Positions 1-64,000 of a stretch of DNA of 64,000 bases are shown here, one piece after another. The notes under the pieces are model-generated. The model was not told the DNA's origin and did no database searches. It saw only the letters and a program-made list of their open reading frames with translations. The stretch spans positions 806,001 through 870,000 of the forward strand of contig JAETXT010000012.1 in NCBI GenBank assembly GCA_019188255.1, in the 5' to 3' direction. A program made the translations under genes and the position numbers. Within the stretch, counting starts at the first letter, position 1. Each line of letters starts with the position of its first letter. The stretch is from Verticillium longisporum. Lineage: Eukaryota > Ascomycota > Sordariomycetes > Glomerellales > Plectosphaerellaceae.

Positions 1-272
1 TGCCATTGTGTCTGTTCCGCCTAGGCACCTTCCGCTACTCTAAGTTGCAGTGAAACTGACATGCTCACGGCGATCAGCGTGCGAAGGATCTTGTTAACAA
101 AGCTATTCTTTTCAAAATAATCGAACTAGCCGCTCCAACGTCTCTAGACTCAGCTTCTAAAGCCTAGAACCCCCACAACGCTGCAAAGTCAAGAAGCTGC
201 TTCCTTCGCTCCATCAGAGAACCCCTCTCCCCCGGCCCCGTCTCCAGTGAGCTACTCGTCTTCGTCATAGCA

Positions 273-803
273 CTAGATGCAAGAACTATACAGACTATCG
301 TCATCATCATCGGAGAAGGCACTTCGGCCTATGGGAATCATGCCCTGTGAATCGCCACTGGACAACGACGATATCTCTGCCGACTCCATCTCCAGCGACT
401 TTCGCATCCACTTTTTGTATTCCGAAAATGCCTTGTTGACGGCGCTAATCACTCTTGCAATTCGTCGGCTCTGTTCCGCATTGTCATGACGTGCGCGGTC
501 CAGCTCTTGGACGAGGTCTTCGATACGATTCTTGTCGGTGCGCTGTGCTGCACGTAACATTGCTACTTCTTGCCTTAGTGTCTCATTGTCTCTTCGTAGC
601 AATTGGGCCTTTTGCGGTGGGTCTTCTTCGAGGCTAAGAATCTCCTCCGCAGGCTCGCTGGACGCGAACGTCACTGGCGGGCGTTTCCACAGCTTGTGCA
701 GGTCGCGCATTCGTCGACTTCGGTCATCCTCCTTGTGCTGTTGCTTCGCCCTAGATGGCAAGGCCGGAAGGCTCTTTTCTGTCACGGATGGCTCGGTACG
801 CAT
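273..803 (-). CDS. Coiled-coil protein, paralogue of the gene at 49,544-49,959
   Basis: Predicted 176 residues. The N-terminus is basic and rich in Ser and Pro; residues about 65-145 form a long charged coiled coil (RDNETLRQEVAMLRA and following heptads), then a conserved block IARVISAVNKAFSEYKKW, and an acidic Ser/Asp C-terminus. The reading frame stays open upstream to 1,130, but I chose the ATG at 803. It matches the start of the paralogue at 49.5 kb (MRTEPS here, MRVDLV there), and the upstream translation is Cys-rich and lacks character. No known domain is recognised. It could dimerise with its paralogue, but that is a guess. The family link is seen directly in the two translations: both carry the IA-VIS-V-F-EY--W pattern. 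Confidence 0.6.
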   Translation of the reverse strand: MRTEPSVTEKSLPALPSRAKQQHKEDDRSRRMRDLHKLWKRPPVTFASSEPAEEILSLEEDPPQKAQLLRRDNETLRQEVAMLRAAQRTDKNRIEDLVQELDRARHDNAEQSRRIARVISAVNKAFSEYKKWMRKSLEMESAEISSLSSGDSQGMIPIGRSAFSDDDDDSLYSSCI

Positions 804-1793
804 GGCCACTGGAAGGAAACTCGCTTTCGAAAGGATACGCGATGTGTGCACTCCGGTCGTGTCTTGGTAACTATCAAGTTTGTTGGTTTTGTACCCGAGG
901 GAGACGATGAGGGCAGAGTGGACACAGTCCTTTTCCGATCTCGGCTTTCGAAATACATCCGTGAACGCCAGGAAACACTGTACAGTACTGTACAGAGCCA
1001 GCGGCATGGGGTAACAATCTTTCCCTGTCCCTCCCCATTCGTATCCGGGTTTCAGCCAGACTGCAGCAAATGTGTAATTTGAAATCGGAGCTGGAATCAA
1101 CATACAACAACTGTGTTGCTGCGCACCCATCAGTGGTCATCAAGCGCGCGCTCTATTCCCACTTTTGGATACTCGCCCAATACATGGGTGACGCTCGTCG
1201 AGCCAACTTATTGGCGTCGAGTAGCTGGAACGCATCCTACATAGTTTATGAGGCTTCCGGTCGGGACTGAGGTCTTTTTTATCGCCCGTGTTAGCACTAG
1301 AACAACGTTTCGCAGGAGGCATGGGCGCCCACTTGCGTTATGCTAGACTGAGAGGGTGTATGCCCTATTTTAATGTAGACAGGCTGCTGCCGAGAGGATG
1401 GGTTCCACGGTCAATTAGAAGCTCAAAGCTATACGGAAAGCCAGTGCCTGCACTACTGTCGTTTGCCGCGTGCTGCTGTTGAACATTGGCGAATAGTCGT
1501 ATTTCACTTTTGAACCCGTCGTACGACAATTTGAATGTCTCTGCTCCTTCTTTTCGGCCGTTTGCCTCTGGCCGGTGACGGATTACTGTACAAGAAAGGC
1601 TTCAAGTCTAACTGTCATGCTCCAAGCGCCCATGTTGTAAAGTAAGAGGGGGCCTTTCGGATCTGAATATTGGGCCCCGCTTGATTAAAGGTTATGGCAA
1701 CTGATTGTCGCGTGGCCATTGCCATGCCACCCTAGTACGCTGCAAAGCGACAAGACTGCTGTGTGTAGTACCGAAGCTCTCAACGTATTTAAC
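804..1793. other. Gene-poor stretch
   Basis: No convincing gene. The open frames here are antisense to the 5' extension of the coiled-coil gene or lack coding character. It probably holds the divergent promoters of the flanking genes. Confidence 0.4.
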
Positions 1794-2282
1794 ATGAATA
1801 GCATGTCGCGCGCCCAAGTGATGGAACTCTTGTTCAACAGTCCGCCAGCCATGGTTTCGGTGACTTGCCAAGTCGTCGACAGCAACGGCAACGCATTATC
1901 TGCCATTTCAGTGACACTTCATTGTCGTGGAGGTGGTTTCCAGACCCCTGTTCGTTTCTCTTCCACTACGGATGATGATGGTTTCGCTTCTGGTTGGCAA
2001 GCCTGTGACGCGATCACGCTGAGCGCCATAGACCCCTGGATGTATCCTTTCGGCCACATTGTCTTCCACACAAATAACCATCATCTTCAACATTTTGGTG
2101 TTGTTGAGGCTAGCATCGCCTTAGAGAGCCAGCCCTGCCACCATGTGTTATTGCGCGCCGACACGCGTCGTCTATCATACTCTATCGAGCAGACTTCGCT
2201 TGCTTACGCAGCAATCGCGTCTCGCCGAAGAGGGAAAGTTTTGGACGCCCCAGACAGCCCTCTGTTGTTACTCTTTGATTGA
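1794..2282 (+). CDS. Diverged transthyretin / 5-hydroxyisourate hydrolase-like protein
   Basis: Predicted 162 residues from the ATG at 1,794; the longer open frame begins at a TTG. Residues 21-75 follow the opening of the HIU hydrolase/transthyretin fold: VTCQVVDSNGNALS, then a strand, then TTDDDGFASGW. This matches the family pattern of TCHVLD..G.PA and TDADGR. Family members degrade hydroxyisourate in purine catabolism. Here the C-terminal signature HYHVPLLLSPYSYTTYRG is only faintly recognisable (HHVLLRADTRRLSYSIEQ) and the central His/Arg positions are not obvious, so activity is doubtful. A structural-only transthyretin fold protein is an alternative. No intron was found. Confidence 0.5.
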   Translation: MNSMSRAQVMELLFNSPPAMVSVTCQVVDSNGNALSAISVTLHCRGGGFQTPVRFSSTTDDDGFASGWQACDAITLSAIDPWMYPFGHIVFHTNNHHLQHFGVVEASIALESQPCHHVLLRADTRRLSYSIEQTSLAYAAIASRRRGKVLDAPDSPLLLLFD

Positions 2283-2733
2283 TTGAGCTAAGCGGAAAGA
2301 CTAGTCGGCTACGAAAGTATGGTGTTCAACGCTGCAAGGTTGAGCGATCAGAGATGAAAGACTTAGTCCATTGTCTCTGAATGACAGCTCGCGAGCCATG
2401 CTGCACGATGTGATGCGGCGCAGTGAAAGTCCTACGTTTGAAACGTCTCAGATCTGAGCTGATTTTGCCAAAAGTATCCCATTGAATTCCAAAGGACAGC
2501 GCTGTGTCAAGCCACGGCGGAGCGCTTTGCACGTCGGACCAGGGGGCACCGGAGACTGTTGATCGTGATGCATTTATTGTTATTAACAATGAGTGGATAG
2601 CGGGTTTACATACGCGGGAACCAACATACAATGAACGCTTCTAGTGTACCCATTCAGAAATGACCCAAATCCATGTTGCTCTCTCGACGAACATCATACT
2701 CCACACTAGACGACGACGGCTTCTGCTGCACCG

Positions 2734-3243
2734 CTAGTCGTCGTCGCTGTGGTTCAACCACGACGCCAGGGGCTGTCTGCGGCCCATAAATTTTGGTACA
2801 GGCCCCACCGCCTCGATATCAGCTACCACGACCGTCATGCATTGTGTACGCCCATCAAGTAGGGGGCCTCTCCACGGCATTCCGTGCGGCGCCGTCGATC
2901 CCTGTATCAGCAAAGTGGACGGAAGCGGCAGCTCTGTGACCGGAGGAAAGTGTCCGTCTCCCAGCATCAAGGCACGAGCTCGTGCGTGGTGCAATGTAGA
3001 CGGCTCTTGTTCCATGTCAGGGCAGCTTGATCGGCCATCGAACAGGCTGTCTTTGGTGCCTCTACCATGGAAGGCTGGGAGAGGTCCGGCTGCGCGTGAA
3101 ACTGTCGACGCGGGTGCCGCGGGTGCCGCATGATAGACAGCTGCTGCAGGGATTCCAAGGATGCCTCGCATAAGGGCACGCCGCGACTTGTAAATCTCAA
3201 GACGGCCATCGTGCCCCGGCATCAGCAGGGTAACGTTGCTCAT
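2734..3243 (-). CDS. Orphan protein with core promoter
   Basis: Predicted 169 residues from the ATG at 3,243. The frame is open much further upstream (to 3,810), but that extension runs through a poly-Phe stretch and across a TATA box, so it is taken as 5' untranslated or upstream DNA. The protein is Ala, Pro, His and Arg rich with no recognised domain, signal peptide or membrane segment. The TATAAAG-type box at 3,472-3,480 lies about 230 bp upstream of the chosen ATG. Function unknown. Confidence 0.5.
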   Translation of the reverse strand: MSNVTLLMPGHDGRLEIYKSRRALMRGILGIPAAAVYHAAPAAPASTVSRAAGPLPAFHGRGTKDSLFDGRSSCPDMEQEPSTLHHARARALMLGDGHFPPVTELPLPSTLLIQGSTAPHGMPWRGPLLDGRTQCMTVVVADIEAVGPVPKFMGRRQPLASWLNHSDDD

Positions 3244-3471
3244 CGTAGCCGAGCGGTGGTGCCGTGGGAGGACGCGAGCAAGGGATGGCGGGTGACCCTC
3301 TGTGGATGACTTATCTCTGAACACCCGTGTCTTGATGGAGAATTCGGATGCTTCAGCACCTGTCAAAAGAAAAACACTGAGGCAGGAGAAGCAGAAGACC
3401 AGACGCGATGAAGGTATCGGACCTAGCGCAGTCTTTGGAATGAAGAAGAAAAAGAAGCGATCGCAGCCAGC

Positions 3472-3480
3472 TTTATATAA
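3472..3480 (-). promoter_or_regulatory. TATA box of the 2,734-3,243 gene
   Basis: TTATATAAAG on the minus strand, about 230 bp upstream of the chosen start codon. A T/C-rich stretch follows, as at fungal transcription starts. Confidence 0.4.
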
Positions 3481-4021
3481 GTAGACGGGCAAACCTACCG
3501 GTGCCTTTGTCCTCTCCTGACTTATTTTTGTCTTTGACCCTATGCACAAGGGTCCGGCGTCGGGAACCCGCATCCAGGACGGCACCCGGCCGTGACCATC
3601 GGTGCAGGCCCCACTTCCATGCTCTTTGATTCGGCCCCGAACCGCACAGGCCGACGTCCAGCAGGGCCCGCCAGTCTGAACCCCGCTTCCGACAACTATT
3701 CTTAGCAGCCGCCGACGCCGCGGCGTCAAAAGCTCGGCGATGATTCCTTCCCTGTCGCTTGCAAGCGTCTGACAATTTTTGTTCACGACAGCCATTGTAC
3801 GGGATGTCATGAGGAGACAGCGCCGTCATCCTCCGTCCTGATGACGTGCGATGTGAGCTGATTCGTGCACGGACCACACACACTTTTCCACAGGCCGCCG
3901 AGGTATATCCGACCCCGCATCGAGAGAACGTTGTTCCGACGGCATTGGAATACGACTAGAGGCCTGCAAAGGCATCACGATCTCCAGGCCGTGCTCTTGA
4001 GGATCGTTGACTGCCCTCGGA

Positions 4022-4337
4022 ATGATGCTTCCACAAAAAGCAGCCCTTCTAGCCATGATTGTACGCTCCACGAGAGGGAATTTCTCATCGCGCACGCACT
4101 AATGTGTTCAAGGACAGCGAAGACCTTAAGCGAGGCCAAGAGTACTCTTGGCGCATAGAGCGAATCAATGTCACAAGCTCTATTATCGTGGAGGTGCTCA
4201 AAGGCGCTGTTCAAATCAGAGACGAAAACAACACGATATGGGAAGCATGGAAGAGCAACAAGACAGAGAGTGGTCAAGCAGTCAAAGGACAATATATAGA
4301 TTTGTACGACGCCACAGTGATTATTCGAAACCTCTAA
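4022..4337 (+). CDS. Possible small secreted protein, two exons
   Basis: Exon 1 4,022-4,060 and exon 2 4,113-4,337. The intron has a GTACGC donor, a CACTAAT branch point and an AAG acceptor, and the phases match. The product is about 87 residues: a short hydrophobic start (MMLPQKAALLAMI), then a beta-rich segment with GQEYSWRIERI and QYIDLYDATVIIRNL. The G-x-x-Y-x-W opening vaguely recalls Kre9/Knh1 type cell-wall domains, but the hydrophobic segment is short for a signal peptide. The gene converges with, and overlaps by 17 bp, the 3' end of the minus-strand gene at 4,321. A chance open frame is possible. Confidence 0.32.
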
Positions 4338-5601
4338 TAAGTATTGGCAAGCAGTATCTTTGAACAATACCCAATCCAGTATACCTGTTCACCTTGATCT
4401 TGAACTCGTAGTCGCCGATGGTATCTATATCCACCGATATACAAGTAGAACATTCCAATCTCAACATGCGCTCGAGGACCCAAGTATCCGACGATAGGAA
4501 TGATGCACGCAACTCTTGAAATATGTAATCCAAGTTACCTGGCAACATACCGATCCCATGAAGAGCCGACCGATGGAGATGCCTGATACTGTGGTTCGTC
4601 GTCTCCCGCAGCCTCTTCGCCAACTGTGCTCTCGAGGAAGGGGGATCACCTTGAGCCATCGCGCGCATCGCTAGCTCACGTCGAAGGTTGTCCGCCGTCG
4701 CCTGTTCAACATCCTCCCTGTATTCGTCATGGTTGGAAGCCACTTGCACCGCTGCATGATTCATCACATCGTCCGGCCCGCTGGTTGCCTTGGGCTGAAG
4801 AAGACTGCCCTGTTGCGTCTGCCTGCACAAGGCATCGGCTCGATTGACGATATCACGCTGGGCGTTCGCAGCATGGTCTTCTCGGTTGTCTTGGTCGTCT
4901 TGGTCTTCTTGAATGCCCTCCGCAGTAGCGATATCTTGTCTAACCTGGATCAGCCTGTCGGACCCTGATGCTCCGGCGTGTGATGTCGCTTGTATCGAGG
5001 TGCTTTGCGACGAGTCATCGTGTCCCTCAACCCTCACTTGATCGAAAGAGGTCTTGTTTGATACTTTGACCATGTCAGCGAGAATTGCGCTGACGTCTCC
5101 TTTCCAAGCGTCAAGAACTACTTCTATGCCGGTGTTAAGAGCAGTGTATGTCATTTACATGATCAAAGCAAGCATACCTAAGAGGCAGAGTCGGGCACAT
5201 CGTGGATCGAGATTTCTGTAGTACGTCATCCAGGTGGCATCAAGTTCGAGGACCTCGTTTCTGTAAAATTCCATCGCACGCCTGAACTGATCTGGGCTAT
5301 TCTCTATGGCCATCCATTCCGAGGGTGTGAAAGACCGAGTCAGATCAACGACTGCAGCGAGAGGTAGCTCCGCTATGCCATCAGTCTGAGCATATCGCAG
5401 CTGGGAAATGTGCCGGGCGAGTCGCTTCGTATGGCTCGGATCGGATGAGCGCCTGTTCTCTTTAATTCGGTGGTTGAGAGCGAATTCGGCTATTGCAGCA
5501 GCATCAGTGCGCTTGTTCTTGGCGATATCAGCAGCCGTGCGACGAATCCTCCGCTGCTTCGACGCGACGTCCGGAGCGCTGTCCTCAAATCGCTCTGTCA
5601 T
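4321..5601 (-). CDS. Orphan two-exon protein with basic N-terminus
   Basis: Exons 5,601-5,178 and 5,123-4,321; the 54-bp intron has a GTATGC donor, CTTAAC branch point and TAG acceptor. The join is in frame and gives 408 residues. The first 70 residues are basic (KQRRIRRTAADIAKNKR) and helical, followed by a block of aromatic helices around residues 90-140 (SPDQFRRAMEFYRNEV). The middle (about 165-270) is Gln/Asp-rich and likely disordered, and the C-terminal 120 residues are mixed alpha/beta. A nuclear role is suggested only by the basic start. No family recognised. Confidence 0.6.
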
Positions 5602-7022
5602 CGTTCTGTCGAGGATGCTGCGTGCAGTGTCATGTAGTGCGTTGGTGTTGGGGTGGAAGTAAGGAAGTGGACCAAAGAGGCCGGGTGGGTGCTCGGCTTT
5701 GACCTCAGAATCCTTGCCCGAATCCTCGCCTAAGAGCAGTCTGCCGATCAGAGAATTCGAGATCGGCCAGCCAGTTGCCCGAGGTTGTGCCTCGGCATAG
5801 GTAGACTATATAGGGGTCACTACTTCTAGCTCCAAGCAGTTACAGAGACACAAGAGTGGACCAGAAACAAACAGCAGACTACGAGCAAAGGGGCATATAA
5901 CGAACGTTGTAGGGCAAGTACAACATACGTGCATATGAAGAGCAAGACACGGAACAGCGTGGTATGTTCAATGACTCGCGACAGGTATCCCCTCAAAGCC
6001 TATAAAACAATTTAACGACCAGATGACATTTCACGTCCAAGTGTGGCAAAACCCTGAGAACTGCTGAGAGAGATAATGTTCAACCCAGGCATGACGTCTG
6101 TACAGGCGCGACCTCATGCACCCATAGTGATGTGAAAATCGTGCAAGCAGCACAGGGAAGCCGAACGGTGTGTGAAATACACCCTAATAACAACGAGACC
6201 TTCAGCCACCACTGAACTACCGCCTTGTACTGTCGATGCTGTGCAGAAGTGTGAGGGGCGATGTTGGGTGGAATTGAGAAAAGCACCAGCAAAAGCACCA
6301 GCACCGTCCTCCCATGTCACGGGGCTGAACAAAGCTTAAATGGAATGTATCGATACGTGATTCGCCGCTTCAGAGTTTGCAAATAGACAAGAATGCGTAC
6401 GAAGAGAGCTCCATTTCACTTCGTGATATCCCTCCTGTCGCCGCCAGCCTTGCTCAAACTTCATCATGGATGATTCCTACTCATCTCAATCATGCCTTGA
6501 CTCTGCACTTCCATCGGCCGTCCAGAACGCGCCTATGAATATATCCTGCAAATCAGCCTATCCCGAGAAGCTGGCTGGTCGGGGATTGCGGGGCCAGGAC
6601 GTGGCGAACAAGGCTAGACACCCCTCGCCTGTAACGCTCTGGTAGTTCCTGCCTCACCACAAGAAGTCATCAGGATGGTCTGAGCACAGAGACTTGAGCT
6701 CAGGGTTATCGTCTGAATCACTTACGCTGAAAAGTTCATGTATTTTGATAAGACGAGCCTGATATCCGATTTGATCAAATCGAGAGCCCGCCTCCTGGCA
6801 CCTCGAAAGTTGATGAATAAGGAACGCCCTTCACGATTTCCGTCCCATTATATTGCTGAGAAATATTCGAAGAGGTGTCAATGTTCTCTCCCCTACCGCC
6901 TAATTGATACGGTGCTGAAGCTTGGTTTGCGCCGGCCTCGACGCTCGGTGGTGTGCTGTGTGAGAGCACCCCTTGTTGCGGAGGCCGCACAATGTTGACG
7001 CTTGACTGCGGAGCACGCAAGT
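5602..7022. other. Gene-poor stretch
   Basis: No gene with supported splice sites or domains. A frame at 6,775-7,020 (minus), Gly/Pro/Gln-rich, lies directly downstream of the zinc-finger gene and could be its last exon if the TAG at 7,023 is a splice acceptor. No good donor was found. Confidence 0.35.
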
Positions 7023-7796
7023 CTAGATGGTTGGGCCAGCTCTGTTCATAAAATCCGTTCGGATATGGCAGCGGACGATTGGCCCCAGCGTTTGCTGGCC
7101 TGGTTGGGGAGGCTGACGCGACCAGGAGAGAGCTTCAGGAGTAGCAGGATGGGAGGCCGTCGAAATGGCGAGGCGAGCTTCAATTCTCGATATCATAACT
7201 TTGATCTCCTTGAAACCTTTGTTTTGGTTGGCTATAGCCAATTTGAACTGTTCTTGTAGCGACGTACAGGTCGCTTGAGCTTGCTTCATACCAGCATCCT
7301 GGTAGTTGATCTGTTCTTCAGTCTTCTTGAGTCTGGCCTTGATTCTCTTCATTCGCTTTGCAACGCTTTTGGGCCTAGATCGAGACTCTGCGATTGTCCC
7401 CGATTTCGCAGTCACCTCTGGCTCTCTGCGTTGATGCGAGCTTGGCTGTGCTTCGTCGATAGCCTGTTGAGAATGGGGAGGCGGATTACCCGACTGTTGC
7501 TTCTTTAGAGATTGTTAGAATTGCTATGGACGTTAAAGACTCACCAAAAGCTTTTCAGGGAGGTCGCTTGAAAGCATGATCAGGCCCTGATGGCAGGACC
7601 TTTCACGAGTCCAGTGGGCTCTCAAGCTAGACTTCTTTACATACGACTTGCCGCATCCGGCCTGGGTACCAGGTGCAAACGCATCACTCATGCAGACATA
7701 GACCGTTTCCCCTTTGTGGTATCGGCAGTGCGTTTCCAATTGCTTCTGACCTCTTGCGGTCTCCGGAAAGCTGCGTTGGCACTTCGAACAAGACAT
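7023..7796 (-). CDS. C2H2 zinc-finger and coiled-coil protein
   Basis: Exons 7,796-7,545 and 7,502-7,023; the intron of 42 bp has a GTGAGT donor, CTAAC branch point and AAG acceptor. A CAG nine bases further in is an in-frame alternative. Product about 243 residues. The N-terminus has two Cys/His fingers (CSKCQRSF with HCRYH, then a CGKSY finger ending in a His/Cys pair), likely nucleic-acid binding. Residues about 125-200 form a coiled coil rich in Lys, Glu and Gln. The finger style resembles the fingers at the C-terminus of the captain (54.7 kb) and of the transcription factor at 17.4 kb. Function unknown; a nuclear role is inferred. Confidence 0.6.
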
Positions 7797-8347
7797 GGTA
7801 AAAGGTTGGCGAAATGCGGTGCGATGGAGGCAAGGTCATCAGCCCTGGTGACTGAGAGACAGGCTAGCTTAAAAGACTACAACTAATGCTCTAGGGTCCA
7901 CTGGCCTTTGTGTCTTTTATACGCTGCTGCCCAGACGTGGGTGCGCACCGGGTCGACCGAGGGCCCAGGGCTGTCACTTGTATGACCTGAGACTGGGCTG
8001 TGTGCCTGCTCTGTCGCCGGGACACCATGCCAATTTGGTGGCGGATTCACCGCGACAGCACAGACCAGCGTACAGGAATATCCCGGGCTACGCGTCGGGC
8101 GGCACGAGCAGACTGGTCATTTTCATGGGTGGTGGAGCGCTGAGCCAGGGCATCAGCGGGAAGGGGGTGTGATACGTCGTTTTGCGAGATAAACCTCACG
8201 GATCATACCGGTGTTCGGAGAAGGAGGGTAACCTCAGCAACTCAGTTCATGGAATTGCATTATGCATGAGCGGAATCGAGATGATGGACGGTGCTTGAGG
8301 AGGAAAACTTCACGTTCGAGTCGCCTGATCGATAATGCCGTCCGACC

Positions 8348-9252
8348 TTACTCCCCAGCTTTAAAGACCATCCACAAGTCCTTCCCGTCTGCCCAGAAGC
8401 CTTTCCAGAAGTGTTGGAGAGTCTTCGTCCCAGAGCGTGCAACGGCGATACACTGCAAATGACGGTAGACACCAAGAACACGGCCTGCTATGTCAGCAAA
8501 TGCGTGACCCAGGAACCAAGAGGAGTAAATGCCCACCAAGTGGAAGTCCTCGTTGGGGACCAGAAGAGCAAGCCAGATAGAACAAGAGAATAGGAGCATG
8601 AGGACCATGTAACAGGCCAAGAGAACGGTTTGCCTTCTCATTTGACGTGGCTTCCAGTTCAAAGTCACGACTTGGCGAAAGATGTACCATCGATGAAAAA
8701 GTTCAGCGCCAGTCCCTTGGCCCAATTGATCGGATTTAAGAGAGTCAAGGAAAGAGTCGAAAGCGCAAAGCACGGCTGAGGTTGCGGCGAGTGTCAGGAG
8801 AGCGAGTGTCGAGTACTGGGCAGCTTGATGTGGTCGGACATGCACACCGGTGGTGACCACGAGACCAGAGTATACCGGGCTGATGAACGCCAAACACCAG
8901 AGCCAGCTCTCTGAATTGACGAGACGATGCCACAACAGCCTCTTCAGGATGTCAGTCAGCTACTGATGTCCGCGAGAAGGGGCCGACTCACTTCTCCTGC
9001 AAAGTTCCAGCCTGTGCCGAGAAGCAAGACAACCGGCTTGTCGATGTTCAAGAGAAACAAAACGACGGAAGCTACAAGATGGAGCATCTCGATCGCAAAG
9101 ATTCTGATGTTGAACCTTTTGCCCTTCATCGAGGCCCGGGGCTCTTTCGGCTTCCTCCAGGAGGGTACAGCGAAGGCCGCATGCTTGGCACTCCGACTAG
9201 CAAGTGTAACGGACATGAGCGTTATGGCGATGGTGTCTTGTCGTACTGCCAT
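8348..9252 (-). CDS. Multi-pass membrane protein
   Basis: Exons 9,252-8,992 and 8,941-8,348; the 50-bp intron has a GTGAGT donor, CTGAC branch point and AAG acceptor, joined in frame. 284 residues with about five or six hydrophobic segments: around residues 50-68 (LHLVASVVLFLLNI), 97-112, 126-145, 180-202 and 213-235. No catalytic motif or transporter signature was recognised. The spacing and the aromatic loops resemble uncharacterised fungal integral membrane proteins. Cellular location and role unknown. Confidence 0.65.
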
Positions 9253-10938
9253 GATATTCGCGCTGAGGACATGCGTAATAGGGTGGACGAACCCTGTATA
9301 GCGTAATGGGGGTGCTGACTTCTTTTACTAGCAGGCAAGTGCACGTGGACCGTGGACCATGGGAAAGTCTGACGGCTGACGGCTTTTCGGACTCGAAATT
9401 ATAAAGAATCCAGCGCTCATTAGGTTTAGGCTCAAATGTACATACTCATAATGCTGTTTCCTTCGAGCACACGCAAGATGGCGAATGATCAGGGGCAGAG
9501 GGCAAGGACATACGGCTTCAAGGGGACTCCGGGGAAGAACGCAGTGCGTGTTGTATGCGTCCGCTTGTCTTGACAAGGGCATTAAATCAGGACTCTTGGG
9601 AGTGTGTGCCGGAATTCAAAAGGTCGATTTGGATGTCGAGACAGCTTGACGTTGCAACCCGAGGCCGACACGGGCGACGCGCACCGACTTCGAACCCCGC
9701 CTCGTCTGGATGAACTTGCAGCCCCAGTCGCCGTAGTACTTGCGCCTGTCAAAAATCAGGTACTTGGACCAACTACGATAGCAGATCACCCCCCAAACAT
9801 AAGCTTTTCAGCAGCGTCAACTTAGAGACGGTACGGGGCGTAAGGTGTTGACAAGTACTATGTATACCAGTTGAGTCGTTGCTCGGAGACCCACCCTGCT
9901 GTTGTGCAGGGCCAGCGGATTCCTGAATCCCTGAAGCGATGTACAACCTTTTGATCGGCCGGCAGTCAACTTTCCACGGTTTTGGAGCTTTCCTGTGGGT
10001 GTTGTAAGCGCAATTCTTACACCCGGTACGGGGCGTAAGGTGAAATAAGTACGCTGTGCAGCTTGGTCAGATCCCAGCTTCGGCGTCTGGGTGTGTGTGG
10101 GTCCGTTCAGGAGGCTGATGGCTTGGAAAACGAGCGGCGCCATCTGGCTGGCGTTGGCGCCGGGCCGTGCCAAGGATGGCGCGGTCGTTGGATTGCCACA
10201 ACATCGGTCGAATGTGGAATTCGATAAGGTGTCTTTCGCATTGCAGTGTCACCATTCGAAACCGATATTATACGGTTCTGGACGGATTGCGACTCTCCAG
10301 AATCAGCGATGTAGGAGGCCAGCCGCGCCGCTCCAATGACCAAGCAGGTGACCCGACCCACCATCATGTGCCCGGGCTGCTGACTCCAGCGTGGCAACTG
10401 ACCCGACCAACTTTTACGCATCGGCCGCGAGCAATTGGTCTAGCCAGTTTCGTCAATTCTCTGGAGGAATTCTCTCTATACTCGTACATTCGTACATTCG
10501 TTCCTGGTGTGCTGTCCGACTAATTTAGGGAAACACTGCCCAGTCCCACGTTGTGCATGCATGTCCATCGTCTGAGATAATCTACTGTCCTGAAGGCTGC
10601 AGAAGCTGGTAAGCCAGCAAAAACACCTAAACATAGGCTAGCAGACAGAAACTAGCGACGTAGTCGATCACTCCCTCTGCGCTACACCATTCTCAAGAAT
10701 GGCCATGGCCCTCAACGTACAGTGGTGGCTCGTCTCTGCCCTGTTCAGAGCGCCTCAGGTCCATGCAAGGGCTCTGTAACAGGAAGCTACAACCCAAGCC
10801 CCCTCTCTTGTCCACACCCTTGTTCACGACAAGTCTCCTCCCATTGCCCGAGCTCTTGCCACTTGCAGTCGGACTACATACCAAGCATTTCCCACGAAGA
10901 CGTAGCGAGTAGTGCCACTTTTGCTCACTCCTTCCTGG
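9253..10938. other. Gene-free stretch with an 18-bp direct repeat
   Basis: No gene supported. The only structure seen is a perfect 18-bp direct repeat (9,830-9,847 and 10,025-10,042). Confidence 0.4.
9830..10042. repeat. 18-bp direct repeat bounding a 213-bp unit
   Basis: GGTACGGGGCGTAAGGTG occurs at 9,830-9,847 and again at 10,025-10,042. The second copy lies in an imperfect palindrome (CTTAC...GTAAG). Nothing coding lies between; this could be a relic of a small insertion or a duplicated site. Confidence 0.5.
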
Positions 10939-13588
10939 TCAACTCTCTGTCGTCAATCCATCCTGGAATCGCTGCTGCGACTGCATCACTTGCCCAAAGG
11001 TGCATTGAAGCGCGTTGAGCTGTTGCAGTATGCTGCTCTCCTCCATATCCACTGGTGCGGCGGAGTGGGGGCCAAGCCGGGCCTGTGTCGACATCGCTGG
11101 TCTTCCTGAGACGGGACGGTGATCAGGCGAGCCAAAGCAGCGATGCAGACCTTGATCACGTATCAGGTCTTCGAGCCGGTACGGGCAGTTACTGATGTAG
11201 TGACTGGTGTTGTGCTGGCCTTTGTCGATGCCGTCACCGTCGATTTGGATGTCAATTTTGCATGCTGGAGATACAGCCTGCACTTGGAGTGAACGTTCAT
11301 AAGAAGCCCAGTTCTGGTATGCCTTCAAGTCCTTCTCCTCGCAAACTCTGATCCTCTTGTACTCCAGCTCATCGCCGCGATAGAGGAAGTGCGCCTCGCC
11401 CCGACACAACCTCAGTAGGAGGCCAAAGAGCGCGGCGCCGGGGGCAAGACGGCAACGCAGGGCCAGCTCACAGGCGTGCGGCGATCGATAGAAGGTGGGA
11501 GTGGCTGCCAACTCTACATAGAATAGGCTCGAGATCAGCTGATTGGTCATTTGCTTCACAAGCACTCGGCTGATAGGGCCACCGTTGTATTGGACCAAGC
11601 AATCACATCTCCGCCCATACTGACGCTGGAGTTCGACCAGAGATCTAGCGTATGGTCAGTGCTTGGCCAGCCTGGTATCAATCGCAGGACTCACGTGCTG
11701 TCGGCCTCAGACTGCGCCATCGCATTTGACAGCAGCTTTCTCTTGGTGTGTATGACGAGAGCAGGCTGGTTTACCGACCGAACGTCTCGCAGTTCCCACT
11801 TCAATGCTTTTCCGAAGTTGATGGTCCCGTTCCACGATCTAATCCATGACTGTTTCGGGCGGACAAGTCGACGCAGGTGGTGTTTGCAGTCCTCAAGTGT
11901 CCACTTCTCAAGAAAGAGGGCGAGCGCGAAGAAGATCCCTACAACAATGAGATCGCGAGCGGAAGAACGCACACAGGAGAACGTACCGACGTTTGAGGCC
12001 AAAACCACATCGAAACTGTCAGACAAGGAGTTGCCTATCAAACTGATCGAGCGATGAATTGATCTGAGAAACTCCATGGTCTTTGCCGCCTCCACACCAC
12101 CCAGATCGAGGACGCGTATGCCCGCTGTCGGAGGGCGCAGCTTGAATGAAGCAGCATTGGGGAGCCCGCACAGTGGGCATTGTAGGACGGCTATCGTCCC
12201 TTGGCCCTCGAGCGCGCCGCAGATCACCGTGCATGCATTGCAAAGCCGATGCCTACAGTCTAGTGTCTTCGTTGGGGTGTGTACCGCGCAGACTAAACAT
12301 GTGTCTTGGGATTTGACAGACAACCACGATGCCTGCCCACGTCTCAACACAGCTTTATGCGCGGCAGCGAAGGCAACCGAAACTTTCAAGTTGTGGCTCG
12401 CGAGGGCGACGAACCTCTCCCGAATTTGTGGCGCAAGATCGCATCGGGCTGGTACAAGATCGGACACGGCACGACGTACCTTGTCTTCATCCAGTTCGGA
12501 ATAGACCATGGCAGGTGGGAAGCCTAATGGCTCATCAGAACCAGCCTGTGCATAATGCAGCATCGCGGAGCGTCACGGGGCATCAACGTACCATGCATTC
12601 CTGGAGGATAAGCGTTCATAGAGAGCGCGGATGCCAGGATCTCCGCTTGTTCCATGCCTTCCAGCGCCGTCGCTCGCAAGAAGCGGGTTAGCTGCTCGGA
12701 CAGATCATCTGGCAACGGGTTGGCTCGCCTTGCGAGTTGGCATAGTGAGAGTGGGAGAGACGGAGACTCTGTGAATTGAGCCATGGCGTCTCTGACGAGT
12801 GTCTTCCAGTGCAGTGCGGAGAAGTGTATGTCTGAGAGATGCCGCTCTCGGCAGGCACGCAAGGCAAGGGACGACAACGATGTCGCAAACGCAGTCCCTG
12901 CCTGTGCTTCCATGGTTTCGAGGTGAAGAAATGATCCTATCATGTCGCGGATCTCGGCAGCTGTGTACGCCCGCAAGGGGTCGCTGAGGCGGAGTAAGGA
13001 TAGAGTTCTAGCCACCAGGCGTGACAAAAAGTCTCTCAGATGAAGGGACGCGCCTGCCTCGGTCACCAGGACGATCTTAGGACTATATGGCGGGGATTTG
13101 TTCATGGCTGAGCGAAGCCAGTCGATGAGAAGATCTGTGACTTCGGAGGTGCTGCTGAAATCCTCGACGAAGACAAGGACGACCGCGCTGAATGACGCGA
13201 GCAGCTGATGATAGAGGGAGTAGGCAACCTCCTTCTGGCTATTTGCAGCGCATCTCATCTCATACCTCGCATAGTCGCCCTTGATCGGACCCCCTTGGAT
13301 ACGCGGAGCATCTCGAGAGGCATGGAGCTCGCAGTCGATCAGAAATGTCAGTGGTGACCCAAGGGTGCTGAGGGTGACAGCGCCTGATTGTCCCCGGCCA
13401 GAGAGCAAGGGGAAAGACTTAGTAAAAACCTGCCGCTTGGTTGTTCGTCCAATAGCCATCAAAAACTGCGGCTTTTCATGGCCTACTGCATCCAGCTCTT
13501 CATATGCTGCCAGGGTTTCTATAAGGTAAGGGCCTCCCAGCCCAGGAGCGCCCGAAGCCAAACTCAGCCAGAGCTGCGACGCAGACAT
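10939..13588 (-). CDS. RING-patatin-like protein with the catalytic site destroyed
   Basis: Four exons: 13,588-12,592, 12,523-11,987, 11,938-11,695 and 11,644-10,939. Lengths sum to 827 residues with matching phases. Layout follows the large fungal patatin-like proteins: an N-terminal alpha/beta domain (1-330), a Cys/His RING-like knot (CLVCAVHTPTKTLDCRHRLC with CPLCG after it, about 435-475), then the patatin start (GIRVLDLGGVEAAK) and a C-terminal region with SLFYVEL. Active enzymes hydrolyse acyl esters with a Ser-Asp dyad. Here the oxyanion loop DGGGxRG is degraded, GxSxG reads ASNVG, and the segment that should carry DGG/DGA is largely missing. It is therefore predicted inactive although its frame is intact. 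Patatin-like genes are a recurrent Starship cargo family. Confidence 0.82.
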
Positions 13589-14168
13589 GGCGTTCGTTGC
13601 TGGTGGTCAGGCCTGGTGTCACAGCGATCGGGGCGATTGCGGACGCAACTCTGAGTGCAATTCTCCGGAAGCCGTCTGAAGGCTGGTGATGCTGATCCAC
13701 CTCAAGGAAGGCCGTCACAATGAACCTCTGTGGAGGACACTCTACTATGATATGGCGACCCTGACTGGTCCGCGCGCTGGTTTTATTTTGACTTTTGGCA
13801 ACTGATTTTCAATGCCTTTTCGCGGATCAGATGTTCGATTGGCACGATCTCGTTGTATTGTCAGCAGGAATCCCCAGGAACACAGGGCTCAAGGCTGTGT
13901 CAGTCAGTGCGAGCACATTGTTCGGCGGCTGCGTAACGCGCGATGCTGTGGAAAGCACGAAGGCACGATTTTTTTATGCACGCACTTTCAAAAGTGGAAG
14001 AACATCGAATATTATTGCAAGGACATCTATACGTGAACATCCTCGTCAGCTGCCATTATCATCTGCCAGCGGCATTGGGCACGAGCGGCCCATGGAAACG
14101 ACCACGTGCAACTTCAATGACTGAGATATCAATGGCACCTGTGTGGCCTCTGGTTAACGTACGTCTAG

Positions 14169-14942
14169 CTAACGGGAGATCGCCGTATCAGGCCCTGCTG
14201 ATAGCTCCATTGCGTCCTTGGGCCAGGACCGGGCCACGTTGTCAGCAACGGGGACAGGAGGTTCCGCAGCAGGAGATTTCGCCCGCCGGATATGCCGGAC
14301 GCACTGCCATACAACCAGAGCGCAAATTGCTACAAATATAGCGCTACCGACAGCAGCCCCGACCAGGACCTTGGTTGATACCTGTGAGGCAGACACGTGC
14401 CTGGCACTTGGCTCCGATGAAGGTGCCTCCTGAGACGGACTGGATGGTCGAGTCGAAGATGTTGTGTAGTACCCCGCCGAAGACGTCGTGAAAGTTATGG
14501 AAGGTAGAACTGAGGGCAAGCTCAGCGGTGCATCGATGGACAGAAATGGTTGGCGGTGCGTTCTGTTGCTCTGCAATTTGGCCGGAAGAAGATCTCGCCG
14601 CGTGCAGCATCCCAGAAAGGGCGGAGTGATATCGCGGCATGTCCACCACACGGACACGCCTTTTGCGTCTTCGCAGTCCTGGGCTGGAATCGCAGCGTAC
14701 TGATTGGCTGAGAAGGACGACGGGACAAGCTCGTCTTCTGGGCACTGGCCAGACCCATTGGCACAGGGGTCGGAAAGGCAGCAGCCGACGAATTCCGTCG
14801 AATTAGCTTCGCAAACGTAGAACTGACCTTGGTCCGGGCAACGGAGGCCCAGTTTGCCAGGTGCGACGGCCATCGCGACTGCATTGACGATTGCTGGCTG
14901 ATGCGGAGGCGAATGTGGATGGACCAGGTGATTTATCTCCAT
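14169..14942 (-). CDS. Single-pass membrane protein with Cys-rich ectodomain
   Basis: Intronless, 257 residues. The N-terminal half has two similar Cys modules: QFYVCEANSTEFVGCCLSDPC followed by a Cys-Pro loop, and a WWTCRDITPPFLGCC module. They recur in a broad family of uncharacterised Pezizomycotina surface proteins. A Ser/Thr-rich stalk (about 135-180) follows, then one transmembrane helix (about 190-215, VLVGAAVGSAIFVAICALVV) with basic residues just after it, and a short tail. No classical signal peptide precedes the first module, so the protein may be anchored by its single helix. A sensor or cell-wall role is possible but unproven. Confidence 0.65.
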   Translation of the reverse strand: MEINHLVHPHSPPHQPAIVNAVAMAVAPGKLGLRCPDQGQFYVCEANSTEFVGCCLSDPCANGSGQCPEDELVPSSFSANQYAAIPAQDCEDAKGVSVWWTCRDITPPFLGCCTRRDLLPAKLQSNRTHRQPFLSIDAPLSLPSVLPSITFTTSSAGYYTTSSTRPSSPSQEAPSSEPSARHVSASQVSTKVLVGAAVGSAIFVAICALVVWQCVRHIRRAKSPAAEPPVPVADNVARSWPKDAMELSAGPDTAISR

Positions 14943-15488
14943 GGCTGGGGCCGGGGGTCTGGAAGTGAGAAGCGAGATCTAGCTGGCGTTGCCGCCTGGT
15001 CGTGCCAAGGATGTTGGGCGCCTGGTCGGCGCCTAAGCCTAAGGCAGGGCAGCGACCACGGCTGTCGTCGCCCCCTGACCACAGGTTGGACTACCTCTAC
15101 AGCAGCCTTCTTCTGGCAGTCTGCAGAAGGTCGTTATCCACGTCCAGATCAGCATGATCATGAGCATGAGGATCGAATGGTGCGTCTATTGCTTCGCTGT
15201 CAAATAATGCTGGTTGCACCCATCGGACTCTAATTGTCCAGGCTATGCTATGTCAGCCTTGACTTCAGCAAAGTAGACTGGCACGGTCAAATCAATAGTA
15301 AAACGGCGCAAGGCGCTCTGATGTTCAATCTGTGATGATATGTTCTCCACAGTCGTTGTCTGCAGGATAGCTGCGGGGGTTGCAGTAGATCTGTGATCCC
15401 GTCAGTTTCGTCACCACACCGGGAGACCTCCCACGGCATACAGCGAAGTCGCACAGAAGGCACATCAGGCGGACTGTCGGCAGCCAAT

Positions 15489-15722
15489 TCATTGCATCTT
15501 CTTTTCACAAATCAGGTCCACTTCAATACGCGGAGGGAACAACCTGAGCCGCACTCGGTCATTGCTTTGCCTCTGATCCTCACTCACTGGCATCAAATCA
15601 AGCAGGACCCTGCCAAGAAAGCTCACTGAAATGCAGACATGCTCAGAGTCATAGTCAGCGCTCGCAGTGGTGATCGACAGTACCAGGCCATTGGCACGCC
15701 ACTCTGCACGATGCCGGCGCAC
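15489..15722 (-). CDS. Possible exon of an unrecognised gene
   Basis: An open frame with protein-like composition (RANGLVLSITTASADYDS, RVRLRLFPPRIEVDLIC) reaching a stop at 15,489. A second frame (15,287-15,508) continues it with similar character but shifted, which would need an intron or a one-base change. No family recognised; the rest of 14,943-16,025 shows nothing else. Confidence 0.25.
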   Translation of the reverse strand: MRRHRAEWRANGLVLSITTASADYDSEHVCISVSFLGRVLLDLMPVSEDQRQSNDRVRLRLFPPRIEVDLICEKKMQ

Positions 15723-16025
15723 TCGGGCACTCAGGGCTGAGGCAACAGAAGAAACATGTTACCGGGCTAGGAACTATCCCAGGCGTAATTAAAGGGACCA
15801 AAACAGCGATGCTGGACAGTGGCGTCGCTTAAAGACACCCGTGGAACATTGCATCATCTAGCCTTGACTACGTGCTGCACTTAGTAACAATAGTTGAAAT
15901 CAATCGGTCTATTTGGATACCAATACGAACTGATTCAGTCGCTCTAGCCCGCTGAGCTCGGACGGTGGTGCGGACGAAAGAATGAAAAGCTGCTGCAGCG
16001 AGCGGCGAGTTTCACTTGTATGCTT

Positions 16026-16430
16026 CTAGCCTTGACTGGAAGTTTTCGTATTCTTTGACTTTTTCAATCGGCGGTGGGTAAAGTAGTTGTATTCAGGATC
16101 TTCCATCCGCGCCGGCACCTTCAATCTGTATTGGCCTTCTTCTTTCCTTTTGCCGGCTCGGAGACACTCCTTCAGCCACTCGTAACTGACAATGTGGACG
16201 CCTTTCCAATCTCTGTGGGGAATGCACGTCGTAAAGCCTTCTTTATCGGAGAGTTCACTCTGCGAAGTCACTAGGTGCGTGAGTTTCGGGTCGTCATACT
16301 TAAAAACACATTCGCCGTGAAGGTCTTCGATATGACGTTTGATTCTACTGAATTCGGACCACTCAGATGGCGCTGGATAGTTGCTGGTGAAGAGGATAGA
16401 ACATCCAATCAAAGCGCGAAAGTGGCCCAT
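16026..16430 (-). CDS. Single-BRCT-domain protein
   Basis: Intronless, 134 residues. One BRCT fold: first strand (ALIGCSILFTSNYP), a helix, the THLVTSQSEL strand, and the closing helix VHIVSYEWLKECLRAGKR with the conserved Trp. A basic tail follows (RRLKKSKNTK). BRCT domains bind phosphoproteins or other BRCT domains in DNA-damage and cell-cycle pathways. The sequence is closest to the second BRCT of the proteins at 35,989 and 37,329 (GCVIAFTSS motif there), so it looks like a half-length member of a local family. A role in damage signalling is not shown. Confidence 0.75.
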   Translation of the reverse strand: MGHFRALIGCSILFTSNYPAPSEWSEFSRIKRHIEDLHGECVFKYDDPKLTHLVTSQSELSDKEGFTTCIPHRDWKGVHIVSYEWLKECLRAGKRKEEGQYRLKVPARMEDPEYNYFTHRRLKKSKNTKTSSQG

Positions 16431-17380
16431 GGCTTTAGTTTAAGTCGGGTTTCGTACGCCTGTTCGAAGAAGGACGAGCCACGACTGGTGACAAGGCCGA
16501 TGCGGTCCTCAATAAATACTTTCTGTGAGGATGGCTCGCCCATTGGAATTCAATTTCGGAGTCGCGAATGTCAACTGCGTTTCTACTCCGTCCTGGTTTT
16601 GGGCATGCATGGTGAACCTGACCAGAATCGCACCTTAGCTGCGAGTAAGGGGTTGCCGAGTGCCAAGCTGTGGAATATTTAGAAACCAGGTTTAAGCAGA
16701 ACCGAGCTTATTCCCATATGAACATGACGACCCATCATTCGATTCAGCATTGAAACTTGCTCTGTTTCTGATTGGGGCGCCGCGGCGAAGGATGTGGTGC
16801 ATGGGCAAACAGACTCCACAGTGCAAAGTCAATTCGGGATTTAATACTGAGGATGAGCCTTTCCCGGCGCTCGTACTCGTTCACAGAAATCTACCTGACC
16901 GCCCTTACGTTTGAGTGCCCTGACGCTGGAGTGCCCTAACGCTGGAGTGCGTATTGCCGGTACGGATGGTTTGCTAGCGATGAACGTTCACAGCCCTTGC
17001 AGGCTAGCGAATAGACTAGATATCATGTTCCATTCCAAAAAAAAAAAAAAGAAGCCTGCACGGCTCCAGGGATGAAATTCTCACTCCTCATCAATATGCG
17101 AAATCCTCATTGAGTGATGGTTTTCATCTTCAGCCTCCGTGTACTACAAACCTCTTCTCGCGTGTACATTTCTCGTGGTGGCTAGCCTGCCTCATCATAC
17201 GTACCATTCAGGTGATTCGACTAAGGTCGGCTCAGAAGCCGTCAGAAGCCGCACATCCGACTCTCGAGTGGGATCGGCTGGCCAAATCTAGTACCTACTC
17301 GCCCCGAAATAAGCAAGACGCCGTCTTTGTAGTGATCCTAGTTGTGATGCGTTGCTGCTCCTGGTATTCATCTCGGCCCC
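16431..17380. other. Gene-free stretch
   Basis: No gene supported. It holds a 16-bp tandem repeat (16,908-16,955) and a poly-A run near 17,037-17,050. Confidence 0.4.
16908..16955. repeat. Three tandem 16-bp units
   Basis: CGCTGGAGTGCCCTAA-type unit repeated three times with small changes, outside any gene. Confidence 0.6.
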
Positions 17381-19137
17381 TTAACACTGGTCCTGGCTTG
17401 CAATCTTCCCTGCCGCCGGTCGGGTTCCACCGCTCTTGTACCGCCCTGCGTCATTTTCGCGTTTTGGGAGCGATTCAGAAGAATGGTTGTTCCGGTAATG
17501 TTGTCGGGCTTGCTCAAGCCGTGGAAACCCGTTGTCTTGTTGGCTGCGAGAGCATCCAGGCTCTGAACAGATGTACCGACTCCTAGCAAACCCACCCTCT
17601 CCATGGACTTCACGGAGGTGTCGCGCTAGGTTTTTCTTTGTGCCAATGGTTTTCAGACAATAAAGACAAGAAGATGGCCCATCAGTGCCACAAGCGGCGT
17701 TATCAAGGTCGTCGATCCTAAGAAAGTTCCAAGTCTGAGCGAAGGATAGGAATTGTAGACCGGGGTGAGACAAACGTTTGATGCGTACGGGAGTCTGAGG
17801 TTGTATGGGATCTCAGCAAGGACTGACCGGCAGCAGTTGATCCCGGTGATGGCGAAGAGCCTCTGCTTCCCTCGTCGGACTCTTGGGATCGGCGCATCGA
17901 ATCGCCAAGTGGTCGATCAGGGGCCGGCGGGTATGGGATTACAGGAGTCAAGGATGGCCCGTTGCGCAAGGAATGCGGCTGTTGAGCATCTTGACGAAGA
18001 ACCTTCGAGCTGAACGGAAGCGGCTGCGCACTTGGCCAGTACATAGTTCTTCCAAGCGGTTCTCCAGCAGACTTGGAAGGATGAAGGGTAATGGCTATCA
18101 AGCTGTTGGAGGACGCCGGTTCAAAGATACACTCGATGTTCGCTTTCCTGCACCTCTTACATGCCTCTTCGCTCCCAGACTGAAGCCCTTCACAACGAAT
18201 CTAATTTCAAGTTAGAGAAGCCGTGTAGAAAAGGGACCAGGCGTCGAGCGGCCGTATGGAATGGACTAACCTTCCTCCTACGACAACGGTTGCAGGCAAC
18301 CGTCGTCCGCTTATCCCGAGGAATCGCCACGACGCTAGAGAGAGTAAAGCATGGAGGATCGTCTGACGCAGCCAATAGAGCAGGGCCGTGATCGGGCCTG
18401 TGGAATCCTTGGTTAGACTGCGCTGGGTGGCTCATAGGGCCCGAAGTTAAGTATGGTGAAGGATGTTGGCGTGTAGAGATAGACGTTGGCAGAAACTCCA
18501 AGTTATCGTTGGCTTGGGGCTCTCCAGAGGCGTCTTCAACTTGGCCGCCTCTAAGACCACGTCCAAGATGATTGCCATCCTCATTGGGTGAGTGATCTCT
18601 TTGGTCTGGGGACTGGTCGTGTCGTTCTGTATTCCCACCTCTTGATTCATCGTTGAGGATCGCCGCTATACTATAGCTGCGACGGGGGCAGGCCGCCACA
18701 GGCCTCAGGGAGTGAGGTTGCAATTCGCCGTCATTGATTTGACTTTCTTTACTGTTGTCATCTAGTAAAGACCTGGAGCTGTTCGCGTTGGGGCTCGGAT
18801 GCGTAGTAATCGACATGAAGCCTTCGGTCACCTCGGTACTGAGAGGTCGGGGCTGCGAGGACAGTGATGGGCCCGAGATGCCGTTCACTCGTCGACGTTG
18901 GGCACGCGGAGAGCATGACCGGTCCGACCCGTTTGGCCCGGGTCGCTTGCGCTTTAAAACAAACACCTCCTGGTGCTCGCTCGAACGGATGCTGTTGGTC
19001 GAAATGTGTTCATCACGACTGCCCTCATTTTCATAGCGAGAATCGGTTGTGGCATCGACTGTATCCTCTGAAGAAGCTCGAGGGGGACAGAATTGGTCGT
19101 TTTGGTCATGAAAGCCTGGCGTCCTTTCCGAAGACAT
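17381..19137 (-). CDS. Zn2Cys6 transcription factor with C-terminal C2H2 fingers
   Basis: Exons 19,137-18,271, 18,200-17,776 and 17,717-17,381; 542 residues. The first intron is canonical (GTTAGT donor, CTAAC, TAG); the second (GTTTGT donor, TAG) is tentative. Residues 1-270 are Ser/Pro/Arg-rich with a basic KRKRPG patch. The binuclear zinc cluster spans about 282-314: CNRCRRRKIRC, a loop, then CKRC and the final Cys, the six-Cys GAL4 pattern. Near the C-terminus are two C2H2 fingers, CLYCLKTIGTKKNLARHLREVH and CSEPGC...H...H. The zinc cluster lies mid-protein rather than at the N-terminus, and the usual fungal regulatory middle-homology region is absent. Predicted nuclear DNA-binding regulator; target unknown. 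Confidence 0.78.
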
Positions 19138-20144
19138 TGTAGTAGGACAGGTTCAAAGAAATGTTGAGTGACGATGAGTGAGAGTGAAGTGGCGAGAAGG
19201 GATGGTGACGAGGAGTATGAGTAAAGTGAACGAGGAAGTGAGACGATGCCCCTTTTCGCGGGCACACCGGCCGGCTTTTATTGCCGCTAGCCCCCCAGGT
19301 GCACTCTTGTTGGGCGTGGATCAACTGCCCAAAACGGATGTTGACTTCTCAAGTCGGTATGACGAGTTCCAGTACCTTAGGCTTGCCAGGAAACAGCTTA
19401 CCCATCTGTGCAAGGTCCTTGCTTTGCTTCTTCTTGTCTAGAAAGTCCTGAAGTACTTCCTCGAAGCTGCCATGGTCATTTTCCGTCGGCCATGTCTACT
19501 CTTTTCTGCCTAGACGACGTGACCTCCCACAGTAACACGCTTCGCAAGATAGTCTTGCTCAGCTTGACTCTGCTCCAAGAACGGCTGGAAGATCCCGGCA
19601 TAGTTGAGACGGGTGCTTTTGGGACGACCATGCTATCAAGGTCATATGTTGTTCGAAAAAAAAGAATGGAAGCGGGCCCAGAGTCATCATCTACGCACTC
19701 CAGTGCTGCGCACTCTAGTAAACTCATCTTTATGCCCGTTTCTTCCTCTTCGAGCCTCAGTCCTTGGTTCTGCTATGTCGTTCTTGGTGCTATAAAACAT
19801 ATGCAAGTATGAGTATAGAGACTCATGCCATGACGTAGACGAGGTAAATTGATTCCAAACGTACCTATCCCAAGTGTTCTTCAATTGATGGAGGGAGCCA
19901 GCTAATATCCGAACTACGAGAAAAGATGAAAGGACGACAACATGGCGAGGTACGATCACAGCACCTACATTCAACTCCCTAAAAACATCCCCTCCCTCCA
20001 CCGTCCGTCCGATTCAAGCTTGGTCCTTGCTCCGACGTCACTGGTGTCACCTATAGAGACGAAAGAATGGGCTCTTAGTTACCCACAACGCTGGCCTATT
20101 TGCCATGGCTTACCCAAGCTTAAAGCTCGGGGAGCTCAGACTGG

Positions 20145-20399
20145 TCATTGCGGGACCGTGCTCTCGCTTGCTAAACATATTTCGTTGATAGAGATGCGCT
20201 CGCAAGGCTGGCGGAGGTCGGACAGTACAACACAGGACAACGGCCGCCACGGCGACTGTCGGCAATTGAGGCATACACCGCCCGCCACGACCCGATTGCA
20301 TTGGATGATCTCGTCTCGACGATTTGAGGAACTGCTGGCCAGTAGGTGGTTTAGCAAGTGACCCTTGTTTGGGCAGCCCGACTGCACCTGGGAGTTCAT
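20145..20399 (-). CDS. Zinc-cluster-like fragment, gene model unresolved
   Basis: An open frame of 84 residues from an ATG at 20,399 with a Cys pattern (IQCNRVVAGGVCLNCRQSPW, then LSCVV) like the Cys-rich end of fungal regulators that read C-RV-G-C-NC. After it the frame ends, while the neighbouring frame to 20,110 continues to a GTAAGC donor. Further open frames lie at 19,476-20,001 on the same strand and may be later exons. The join is not solved. Confidence 0.35.
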   Translation of the reverse strand: MNSQVQSGCPNKGHLLNHLLASSSSNRRDEIIQCNRVVAGGVCLNCRQSPWRPLSCVVLSDLRQPCERISINEICLASESTVPQ

Positions 20400-20671
20400 T
20401 GCAGCAGAAAGCTACGTGAAGCAAGATTACGAACGCAGCAGGGTAATCGCATGATTGCTATCCGTAGCAAAGCTCCGACGATGGCTGCTGCTGCATTGGC
20501 CTGGTGGAGTTTTGCCGTATTTCCGCTGTCTTCCGCGCGCATTTCTCACTCGAGTGCGCGTGCGGCCTACGTAGCTGACGCTGATACACCGGTCTTCATA
20601 CTATTGACTGGCGCATTCAATAGAGAGCTTCATATGTGTGATGACCGGAGATGTATCCGGAAGCTTTGTTC

Positions 20672-23600
20672 CTACGGTGTGGGTGGGCTATTGTTGACCG
20701 AATAGACAATGATGGAAGCTGTCTGTCCATTCACGCTATCCAATGAATCCCCCCTCAGACTTGGAGTCAAGGGCACGGTTTCGAAATCCTTCAACAACTG
20801 GTACTGGATGTCGTTGTCGCCATGATCCTGTGCTTCATTGAAATCAGCCACAGAACGCGACGAGATCCGTGGGCTACGCTCGGAAGGCCCCGAGTCATCA
20901 ATGCTCATGCTCATGATCATTCTCATACCATTTGCTGAGGTTTGGGGCCGGTTGCTGTGCCCCGACACTCGGGTATCTGCTACAGTCTCCGGACTTTGGG
21001 CGCGTCGGGGATGGCTCTCTGCCTTATCTGGCTCTTGACTATCCATACCTCACAAATTCGTGCTCTTGGGCTGGCTGCGATACCCGACCGGGCTGGTGAT
21101 GGACCGCGGCGAATTTTCCTTGTCGTAGTCCATTGTATGTGCTACGTCGCTCCTCTGGCCCATTTCTTTCGTTTCAATAGCAGCCGGATCATTCCCTTCT
21201 GTGTCTGTGCTTTCTGAAGAGTAGAGGCGTGGCCGCCTGACTTGGTCGCGCGCCGAAGCTGCAAGCGGGGTGGTCTGACGAACGATCGCCTTACCAGTGC
21301 CATATTCGTCCGTTGACTCCGGAGACGCGAGATTATTAGAAGGTGGCACTGAGCTCCGCGATGCGGAGTTTCTGTACCGGAGCGGACTCGAGATGAATCG
21401 TGGTGATCCCTCATCGATGATGATGTGCGATGGGTTTCGTCGAGGTTGTTGGGTCGAGCATTACTGTTCACTGTGGAATGATCTGGTAGCATTCCGGGTC
21501 TCTGTAAATTGTCACGCGGCCGCTTGATATGACGACGTCGTGGTGCGTCTCGAATCTTTATCTCGGGCCACGAAGAGCGCCCGTGTTCGAATGCCCTTTT
21601 TGCTGTCAACGGTGGTGGGCAATCAGCCATCTCCACGTCATGAGATGAAGAGCGCGCAGACCTGATTGTTATTTCATCAGAATGAAGGTTGACAGTGGGA
21701 GAACGGCTTCCATTGCGATGCTGTGGTCCAGCACTGCGGTGGCGTACGTGACCGTCCAGGCTCACGTGCATCGGCGGCGCGCGCTCATCGACGCCCCATC
21801 GTAAGGTGCCGAAGAAAGAGGTGATCAAGTCTTGGAAGACAAAAGACGGTGTCAGATTTTTCCTTGTAGAACCTACCGGCTGGTTGGCAACCCAGAACCC
21901 GTCGTGTTGTAGGGCCAACAACGCCACGAGAGACGGCTTGCCGCATCGCCAATTCGCCGGCGTACTCATAGACCGCTGATCAACTGCCATAATGCCGCTC
22001 CACTGAGATAGCGAATTCGGTCTACTTTGTTCGATTCTACTATGACGAAAGCCTAATATATCTGCGCGGCGGCAAAGCGCCTGCACAAAGGCATCATCGA
22101 CGCGCGCCGCGATTGCATTGCTGCCCACATTCGAAAGAGGGGCTTCGCGACTCAATCGAGGAAAGTGTCATAGCGTGGGTAGGATTAAGCCCAGGAAGGC
22201 CGCCTCGGCGCACGGTGGACCAGTCAGGCGAGTATAAACACCTTCTTCGCATTCTGAGACTGGCAACCGCGAATCATCCCAGAGCTCGCGAAGCGAACTG
22301 TACAGGGTCGGACGCTCAGCTTGAACCTCAGCGAAAAATCGCGGAGGACGGTATGATATGCTGGTTTCGGTGCGATCAGCTAACTCGGTGGCCTTGTCAG
22401 TCATGGACAGCGTGAAGATTGTCTTGAGGATTTTAGCGCCGATAGACATATATTTCATGTTTCCATCAAACAGCTCAAAGTTGCAGATGATTCCTCGGAC
22501 CTTGATTATATTCCCCAGAAGGACATCTCGCTCTGCTGAGTCTGTGACGTGGCGGAACAGCTCGCCGTTGCTCATCTTTCGCTGAATAAAGTCGCGGTCG
22601 TCAGTGCTGGCGCATGGTGCTCTGCCTTGGAGAAGCCTGACGGACTGCAGGTCGCGGAGCGGTGGTAGGTGTGTCCCGCCCCCGAGAATCTCTTCCCATA
22701 CTTGATGCATCCGAATTGAGGTACATCGCCACCATCTCGTCACAACGGGCCGCACTGATCTTCTGCCAGTTACCTAGCTTCAGCTCTGGCCACAGACCCT
22801 CGAAGGGAATTAACTTGACCAATGCGTCGACTGTAGCACAGTGTCCAAACAAAGCGGCCAAACATTTGCGTTTTGGCTTGGTCCGAATCTGGGCCTCCCA
22901 GGCTTTGCGGAGAAGGGGTTTCCCCTGGTGCCAATACTTCAACACATGCTGGCAAATCTCGCCATCGGTAGGGGGAAGACCCAGGCATGATTGGCTAGCT
23001 AGTTTCTCATAATATTGTCGTAGATGGGTAGGATCTGTTACTGGTTAGATTATCGTTCTCACTCGACCAGGGTTTCAGACCGAGATCAAAGCAGTGCAGA
23101 CGAACGGGCCAGCATTCGTCGTTAGACCATGTGGCTGCGACGTCCAGGAGATGCCCGTTGCCGAAACATTGTATTGAAAAATCGCCACGTAGATGCAGAT
23201 GCTTCCCGTTGGTAACGGTCTCCCGTAAGGCGGATTCGGACACCTGTAAAGACGCAGTGAGTTGCTCCAGGGCCTCCCCGCGATGCGGCCCCAAACCTGG
23301 AACTCGGCGGCACGCAATCGAACCCTGTCTGCTCCGACGTCGTTGAAATAGTTGACGAGCTTCTGGACATCACGAGGATCTTCAGTCTTTGTCCAATTAT
23401 GTGGATCCCCTGGTAGTGGACGTTGGACCAGCGACTGGTGCATCCAGACGACGCCAACTACGTATCGGTCAAGAGAATCTGTCATGACGCCTACGATGGC
23501 GCAACACAGACAAAGTGGACGAGAAAGCCTGATGTCCAAACCAGGCTGTGCTGCAAAACATACCGTATCGACGAACACATGGGTAGAAATGGGCTGCGAT

Positions 23601-23733
23601 GAACGTGCCGTCGTGAGAGAGAGACCCCCGGCCAGCCGTTGGCGCATGCCGCAACAGGATCGTCAATCCGAAGTTTGAACAGTGACATTGCATTTCGCCC
23701 CACAAGCGCGATCTGATCGACCGAAACCCACAT
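20672..23733 (-). pseudogene. DUF3723 family gene, decayed
   Basis: The translation follows the DUF3723 layout in order: an N-terminal DDPVAACANGWPG segment, a region ending RAAEFQ, the LRGDFSIQCFGNGHLLDVAA block (family: ClHGrHR..AA), then LPPTDGEI, LWPELKLGNWQ..RCDEMV, GELFRHVTDSAER, NMKYMSIGAKILK and a late SFFGTL block. Introns at 23,244-23,296 and 23,035-23,080 are canonical and in frame. The gene is broken by a frame change near 22,720 (between RCDEMVAMYL and MHQVWEEIL), an in-frame TGA at 22,168 (a conserved Arg codon CGA would fit), a further frame change around 21,400 and another in-frame TGA near 21,050. Start taken at the ATG at 23,733. DUF3723 has no proven activity; it is a recurrent Starship cargo family. 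Confidence 0.75.
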
Positions 23734-24010
23734 CAAGCGACCAACTTTCGATACAAATCTTGGTATGGCTCGTGACTGGAACGACGCCAACGGAGGATAA
23801 GCGACAGCAAAGCGCCGGTCCCTTGGCCGCGCCTGATGTTGCATTTAGAAGGCTGGTGTCTGCCTCGCAACGTTCACATATAAGCGCACCCGCCATCACT
23901 CCCAAAGCACTTGATGCGCCAACGCATCTTCGCCAACAAACAATTAGCCTACGCTTACGCTTACGCAAGAAAGGCGTGCATCACGACCAGATACGTGGAC
24001 TCAACACATC

Positions 24011-24264
24011 ATGGCCCTGGGAAAGATGACAGTTGCGCTCGCTGTTGCCTATGCAATGGCAAAGTTGTAAGTACATTGGCAATCTAGTTACAGCAGCGGC
24101 TGATGCACGCTAGTCTGGACAAAGACAAGACTCTGCTGCCGGACCTTGACAGACCATATGAAGAACCGCGGTCACGTCGGTCCAGCCGACGCGAGAGCTA
24201 TGCTTCCTCGTCGCGGTACTCTGCCCAGGCGCCTACGTCGCGACGACGGGGCCGGTACGACTGA
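24011..24264 (+). CDS. Small basic-tailed protein, two exons
   Basis: Exons 24,011-24,066 and 24,114-24,264; the 47-bp intron has a GTAAGT donor, GCTGAT branch point and TAG acceptor. 68 residues: a short hydrophobic N-terminal segment (MTVALAVAYAMAKF), an LDKDK stretch, then an Arg/Ser/Tyr-rich disordered tail ending RRRGRYD. A membrane or secreted location is possible but the hydrophobic stretch is short. No family recognised. It diverges from the DUF3723 pseudogene, whose start is about 280 bp to the left. Confidence 0.5.
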
Positions 24265-24467
24265 ATGAATATCGTGACCCGAGAGAGTGGTGTGGCGATG
24301 AATCGGCCGGTCCGTTTGGACGCTTGACGTGCGGATCGAGTAGTGTAGTGTAGAGTGACACGCGGGTAGATTGATCGCTGCGTCGTAGCATGGCACCCCA
24401 GGAGGAATGCAATACCTACACAGCGCATTGAAGTTGTCCTCTGATCGTGTGCGTTCATCGTGTGCAT

Positions 24468-24716
24468 TCATCGCGTGAAGTGAAGGTCGCGTCCGGCTGG
24501 CAGTACGGTATTTGCTGGCAGGACGTTAGTGAAATACCGAACGGCAAAGATGGCATACGGACGTCGATGGCAGTGGGTAGCGATGATGGCGACGGGTGTG
24601 AGAGTCACGAATCCAAGAAGCACGATAGCAATCCACTCAGGCCTGCTCTGCTGGATGACGCGAACTAAGCATGAAAGGACCAAAGTCGAGACAAACAACA
24701 GCGTTTTCGCGAGCAT
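24468..24716 (-). CDS. Small two-helix membrane protein
   Basis: 82 residues from an ATG at 24,716. Two hydrophobic helices (about 3-20 and 29-47, WIAIVLLGFVTLTPVAIIAT) separated by a short polar turn, then a basic tail. No recognised family and no intron support. A signal peptide plus one membrane segment is an alternative reading. Confidence 0.4.
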   Translation of the reverse strand: MLAKTLLFVSTLVLSCLVRVIQQSRPEWIAIVLLGFVTLTPVAIIATHCHRRPYAIFAVRYFTNVLPANTVLPAGRDLHFTR

Positions 24717-25110
24717 TGCCTGAGCGCGCCGAAAGGACGGACATCGAAGTGGGAGGATGGTTAACCCTGAGGTCGTGTGGCAAAGGCCCGGGGTAGCTCA
24801 AGCGTCTAACAGCCGACAATGTGAGGACGTCGTCTGCCGTCGTGTCCATCCTGTCCGTGTTGGTACCAACGAGTGCGACTTGGGGGCCACAGGGTGATGC
24901 GATGACAGATCGCTGGCCATTGGCTCATCAAAAGTTCATCACTGTCGAATCACAGACCAATCATGGAGCGACCGTCCATCACGACTGCGGGGGTGAAAGG
25001 CGAGAAGCTCAATCTCAAATTAGGTTGCCAGCCACGCCCGAACCTGTTTGCCCATACTCAGCCCATCCCCAAGACATCCTTCCACGTCCTCGCTGTCCTG
25101 GCCGCAGGGG

Positions 25111-25835
25111 CTACGGATCACATGAGTTGAATGTCTCCGCGTCAGCCAAGGTCGCGTCCCCAAAGAAATGCTCGACAATGCCCCGCGTGAACAAGCCCAT
25201 GGACCGCTTCAGTTTCTCCATACTCTCGTCAAACAGTATGGTAATGTCGATCAGGTTCTGCATTGCGCCGTAGGCACGAGGCAGCAGGCTCTGGAAGGCG
25301 GACGCAGTCTCATTCATGGTGGCCTCCATGCGGGCCAGAGTCGACACTGTGTCGTTCATAGTAGCCTCCATGCGAACCAGCCGCGTGTCGAAGTCTGCCC
25401 ATCCTTTGCCGTCTGTCCGACCTTGGCTAGAATCAATTCAGGTTAGTCGGGCAAGCAGGGGGCGATGACAGGGATGGCGACCAGTCGCGGTTGCAACACA
25501 CCTTCGGTGGGCCCCACACCGGGGCATGCGCCGCCGTTCCTCGCCATGGCAGCCGACATGGAGAGGGGTGAGGAAGGAGCGACGGCATTGACCGGGGTGG
25601 ACGGGCATGTTGGCAGGGTGAAGTCCAGGTCGGGCAGGTCGATAGGGGCGGGATGGAACAGGGCGGCTGTTTCTGGGTCCAAATCGAGGAACACATCGTC
25701 CTGGCCATGCGAATAGGTAGACGGGAAGGAGTACAGGTTGATGGACTCAGCGAGGAGCGGCCCAAAGAGATCGTCTTCGCGTTGGACGGCCTCTTCGAGA
25801 CGCATGTATTCCGGCCAGTGGCTCGTCTGGGACAT
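25111..25835 (-). CDS. Acidic/coiled-coil orphan protein, two exons
   Basis: Exons 25,835-25,502 and 25,421-25,111; the intron has a GTGTGT donor and a GACTAAC branch point. The AAG acceptor at 25,422 keeps frame, whereas the nearer TAG does not. 214 residues. The N-terminal 110 residues are acidic and Pro/Ser-rich (HGQDDVFLDLDPE), like a transactivation region. The C-terminus is helical with a tandem heptad-like repeat (VRMEATMNDTVSTLARMEATMNE) and an amphipathic ILFDESMEKLKRSMGLF helix. No known domain. Layout (acidic start plus coil) recalls other orphans in this cargo. Confidence 0.55.
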
Positions 25836-26458
25836 GACGAGGATGTATATCTGGGAGATGTATCCGGTATCCGACTAGTGATCTGGTTCTGGCGGTGATC
25901 TGGCATCTAACAGGTGTAGGTAGTTCAGAGGCATACCGCGTGGCGTCTGGCCACCGCGGACACCTTCGTCTTATACGACCTGCTGGGGTCATAGAACGCA
26001 GACTTCGGCGAGACGTCGTCCTGCGGTGTTTGGCGGGGTTGGTGTGTGTCTGGCGGGACGGCGTGTAGTTGGAATGCATGTCCGACCCAACTGGCGCTTA
26101 TCTGGTGCAGAGGGCCCCGTACCTGGCGCATCCGCCGCGGTGCGCGATTTGACTTTTGACGTCTGATAATTGCCATCTGACAACTGACGTCCGGCAATTG
26201 ACGTCCGGCCATTAGCGGCCTGCGTCCCGGATCCATGGTGGGACATGCCTCGCCCACAATCAACTCTGGCTTATGACCGACAACGAACATGCAACATGGG
26301 ACGGCCGCCAGTTGCCCTTGCTATATAGCTCGCAGGGCGACCGTCGCCTGTCGCGGCGGCGGCAAAGGAGGAGACGCTTGCACTTCTCACAACCTGCCAC
26401 AAGCCGGTGCCACCCACAACCCAGTGCCCAAGACCGAAGGCCCCCCCACACCAAGACG
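25836..26458. other. Gene-poor stretch and promoter of the secreted-protein gene
   Basis: No gene supported. A TATATAG sequence near 26,320 lies about 135 bp upstream of the start at 26,459. Confidence 0.35.
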
Positions 26459-27552
26459 ATGAAGTTCCTCCTCCTTTTCCCTCTCGTCCACGCCGGCGTG
26501 CTGGCCCTGCACAACGGCCCCTGCATCTGCATGTCGAGTCCCGTCGTCGCCCTCGAGGCCGGTCGGTCGGTGGTGTCTGCTGAGTACGTTGGTTCGTTCG
26601 CATGGAGCGGTGCCGAGTGATGCAGCAGCGAGTGGTGCAGCAGCGAATGGTGCAGCAGCGAATGGTGCAGCAGCGAGTGGCGCAGCAGCGAGTGATGCAG
26701 CAGCAAGTGATGCTGTTGGTGTGGCCGTTGGCGCGATGTTGCTGGTGTGCTAGGGTGTGGTGTGTGGTGTGTGGGCTGTTGCTAACTGCGGCTGCTTCTA
26801 GTGTGGAGGACGCGCTGGATCGACGGTGCGGGGCCACCCTTCAGTTCGAGAATCCGGACTTCCTCCCCGTCAGCTACGCCTTCGAGGCCATACCCTGCTC
26901 GGGTCGCAGGGTCGCCAGCTTCGTGGTGCCGACGGGGGCGCCCAGCGGCGATGCACACATTACATGGTAGGATGGCGCACCTGCATGCCCACCTGGTCAC
27001 GCCTGGCGATCGCGCCAGACGGACGAGACGGGCGACGAGACGGGCGACCAGGACAGGCGACAAGACAGACATCCACGCTAACACGTTTCTAGGCAATGCG
27101 CGGGATTACCGCCAACGTGCTCTCACGCCACGATCACCGGAGGCCGCGGCGACCCCAACCTGCCACTGGCAAATGTCGGCCGGATCGGGTGCGTGTCGGA
27201 GTCGGTGGTGACGCGGAGCACGCTGGCGACGATCGTGCGGTCGTCGACGACGTTTGTCTCGACGGTGCCGACGCTGGTGACGCAGACGACGACCGACTTT
27301 CGCGTCGCGTCGAGCAGCGCACCCGGCTCAGGCAGCGCGCCAGGCTCAGGCAGCACACCCGGCTCAGGCAGCGCACCCGGCTCAAGCAGCGCAAGGACCA
27401 CGACGAGCACGGAAGGATCAGCATCCGAGTCAGACGGCGCGCCACCAACGGGGGCGACGCTGTCGGGGTCGGGGTCGCTGGCGTCGGCGACGTCCTCCAC
27501 AGGGTTGCAGGCATCACCAACAGGGAGCCTCCCGTCGACCAGAACGGGGTAA
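26459..27552 (+). CDS. Secreted Cys-containing, Ser/Thr-rich protein, with an in-frame stop
   Basis: Exons 26,459-26,583, 26,802-26,966 and 27,093-27,552; both introns have GCTAAC branch points and TAG acceptors. A signal peptide (MKFLLLFPLVHAGVLA) leads into a compact domain with RRCGATLQF, FVVPTGAPSGDAHITWQCAG and GCVSES, a pattern shared by many uncharacterised fungal secreted proteins. A Gly/Ser/Thr-rich region follows, with an 18-bp minisatellite. A TAA at 27,550 ends the frame, yet the same frame continues past it with the same bias to 27,789, ending in a Val/Ser/Thr segment and a late Cys (TVVQTVTASCSAK). The gene is thus probably truncated by a nonsense change. Likely cell-wall or extracellular; function unknown. 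Confidence 0.65.
26621..26710. repeat. Six tandem 15-bp units inside an intron
   Basis: TGCAGCAGCGAGTGG-type unit repeated six times within the first intron of the secreted-protein gene. Antisense translation gives a spurious Leu-His-Ser repeat protein. Confidence 0.75.
27313..27393 (+). repeat. 18-bp coding minisatellite
   Basis: About four and a half units of GGCTCAGGCAGCGCACCC, encoding a Gly-Ser-(Gly)-Ser-Ala/Thr-Pro repeat in the linker of the secreted protein. Confidence 0.65.
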
Positions 27553-28293
27553 GCTTCGGCGGGCGCATCGACGACATCGGTTGGTGCGCCCCTGGACGGG
27601 CAGACCACGCCCGGCGCGCAAGCGAGCGTGCCCGCGGCGGCGGACGAGTCGTCGTCGCTCTTCCAGGTCAGCATGGCGTCCGTCGTGCCATCGCCGGGGC
27701 TGACTGTGGTCGCCACTGTTGTGTCGACGCTGGTGTCGACCATGACCGTCGTCCAGACCGTGACGGCCAGCTGCTCCGCGAAGGCATGAGTGCGACGCTG
27801 GACCTGGTGTCTGTGACGGCAGGCCACTGTCATCGAACTGCCACTGCACCGTCGACAAACTATATAAGTTGTCGAACCGGCGTGGTCGGCTTTCTGTCCT
27901 GGCGACTGTAACGTTGTGATTGCATCTGGCGTCTTACGCAGCTATCTCTTGCTTGATCGTATCACTGTCTTTTGCTTCTTGCTGTCTTCTCCTCTTCGCC
28001 TTCTTCTGCTGCCCATCTTCCTCGCCCACTTCGCCGTCCTCTCCTGCCCATCTTCCTCTCCTCCTCCTCTTCTTCCTCGCCCTCCTCTTCTTTCCCCTCC
28101 GCGCCTTCCCTTCCATGTGGCTCATCTGCCGTCGCTCCGGCCGTCCAACGGCACGCGAGACCCTCGCTGTATCTGTCCGCCAGGCTTCCAACTTCTTCGT
28201 TTTGACAGACTTGAGGGAGACGGAGACAATACTCCGGGGGGCGGAACCTCGCAGTTCTTCCCGCCCGGGCCACACGCCCATCGCGACCCGTTG

Positions 28294-28523
28294 ATGGCCA
28301 TACTGCAGATGCTGCATCGCCTGGACACACGGGTGAAGAGACTGACCGACGCAAACGTCGATCGTCGAGTACGTGTTGTGGCACAGCGACGCAGGTCAGG
28401 TGTAAGAAGCTTATGCGGCAATAGGACATTCTGTCGATGGAGGGACCGATGGTGGCGCCGTCCACGCTGGAGGCACTGGACAGTGGCGTGCTGACGCCTC
28501 TATCCATGACCTCGCTGGAGTAA
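28294..28523 (+). CDS. Small helical protein, two exons
   Basis: Exons 28,294-28,368 and 28,425-28,523, joined in phase 0 across a 56-bp intron (GTACGT donor, TAG acceptor); 57 residues if the ATG at 28,294 is used. MAILQMLHRLDTRVKRLTDA is an amphipathic helix; the second exon is Ser/Thr/Leu-rich. The frame is open upstream to 27,916, so a longer protein is possible, but that part is Pro/Leu-rich pyrimidine-tract translation. No family recognised. Confidence 0.38.
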
Positions 28524-29274
28524 TTGGCTGTTGGCGTTGCGCGAGGGTGGGTGTGATGCGCTGTGCGTTAGTGTCAGATAGTTTCAATACCCCTCCGGAC
28601 CTGTTTTCCATGTCATGACGTTGCCGTGTACCATCGTCAGCTGAAGGATGGCTCAGCAAGCTCGTGCCTGGTAATTCCCGGCTTCGCCTGATCGTGCCTG
28701 GCTTTGCCTGTGTGCCTGGCTTTGCCTGGTTGTGCCCGGCTCTCGTGCCTGTTCGTGCCTGGCCCGTCCGATTCCCGAGGGCATGGCACGCTAAGTGACA
28801 CTAGGACAATAGATCGTCTTGGCTGCAGATGAGGTGCAGACGAGGTGGGGGCGGCGTCGACCTGGTATTGGCACGTTGGTCGGTCCTCGATTGCAGCGTC
28901 GCATGAACCCTCCACCCCTCACCGTCGCTTACCATCTCCGTGCCCAGCACGCAATCGCCGATGACCCGGACGAGCGCCGGCCGGTCGAGCAGGCAGGCAC
29001 GCATGCACGCATGCAAGGACGCCACGGCGGCAGGCCCAGCATGCCTGGTGGGTCGATCGCGTAGCCGCCCGGGCCTGGACGGTGACTGTCTATCGCCGGA
29101 GCAGGGTGTGCAGGCCAGCGTGCGGCGTGCGGCGTGCGATGTGCGGGGGCCGCGGCGGGTTGGCCATGGCTATAAAGCAGGCGGCATCAAGCGGCGGCAT
29201 CAAGCGGGCGGCGTCCACAGCTGGCTTCGGCATCTTCGCCTTCTCGTTCTCGCAGCCTTTCATCTCATCCTGCC
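28524..29274. other. Gene-free stretch with degenerate TGCCTGG repeats
   Basis: Imperfect GCCTGGCTTTGCCTG-like repeats at about 28,663-28,760; no gene supported. The TATA box of the next gene is at 29,171-29,176. Confidence 0.4.
29171..29176 (+). promoter_or_regulatory. TATA box
   Basis: TATAAA about 100 bp upstream of the ATG at 29,275. Confidence 0.5.
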
Positions 29275-29616
29275 ATGGACGACCCGCGTGTCCGAGATTT
29301 GTCCACGGGCGTGCCTCCGTTCCCGGGCGCGCCTCTGTCCCCAGGCGTGCGCCTGTCCCTACGCCGGTGGGACGAGCCGCACCCGCTGTATAGGCCGGAC
29401 TACCACTATCTGTGCGAAAACCTGCGCGGCGTCATCACGTACTGGCAGCAAGAGTACGAAGACTTGCGCTTGGCGTCCACAGCGTACATCGACGGCCTCC
29501 AGGAGGAGATCCGCCGCTTGGCTTCCGAGCTGGCTGCCGCGAAGAAGCGCGACCAGGAGGAGGTCCGTCCGTCCGTCGTCTCGTGTGGCCGCATGCTGAC
29601 CGAAGCAGGCGCGTGA
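29275..29616 (+). CDS. Small coiled-coil protein
   Basis: Intronless, 113 residues, with a TATA box about 100 bp upstream. The N-terminus is Pro/Arg-rich; residues about 45-95 form a charged amphipathic coil (LRGVITYWQQEYEDLRLAS, IDGLQEEIRRLASELAAAK). No domain recognised. It could be another member of the coiled-coil orphan set in this element, but no sequence identity to them is evident. Confidence 0.55.
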   Translation: MDDPRVRDLSTGVPPFPGAPLSPGVRLSLRRWDEPHPLYRPDYHYLCENLRGVITYWQQEYEDLRLASTAYIDGLQEEIRRLASELAAAKKRDQEEVRPSVVSCGRMLTEAGA

Positions 29617-30373
29617 ACCAGCAGCACCTACGACACCGAAGGCAATGTGTGCTTTTCCGTGGGAGACGTAAGGGTTGTGTCTGAATTGGTAGATTGATAA
29701 TGGACTTGTCATTGCAAATGCATCGCCCACTCCTGTAACATGGCCACTATTGAATTTCGCCCCCGCCCTGACAAAAGGCGACTGGCATCCCGCAAGGCGG
29801 TGCTTTACACAGCTGTGTCTAAATTAGTGTGTCTAAATTGGTGTGTCTAAATTGGATGACATGCAAATGCATCGCCGACGCTGTACTGTATTTAGAAGTG
29901 AGATTTATTAGCAATTTTTGCATTTGCCAACGGCTGCTAGTAACCAGGCCGCAACCGTTGCTGGTAGCTAGGCACTGGTCCGGGATGACCGGGCCCTCGG
30001 CGCGGATGCTTGGAGCGCCTGCTGGTAGCCCCGGCCGAGCAGCGCCGGTAACCTCGACCAAGGTCATACGTGCAATGCCGGGGTTTCTGGTAGCTGGGCG
30101 CGTGCCCAACTTTGCGCCAACAGCTGCCGGTAATAGGCCATTTTGCTGGTAGCCAACGGCGCGCCCGCTCGGGCTCCTGGTAACGGGGCGCGTGCCGCCG
30201 AGGAGCTGCCAGCAGCACTGTCCAGCCCGCTTGCGAACCTGCCATCGGAGCTGGACGCCAAGCTTGGCGCTGCTGGTAAGCAGCGATGGCCGCTCCTGGG
30301 AGCCGGACATCTCAGTTCATCTCAGCTTCAATTTCCTCTCCTCCTTCTTTATCACTGTCTACCTGCGGCGACC

Positions 30374-31147
30374 ATGTGTTTCTACGATCAAGACGTCTGG
30401 ACGTGTCGCCACTGGCAGTGGCGGCAGCGTCTCCAACCTTGCGCGCAGGCACAACACCAACGCCGACCTTGCCGTCTCAAATTGATTCTGACCGCACGGT
30501 TTCACCAGGCGCCGTGCCCAGTATGCCACGCCGTCCACAAACACGCGCATCTGCTTCGCGCGACAGAATCGTACATCCATCGACGCCGTGGTCGACCGGC
30601 AACCCTTGCCCGAGCCCGCTGGCAAGCAGACCAACTTCGCTCCATCATCGACCAGCTCGAACAACGCATCTCGAGTGAGAGCCTCATCGTGCTGTCTGAC
30701 GGACTGAATGCCAACAGACCAAATCTGGCTGCCGCAGGCCTTCGAACGGCTGCTCAGCGCCACGCACCCGCCCGAGCACGCCCATCGGGCGGTCTTCCCT
30801 GGATTCAGCATGGCACCTTTGGTGGCCGCACTGGCCGGCTTCCTCCTTCCAATCGGTCTCCTGACCAGTCTTCCGATCAGTCTTCCGACCGGTCTCCTTC
30901 TCTTGGTCTGCCCTCGATCGACCAGCATAACCTTCGTGGCCAGAGTCGGGGCGATGCGGGGACCGTGACAGATGCCAGCTTCATATATCGTCCTCCCCAG
31001 GCCCGCTTCGTCTGCATCCAATGCGGGAAGGAATTCAATCGACGGTGTGTCGGGGAGAAGCATGTGGCCAATCGCCACGATACGATCCCACCTAGAGAGG
31101 CAATCCGGGAGACAGATGGAGTGATTCTGGTATCTGCAGCTGGGTAG
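30374..31147 (+). CDS. Fungal MCFYDQ-type Cys/Trp protein with a C-terminal C2H2 finger
   Basis: Intronless, 257 residues from the ATG at 30,374; the frame is open further upstream but the family starts here. The N-terminus MCFYDQDVWTCRHWQW, with further Cys residues and a basic RLKLIL strand, matches a widespread small fungal family that begins MCYYDQ and has a Trp/Cys motif. The middle contains a coil (WQADQLRSIIDQLEQRI) and a repetitive Ser/Asp/Gln stretch. The C-terminus carries one C2H2 finger (CIQCGKEFNRRC...H...H). The whole gene lies antisense to an open frame that continues from the ankyrin gene; the conserved start favours this strand as the real one. Confidence 0.65.
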   Translation: MCFYDQDVWTCRHWQWRQRLQPCAQAQHQRRPCRLKLILTARFHQAPCPVCHAVHKHAHLLRATESYIHRRRGRPATLARARWQADQLRSIIDQLEQRISSESLIVLSDGLNANRPNLAAAGLRTAAQRHAPARARPSGGLPWIQHGTFGGRTGRLPPSNRSPDQSSDQSSDRSPSLGLPSIDQHNLRGQSRGDAGTVTDASFIYRPPQARFVCIQCGKEFNRRCVGEKHVANRHDTIPPREAIRETDGVILVSAAG

Positions 31148-32772
31148 GCGCCTCCCCTCACCTACCGTCGGCGCCTCGTCGTTGGAGGGTTCCAGATATT
31201 GCACCGGAGCAGAGAGAGACATCGCGGAGCCTCTAGGCACTATCTTGAGATCAAAATACTTGTTCACCTTGCTTTCCACCACTCTCCGTGTCCATAGTCC
31301 TTTGCTCTTCTTTCTGCAGGTCAGATGAACAGTCCATTCGGGCGCCTCGGCTAGAAAATACTGCTGGGCATGGGTGCGCTGCCACTGGGGAACCTCGATG
31401 CAATGGCCATAGAAAAGTCGGAAGAAATCTAGTAGACGTGGTCCTCTCTCGAGCGTTTTTTTCATGTGTCGCATGGTGCTTATGCAACGTGTGCCGTCCA
31501 AAATCCACTTTGTCATAGTCGTCGTCAAGGTCGCCTTGTGAGCTAGAAGAGACACAGCGACCTTCAGATACACCGGCGAAGGTTGCGTTCTAGGTGATAG
31601 AGCATAGGCCAAAGCAGTGTGGCCGCTTTCATCGGGTGTATCAACGAGGACGCCTGGCAGGGCCAGGAGAAAGTCGACGGCCGTGGGATGGTTCCGAACC
31701 AGATGCGTCAAGAGAGGGGCTCCGGAAGAACGAACGATCGCGTTTGGGTTCGCTCCACGTCCCAAGAGCTTGCTGACCAGGATCTTTTTGGTATGCGAAG
31801 TCTGGCCTTTCGTTTGAAAGCAGGGCATTGGTATAGTAACCCGAAGAGCTGGGTCGTAAGCGAAAGGCACGTCAGATAACTCGAGCGCGTCGAGGATGTG
31901 AAGAGCAGCGGTGAACCGGCCGGCATGGCAGGCGTACTCCAGAATAGACACTTGTATGCCGCCATGTGGCACCTCCTGCATGAGGTCGGCACCACAGAGG
32001 ATCAGCTCAGATATCATCTCGTCATCGGCGAACGGCGAGCGTATGGCGTACGACAACGGCGTGTAGCCGCAGCTGTCTCTGAAGTCGACGTGAGTGCCAT
32101 GCTGGCCAATCAAAAGGGCAGCCACCTTCTGTAGGCCCATGGCCGCCGAAATATGGAGGGGGTTGATGTCGGTCAGATGCGGCGAAGAGCCGTGGGTGCC
32201 GGAAACGAGGTTCAGGATGCGAGACGTCAGCATATGGTGTGGATGAAAACCATGCTGCAGCAAGTGGAGAACCACGGTATCTCGACCCTCTTCGACGAGA
32301 AGTTCGAGGCAAGAGATTGCAGCAGATTCAGGATACATGTCCCTCAGTTGAGATTGCGCCGAGAAAAAGCGATCCCGGTAGACCATTTGCGGTAGGCGTA
32401 GGTGTTCGAATTCCTCGAGGAAATCTCATGTTGCTTTCGTAAATCCGCGCCTGCCACGATAGCCTTGTTCAGGACCGAAATGGCGACATCGTCTTCTTGG
32501 CAACGCGCTGCCCAGACGGTGGACGAGGCACGCGAGTATCGAACGTCGTATGCCTATAAAAAGGGGGTATAGGCATCTAGCAGCTGCTTGCAGCTTCGTA
32601 GGAGCGCCGACGTGGACGTTGGGCCACAGCGGCTGATGATTCCGTTGAGGAGCTCGGGAGGGAGGCGACATAAAGACCCGTGTTGGACGACGGTGCCGTC
32701 AGAAGTGAGCTTGCGGGAGCCATTGGGTGTCATGCTGGTCATAGCGGATGCCATGTGTGTCATCTTCGCCAT
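31148..32772 (-). pseudogene. F-box / ankyrin-repeat gene, interrupted
   Basis: From the ATG at 32,772: an F-box (LCRLPPELLNGIISRCG, then LLRSCKQLLDAY), then the usual continuation of this family (VRYSRASSTVWAARC) in the same frame after an in-frame TAG at 32,554. About 40 residues later the frame shifts and continues from about 32,386 with ankyrin-type repeats (NPLHISAAMGLQKVAALLI, GYTPLSYAIR, KLLGRGANPNAI, GHTALAYAL). F-box/ankyrin proteins of fungi are SCF adaptors. The frame remains open to 30,359 antisense to the next gene, so the true 3' end is uncertain and 31,148 is a working limit. Two lesions, or unrecognised small introns, break it. Confidence 0.6.
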
Positions 32773-33170
32773 GAATGGTATGGTCAGCGGTGTGCTAGTG
32801 GGTGAAGACCGTGTGGGCGAAGAAGAGCTCTAGAGGGAAGAATAGGTAGGGGAACCATCCTGGTAACAGGCATGCACTGCAAAAGGATACCAAGTCCTTT
32901 CATATACATACATGTGCCACTTGGCCTCCGGACCGGCCGGCAGCCACGGCTGGCAGCCTCACATGGTGGCACAGCTGGAAATTATGGCCAGGCCTAGATG
33001 CGTCGCGACTTGATTCGAGAGACGGCTACGTCCCCGATGGATCGTCCAACGTGCGCCGTAGGACGGTAGCGGCCCTAATTGGCTGAGTGTGGAGGGCTAT
33101 GGGAGGTAACGGGGGGGGTGGAAGGGTGACAAGTGGAAAAGTCAGGAAAAGGGGGGATGTATGGGGATAG

Positions 33171-33227
33171 TGATGCCGCTTCCTTGACGCCGCTTCCATG
33201 ACGCCGCTTCTGTGAAGCCGCTTCTGC
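33171..33227. repeat. Four tandem 13-bp units
   Basis: TTGACGCCGCTTC-type unit repeated about four times with point differences. Confidence 0.55.
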
Positions 33228-33486
33228 TTCCGCCTAGGCCAACGAGCCACAAGGAATAGACGACAAACTCGATCATGCCCTTTGGCCTGTCGTGCGGGAC
33301 TGGTGTGATCCGTCCGAGTCGGCCTCGCCACTTCTGCCTTGACCTGTGCTGGCGCCGAGCCTCTGCCGCCTTCCTCTGCGTTCCGACGATGCTCCTTGCC
33401 GAGATACGTCACAACATGGCCACATCGCACCAACCCTCGAATCATCATCCAGGTCGCGGCCTGGCTACTCCGCACGAGTGCCTTGG

Positions 33487-33550
33487 GAGATGCCGTGCTT
33501 GCGTCTCGTGCTCCTCGAGAGATGCCGTGCTGACGTCTCGTGCTCCTTGA
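33487..33550. repeat. 32-bp tandem duplication
   Basis: Two adjacent 32-bp copies starting GAGATGCCGTGCT, differing at a few positions. Confidence 0.65.
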
Positions 33551-33948
33551 CCCCAGCCCTCGCTCTGCGCCATGCCAGACGATCCCTCACGCAGGTGGCC
33601 AGCACGCCATGGTCTATAGGGTCTGGACTACACGCCGTCTACACGTCCCTTGTTACACGTTCCTTGTTTTTCCACATCGATGCGCATGCTTTGGTTGTGT
33701 TGAGGGACTACGCGAGACTATGCGCGACTATATGGCCAGTGGCAAGCAAACAGTATAAATTGGGACTCGTTCCACCCGGTTTGCCGTCTTCATCGCGCCC
33801 GTCATCTCTGCTTACCTACATATCTATACAAAAGTCCCTCAGTTATACCCTGCACAAAGGCCTCGCAACATCTCTTCCCTCTTTCAACCACCCCTTGCTT
33901 TGTGGTGGCTCAGGTCCGTCCATATCATTTCTCTAGTCCTTCTACCAC

Positions 33949-35328
33949 ATGGCTACTCTACCGCCGACTCTCCACCCTGCCTCCCTGGATATGGGCGTGC
34001 CCGCCGGTCCGCTGGGAGAATGTACGGCCGAAGCAAAACGATTTGCCGCGGCAGCCTTGATTCAGATGCACGATGCTGGAGACGCTGGGAACGCTGGGAA
34101 CGCCGCCGAACCTCCTCAAGAATATCTTTCGCCAAGCATCATCCTGGACAACGAGACGCAAGACTCGCAGGCATGTTATGAGGGGGATACGATATTGTCT
34201 GCGGCCCAGGCGTTGCATGACGCATCGTGGGCCAGCCTCACCACACATGAGACTCCTTTCGGCCTGACGGACTCCATGCAATGCGGTGCTTGCAGCGATG
34301 CGGCATTCGCTGCGGCATACGCTGTCAGCGGCATTTGCCTGTGCAGCAGCGATGGATACGACGCGCCAGTATTACAGCAGCGCAGCTGGGACATCGTGGA
34401 CACTACGCAGCTGGACTGTTCGACACCACCAAGCACAGAACTCACTCCGCCTGATGTCTGCCTTGCCGAAAGGACTCTGGATCTGGACATGGAGCCCTTG
34501 GACGCAGCGTCCCTAGAGGATGCGTTTGACGAGCTTGACGCAAGGCGACGCGCTGAGCAGGCCTCGGGCTCGTCTGTCTCGCCAACATCACTAGTCAGCA
34601 CGCCGGCGACGTCAGCCGATCGAGGTCTGCTCTGTAACGGTTGTGCCGCCCCTCTATCCAACGATGGCCGCGCATCATTGTCGTTGCCGTCATCTCTGCG
34701 GCGGCGGCCGCCGTCCCCACCACCGCCCCTAGCGACTCAAGCAAGGCGACCACTACGGAGCCATGGAAGGCCCCGTGAGGCGCGGCAACACGACCCGCCC
34801 GCAGCGGCGAGTCAGTGCGTGGGACAAAAGATGGGAGGGAAGCCGCAACCAAAGACGCAGCAAAGGAAACCGGGCAGGGGGTCAGTTCAAGAACGGCAGG
34901 GAGCATGCAAAAAACGACGACGCTCGTCGAACCGACAACGCACGCCACAGCAGCGCAGAGCCGGTGAAGAGTTTTTCCTGGCATCGGCAGCTGCCTTCCA
35001 AAGGAACAGCAAGAAGCTCGTGTTCACACCTCAGCGAAGAAGTCATGTCTGGGTGTCCGACGCCGGCCTGGAAAGGGTCGAGCTTGAACCCGGAAGTATC
35101 ACGGAGACACCGTGCTGGATGGACGTCCGCCCGGGCGGCGCCGCCAGCTATGCTGTCCGGCTGTCTTGGCACGCAGATCAAGAGGTTTTCTGCGGCCGGG
35201 ACGAGATTCGCGGAAAGAGGCTGGCGATCAGTCGCGAGATGGCACACGACCTGCTGCTCGCCGTTGGGGAAAGTCATCCGTTTGATTATGAGGCTATCGA
35301 GCTGTTGAGTGGAAGCCTGACGGAGTAA
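33949..35328 (+). CDS. Large nuclear-type orphan protein
   Basis: Intronless, 459 residues. The first 240 residues are acidic and Ser/Thr/Asp-rich. Residues about 245-345 are strongly basic and disordered (RRRPPSPPPPL, KKRRRSSNRQR), a likely nuclear localisation region. The last 115 residues form a compact globular part (FFLASAAAFQRNSKKLVF, VWVSDAGLERVELEPG, CWMDVRPGG, LSWHADQEVFCG). No family recognised. The acidic-basic-globular order suggests a chromatin or transcription role, by inference only. A TATA-like TATAAAT lies about 195 bp upstream. Confidence 0.65.
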   Translation: MATLPPTLHPASLDMGVPAGPLGECTAEAKRFAAAALIQMHDAGDAGNAGNAAEPPQEYLSPSIILDNETQDSQACYEGDTILSAAQALHDASWASLTTHETPFGLTDSMQCGACSDAAFAAAYAVSGICLCSSDGYDAPVLQQRSWDIVDTTQLDCSTPPSTELTPPDVCLAERTLDLDMEPLDAASLEDAFDELDARRRAEQASGSSVSPTSLVSTPATSADRGLLCNGCAAPLSNDGRASLSLPSSLRRRPPSPPPPLATQARRPLRSHGRPREARQHDPPAAASQCVGQKMGGKPQPKTQQRKPGRGSVQERQGACKKRRRSSNRQRTPQQRRAGEEFFLASAAAFQRNSKKLVFTPQRRSHVWVSDAGLERVELEPGSITETPCWMDVRPGGAASYAVRLSWHADQEVFCGRDEIRGKRLAISREMAHDLLLAVGESHPFDYEAIELLSGSLTE

Positions 35329-35988
35329 CGGATCATACGGGCCTGGGCACCCGCCAGCAATCTCTTGTAGTCCCGTGCGGACGCTGAACTTGGTATTCGG
35401 CTAAGCTTGATATTCGGCTTAGCTTAGTATTCGGCTAAGTTTGGTATTGGGCTGAACTCTGTATTTCTGGGCGAAGGTCACCAGAAGTGCGCGTTATCTG
35501 GTGAAGCGTCACAGGGCAGAGACGTATAGCTCTGTATGGACGACGACCACAAGACTCGCTGTATTTCCTTGCGCATTCTTCGTCATCTTCGTCGTCTGAC
35601 ATGTATGCAATACCTGTTCGTTGTTCGCATGCTGCTGAGTGTCCGGGATGGTCCTGACTTCATGTTGGCGCGTAAGCAGTTGAACTGATATCCACATCCA
35701 TCAAAAACACTCTCTCCTTCACAGGGATCATCAATTTGCTGGACAGAAGCTACCAAGGAGCAGCACCCATTGAGTCTGTGCCGAGTCTGTGCCGTGGGTT
35801 CCTTTGCATGCTCGTTTCTCTGCAGCTGGCTGGCATGTTAATATGCCCCGATGGGGAACGGCCACAGGACGGCAAGACAACGACAAACAACCAGGATGGT
35901 CACGGTAGGCAGCATCGTTAGACAACTGCATCAAGGAGAGATGCCAAATGAAGCTTCTTGCGCTATGACTACTGACCCTCTCGCCATA
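35329..35988. other. Gene-free stretch with 17-bp tandem repeats
   Basis: Only the tandem repeat at 35,389-35,456 is notable. Confidence 0.4.
35389..35456. repeat. Four tandem 17-bp units after the 33,949 gene
   Basis: CTTGGTATTCGGCTAAG unit repeated four times with small changes, 60 bp past the stop codon. Confidence 0.65.
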
Positions 35989-36678
35989 CTATGTCGACTC
36001 CTCGCTCTCCACATCCTTCGACATGACCTCACCGCCGGGGTGATCTGTGCCCCCACCAGAACTATACCTCGAGAACGTATACCAGCCTTCGTCAACCCGG
36101 TCGTGTTGCTCTATACATTCGGTCAACCACTGACAACTGACTATCCAGAGAGGTTCCCGATCGGGCCGCAGAGCATGCCTGACGACCCGCTCGACGAGAG
36201 GGCCAGACCGATCGAGTTCTTTCTCTGTGATGCAGAAGTGCGTCAAGATATTTGGCCGTATATCAGTCCTGTGAGTACCGCCTAGCCTGACAATGGCGTT
36301 GCGCACGCTGTCGTAGCTCTCACTGCCTTTGGGCAAAGGGAAGCTGCTCGTGAACGCGATGACGCAGCCTGTGAGCGGAGCATATTTTGGATTCCGCCGC
36401 GTACTCAAAAGATAATGTGACACGGGCAGAAACTTGCCTTGGTCGTATGATCCTTGGAGCCATTCAAAAGGAACGATAGCCGCCCGCAGCTGCATGGCTC
36501 GGAAGGCATCCTCGTGCAAATATCGAATGCGGTGGTTCGTAGAACACAAGAGATGCGTCGTTTCGTGAACCTGCTCATGGTAGCTCCCGCCGAGCCTATA
36601 AATCCAGGTCTTGACCTTCTCTAGAGAGATCTCATTAGGCAGTGGGCAGCTCACGGCGATATTCAGTGCCGGAAACAT
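35989..36678 (-). CDS. Tandem-BRCT protein
   Basis: Intronless, 229 residues. BRCT 1 spans about 5-90 (NIAVSCPLPNEIS, RLGGSYHEQVHETTHLLC, IVPFEWLQGSYDQGKFL). BRCT 2 spans about 105-205 (GCVIAFTSSFPLP, RLGGTHRTDI, LTHFCITEKEL, WIVSCQWLTECIEQ). Both carry the conserved closing Trp and the GG turn. A short Ser/Gly/Glu tail follows. Tandem BRCT units commonly bind phosphoserine peptides at damage or replication sites; no catalytic domain is attached here. Closest relatives in the window are the genes at 37,329 and 40,287. The 37,329 gene is divergently placed 650 bp away, so the pair looks like an inverted duplication. Confidence 0.8.
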   Translation of the reverse strand: MFPALNIAVSCPLPNEISLEKVKTWIYRLGGSYHEQVHETTHLLCSTNHRIRYLHEDAFRAMQLRAAIVPFEWLQGSYDQGKFLPVSHYLLSTRRNPKYAPLTGCVIAFTSSFPLPKGSESYDSVRNAIVRLGGTHRTDIRPNILTHFCITEKELDRSGPLVERVVRHALRPDREPLWIVSCQWLTECIEQHDRVDEGWYTFSRYSSGGGTDHPGGEVMSKDVESEEST

Positions 36679-37328
36679 GTTTAATTGGTGCGGGAATGTT
36701 AGTAGGCCATGGTCTGGCAGTCGGGCAGTCTTCAGCTGGCAGGCTGGCAGTCAGGCCGTCTTTGACGCGCATTCGCGACAAACCCTCCTCTTGTAGACAG
36801 ATCGCTGTGCAGAAGCAGACATTCTCTTGGCCCTTATGTTCGCCGCAAACCCATCACGCAGAAGTGTGTTTCGACCATGGCCTCTAAACGACGAGCAGGA
36901 AGTCAGTCGTCATCTTCCAAGATGAATCTAGCGGCTTGCGCACGCGGACGAATGGTGAAACGCCGAAGGCGAATTGAGCGATTAGACCCGGCCCGCCGAG
37001 CGGACAAAAGCAGGCATTGGCCGACCGGGCAGCGACAGTGAGCGCACAGACCACGTGCTGTCTGATTCGACTTCAGATCGGAAGCGCGGTGGACGGCATT
37101 GTTCGTAATTTGCTTGTCAAAGTTAGGCTTGTACTGTCATGCATTTATTTTTCTGCTCTTTGAGGTGTGTGGTGAGGCGCGGACGGTATGTGCCTTGCAG
37201 TCAACAGCCGGTCAGAAGCACACAGACATTCGTAGCGCAGAGCAGGACCGTCCACGCGTCATGAGTGCCCCCTTCCGCTTGTCGTCCACGAGGCGAGAGG
37301 CCAATGCTTCTGAGGTCCGGTCAAGGTC
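36679..37328. other. Divergent promoter region between two BRCT genes
   Basis: No gene of confidence. A 49-residue Arg/Lys-rich open frame starts near 36,879 on the plus strand but has no support. Confidence 0.35.
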
Positions 37329-37927
37329 ATGATTGCCTGTCCACTTCCGCAACAGGTGAGCATGCAACTCACAAAGCTTTGGATTCAGTCGCTTGGCGGG
37401 ACCTATCAAAAGCATGTCGGCTCGACAACGACGCACGTTTGCATTGAGCCGAGCCAGTACTATTCCTCGAGCCACGATGTCAGAACGGCAAGGGCGAGGA
37501 ACATCGTTCTTGTCACTCTGGGCTGGCTAGAAGATTCTTACGCCCTGGGCAGGTTCGTGGATAGTTGCGACTACGACCTTGCTGCATTGTGTGCACACGC
37601 CGCTCCGTTGCGGGGGTGCGTGATTGCTTTCACATCCAGCTATCCGCGATCTCGTGGCGTTCCTGGTTTCAAGCTTGTCGAAGAGAATATCGTCAATCTG
37701 GGGGAATTTGCGATCAGGCTAGCGAGCCTATCCACACCCTGACACACCTTTGCGCGACCGAGGAGGAGATTCGTCATCAAGGCATTTACGTGAGAAATGT
37801 CCTCGATCGGGCGAAAAGCGATGAGGACAAGGCCTTCCATCTCGTCAACCACCAGTGGCTTGTGGAATGCCTGAGGCAGGGAAGAAGGGTAGAAGAGGAC
37901 CTTGATGTCCTGTCGCTGACCTGGTGA
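37329..37927 (+). CDS. Tandem-BRCT protein with a one-base frame break
   Basis: BRCT 1 starts MIACPLPQQVS, then SLGGTYQKHVGSTTTHVC and VLVTLGWLEDSY; BRCT 2 starts GCVIAFTSSYPRS. The frame breaks near 37,704 in a run of five G. The next frame resumes immediately with the expected THLCATEEEI and LVNHQWLVECLRQGRR. One missing base would give a 199-residue protein collinear with the gene at 35,989. Compared with its relatives it lacks about seven N-terminal residues. Either an assembly error in the G run or a fresh mutation; if real, the second BRCT is lost. Confidence 0.7.
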
Positions 37928-38255
37928 TGAACATGGTGACTCGCGAAGTAGACGCGGAGAGGGCAAAGTGGAGGGAAAAGCAGGAAGACGGGACGTAGAG
38001 ACAGGGCGAGCTGAGGATGACTGAGTATAGGGACATCACAGCCGAGAACAAGAAAAAAGACAAGAGGAAAAGAAAAGTCAGGACTATGGAGGCCTATGGT
38101 CAAGCTGACCAAGCGCCATGCGCCTCTGTGGGTGCCACTGCTGTGTGTGAACCTACTGAAGGTCTAGTCCTCGAGATAGGGGCGACCAGATTCACATGCA
38201 ACCAAAAGTGCTGGTACGTCAGGTCAGCTTCAGAGCAGGACCACGAATATCTCTC

Positions 38256-38262
38256 TATAAAA
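38256..38262 (+). promoter_or_regulatory. TATA box
   Basis: TATAAAA about 95 bp upstream of the ATG at 38,351. Confidence 0.55.
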
Positions 38263-38350
38263 GGCGGCTGTCCGCAGCGTACACCAGCTTCCGAACAGAA
38301 CTTGATTTTCTAACTTCATACCCTCGCCAACCAACCTCTGTGATTTCGAT

Positions 38351-39447
38351 ATGCCGCCCGACCTACCAAGCTTTCCCATGTCCGGTTCGATCAATCCAGC
38401 TTTGACGACGATGAGCCACGAGCATGGCTCGCAACCCAGCCCGGCTCAAGCAAGCTCGTCGACCGAGAGGGCAAAGAACATAGAGGCAGGCAAAGAATAC
38501 CAAGACGTCTCAACAGCGCCAGAAAGTACACAGACCGCGCCTGACATAGCATTCCAATCCGCCTTCACATGCAGGACATCTCTCCCAGCCCAGAATGCGA
38601 GGAGACACCCTCATGTCTTTCAATCGAGCACTATCCAACAACCACTGGCCTGTCCGGATTCCTGGCCAAGCGAAAGGGACCTACGGGAGATCGGCATCGA
38701 AGACGAAGAGATAAACGGAGACTGGATCGGTCATGACTTTCCGCTCCCCACGGCCACTCTTCCTTACGCAGGGGAAAGTGTCTACTGCGAAGGAGAGCAG
38801 AAGCTTATTGACGACTGCACCCGCTGCACACTCGCCTGCCAGAAATTTAATAGCGTTATGGAGTGCGTATCCGGCGTAGTACCCACCACGCTGGTGCAAC
38901 CGATACAGCAGTTCCTGTATGGCCAGATCATCTTTCCATCATCCGGGGGCTCTCGAACGCAACGAATCGAGATGCTCGACATCGTGTACCAAGCTTCACA
39001 GTCGAGGCCCCATTCCATTGCAGGTACGGATATAACATCACGATTGGAGAACATGTCACAATCGGACAGCGATGTTACTTTGACGATGGCGCACGAGTAA
39101 CGATCGGCGCGAATTCCACAATTGCACGTGGCGTCCAAATCATCACAACAGATGACCCTGGCCAGTGTGATAGACGTCTAGGTGTTCACAGGCTGGCGAA
39201 GAGCAGGCCCGTCATAATCGAATCGTCCTGCTCCATCGGGGCCGGGGTGCTCATCTGCCCCGGTGTGCGCATCGGTGCAGGAAGCATCGTTCTACCTGGG
39301 ACCATTGTCACATCGGTAGTGTCTCTCCTCGAAGAAATAAGGTCTCTCATTGACTGTCTACAGGACATCGCGCCTGCAGCTTTGGCTTTCGGAAATCCCC
39401 AGCAGTCTGCCGGTGTGCCCCCGCAGGTACCAGAAGCGCCCTGCTAA
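38351..39447 (+). CDS. Maltose O-acetyltransferase-like hexapeptide-repeat protein, catalytic His lost
   Basis: Exons 38,351-38,916, 38,994-39,315 and 39,364-39,447; the last intron is canonical (GTAGTG, CTACAG), the first is tentative (GTATGG donor, AAG acceptor) but phases sum to 323 residues. The N-terminal 140 residues are disordered. Then the short maltose-acetyltransferase cap (CEGEQKLIDDCTRCTLACQKFN) leads into a left-handed beta-helix (EAPFHCRYGYNITIGEHVTI, GARVTIGANSTIARGVQI, IGAGVLICPGVRIGAGS) and the final DIAPAALAFGNP. Family enzymes acetylate sugars using a His in a THP motif. Here that position reads TTDDP, so acetyl transfer is doubtful. A frameshift rather than the first intron is the alternative model. 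Confidence 0.68.
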
Positions 39448-40286
39448 AGCGGGTGGGTGAAAGCTCTCCCGCCAGTGGCGCTTAGAAAATGCCCATCACT
39501 GGGTGAAGAAGTCTTCGGGGATAGGAATCGGGTGCGTAAAGTGAGGATGATGAGTATTCCGCTACTGCTGCTGCTGCTGCTGCTGATAGTAGCCATCATG
39601 GACGCGGGATATCAGTCAAGCCCTAGAGGCGAAGACAAGCACTGTAGTCTCTAATTATGAAGGAGCTCACGTCGAGGCCGGCACCTCCCGTCCGCAAGAT
39701 CAACGAGACATTCATGTTTGCCAAGACTCTTTGCGGAAAGGAAAGGCGACGTCGCCGGGGAGAAGCATTTCAATCAATACACTGGAGTTGTCACTGCTAG
39801 CCATGTACGTTGTAGACCGCTTCCACGCGGTCCTTGCTCGTCAAGTCGATCAAAGGAAACGACAATTTCCGACGAACTGCGTAGCGCTCCGTACGCTCAG
39901 TTTCGCCATGGTCTTCATGGATGGGAGCCAGAGCATCTTCACTTCGTCCACGGATATGTCCGCCTTGACTCCGGCCCGGACATCACTCCATTTGATCCAC
40001 ATGAGGTCAAATTACTGGCGCGGTTTCATGATTGAGCACCGTCACGTCAAAGGAAGCTGCATATGCGGCGATGGCCATATCCAGCTGGAGTATTATGGCG
40101 TAATTGCATACCAATATATGTACATCATGCGCATCCTCACAATGGTCTGGTACGTTGCCAGGATCAGGTGAAAGCACCGTACGCAACCCGTCATCGACAG
40201 ATTGATACTCAAGGAAGGCAAACAGACGAGCGGTAGTCAAATGTTGCCTTATGCTTCAGCTGATGAGGTAATTGAGGAGTACGCCA
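39448..40286. other. Gene-poor stretch
   Basis: A CTG microsatellite near 39,565; open frames on both strands at 39,700-40,240 lack recognisable features. Confidence 0.35.
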
Positions 40287-41531
40287 TCAGCTAATCTTTT
40301 CTCTAGAATCACAACTCGGGTTGTCTGTGTCTTCGCCCTCGTCTTCATCCTCGTCCTTTTTCTCGTCTTCATCCTCGTCTTCGCTCTGGTCTTCGCTCTC
40401 GTCTTTTTTCTCGTCTTTTTTCTCGTCTTCATCCTCCTCTTCGCTCTCGTCTTCATCCAGTCTGTCGTGTATGTACGGACCAACGTCTACTAGAGACCCC
40501 TGTTGCGAGCAGGCGTCTAGCCAATCATGGTTGACAAAGGAGACGTTGGGGAACCGCGAGAAGACAGCTTGTGGGAGCTTGTTGTAAATCGCTGGTGAGG
40601 CCACAAGATGAGTAGTATCCGTCGAAATACTAGGTAATAATACCCCTCCAAGATGACCAACTTCTTCCACGAGCTGCGCCTGGGTCAGATAGGGGGACTT
40701 GTCGGCTATGACAATGCCACAGTTATACAAAGGCCTTCTGGGGTCGAATCGAGTAGCAGTCGTTTCTTCCTCACTCTCCTCACTCTCTTCCTCAACTTCT
40801 GCCTCACTCTTGCCTTCCATCTCTTTTTCGACCTCTTTCATCAAGAGAATGTCGAAACTACCGAGTAAGACAGCGATATGACCACAGTATTCCATACGCT
40901 GTGCCTCACTCTCGCTCTCTCTCTCTTGCTCGACCGCTGTCAGCAAGAGAGAGCGGAACATACCAAATAATGCAGCGATAGTATCACTGTATTCCACACG
41001 CTGTGCCTCACCCTCTTCTTCACTTTCGTCCTCACCTTCCTGACTCCCTTCCTCACTCTCTTCGTCACTCTCGTCCTCACTCTCTTCCTCTTCTTCACTC
41101 TCTCCTCTACTCTCTTGTTCACTCTCTTCTTCACTTTCTTCTTCACTTTGTTCTGCACTCTCTTCTTCACTCTCTTCTTCACTCTCTTCTTCGCTCTCTT
41201 CTTCACCATCTTCTTTACTCTCTTCATCTTCCTCACACAGGACCCATCGTTCTTGAGAAAGGTGATATTCAAGGGGGTCCAGAAAATAGCCCGCCTGATA
41301 TGAATCCTCAAGCCAGTCGAAGGAGACAACAGACCCTCCCTGCTGTTCTATCTCGAGGCTGGTATGATAAAGATCTCGATATAGATCCTTAGAGATGCAC
41401 AAGACGGTAGCCGTCGCGAAGTCCCGTTTGTGGAACGTCCCACCTAAGCTTCGGATCACCCGTTTGACATCCTTGAACGTCATTTCAGCGGGTAAGGGGT
41501 AGCTGATTGCAACGTTGAAGGTCTGCGTCAT
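40287..41531 (-). CDS. BRCT-acidic linker-BRCT protein
   Basis: Intronless, 414 residues. BRCT 1 (about 3-90: NVAISYPLPAEMT, SLGGTFHKRDFATATVLC, VVSFDWLEDSYQAGYFL) is followed by about 170 residues of Glu/Ser/Asp repeats. Inside that linker a roughly 35-residue helical unit occurs twice (EYSDTIAALFGMFRSLLLTAV and EYCGHIAVLLGSFDILLMKEV). BRCT 2 (about 270-350) has YNCGIVIADKSPYLT, THLVASPAIYNKL and VSFVNHDWLDACSQQGSLV. The last 55 residues are a Glu/Asp/Lys repeat. The N-terminal BRCT groups it with the 35,989 and 37,329 genes. The very acidic tracts suggest a histone or basic-protein partner, which is inference. Confidence 0.8.
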   Translation of the reverse strand: MTQTFNVAISYPLPAEMTFKDVKRVIRSLGGTFHKRDFATATVLCISKDLYRDLYHTSLEIEQQGGSVVSFDWLEDSYQAGYFLDPLEYHLSQERWVLCEEDEESKEDGEEESEEESEEESEEESAEQSEEESEEESEQESRGESEEEEESEDESDEESEEGSQEGEDESEEEGEAQRVEYSDTIAALFGMFRSLLLTAVEQERESESEAQRMEYCGHIAVLLGSFDILLMKEVEKEMEGKSEAEVEEESEESEEETTATRFDPRRPLYNCGIVIADKSPYLTQAQLVEEVGHLGGVLLPSISTDTTHLVASPAIYNKLPQAVFSRFPNVSFVNHDWLDACSQQGSLVDVGPYIHDRLDEDESEEEDEDEKKDEKKDESEDQSEDEDEDEKKDEDEDEGEDTDNPSCDSREKIS

Positions 41532-42150
41532 GGTGATATGGTGTGCTGTACGGGGCTGGATACGGTGTGGTTGCGTCGATCGCGTCTGAACGTGTGCCAG
41601 TTGTGTCTCAAGTGAGCCGTGCCCCGTCTCTTATACTGGTCTGCCACCAAATAGGTGTGGATGCGTCATCTGGCCTGATCTACATGTCTGATTTCGCATG
41701 AAGAGCTCAGGGTTTGATGATTCATTTCTAAGAGGTCAATTCTCGGATTCCAGGTACGCGCCTGCTCGCTAGTCAGGGGACTTTGTCCTGTGTGTCCTCA
41801 CAATCAACTTTGAATTCGAAGTAGCCTCTGTCACGTGGTGTTATGTTGTCGGAAGCGAACATTGGACACCGACAAATGGCAGTCGCGCGACCAGCATTCC
41901 ATTCTGGCACTGAGGTGGGGCCGTCAGCCAGCTGGGATCGTCATCACTTGTGATCGGCCAACACACGGTGTCACCATCATTGGTCATTGGTGTTTCATAC
42001 AACTACGGGGAGTGGTGGAGTATTGCCACATCAGACTGTATTGGGAATCATAGTGTACATACGCCATAGAACTCCAAAACTCCTCGTGGTCAAGTGGCTC
42101 ACCACTGAAACGTACAGATACAACAAGCGCCAAGCTTGCGCAAGAGGAAG
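41532..42150. other. Gene-free stretch
   Basis: Nothing recognised; holds the upstream region of the BRCT gene at 41,531 and the 3' flank of the MADS-box gene. Confidence 0.4.
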
Positions 42151-42943
42151 TTACACCTGAAAGCAGCGGTTCGCCAACGAAAGCAGGGCTTGTTTCCGAC
42201 GTGATGACTCGGTCCCGTGTGCTGCCGTCTCGGCGGCTTGAGCGTAAGACATGCCCATGGCAGGGAAGATCTCAGGCTGCTGCTCACATGTCGTGCCTAG
42301 CATGTCGCCTTCCAGAAACATAGATGGGAACACTGTGTCTCCCATGTTGACAAAGTCGTAGTCGTTGAACATGGGAGCAGTCTCATCTGTGTCCTTCCCG
42401 CTGCTACCACTGGACAATGGGCCACTGGACAACGGGCCACTGGACGACGAGCTGCTTGCCAACATGGTGGCCAGCGGCGCCTGAGGCGACACAGACAGCT
42501 CTCCGTCCAGGCTCGAATAGGACTCCGCACCGTCGCTCGAGCTGCCCGAGAGACAGGTAAAGTAGGACGACGGGGGATCCAACTGCCGTGACGACCAAGT
42601 CAGCCGCGTTGGCTGCGTCGCCCGCGTCAGTCGAACCGGTCAAGTCAGCCGAAGCGGCCACCGCAGGCGGGCTGCTAGGTGCTGGCGTTATGGCGTGCCT
42701 GGCTGCGACCGTCTCAAAGTCGTCGGGGCCCAAGATGGTCTTTTGCGCGACAGGAGACGCCGTCAGGCTTCGGATGAGACGATGCTGAGGCTCGTAGGCC
42801 TCCAGGTGGCCATTGTGGGCGTGTACCAGCACGCCCACGTAGGCTTTGTAGGAGCGGTAGAAGGTGTCCGACTTTTTGAAGATGCCGGTCTTTCGGTTTT
42901 CGAACCCTTTGCGAAAGTCTTTGTTGCTCTTCCCGCGCGTCAT
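42151..42943 (-). CDS. MADS-box (SRF-type) transcription factor, short form
   Basis: Exons 42,943-42,662 and 42,582-42,151; the intron is tentative (GTGGCC donor, GCTGAC branch point, CAG acceptor) but in frame; 237 residues. The ATG at 42,943 is the first in frame. Residues 4-50 form a MADS-box-like domain (DFRKGFENRKTGIFKKSD, then YVGVLVHAHNGHLEAYEP), matching the R-K-TG--KK---L and VLVASETGH parts of SRF-type domains. The box begins right at the start of the protein and its first basic arm is shortened. The remainder is Ser/Pro/Ala-rich with a serine run, likely an activation region. A second, divergent MADS-box gene lies at 54 kb. Confidence 0.68.
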
Positions 42944-43868
42944 GGTGGAAGAACTGGCCTCGTACGGAGACAATCCACCGGGGTGACGCTCAGTGGTGGA
43001 CAATCAATAACAGAACCCGGCTTGAAAGAACCCTGATTGCTGCGAGCCGCTTCTGCGTTTTGGTTTCTTTGGACTTTTGCCTTTGGCCTTTTCCCTTGTG
43101 ACACAGGGACGAAGGGAACGAGGGAGGGTCGTTGAATTTATGCCGCCTGCGGTAATCCCGTCGGCAGCATTGCAAGTGTTCAGGGGCCTACGCTGTGTGG
43201 TTCTATTTTCGTGGAGCCTCCTCGACTTGGGGCGACTGTATAGGCCCGGCGTCTAGAAAGCAACGCCGTCGCACGGCCCGGTTGGTGTTCAGGTCCGGCC
43301 TCCGTCTTTTGCAATCTCACATCCAGCCGCCGAAGCAGGTCCGCCGAAACAGGCGAGTGGGGCTACGGGCGCGGCAACACGGCGTTTCGCATGGGGGACC
43401 GGCGCACGGGACTGGTCAGGCGGACGTCCAGGCCACCGCCCGTCGTTGCCGCCCGTTTATTTTGAGCAGGCGCTGGTAGCCTCCAATCTTGATGCCATTT
43501 TCGACATTATAGGTAACGGCCAGCGCTTGCGATCGGCGCTTATCCATCGGAACGGCGTACGCGCCATGTCACAGAGGGCGCCTGGGTGAGCCGTCTTGGA
43601 TCTCATCTTGACATCAATTGCGGGTTTGATCCGTGCTGTCACGGGCCCTGGCGTCGCTTCAATTGCTTTGTCAACTTTGGCATCTCTCCCACCTAGCACA
43701 CCACCAAGCACGCATCAAGCGCCCCATAGGCTCTGATGTAGCCCCTTAAACCTGGATCATGCCCGGGCGGCGACCAGGCATCATTCGGGCGTTCCTCAAT
43801 CTGCCCATCTGCCCGTGTGCCCTTTGCCACTTCCGCTCCTCGCCCCTACAACACTGCCGACTGCGACA
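42944..43868. other. Gene-poor stretch
   Basis: A minus-strand frame near 43,440-43,550 (MDKRRSQALAVTYNVENGIK) has protein-like character but no family, start context or splice support. Confidence 0.35.
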
Positions 43869-45873
43869 ATGGAGGCTTTGCACTACTACATGCTCTCTTT
43901 CTACATCCTCATAGTTGCACACCTCGTAGCCCGCCCTCTGCGGCAGGCCTTTTCCTACGTACGCGTGCTTTACGCCCAGCATCTGGCCTATCCATTGCTC
44001 GTCCGCCGGCAGCACTGGACGGGCGCCACCCGATGGGAGGCTCTGGCCGTCCTCTCGTACGCTGGCGTAAACATCGCCCTTCTGCTATACCCTTTCAGTG
44101 CCCTGCCCACGCTGAGAGAGGTGGAGAGACGAGCAGGCGTGGCTGCATTCGTCAATCTGGTCCCCCTCTCCATCGTCATTCGAACGAACGTTCTCACCTC
44201 CCTGTGCAACGTACCTCTCGGTACCGTCAACCTCGTTCATCACTGGATCGGCAGGGTCGCCATCGCCCAAGCGTTGATCCACGCTTTCATGGTCCTGGCT
44301 CTGCGGCCGAGGCCTGGTGCCGTTGTCGCGTCGGGATACATCGTAAGTGGCACTTGTCGCTCGCCGAAAGGCGCTGTACAGAGTAAAGACTAAGATCTTG
44401 CCAGGGACTCAGCACGCTGATGCTCATTCTGCCGTTGTCTGTGAGTGTAGCACGTCGGCGTCTTGGCCGCTACTTCTTCGTCACCCACCTCGTCCTGGCA
44501 GTCTCGGCATTGGCCGGCCTGGTATGGCATGCTTACCTTCTGCCCGTGCTCGTAAGCCGTGCGCTCATTACGGTGGGATGTTCTTGCTGGATTGTTGCGG
44601 CTTGCGTTCGCGCCGTCTGGTGGTATCGACAGGTCACCGTCCGCGTGCTCCGACTGGAACTGGATGACGGCGCCGCCCTCGTGACCGTGCACGCGGCCGC
44701 GCCCCTCCGGGCCTCGGCCGGCGACCATTTCAATAGCTACTTTCCGGCCTCGTTCCCGCGCTCGCTCCTGCCGGGGGTCCATGGCCACGCGAGGAAGCCC
44801 TTGTGGTTCAAGCCCGGCGATCTGGCCTCGCCGGACGGGGTCCGCACCATGTCGTTCCTCATGGCGCGCGACGGCACACTCGCGAGCCAGCTCGAGAGAC
44901 TGGTGGAAGGCGCTGCGCTGAAGCTGGGCGGCCCCTACGGACAGAAGTCGGACTTTCGCCAGTACGAGGACGTCATGCTGGTGGCCAAAGGCGCGGGCAT
45001 TTCCGGAGTGCTGCCTTATGCGCTGCAGCTCGCCGAGCGACGGAAGAGCACATCCAGCGCCTGCAGCAGGAAGAGACCGAGCTCGTGTTGAGCGCGTCGA
45101 GCGCGGCGGGGGAGCACCGACAAAGCTTCCAACGTCGACTGGACGCGGTTCGCAAGGAGCGAACATCTCTGTCGCGTGTGCTCTTCCATGACAAAACGCA
45201 ACGAGTCGACCTGTTGTGGATGCTGGAAAACGAGAAGCAGGAAAGATGGACAGCCGTCTTCTTCTCTGCAGTGCAGCGTCTGGCCCCAAGTTCCGTACGT
45301 CTGTCCTTCTTCCGGTGGGTGGCTGCTCTGACGTGAAGTTGCGGTGCTGCTGTCAATTGTCGTACTGCCGCCGCCTCGGTCCAGAGATTGCTTGTGGTGT
45401 GGTGTCTCTATCCCGGCCCCCGCACCTCCAGGCTCCGACCGTTCCCGCCTTCTGATCACTGGAAGTGCACCTCTGCCGCGCCGGGCGGGGCAGACGTCAT
45501 GGAGATGATGACGAACAGAATTCGAGAGAAGAGTACACGGACGCGAGGCGAAATGATTGTCATCAGTACGTGACCGTTCTTTCCTGCCGTCGTGCCTGCT
45601 GGGTGCTTCGGAGACTAATCCTGTTGGCATGGTTCAGATTGCGGAGACCCAGATTTTACCATGCGCATGCGTGCTGGTGTCATTGCGGCCATGGGCGGCC
45701 GCACGTTCATCGAGTTTGTTGAGTCCGAGTATCAGCCGAGGTCGCATCGACCGATTGATGCCGTCGTTGCGGGTCAGGCCGGCGGAAGGGGTGCTGGCAA
45801 GAGGGTGTGGGGCGGCAAGAGAAACGCGGCGTCGAGGCCAGTGACGAGAAAACGGCTACATGAAGCTGCCTAG
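43869..45873 (+). CDS. Ferric reductase-like oxidoreductase (FRE), one-base frame break
   Basis: Exons 43,869-44,342, 44,405-45,294, 45,385-45,565 and 45,638-45,873, all with GT-AG introns and CTRAY branch points. About six membrane helices; haem-ligand His pairs are intact (HHWIGRVAIAQALIHAF and THLVLAVSALAGLVWHAYL). The cytoplasmic part has LGGPYGQ, the NAD(P) motif VAKGAGISGVLPY, VDLLWMLEN and a C-terminal FVESEYQP. The usual FAD motif HPFT/S is not found; HARKPLWF stands there. After LAERR (near 45,043) the frame shifts by one base, and adding one base gives exactly 593 residues. Family members move electrons across the membrane to ferric iron. Ferric reductases are a recurrent Starship cargo family. 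Confidence 0.82.
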
Positions 45874-46281
45874 AATAGATTTTTCAATGCTGAATCGTAG
45901 CCACGAGCCTTGCGGCACGCGTCTCTACGCGTCGCCACGCGCCTTGTGCTCAACATATGACCGGACACTACTTTCGCCATGTCTGTGTGTATTGTACAGT
46001 ACAGTATGTGTGTTCAGCAGGGTTTTCTCGCGGTATGGATGAGTTGCTCTGACGAAACCCTCCAGCCCGGATGGGAACCCAGCTTGTCGCAATAGATTCG
46101 GCGTCGCACGTCTCCAATTCGATCCCGATCCGATCCCTTCACCGCCGCCTCCAGCATTCATTCGGCGGAACTGAAAATAAACCCCCTAGATGTCGGTTGT
46201 GACTTTTGACTTGCACTAGCCTGTTGCTTTCCGCAATTCGTTTTCTTTTTCTAGGCTCGCTGCGAGGCAACGCACTTGGCC

Positions 46282-46287
46282 TATAAA
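46282..46287 (+). promoter_or_regulatory. TATA box
   Basis: TATAAA about 90 bp upstream of the ATG at 46,377. Confidence 0.55.
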
Positions 46288-46376
46288 CCCACGCAGCTCC
46301 ATCCAGGTTTCCTCTCAACATAACATTTTCAGACACAACTTGCCTCCTCTGGTTCCATTCACTACAGACAATCGAT

Positions 46377-47963
46377 ATGGCCCCTAGGCACAAACGTAAG
46401 ACGGACGGCGATTCGTCTGAGCCGCTCTCCGGTTGCGTTATCACCGTCTGTGGCAAGTTTAATCGAACGCACCAGCAGATCGAGAAGGATATCAAGACGC
46501 TTGGAGGCACCTACAAGAAATCCTTCTCCAAACAAACCACGCACCTCATAGCCACCCGGGAGTCGTACAATAGGCCCTCCGACCTTGTTAAGAAGGCCAA
46601 AAAGCAGCACGACTGTAAAATCGTCGATGTGAAATGGCTGGAGAAGTGCTCTAAGTCTGGGTCGCAGGTGAACACCACGCCGTACCTTCTCGATCAGCAG
46701 GACGAGAACAAACAGGACATCTCCGACAGTCAGACCGGCGACGAGTCCAGCGACGAGTCCAGCAGCGAGTCCGGCGACGACTCTAGCGACGACTCTGGCG
46801 ACGGCTCTGGCGACCAATCTGAGAACGATCTGAGAAAGAATGAGCGGCATAAGAAGGAAGAAAAGGGCCGGCCCCTTAAAAATATGTACATCTGTGTGAT
46901 TGACACTCCCGAAGACCAAAACGTGGAGCAGTTGAAAAAGGGGATCCGTGCCTTGGGCGGGCAATATCAGACGACCGCCACAAAGAAGACCACCCACCTT
47001 TGTGCATCACAACAGCAATTCGATACCCTTCAGAAAGACATCTTGTATGCGCGTGACAACGGTGTTCTTGTCGTTAGCCTATCGTGGCTCAACGACACGC
47101 TCTACTTGAAGGAGCTTCAAAGCACTGGCAACTACGTCCTTCGGAGCAGCGAGAAGACGAGGTCAGAGGGCAGCCCGAGGAGAAGCACGTCCTCAAAGAA
47201 TCGAGGGAGCGAAGAGGAAAGCAGTGAGGACGAGGAAGAGAGCGATGAAGAGCAGTACGAGTCTCCTACCCGTTCGAACACGCATAGAGCACAGAACAGA
47301 CGCATGGCAACGCCGCCGGACTCCGAAGGTCGTCGATCCACCACGCCCGCTAAAAAGTCGGATCTATTCTGGAGCACCAATACGAAAAGGCTCCTTGCCA
47401 TGCCCCTGCACCCTCCCAAGGACCAGACACAAGTTGGAAGTACTTTCATCCAGCTTGTGTCCGATCCGGACCAGAAGACGGGCTCGAAAAACAAACCACT
47501 CGACGGGGAGATCGTGACCGAAGTGTACCGGGGGCAGCTTTTGGTTGCACCACCCGGGAAGAACCCAGAATATCCGGAATCCATGAGAGCCTTTCTCGTG
47601 CAAAGCAGTCGCTATGGGGGACACAAGGCAAGCTTTCGGCAACTCGGCAAAGTAGCCATGCCGTCGGGCACGAAGGCTGACTTTCCGGGACTGACTCTGG
47701 ACAAAATGAACGTCGTTCTTGTGGCATCCGATGAAGCCGAGAGGGTGTCCCTTGTGTTGTTTCTCGTTGATGGTACGAAACATCTGCAGCTTGCTTCTCG
47801 CACAACTCTGAACGACATCTTGGGCAATAAGAAGGGAGATCAAATCGTGATCGGGAGGAGGAAATTGGCCGGACAGAATGTTCCAAAGAAGATGAAGAAA
47901 ATCGAGGTTTCCACTGAAGTGTGGGACATGCTTGAGAGGAAGAACGACGGGGTGACTTCATAG
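46377..47963 (+). CDS. Tandem-BRCT protein with a novel C-terminal domain
   Basis: Intronless, 528 residues. BRCT 1 spans about 15-105 (LSGCVITVCGKFNRTHQQIE, TLGGTYKKSFSKQTTHLIAT, VDVKWLEKCSKSG). A Ser/Asp/Gly repeat linker (about 110-160) follows, then BRCT 2 about 165-255 (NMYICVIDTPEDQ, LGGQYQTTATKKTTHLCAS, VVSLSWLNDTLYLKEL). After an acidic Ser/Glu linker come about 210 residues (from SDLFWSTNTKRLLAMPLHPP to VWDMLERK) with regular beta/alpha composition that match no domain I know, including GQLLVAPPGKNPEYPESMRA. It is the longest and best preserved member of the local BRCT family and the only one with this C-terminal domain. Confidence 0.82.
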   Translation: MAPRHKRKTDGDSSEPLSGCVITVCGKFNRTHQQIEKDIKTLGGTYKKSFSKQTTHLIATRESYNRPSDLVKKAKKQHDCKIVDVKWLEKCSKSGSQVNTTPYLLDQQDENKQDISDSQTGDESSDESSSESGDDSSDDSGDGSGDQSENDLRKNERHKKEEKGRPLKNMYICVIDTPEDQNVEQLKKGIRALGGQYQTTATKKTTHLCASQQQFDTLQKDILYARDNGVLVVSLSWLNDTLYLKELQSTGNYVLRSSEKTRSEGSPRRSTSSKNRGSEEESSEDEEESDEEQYESPTRSNTHRAQNRRMATPPDSEGRRSTTPAKKSDLFWSTNTKRLLAMPLHPPKDQTQVGSTFIQLVSDPDQKTGSKNKPLDGEIVTEVYRGQLLVAPPGKNPEYPESMRAFLVQSSRYGGHKASFRQLGKVAMPSGTKADFPGLTLDKMNVVLVASDEAERVSLVLFLVDGTKHLQLASRTTLNDILGNKKGDQIVIGRRKLAGQNVPKKMKKIEVSTEVWDMLERKNDGVTS

Positions 47964-48564
47964 GCTGGATGAGCTCCTAGGATGTCGCTGGGCGAAGTAT
48001 CTGGAGTGCCATTAGAAACGTGCCGTATCGTGAGTAGTACTGTATCTCATACATTGATTCTGTAAGCCACGCAAGTCCTGATCCCGTCGAATGTCGCTAA
48101 TAATGTGTATGCCTGTCCGAACACCGTGCTGCTGATGCTCGCTGCTTTTTAATGTTGTTTATGTTCCTCATCAAGAGTCCGCATTACGTTGGACTGTTTC
48201 ACCATTGAAACGTCTTAGTATGCTTACATTGTTGGACAGTAATCACAGCAAGTTCGACTCTAGGCGGGCAAGTGATTTGCCTTGTTCCACCCATGGATCA
48301 CACGAGCTCGGCAAATCTTGCAGAAGCGACGTCTTCTCGTTTCCACCTATTTCTCTTTCTAGAGTAATGCGATCTGTCTGTTCTTTAATTTCATATCCTT
48401 CTGCAGTCTGGGAGGCCACAAACCGTCACTAAGGATGCTCACGCGCTTTCAGTAGCCAAGTGGTCCACGCTTTTTTTCCAAGTACGTCTACTGGAGGCCA
48501 GCCTTTCAAATTCCCTTGAATGCTACATATCAAGCCGTTGTTCTTCAGCGGACATGCGAATGCA
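47964..48564. other. Gene-free stretch
   Basis: Nothing recognised between the convergent BRCT and cyclin genes. Confidence 0.4.
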
Positions 48565-49122
48565 TCATTTCATCTGTAAAAAGTCGCTTGTTGCTAAGTA
48601 ATATTGGACTTCTTCTGTTAGTCTCGCTGGCTCAATGTTGACCTTCCAATCCAGAAGGCCCAGCAGGTTTTTTTCGATCCAGTTTACTTCGTGCTTCTGA
48701 AACCCTAATATCTGTCGATCTCTTTCGAAAATTCGACTTTCAGTAGTCCAGACTTGATTATTGAACGCGCGATCCCGTTGGCACTTGTTGGCAACCATCA
48801 GACAACTCAAGACAACGCGATGATTTGTGCACCTCCGGCCACGTCTTCCTATGCCGTTTTCGGACAGTTTATCGATAAAGAGGCCAAGATAGACCCGCGA
48901 TGCCATAAGTTCCAAAGGCGTAAGTTGAAGGCGTATCACAAGCTGCGTGATGAAGGCTTCCAGCGAGGGAGGATCCAGGTCCTTCGGGCATGCAGAATCA
49001 GTCGCATCAGGGTCGGTCGCATCACTGTATGCCACAGCAGAAGAAAGGGCGGCTACGTGGGCAATCATGTTCCTGGTGACACCCTGGCTCTGAAACCGAA
49101 CGAGCACGTCGGACTGCTTCAT
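48565..49122 (-). CDS. Cyclin, Pho85/Pcl-type
   Basis: Intronless, 185 residues from the ATG at 49,122 (the longer frame starts at TTG). A cyclin N-terminal fold spans about 50-165: PPSLEAFITQLVIRLQLTP, helix 2 VYLGLFIDKLSENG, TNHRVVLSCLMVANKCQRD, then NNQVW and the EVNWIEKNLLGLLDWKVNI helix. These match the Pcl1/Pcl2 class that activates Pho85-like kinases in budding and nutrient control. The length is close to the minimal cyclin box, with only a short N-terminal extension. A cyclin inside mobile cargo is unusual and may tap into the host cell cycle. Confidence 0.75.
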   Translation of the reverse strand: MKQSDVLVRFQSQGVTRNMIAHVAALSSAVAYSDATDPDATDSACPKDLDPPSLEAFITQLVIRLQLTPLELMASRVYLGLFIDKLSENGIGRRGRRCTNHRVVLSCLMVANKCQRDRAFNNQVWTTESRIFERDRQILGFQKHEVNWIEKNLLGLLDWKVNIEPARLTEEVQYYLATSDFLQMK

Positions 49123-49258
49123 GTCGAAAGGCAAGAGGCTGGATCAGGTGCGCGATAGCGCAGAAACATGGATGGACGGCAGAGTTTCGCTTTTTATGCA
49201 GGCCGGCACCGGCCGGATCACAGCTGTCCTGACAATTCTGTCTCCAATACCTGTTTCC

Positions 49259-49492
49259 TCATTTAGATCCGTCTCCATGTTCGTTCTCCTTCAGAAATTC
49301 AAAATGGGCCTGTGCAATCGGGCAGTCCGAAGTTCGCCTCCATTTCCACAAGTGACAAGCTGATTCGCTCATGAGTGCCGATTTGAGCACTGCGGCTTCC
49401 TCATGTGCGGAATAGGATATATTGCGGCGAGCCGGCGTCGCCGAAGCCCTGCTAGACTGGCCTTCTGGTCTAGGTACGAATGAAGGAGGCAT
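49259..49492 (-). CDS. Small orphan protein
   Basis: 77 residues from an ATG at 49,492. Basic Ser/Ala/Arg-rich start, then CHLWKWRRTSDCPIAQAHFE and a charged end. No family recognised and no splice support; it lies between the cyclin and the coiled-coil paralogue. Confidence 0.3.
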   Translation of the reverse strand: MPPSFVPRPEGQSSRASATPARRNISYSAHEEAAVLKSALMSESACHLWKWRRTSDCPIAQAHFEFLKENEHGDGSK

Positions 49493-49543
49493 GATCTTTC
49501 TTTTGTACTGAGATCCCTCCCGACTTACTTTCCCATCCTCACC

Positions 49544-49959
49544 ATGCGTGTTGACCTGGTCATCGCGGAGAGATCCGTTTTACCTACGTCATCAGAAGAT
49601 GGGGAGAAACCCAATTATGGCCACGCCCGTTGGCGTTGCCTCCACGGTGCTCCTCTCAGAAGCCTCGGGACTGTTCCGAAGCGGCGTTGGATGCAAAGAT
49701 CAAGGGTCTTCGCGACGAGAACGACAGATTGAAGCAAGAGATGTACGCATTGCGCGACAAGCAGCGCAGTAATCACGGACGCCTGGAAATCCTGCGCGAA
49801 CAGGGAGGTTACCAACGACAGGTGCTTCGGGAGCAAACCAGGGAGATAGCGGAGGTCATCAGCGTTGTGGAAGAGGTCTTTCTTGAGTATGAAGACTGGG
49901 TGCGAAGGTCGATGGGCTTCAGGTTATCTACACCCAGAATGGATCTTGCAAGCTGTTAG
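49544..49959 (+). CDS. Coiled-coil protein, paralogue of the gene at 273-803, with a frame break
   Basis: The ATG at 49,544 opens MRVDLVIAERSVLPTSSEDG, similar to the start of its paralogue. The coiled coil is read in another frame, from about 49,630 to the stop at 49,959 (KIKGLRDENDRLKQEMYALR, then IAEVISVVEEVFLEYEDWV). No donor/acceptor pair was found, and the shift fits one missing base. The coil and the conserved IA-VIS-V-F-EY--W block align with the 273-803 gene over about 65 residues. The acidic Ser/Asp tail of the paralogue is missing here. Confidence 0.6.
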
Positions 49960-50723
49960 CCGCTTGTCCGCATAACTCGTTTGCCGTACGTGGTGAGCGG
50001 GGTGAGACGTGCTTCTCCTTCGGATGCGGCTTGCGTGGCACAATCAGCAGTCAGAATACTCAATCAAGGCAAACGTCATCTTCCACAGAGATTGCAAGCG
50101 GACATCGCAACGCAGTATTTAATCCACCATGAAATGGAGCCAATGCATTGTTCTGCCCAGAGACTACTTCTCGCCTGAGGGGGCCGGTCCAGCTGGTCCA
50201 GCCCATGCAGCCTGTCCAGCCTGTCCGGCATCGGCCATGCGTTGATTGGGAGAGATAGGATCAGTGCAAATTAGAAAGCCATGAATCAATGGTCAATAAT
50301 CTGATTTATTCCAACGTTCCGCAGCGGCTTGAGTCTCTACGGTACTGTGGTCATCTCATGCCAGGTTGCGCAACCGCGCGGCTATAGTGTGTTCGCTCAG
50401 CGGGGAAGCCTCATGTCGGATCTGACCCAGGGTGCGCCGCTGTGCACCCACCATCGCCCGCTGAATGACGCATCTCATTGACACACCGCGACCCCATCCG
50501 TCCACTGTGACTGCCTACGTAGTCGACAATAAACTCTGACAGGTTCCCACTACAGTCCATGAGAAACTCAAAATCCAGAATCATGCCATGCTTTAATCAG
50601 GATTGCGATAATCCAGGATGAGCCTCAACAGGAGAAGAAAAACAACGGCCATATCTACGCTACTGTGCGCCTGCGACTGCGCCTTCGCTGAATTGGGCCA
50701 GCCTGCGTCCGCCCACCTTCACC
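49960..50723. other. Gene-free stretch
   Basis: Nothing recognised. Confidence 0.4.
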
Positions 50724-51776
50724 ATGGAAGGGATGCCCTATGAGATCATCCGCGAGTTCGTCTCGTATCTAGACTCGCGAAGCCTTCTCAATTTGGCACT
50801 GACTTCCAGTCACTTCAACCATGCCTGCTTGTCCGAGGCTTCGCGTCACCTCTGCGTACTCAACACCCTTTCGGCACTGTCGGGTCTGGCGCACCACATC
50901 AAACAAACAAGTCCGCTCACACGAGCTCTCACGGTGTATCATGGCGAGTGGCCGAAGTGCGACTACAAAGCGTGGCAGCTTCACCCGCTCCAGGTGTACG
51001 AAGCGCACCCTTTTGTGTCGCAATCTCCGTCGAAGAAGGAAAAAGCTTTACAGGCCTTCCCACGCTATCGTCACTTCGTAGCGGACGAGGGGTCTAGAAG
51101 TCGCCATGGGGACATCCGTCGACTGAACCAGATTTTGAGTTCTCTGCCACAGCTCGAGCGGATCACAATCTCCCATGCCTGTTCCCATGCGCGGAAACCG
51201 AAGAAAAACGTCCAACTCACCCGACTGTGCCAACAGATCTGGCTATCCCCGTGCCGGAGAAACGCAGTCGATCGACTCGCGAGTGATATTCTGACAGTGC
51301 TTCCTAACTACGCCCGCATCCAGGACGTGAAGATTGAAGGCACACTGAACCTTGAGTCCATCGCCCCTCTGCACGCGGCGCTGGGTTCCGTGACCAAGCT
51401 CGACATCCAATCGATGAACATGGCAAACACTACTCCTGCAATGTTCCAGTCCTTCTTTTCCTTGTTTCCCGCTTTGCAAGACCTCCAAATGAATTTTTGC
51501 CGCCACAATGGACTGACCGTCATCCCTCTCGATCACTTGGACTGTCCCAACCTTCGCTCAGTATATCTTGCCAACGTACGTGCGGCAGTCCTTGCGTTAG
51601 TGCGGTTCATGCAACGACACCCCGTCATGGAATGGCTACAACTCGACGATCCAGCGCTGGTGGACGGCCACAGTGTTTTGGGCTACCCACGCAGCTGGTT
51701 GTTCGGCATCAACTCCAGATTAACACTACGGATAACGGGCACTGACACAGCTCCCTGTGGTCCTCTCAGCTTCTAA
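50724..51776 (+). CDS. F-box protein with leucine-rich C-terminus
   Basis: Intronless, 350 residues. The F-box is at the very start (GMPYEIIREFVSYLDSRSLL, then LALTSSHFNHACLSE), the Skp1-binding motif. The rest holds irregular Leu-rich repeats (LPQLERITISHA, FPALQDLQMNFC, LDCPNLRSVYLANV, HPVMEWLQLDDPAL), as in the large fungal F-box families that select SCF ubiquitin-ligase substrates. No lesion seen. Substrate unknown. It is the second F-box gene in the window, and unlike the ankyrin one it is intact. Confidence 0.75.
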   Translation: MEGMPYEIIREFVSYLDSRSLLNLALTSSHFNHACLSEASRHLCVLNTLSALSGLAHHIKQTSPLTRALTVYHGEWPKCDYKAWQLHPLQVYEAHPFVSQSPSKKEKALQAFPRYRHFVADEGSRSRHGDIRRLNQILSSLPQLERITISHACSHARKPKKNVQLTRLCQQIWLSPCRRNAVDRLASDILTVLPNYARIQDVKIEGTLNLESIAPLHAALGSVTKLDIQSMNMANTTPAMFQSFFSLFPALQDLQMNFCRHNGLTVIPLDHLDCPNLRSVYLANVRAAVLALVRFMQRHPVMEWLQLDDPALVDGHSVLGYPRSWLFGINSRLTLRITGTDTAPCGPLSF

Positions 51777-52279
51777 GTGGGTATGCCGGGCACGAGTCCT
51801 GCCAGAGCGTTGGGGATAAGCATAGTGAAGAGGTCTTCCGCAAGTGGTATCCACAGTCAATTGTTAGGCAGGGGATAGGACTACATCTATAAAAATTCTG
51901 GCCCTCCGCAGCCCTTATATATGCGCTTTCGCAGTCCCTCCCCCTAACCAGCCCCCTGTTCGGTGGCTCCATACGTGCCTCCTGACAAGCCACATGCAGA
52001 TGCACGGCAGGCCGGCGAGATGTTGGTAGAACCAAGACAACTTTCGGCTGATGATCAATCGTAAGGATATGCCCGAAGGCTAAGAGCTATGATAAAGACA
52101 GCCGAGAGTGAGGCTTGAGTAGGGAGCGTGCAGATGTGAAACTGACCGGTCGGAAAGTCTCCTGACAATATAAGATAAAGGAAGAGTGTGTGCAAACAAA
52201 CGAGCTCGTACATTAAATCCAAAACAAGTACACCATTGCAAACCATCTACCGCACCCGAATCAGACTTGATGGGGCTGC

Positions 52280-53040
52280 TTACATGGTGCGGTTTGGAGC
52301 CTCGCCGAAACAAACAGCTTTCTGCTTCGCCCATTCCTCCGCGCCAAATTTAGACACAATGGCCTCTTCGCAAATCTCCATTGCTCTTGGACCAACTACA
52401 TCACTAAGTGGTATTTCTGTAGGAGCCCAGATCGCCAAGCAAGTCATGGATCCGTCTGGCTGCCGAGTGAACCCCTGAAAGTCTTCTACCTCAAAATCCT
52501 GGCGATTACTGAGCTTGGCAGCCTTTGTGATGTTGGTTCTCTTCGGCTTCGGCTCGAACGATGATTCTCTGGCGCGTTTTTGGGACGAGATTGGGTAGTG
52601 CCCGGCTTCGACCGTGACAACGCTGGTGGGGAAAACTTGTCACTACGGACCCTTCTCCATCGTTGCGTTATGAGGCTTCATGGGGCGTCACTTACGTGCT
52701 TTTTTGGTTTGGAAGAAGCCGGTAGATCAGCTTGGAGAGTTGCGTCACCGAGAGTGGCTACGGTCTTGCCACTTTCGAGCAGGCCACATGGGAGCGTGGC
52801 AGGCGTCGCCACGTTGGGTGTCAGCCTGCTGGCTTTTGGACTGGTCGTCGTTTGCCCCGCTTCCTTGGCGAACAAGACCGCTTGACCGACTGGACGATGG
52901 TCATGGTCGGGGTCGTCTGAAGACTGCACGGAAGTAACTTTGACGGATCCGATGTGTGGTTGCACAACTTGCTTCTCCGTTGCGGTAGTTGTTGGGTTAG
53001 GGACTGCAGGCCTCTCGCCTGGAGAGTGCAAGTGTTCCAA
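52280..53040 (-). CDS. Orphan two-exon protein with a small chromatin-domain-like C-terminus
   Basis: A first frame (53,040 down to a GTAAGT donor at about 52,691) is Thr/Pro/Ser-rich. After an AAG acceptor near 52,634 a second frame runs to a TAA at 52,280: a basic stretch (KRARESSFEPKPKR), then FEVEDFQGFTRQPDGSMTCL and a helical end (RAMEICEEAIVSKFGAEEW). This last part faintly resembles chromo or chromo-shadow domains (W/F, DG turn, final helix), but the match is weak. Phases at the intron differ by one base and the first ATG is not resolved, so start and splice are provisional. The second frame has no early ATG and must be an internal exon. Confidence 0.42.
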
Positions 53041-53048
53041 AGGCTCAT

Positions 53049-54008
53049 GGCGTGTATTCTGGTCGTTGCACAGGGTGAGTGGAAGGAGGAGCTGTGCTGA
53101 GAAGATGATGAATTGTGTAAAGTGGAAGGGAAGCCTTTGTATTTATGGACAAAATTCTGCGATGAGTAAGCCATGCTTCCCTCAGTTTGTCCCTCAGCTA
53201 GTCGTGGCCGTCACGTCACTGTTCTCATCGACTCACGAGCAAGGGAGAACGACGGCAGGCCCCTAGCGCCTCGGGTAGTGATGGTCAGAGGCACGAATAT
53301 GGTGCTTCGAGTGACGTTGGAGCTGGCCTACTCTGGATGCCAAGACCAGTCTGCGAGGAGTTCCAGAGGGCCTCGTGAAGAGTCAACTGCGACCAAGCAC
53401 AATGTTGGTAAACACATATCTGTGTAAGAGTCATTCACGTGCCACAGAGCTCGTGGCCCAGGTTTGAGATCTTTATTACTGAGGTATACTCTGTGAAGCA
53501 CCCAACACATCCTATAATCCCAAGTTCCAACGACAACCATCGGATAAATACGAGCCTTTGAAGGATATCGGAAGCCAGCATGCAGAGCGGCCCCGACGAT
53601 AGCCCATTTGCGATGGCACTGGTTTCAACTCAAAACTCGTAGTAACAGGGATCAAAGAAGAACAGAGAGCCTGGCATATCTTGAACGAGTGGTAAGGCAG
53701 ATCCTCCAGCACCGTGCCCGCCATGGAAGACCAGTCAACCCGACTCCCGCATAGTTGTCGGCAGCGGTGACAGTGGACCTCGACTGCACGTCATACCTCA
53801 GCATCCTTTGAGGAGGCAAGATACGAGGGGGGTCCCTTGCTGTGTGCGAGTTCTCTTGTTCCTCTTGTCGCATGCCTCCGACGTCGCAGTTCTGCAATTC
53901 GATGGACTTATCGGTCTGGTCCTCACCCGATTGCCCGGCCCGCCATACAAACTGCCTCTGTCGAACGATTGGCGGCATTCGCCTGCAATTCCTACGATTG
54001 CTTGATGC
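53049..54008. other. Gene-poor stretch
   Basis: Several overlapping open frames on both strands, none with a domain or convincing splice sites. Confidence 0.35.
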
Positions 54009-54438
54009 TCATTGATCAGCGACATGAGTATCAAACCCGTCTGACAACGCGGAATCTACCACGTCATGCTTGTCGTTGTGAACCTGTGGCAAGGTGGAGA
54101 ACATGCTGGGTATGAATATCTCCGGAAGCGGGTAGATTCGAAGCTACGAGCAGTCAGTCAGGCACGACCTGTTTCGGAAGCATCTCGTCTTACGATCTCG
54201 TCCTTTGTAGGCGGAAATGACGCTTGATCCGGCTCGCTCGTAAAGACCCATGTGCGGCGATTGTATTCGATGAAGGTGTACACCTTGGCTTGACAATCTT
54301 GCGACAGATCATGCGCCCTGCGCAAGAACGTCTTGCGGCGCTTGGAAAACTTGGTGGCTGCACGCTTCCGACTTTTGCGGATCTCCTCTGGGTCGTACGG
54401 CTTCAGGGGAGCGGAGTTATCTGCTGACGTTTCGACAT
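54009..54438 (-). CDS. Second MADS-box-like gene, two exons, next to the captain
   Basis: Exon 1 from about 54,438 to 54,194 and exon 2 54,143-54,009; the 50-bp intron has a GTAAGA donor, CTGACTGAC and a TAG acceptor. The coding frame reads KPYDPEEIRKSRKRAATKF, then SKRRKTFLRRAHDLSQDC and AKVYTFIEYNRRTWVF. This is the basic arm, KRRKT helix and following strand of an SRF-type MADS domain. The only nearby ATG (54,438) is one base out of frame with it, so either a base is missing just after the start or an upstream exon is unseen. Exon 2 adds a short tail ending in Asp/Ala residues. Small (about 125 residues), essentially a bare DNA-binding and dimerisation domain. Confidence 0.6.
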
Positions 54439-54713
54439 GTTGTCAAAGCGAACGCGACTGCAACTTCGTAGGGCGGCTTATTCGCCGTGCAAAAACTGTT
54501 ACTCCTTTCGCAGACATCCCACTTTGTATTATATCTTACACATAAATACAGAGGGCGGACCTCATTGCCTGTTGCCGGAAGTCATTTTGCGTGAGGGGAG
54601 CCAAGCGCGGGATCCCGCTTCGTGTTCGGTTTTTAAGCGCCCGCATGTTGTTCGATTTCAAATTCGGCAAACAGGTACCACAGATGGTGTCTTTTGCAAT
54701 AGCGCCATTGGGA

Positions 54714-57452
54714 CTACACCCGTATGCTCTTCTTCCCCATACCCATCCCGCCCAGCCCAGCTGCCTCAGGCTCTTCATCAGACTTCCTGTTCCCTGTCTG
54801 GCCCTTGTAACCATGCACTTCCCAAGTGTGTTCGCGCCAGCACTCAATCCCTTCGATCCAAACTTCTACCCCCGCGTTTTTGCATTCCGGGCAGGGAAAA
54901 GGCTCATCGAAGAGGCCTTGATGCAGGTGCGCCGAGTTCATATGCCTTGAAAACCCATTGCCGGCAGCGAACTGTCCCTGGCAAAGCTTGCATTCCGCCT
55001 TTCGGGGTGATCTGATGCGGCGAGATCGCCCTGAGCTGGCCGGCGACGATTTCTGAGGGCGATATGGTGCGTTGCGTTTCCCGTGGTATCTCGTAGCATG
55101 GATGATCCATTCGGACAGCCCATTGATGATGATTTCTTTCTTATCTTGCGACAAGCATTCGGGGCAGTGGAACGGTGTTGAAAATGTGTCTCTATGAATG
55201 CTTGCCACGTGTCTGTTCAGAGCATATCTGCTGCTCAGTGGTTTACAACCGAACAGACACCGATATTCAGTAGCCATGTTGACTCCTATGTGTCCTTTCT
55301 CCACTGGCAATGGCGGCTCAATCGTCGGCGGCTGCAAGAAAAGCTGCTTGTCTGCCTCTTTATCGATGCCATGACTCGTGAGTATTGTAGTCGCAGTGCT
55401 TTCGAGGTGCTCGACCTCCGAGAATCTGTTAGAGAGGAAAGCGACAAGGAGGTCAATGTATTTTGTCGTGGCCAGCATGTCGATTCCCGAACATCGTACC
55501 ATGTAGCGGCTGATAATCGTCGCGGCTGCTGAACTGACAGTATGGCGTCCGGCTTTCGGACGCGTCGTTCTGCTGACGAGGTGCTCTGTTGAACGTCCCT
55601 GGCCCCTTAACTTGTCGGCCTCAAGAAAGTATTCCTCACGACGTTGCATGACTTGGAGTTTCGACAGTGTTGCCACAACATGGCCACGCCGAGATGCAAT
55701 CCTCTGTGCGTTCTCTTTGTCAGCTGCCGTTGTACGTGGGATCTCGGCAAGTTGCTTGTCGAGCTCTTGTATATCCCTCCGCTGATTCCACTTTGCGTAA
55801 TCCTCTGGATGCGGGTCTATAGGCGCGTTATCATCACGTGTGAGTAGGGACTGTCGAAGAAATTCGAAAAGAAGCTCATTGTCTCCCGCAACAGTAGAAA
55901 AGGCGATAGCAGCCAGGTTCTCTTTTGTATGAACTGGCTGATAGCTCTTTCGGAACACAGCCTCCGTATTCGAGATGATGTGACTACGTACTGCGGACGT
56001 CAAGGATCCTGAATGTGTTCAGCTTGACCTTCTTGGTGGTCATTGTAGGGCGCTGCATGTCTTACCATCCACTCGTCCAGCCGCGCCTACGCGCAAGGAG
56101 TAGGGGCGATCCATTCTTCGGCAGCCTAGCACGAGCAGAGTGCGCTGCCATATTTGATGGTACTTTTGGGGCGATATCTCGAATATGGGGCGTTCCAGCA
56201 TGGATTTATCCCACGGCAGTGGTATAAGATGTTGTCCTTGCAGATTTGGTACCGACAGCATCTCGAGAGCGGAGCCATACTTTCCGCTGAATGCTTTATC
56301 CTTGAGAGCCTTGCTGATGATCAAGCTTGAGAGGTCGGTAAGAAGGCAAGGCATGGACGTCACACTAAATGACAGTCTGGCAAAATCACAAGTCAGCAAG
56401 ATACAAGTGCCATTTCTGAACAGAGCGGCCTGACTTGTGGTCTTGACTATTCATCACCTTGTTGTGTTGCTGTTTGTTGTGCAACACAGTGGGCGTAGCT
56501 ACCAGTCGTGGGTGAGCTTTGCGGGAAGGATCCTGCACCAGATCCAGTCTGACTTGGCTATACAGAAAGCGCGTCAATGTCCCCTGACGAAAGCCTCCGA
56601 TGGCCATCATCAGAACCACAAAGTGGAAGGCAACGCGTTCAGATGCGGTGCAGGGGATATCGTCTGCCCGTCGCCACAATGTCGTCAAAATCAACAAGAC
56701 ATCTTTCTCGGTCATCTCCACCTTCTCGAATGTTTGGTCGCGTTGTAATCCCAGCGAGTCTGTCAGTCCCTCTCGGATCCACTAGCGAACTCTGACCTCA
56801 GCAAGTGTGGCATAAAGCGCTGCGGACGGCACCTCGGCGACTCACCAGACTGATTTTGGACACTGGTCCTGTGCAACGCTCTGACACCGACAGCGTCCAG
56901 TGCGCCGACTCCTTTGGGTGACTTCTCCGTTTAGCCTGTAGAACGTGATCGTCGGCATGCCTTACCAAGCCCTTCCAAACTTCCAATATCGTCTTGGTGC
57001 AAGTCACAGTCCTCGCAAGCTCATACTCTTCCGGTCCCAGACTGACCCGTTTCTCCAATGAGTTGACGACATAATCTTGAAGAAAGGCCTGGCAGTATCC
57101 TATTGATTCGGGGTTTCGTCACAGAGCCGAAGCCAGATGTCATCCGGGTCCAAGCCTAGCACATTGCGGAAAAAGCTGCAGATTGGCTCAGCATTCACTC
57201 ATGGTCTTCGGAGCACTCAAGGCGAACTTACTTTTGCCACTTTTGATACGAGCTCTGCCTTTGCTTCCTCGTGACGTTAGTGACTGATGCCCTGTCGGCG
57301 ATCGGCTCTGCCTGGAACTGGGCTAAGGCTTCACGGGCTTTTCGCTGTCGCTCCCGACTCATCGAGAGATGGGACAGTGGTTCGACGCGAACGGCAGTCG
57401 CCCCAGGTGCCATCGCGGGCGGGTGGGGCTCTGGAGGGAAGACAGAAGACAT
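54714..57452 (-). CDS. DUF3435 tyrosine recombinase (Starship captain), with zinc fingers and one frame break
   Basis: Exons 57,452-57,232, 57,175-56,846, 56,781-56,435, 56,376-56,066 and 56,008-54,714, all GT-AG. Family landmarks in order: the N-terminal KWQN/FFRNVLGLDPDD segment, YCQAFLQDYVVNSLEKRVSL, TILEVWKGLVRHAD, the catalytic-Arg region IGGFRQGTLT (about residue 250), ATPTVLHNKQQ, YSLRVGAAGRVDGSLTSA (second Arg region, about 395) and EAVFRKSYQPVHTKENLA with the candidate nucleophile Tyr. The C-terminal third has Cys/His fingers (YRCLFGCKPL..., CKLCQGQF...). Near 57,101 a TAG appears and the frame moves by one; one added base gives exactly 834 residues. These enzymes excise and insert Starships. 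If the lesion is real, the captain is inactive. Confidence 0.82.
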
Positions 57453-60293
57453 GGTGCGGTCGCAGTGTGCCAAAGGCAAGGGTAGGAGGGGGATTGCGCG
57501 TTCGGATGGCTCAAAGTTTGCCGGAAAATGAGCATGCAGGAGGTCCAGAAGAGCGCCTGTGAGACAGGCACAAGAAGAGAGGTCTGAGATGAATGTCTAA
57601 CAGGGTGCCGGATGCCGGATGCCAGGAATGAAATGATGAACAGAGCTTGGCCGGTGGAGCAAGACAGGGAGGATGCTATTGTGAAGACAAGACGAATGGT
57701 CGGTGGCACGAGACGGGCAGTGTATTACAGTCTGTGAACGACGGGGGCGACATGCTAGTTGCGCCTGAGGCCTGACGCCTCATGCCCTTGCCTTACACAT
57801 GAAAGCCATGCTAGCTTATCACCAGGCTGGCTTGCATGGTATTCGTCAGTTGCAGTAGGGGTGGGCATGGTTCGAGTGTGCACGTCGGCGCTCTTACTGC
57901 GCTGAACGAGACGTTTCGACCTGTAAGGCGGCGAGCTTGAGCCGCACCGTGCACCCTTCCGCCACGTCGCCTACAAAATGCATGGCGCCCTGACAGTGCG
58001 GCTACTCCTTTGGACACTGCTGATCAAGGTGGTGTCCAATGACGGGCCATCAAGATAGACGTCACAAAGCCAGGTACGTGGCCGCTTTAAAGCACGTGAA
58101 GCCCACTCGCAGATCCGCCGGATCCTCTAGGCGCGAGTTCGCATGCGAAAGTTCGATTGAGACCACCTAAATGCGCGCTACGCTCCTGTCACGATGTCGC
58201 GTCCGGCATATCACAAGAGGCATGTCCTACTGAACCAAGCATTGGTTGGCCGTATGAACGACAGCGCACCTTCGACCTCGAAGCCGAGCAGGATGACTCT
58301 TCACAACGAACGGGCGATCGTAGCCAACCAAATGCGAGACTTTCGGTCGCCTTATCATCACGCAGTCTAAGAAAAGGCGGATCTCCTTGAATGTCATGAC
58401 GGAAGCGACTGGCATGCGGAGTTAACCCTGTATACCATGATCTTGATTCCACCGAGAACGAGAGGCTGGCCGTGCGGGTCCACGCTCCCATTGGACCCTG
58501 ACTGTATGGCTCAAGGTCATGCTCCTGCCTCCGTCGCAAAATCGCACCCCAGTTCATCAGCGTGGGTGAGAGCTTCAAGAGCCACTTCTACTCCTTGACC
58601 CGCGGTTTGGTGATGAAACACTCAATGAGTCACTCGTGATTAGCCTGGCTCCGGATATTCTTGGAGCCCGTAGCCCAGTTCCTCTTGGGTCGTGCACAGG
58701 TGCGTCACAACTCGGGGATCGTTCTCGTCATGTTGGACTCCTCCTCGTCGTTCAGTTATCTGCTAGCGGACCTCAGCAATGCTGCTCGCTGTAGTGGGCT
58801 GAAGATATGTGTGAGAGACTAGAATAACATCTGCGCTCAAGGCAAGTGGCGCATGGTTGGATTCATTCATCCTGGCGGCAGGACTCCAGTAGTCAACCCA
58901 GATAAACAACATTGAGTTCTTGCTGACTAGTACGAAAAGCGTCCGCCCAAATTTTCCGTAGATGGCAGTGACTAGAGAATAGCCCAGTGGTGTGGGAGGT
59001 CAGTTTCTTACAGTATTTACCATTGAGACTCTTGCCTAAGTGAAGTGAGACACGACCACTATGCATTAACAGTATATTTGAGGTTTTACTGAGTTGTCGT
59101 GCCCATTGCATACGTCGGAGATGAAGGCGTTTTACTGTTTCTGTTCCCCCTCCTTATGCACAAGACATTGCAAATTTCTTGCTACGAAAGGATTGATGAT
59201 CGCTCTGATCCTAGATGTTTTGCATATAACAACCTCTCATGAGGTGACAAAGCACATTGTGATTTGTCAGGGTGGGGTGGGTTACACATCATTTGATATG
59301 GAGACGGTGTTTAAACGGTGGTGTTTAATGCTGAAACGGTATGGCTACGGTTCCTACATGGCCCTTCTAAGCCAGTATGCAAGATATGGTATGTATGCAT
59401 AATACCGTACATGCAATATGCTTCGTTCCCCACCTACTTGTGCAAAAAATCGAAAGCACCACCATTGTTAGACATCTTCAACTTCGCAAAACACGGTAAT
59501 CATATTGTTGGACTGAAAGGTACGTTCTTCCAGCACAGCGAGCGCTTGATAAACTTCTTAACCCTTAATGGAACTGTAACTGGATTCTTTAGTGCGCATT
59601 GCCAGTGGCCTAAGCTGGCGACTCAAAGCCTGCCCTCGAAAGCCTGCCCTCGAAAGCCTGGCTTTGCTGCAGTTTTATTAGTCAGCCCTCGCGGCTTGGC
59701 CTACACGAATGAACGCACACTTCTAGGCTTATCACGTGACCTTTTCCCATCCTAGGCCGACTCGACCATCGTCGGAGCAGATCTCAGCCGTTCAGTGTCA
59801 CTTTATGGAGCGGACAGATGAGCCCTCATCTGCTTATTTCAAACATTCTTCCTTATCAGCAGCCATAGCAACCTTGAAAATCTGACCCGGTGAATGACTT
59901 TATCTCTTTTTATCATGGCAGCACAAGATTTTGATATGTGAAAGATCACGTGATTCTCTATCCTTTTCTTCACCATGCAAAATAAGGTGGTCAAAAGCGT
60001 GACTTCAATGGCTAGTTTGGGGTCGAGGCGAATTCCTAAATTGAACGGGGGGTTTATTGACGAGGCGGGGGTTCAAAAAGTCTCAAGGATATTGAGCATG
60101 GCATTCAAAGCGGCGGGCTCCCCCCATTGCCGCTGGGATTTTCGCACACGATCATTGGATGTCATCAGTATCAGCCGTGCCGAAAGTCAAAACACACACT
60201 GTACCCGGCCGCAGGTTCATGACCCTTCTACCATGCTTGGAAGAAAAGTTTGCCATATTTGGAGGACATTTCTCCGAACCATGATCCATATAA
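57453..60293. other. Gene-free captain-side terminus of the element
   Basis: Between the captain start and the 5S fragment no gene is supported. From about 58.8 kb the DNA becomes more AT-rich. A 14-bp tandem repeat lies at 59,625-59,660. Regulatory sequence of the captain and the terminal recognition sequence should lie here. Confidence 0.45.
59625..59660. repeat. Tandem 14-bp units
   Basis: AAAGCCTGCCCTCG twice in a row, followed by a partial third copy. Confidence 0.6.
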
Positions 60294-60347
60294 GGGCCGG
60301 ATCAGTAGTCGGGTGGGTGACCACCGGCGAATACCTGGTGTTGTATG
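60294..60347 (+). rRNA. 5S rRNA, 3' half only
   Basis: From GGGCCGGATCAGTAG to CTGGTGTTGTATG the sequence follows fungal 5S rRNA positions of about 68 to the end without visible change, and a T5 terminator (60,348-60,352) follows. Upstream of 60,294 nothing matches the first half of 5S: the ACATACGACC start, the GGAAAAC loop and the start of box A are all absent, although the length would fit. The gene is therefore chimeric or truncated and cannot fold as 5S. The simplest explanation is that a mobile element ends at this point. Confidence 0.75.
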
Positions 60348-60501
60348 TTTTTGCCGTTTTTATACATTTTTGCGGCTCCATAAAATTTCACGATGGCGGT
60401 GAGCGGAGATGTGGCCCAAGCAGACCCACCCCTCACGACACAATATTACATACAAAACTTTCAATCCACTGCTCCTGGCAAAAGACGATCACTCATTGTG
60501 A

Positions 60502-60573
60502 TGCCTCGTACTGGAACCGAACCAGTGATCTCATCATTACTAGTGATGCGCTTTACCACTAAGCCAACGAGGC
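60502..60573 (-). tRNA. tRNA-Thr (anticodon AGT)
   Basis: Full cloverleaf on the minus strand: acceptor GCCTCGT/ACGAGGC, D arm with AGTGGTAA, anticodon stem CATCA/TGATG with loop CTAGTAA, T arm ACTGG/CCAGT with loop TTCGGTT, discriminator A. No intron. A TTTT stretch about 20 bases downstream can end pol III transcription. Confidence 0.9.
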
Positions 60574-60993
60574 ATTTGTTAATTGATGCCGGGACTCAGT
60601 TCGGGAGACGGAACATAGCATCCACGGTGCGAAATGACCAGCAGATGGAACAAGCCCGTATGCGACCCGTCTTCACGTGGCTGTTCCTTCATGTCCACAT
60701 GTGCAGCCGTTTTGCCGAGCACTGCAAGCAAGACAAAGATTTTTATGTGGACTAAGAAAGCTGCGGCTCTGGACATCAGCTCGCTACTGAGTAGAAAAGT
60801 AAAGCAGCGATTTCAAGAATGACCCAGCACCAAGACACTACACTACAAAGTTCCTTGGGCACAGTTTCTACCAACACCAAAAAGTTGGACCGACTTCAAT
60901 ATCAATCAATACTTGTGGAATGATCATCGGTCGCTTGCTTCGCCTCATAGGCAAAATGAACAAAGTGTGGATGGACATTGGCAAAAGATTAAT

Positions 60994-61079
60994 CTCCCCG
61001 AGACAGGTTCGAACTGTCGATCTCCCGATTGATCTGTTGAGTAACAGTCGGACGCCTTAACCAACTGGGCCACCAGGGA
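60994..61079 (-). tRNA. tRNA-Asn (anticodon GTT) with a 12-base intron
   Basis: Minus-strand cloverleaf: acceptor TCCCTGG/TCGGGGA (with G-T pairs), D arm with AGTTGGTTAA, anticodon stem TCCGA/TCGGG, T arm GACAG/CTGTC with loop TTCGAAC, discriminator G. The anticodon loop is 19 bases; removing 12 bases one position after the anticodon restores CTGTTAA, the canonical intron place. A TTTT follows within 10 bases. Confidence 0.88.
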
Positions 61080-61302
61080 ATGATGATCACAAGCCTCCGC
61101 TATCCTAATCATGTATTAACATCCCGCTCAATGCTTCAAGTACCGCCATCGACGATCCACCTACTGTTATTTGTCAACGGCCCGCGATTGAGGTTGGACG
61201 AGGCCGGATAAAGCACGCCGAATACTGAAGTCGGTTCTGTGAAAGAAGCCTCACCGCGAGTTTCAACTCCAAGTCGCTTAACGGAACGCGAACCAAAACA
61301 TC

Positions 61303-62417
61303 ATGATTGGAATCGCCCTTCTCGGCGCGGGCCTTTTCGCCCAAGAGCGTGAGCAATCCCTCATCACCGTCGACACATGACACGAGAACAGGAAACCCCC
61401 GCTGACCCCAGCTCCAGAACACCTCCCCGCCATCCAGTCCAGCAAAACGTTTGAGCTCCGAGCCGTCTACTCGCGCTCCCTCAAGTCGGCCTCGGCCCTG
61501 TCAGCAAACACTTCATCCCCCGACGCGGTGACGACCTACGCAGACGACCACCCGACGCCGTCCCGCTCGCTCGCCGACCTCCTGGCCCGCACCGACGTGA
61601 GCGCCGTCATCATCTGCCTGCCCATCCCGGCGCAGCCCGACGCCATCCGTCTGGCCCTCGCCGCAGGCAAGCACGTCCTCTCGGAGAAGCCGATCGCGCC
61701 CGACGTCGCCGCGGCCCGCGCCCTCGTGTCCTGGCACCAGTCGCTCGCGCGCGCGCCCGTCTGGGCCGTCGCCGAGAACTACCGCTTCGTCGACCCCTGA
61801 CCTTTGGCGCCGCGCAGCTGCGCGCCATCGGCGGCGCGGTCGTGACGTTCCGCCTCGACATGTTCTCGCTCGTCGCGGACGAGAGCAAGTACTTCAACAC
61901 GGCGTGGCGCAAGACGCCGGCGTACCAGGGCGGGTTCCTGCTCGACGGCGGCGTGCACTTCATCGCGGGGCTCCGCATGCTGCTGGGGGCCGTCGGAGAG
62001 GATGTCGGCGAGGTCTCGGCGCGGACGGCGCTGCTGCAGGCGAAGCTGGCGCCCGTAGACACGGTGCATGCTGTGGCGAAGACAGATAGGGGCGCCATTG
62101 GCACGATGAGCATATCGTTCGGGACCGAGTTCAAAAGCGGGTTTGAGGTGCAAGTTGTCACGACGGAGGGATCGGTCACGATGACGCCAGTCGACGTGAA
62201 GGTAGCGAAGCGGGGCCAAGATGGAAAGAAAATTGAGGAGAGAAGGGAGTTTACGAGGTCTTCGGGCGTACCGGCCGAGCTCGAGGCTTTCGGCGCGAGT
62301 CTGGAAGAAGGCACTGCTGATGAGAGGCAGAACACTGCACAGGCACTAAAGGATCTGGCGATTCTACAAGGTCTGCTTGAATCCGGGGCGGCAGATGGGC
62401 AGGCGAAACAGGTCTAA
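61303..62417 (+). CDS. Gfo/Idh/MocA family oxidoreductase, one-base frame break
   Basis: Exon 1 61,303-61,348 and exon 2 61,412-62,417 (GTGAGC donor, CTGAC branch point, CAG acceptor). The N-terminal Rossmann segment MIGIALLGAGLFAQ binds NAD(P); AVIICLPIPAQPDAI and GKHVLSEKPIA (the EKP motif) are the family signatures; the C-terminal domain has NTAWRKTPAYQGGFLLDGGV with the substrate-binding Gly/Asp/His. After RFVDP the frame is lost in a run of four C at 61,795-61,798 and resumes at once as LTFGAAQLRA in the next frame. One added C gives exactly 350 residues. Predicted sugar or dihydrodiol-type dehydrogenase; substrate unknown. It lies outside the element, in host DNA. Confidence 0.82.
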
Positions 62418-62537
62418 GCACGTCAGGGGAGAAGAGGACTTGAGAATAGACAAGTCCAATTGTCTCGAGAAAAACAGAAAATCTCGCGAATAATCGCTAG
62501 GGTATCGCAATACAAGTTATACAAAGTCCAACTCCCC

Positions 62538-62798
62538 TTAGCAACCGCCGCCGCCGCCTCCACCATCACCTCCACTGCAGCCGCCACCTCCGCCGCCGCC
62601 ATCACCACCGTAGCTGTGCCCGTGGTGGCCGCCATAGCCAGCATCGCCCGCGAAAACGTAACCGCCTGTGTAGTGACCATGCCTCCCTCCGTATCGACTA
62701 CGCGGCTGACGGCGCCGGTAGCTTGATGCGTCGGCCATGACGGGGCGAGGGCTGTAGTCGTACATGTTGTTTTTTCTGCTGCTGCTGCCGAAGCACAT
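62538..62798 (-). CDS. Small Gly/His/Cys-rich protein
   Basis: Intronless, 86 residues. It starts MCFGSSSRKNNMYDYSPRPV, the opening of a common fungal small-protein group that begins MCFG, then turns into an Arg/Tyr-rich and Gly/His-rich low-complexity tail (YGGHHGHSYGGDGGGG) ending in Cys residues. The tail resembles metal-binding or membrane-associated Gly-rich stress proteins. Function not known. Confidence 0.6.
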   Translation of the reverse strand: MCFGSSSRKNNMYDYSPRPVMADASSYRRRQPRSRYGGRHGHYTGGYVFAGDAGYGGHHGHSYGGDGGGGGGGCSGGDGGGGGGGC

Positions 62799-64000
62799 GG
62801 TGTCTGGATGGGGTTGATCGGTGAGGTTGAAGGTGGTGATTGTAAAAGGTGAATCCCAGGCGAGCTTCTTGTTTGGGGCTAGATGATTGATTCGTTTGGT
62901 GTGGTTGTAACTTTTGTTCGAGTGTACTTGTAGTGTGGTATAGTGGAAAGACTTGGAGTGTCATGAGATTCCTGAGCATATTGTCGACGAAAGGTGCTGG
63001 GACCGAGGGCCTTTAAATGCATCGAGGACACCATCATCACAACGTGTCATGGGAGGACCGCGAGAATATTTCCCGAATCAGGTAGACGCCTTCTAGAAGT
63101 CAGATTCGATCAGCCTCGCTGGGCGCCCCATGACGTCTCCCGGGGCTGCGCGCACGGCGCGATGGATGCGGTGCACCCTTGCGCACATCTGTCTGGGGCA
63201 AAGATTGCTGAGGTGTCACCCTACCGTTTGGGTGATTGTGACACCATGACAGCCATTTCCGCGTATCGGACCAGCATGCCGCGGACACTGAATGGCTGGG
63301 GGGGGCCTCATGTCTCTGCCTTGACGGGAGCCGGTGGCGCTGGAGCTTAGCCTCCAGGCGGTGGTCAGCTGAGGGGATGCACTGCCTGGTGCGCTCTTGG
63401 TGGTGGAAGAGACTATGTACCTTGGGGGGGGTTGTTCGTCAGCACGACCTATTTGGCGCGGCCTGTAGACCCTGGTCGGCCGAGGACCAGGCCTAATACA
63501 TCAACAGTAGCCCACATCTCATTTTCTTAGGCTTCGTCTGACGATGGCGACATTCGGGCACCACGAGACTGAATTCGTCTTCTGGACTATAAGTACTTTG
63601 GCCAACAAACGGCTTGCCGAGTCTGGCGGCCAGTGCTTCCTTAAAGGCATCTCGAAAGTCTCTCTACTCAGTTATAATGGGCATAAGTACTACCAGGTGA
63701 AGGCAGTATTGCGTAGTCATTGATCATTTACACGAATGCTAAAATGCCCATTGAGACGCTCCGTTGTCTTCATTGTGCACGGGTAATGCATAATAAGCCC
63801 GTGTGAGAACGGATCCGTCTGACATGCCAAGTGCGGTATACCATCTGAAGCTAGCCGGCGACTCGATAATGGTTCATGTGCTCAAGCGCCAAGGTTTGCC
63901 AAAGTATAGGGCGGCAGGTGATCGAAGAGATGTGGGGAAGGTTGGCCTTAACCTTGAGGGCCATGGCCTTGACAACTATGACATGGATCGGATCAGACCA
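62799..64000. other. Gene-free host flank
   Basis: No gene supported; open frames are short and lack features. Confidence 0.4.

Follow-up and report, generated by a model that had tools for sequence, protein, structure and literature searches.

The region analyzed here, hereafter the window, is a 64,000-nucleotide stretch of Verticillium longisporum DNA (C4:806,001-870,000, C4 being one of the 16 contigs of a 72-Mb genome), which carries genes for a DUF3435 protein, a DUF3723 protein, a ferric reductase and several further domain-bearing proteins and, toward its right end, contains one half of a split 5S rRNA gene. Together with the DNA to its left on the same contig, these features delineate an element that is near certainly a Starship. 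The features are the following, in window coordinates unless a contig is named, with captain denoting the DUF3435 gene near each end:

1..60290, no strand: right-hand part (60.3 kb) of the element, as delimited by edges and repeats
1..26137, no strand: part of the middle segment that the arms enclose
10939..13606, minus: three adjoining frames with a RING-like cysteine cluster; candidate patatin gene, unsupported
22168..22773, minus: DUF3723 gene, one exon seen (PF12520, E 2.2e-17)
26138..58734, minus: right inverted arm, pairing with C4:734,923-764,894, which bears the left captain
30359..32425, minus: ankyrin-repeat protein, with an ankyrin counterpart in the left arm
43737..45091, plus: ferric reductase gene, exons partly modelled (PF01794, E 7.1e-8)
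46287..47963, plus: protein with two BRCT domains, with a BRCT counterpart in the left arm
50622..51776, plus: F-box protein, cargo
54714..57452, minus: right captain, a DUF3435 tyrosine-recombinase-type gene of five exons (57232-57452, 56846-57175, 56435-56781, 56066-56376 and 54714-56008)
58865..60290, no strand: right-end-specific sequence, which does not align to the left end
60270..60278, minus: right terminal inverted repeat TTCTCCGAA, 9 bp, 12 bp inside the right edge
60291..60297, plus: right-hand TAAGGGC of the 7-bp direct repeat, its left-hand counterpart being at C4:733,377-733,383
60291..60353, plus: 3' half of the 5S rRNA gene that the element splits (the 5' half lies at C4:733,315-733,383)
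C4:733,394-733,402: left terminal inverted repeat TTCGGAGAA, 9 bp, 10 bp inside the left edge

The element measures 132,907 bp (C4:733,384-866,290), with its left edge 72.6 kb leftward of window position 1 and its right edge at position 60,290. The original prediction had set the right edge at 60,293, which is correct to 3 bp, and had anticipated a left edge with matching direct repeats beyond position 1; this was found at C4:733,384, with TAAGGGC as the repeat. The two 5S halves and their TAAGGGC copies sit 133 kb apart on C4, and the flanks, when joined with one copy of TAAGGGC, give a gapless alignment of 124 nt with an intact 5S gene, at 95.2% identity. Intact 5S genes elsewhere in the genome are confirmed by Rfam; the 3' half in the window, taken by itself, scores below the Rfam threshold. 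As TAAGGGC alone is frequent (12 occurrences in 174 kb, on both strands), its evidential weight lies in its pairing with the 5S halves. The terminal inverted repeats are placed asymmetrically, 10 bp inside the left end versus 12 bp inside the right. A search of the same 174 kb for the repeat plus the inverted repeat, permitting one mismatch in each, returned four matches, namely the two element ends and two overlapping matches in the left flank at C4 709.7 kb. The outermost 1.4-1.5 kb at each edge is specific to that end, and the left and right end sequences show no alignment to each other at E-values up to 1e-3.

We then compared the locus with C3, the likely homeolog of C4. Matches to the RNA polymerase large subunits comprise three pairs on different contigs and one single gene, and by this count the genome looks doubled; V. 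longisporum is termed amphidiploid in a title that PMC12289983 cites. On the left, C4:727,171-731,337 matches C3:445,000-440,845 with order kept, and on the right C4:866,226-874,472 matches C3:433,435-425,003 in the same order, in a block that contains gaps; the final 2 kb of the C4 left flank has no C3 match. These flanks are spaced by 7.4 kb on C3 versus 135 kb on C4, such that the 133-kb element is absent from the C3 site, a difference seen within one genome rather than between strains. A region that is syntenic and fixed throughout, which the original prediction had named as the observation that would speak against a Starship, is hence not what is found, since the C3 flanks are colinear without the 133 kb. 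The C3 interval holds approximately 4 kb of AT-rich, RIP-like DNA (GC 0.23-0.37) and also keeps 61 bp of a right end next to a decayed 5S half. On account of this AT-rich relic we rejected C3 as a clean empty site: it is a site that was used before or once occupied by an older relative. A tRNA-like gene of unclear anticodon in the right flank (window 60,993-61,080) is conserved on C3, beside a tRNA-Thr gene.

The edges, the direct repeats, the restored 5S gene and the absence from C3 together uphold the Starship reading. The contrary proposal, that no transposon is involved and that such genes lie by chance in a segmental duplication or a lineage-specific region, could draw on the doubled look of the genome and on the repeated blocks that C4 holds; it is nonetheless at odds with the base-exact split of the 5S gene, with the direct and terminal repeats and with the recurrence of these ends in 5S genes on C7, C11 and C13. 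The 5S gene restored by joining the flanks speaks strongly against it, and we regard it as extremely improbable.

The DUF3435 gene had been predicted at the right of the window and lies there on the minus strand. Its start codon is 2,838 bp from the edge, it is transcribed inward and, judging from the listed reading frames, it would be the first gene at that edge. The five exons are separated by four GT-AG introns, the third of which (58 nt) was taken from a V. dahliae gene model. Comparison with the DUF3435 profile gave a divided answer: the pieces of the window captain matched PF11917 with E-values of 8.6e-5 and 0.016, the best scoring 22.1 bits against a cut-off of 25.8, and in a DUF3435 scan of the whole genome, with all 39 candidates scored, no hit fell within the window, whereas the close V. 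dahliae relative P0001 passes the cut-off (4.2e-11, 42.9 bits). As the window pieces stay below the cut-off, the DUF3435 assignment rests on P0001.

With the sibling copy on C11 as query, 12 of the 7,994 database proteins scored were hits. V. dahliae supplies relatives with 94% and 88% identity over nearly the whole length and two further partial ones; the matches from V. alfalfae and V. longisporum span partial lengths, and those from Gaeumannomyces, Colletotrichum and other fungi are 34-38% identical. Since two captain proteins come from one V. dahliae assembly, there is a hint that the pair exists in that species too. GGFR, YSLR and SYQ-type residues are common to the relatives, and the conserved R, K and Y residues are putatively catalytic, as would befit a tyrosine recombinase. 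A structure model of mean pLDDT 58 led in a fold search to FLP, XerH and Cre, with a best E-value, on this poor model, of 0.04, so that the fold assignment is tentative.

A genome-wide inventory (36 of 36 candidates scored) recovered five captain copies, 92-100% identical as judged by the longest exon, together with four relics (C4:318 kb, C1:5,536 kb, C13:789 kb and C13:815 kb) in which this exon contains 6 to 30 stops, two distant relatives (C13:1,344 kb and C4:74 kb) and small fragments. In the right captain a one-base length difference puts exon 2 onward out of frame, which may be an assembly error in a homopolymer run, and the copy at C11:5,020 kb shares this loss of frame. A single in-frame stop interrupts the left captain, and the copies at C11:5,220 kb and C4:346 kb are open, giving open frames in two of the five copies compared. 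Across 832 of 835 codons, dN/dS is 0.22-0.35 in all ten pairs of these five copies, a pattern which points to purifying selection between captains of the left and right types. Directly downstream of the right captain lies a small frame with a near-cut-off SRF/MADS match (window 54,158-54,442), which is present in all five aligned copies. A third DUF3435 gene occurs with equal scores at C4:6,225, C4:379,931 and C4:770,671, in two of these three places about 35 kb inside a left-type captain; the copy within the element occupies C4:770.0-772.1 kb.

The original prediction had further named three hallmark cargo families. Two of these, DUF3723 and ferric reductase, are borne out by the profile matches given above, a second frame of the latter gene matching PF08030 below cut-off, while the patatin-like gene found no support in profile, motif, genome-wide or pairwise checks. 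The three frames of the candidate, which was chosen here because the original prediction came with no coordinates, gave no Pfam patatin match at E 0.01, and one of them, together with its V. dahliae relative, gave none at E 10, only a sub-threshold RING match. A genome-wide search with PF01734 produced 25 hits, none of them in C4:733-866 kb, a patatin motif scan found no GGGxRG, and the candidate's sole hit among 7,997 scored proteins was an unnamed V. dahliae protein. We accordingly rejected the patatin identity of 10,939-13,606 as unsupported; a much decayed relative is possible.

Cargo domains were sought in selected open frames, 50 in the window and 21 outside it. BRCT-domain frames number five in the window and two in the left arm, with one just below cut-off in the middle segment, so that one element holds at least seven, those of the window within 16,026-47,963; both database relatives found for the frame at 46,380-47,963 are from Verticillium. 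The remaining cargo includes cyclin-like proteins, a Fic domain, an OTT_1508 deaminase-like gene and a Zn-cluster gene, and a simple scan for NACHT-type P-loop patterns gave no match. The middle segment also contains a Copia-type retrotransposon (C4:794,611-800,135) whose flanking repeats of 226 bp are identical and which is probably, by that token, a recent insertion.

DNA searches with window 1-43 kb give lower bounds, as they miss near copies such as C11:5,208,806. Within that limit, window 1-20,000 matches a relative on C13 at 64-75% and two short stretches of C4, and parts of 20-43 kb match C13:1,349-1,356 kb, mostly at 85-88%, and C11 at 4.49 and 4.69 Mb, at 96-98%. The latter concern window 40,084-43,397, a stretch of the right arm just left of the ferric reductase gene, which recurs at C11:4,694,017 and C11:4,489,358 with 96-98% identity, closer than the arms are to each other. 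Within C13:1,344-1,356 kb, DNA that matches window 23.6-29.2 kb, for the most part at 85-88% identity, adjoins a distant relative of the captain (32-47%), and this is perhaps another Starship that shares cargo with the C4 element.

Comparison of the element with itself revealed a reverse match of C4:734,923-764,894 with C4:864,734-832,138, that is, two inverted arms of 30 and 33 kb flanking a middle of about 67 kb. Their identity per block is 73-87%, the long blocks being at 80-87% and the short ones at 73-80%. The alignment, which includes the unlike ends, counts 2,861 transitions and 1,757 transversions, with the directions of the transitions in balance; because of this balance we rejected RIP as the source of the divergence. 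Each arm has one captain, placed about 2.8-2.9 kb from its edge and pointing inward; the left one lies outside the window, beyond the view of the original prediction. We favor the view, with good though not full confidence, that the element is a single two-captain unit, its captains lying in inverted arms near the two ends. On the other side, the layout as a unit is shown once, with no other two-captain element traced end to end, a diverged relative on C13 has its arms in tandem rather than inverted, and both captains of the C4 copy are damaged.

The ends of the element recur elsewhere in the genome. Left-end sequence lies at a minimum of seven listed places, C4:733 kb included, and right-end sequence at a minimum of five, the C3 relic included, both counts being lower bounds. 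At six of the seven left-end places the match continues into a 5S 5' half, and at the seventh, C4:335,184, it abuts a right end; the junctions read at four of them (C4, C7, C11 and C13) are identical but for single letters, and two of the other places are on C2. The right end is joined to a 5S 3' half on C4, C7 and C3, lies 806 bp from one on C11 and stands against a left end at C4:335,165. Both end types enclose a 15.9-kb RIP-like relic at C7:1,393,386-1,409,313, between the halves of one 5S gene, each end beside the same half as on C4; by eye from translations it contains a retrotransposon-like block, and it gave no captain hit. Their pairing on C7 indicates that left and right ends belong to one element type. 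Taken together, the junctions read so far suggest that the polarity of the element is set by the 5S gene, the left end appearing to face the 5' half and the right end the 3' half.

Several of these places are of interest in their own right. The right-against-left arrangement at C4:335,165-335,184 is as expected of serial insertion in one 5S gene. At C11:5,226,062-5,226,875 the approximately 806 bp between right end and 5S 3' half have TAAGGG on both sides and are possibly the remnant of a second insertion. C13:783,106-897,759 is a diverged relative of the whole element (62-77%), in which a left end is followed by two stop-ridden captain arms in tandem, a middle in the same orientation and scraps of an inverted arm.

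The distribution of captains relative to these ends bears on a simpler account, that of an ordinary one-captain Starship into the far end of which the captain-bearing segment was copied in inverted orientation, the second captain being passive cargo. Its appeal is that, in the accessible text of PMC12153272 and PMC12257634, the captain is the first gene and marks the 5' end, and that the arms, which differ by 13-20% in long blocks, begin 1.4-1.5 kb from each edge. A captain is, however, found near the left end at four of the seven listed places (C4:733, C4:335, C11:5,028 and C13:783 kb) and near the right end at three of five (C4:866, C11:5,226 and C4:335 kb), with other DNA separating two of these captains from their ends, by 10 kb at C4:335-346 kb and by 14 kb at C4:321-335 kb. 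The near-end relics, by longest exon, retain 48% protein identity on the left (C13) and 66% on the right (C4:318 kb), and the presence of such diverged relics at both end types implies that the layout is old and not a single accident. The purifying selection between left-type and right-type captains likewise tells against a passive second copy. This account thus stays a minority possibility.

Less probable still is a pair of Starships, tail to tail or nested, in the same 5S gene. Each arm does resemble the captain end of an element of its own, successive insertions into a single 5S site seem to occur (C4:335,165; C11:5,226,062), and PMC12289983, in the sections available, reads multiple recombinase genes as nested Starships. 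Against this, the 174-kb search found no further end with TAAGGG and the inverted repeat inside the element, which leaves no nested Starship with recognizable ends of its own, though decayed ends could escape such a search. The outer ends moreover form a matched, unlike pair, also around the C7 relic, whereas a tail-to-tail arrangement would be expected to show two like ends, each turned toward a different half of the 5S gene. We consider this reading unlikely.

Returning to the single unit with two captains, the copy at C11:5,020 kb is informative, as it sits at a left end, yet is of the right type: in coding sequence it shares 98.9-99.0% identity with the two right-end captains, compared with 95.8% for the left captain. 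The type of a captain is hence not tied to the type of end at which it stands, and exchange between the arms would give just such a right-type captain at a left end. The DUF3435 tyrosine recombinase is predicted to move the element. We infer that the captain would bind both ends and excise the element as a circle closed at TAAGGGC, which could then insert at the same site of another 5S gene; either captain would act on both ends, and the inverted arms might recombine with each other and thereby move captains from one end to the other. The element may be a self-inverting Starship, whose arms flip the middle and trade captains, such that either captain moves the ship and it survives damage to one; this is a tentative proposal, which we hold to be possible rather than probable. 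As both of its own captains are damaged, the C4 copy is predicted to now need a captain from a sister copy.

The locus thereby offers a bounded, base-level case for the captains on both strands noted in a Verticillium survey, points to a simple rule by which the 5S gene would set the orientation of insertion and makes it testable whether such elements flip, swap captains and move by either captain. No description of paired inverted captain arms was found in the literature searched, a set outside which most subscription papers and all bioRxiv preprints lie.

The C4 element resembles the Starship superfamily in its inward-pointing, tyrosine-recombinase-type captain near the edge, its short direct repeats, its asymmetric inverted repeats, its size in a range of tens to hundreds of kb and its DUF3723 and ferric reductase cargo. 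It differs in having a second, related captain near the other end, also pointing inward, in an inverted arm of about 30 kb. The available text of PMC12153272 counts a 5'-end captain among the traits common to all Starships, and that of PMC12257634 and PMC12134995 describes the captain as first gene, direct repeats, asymmetric inverted repeats and a preference for 5S genes. Sato et al. 2025 (PMC12289983), in the portions available, report Verticillium Starships that have recombinase genes at the 5' ends of both strands, their orientation being given as undetermined, and mention such both-strand captains in a legend and in the methods. Those Starships are, by captain identity, from the same genus as the C4 element, the difference being that the available portions contain no account of inverted arms, of unlike ends that form a pair or of a junction with a 5S gene; the words 'rRNA', 'inverted' and 'target site' are absent from the main text. 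Within the superfamily, the likeness of the C4 element to the Enterprise family rests on insertion into 5S rDNA, and its captain is predicted to fall in the Enterprise clade. Voyager is a member of this family. Osiris, according to the accessible part of PMC12153272, is another member that targets 5S rDNA. Both resemble the C4 element in their 5S rRNA gene target and in a direct repeat of more than 6 bp (PMC12153272, in the same part), and differ from it in that the available accounts of them make no mention of a captain at both ends. The Voyager site, reported in the available text of PMC10128009 as AGAATACAGGGC, lines up, with one gap, with the ...AATAAGGGC of the C4 element.
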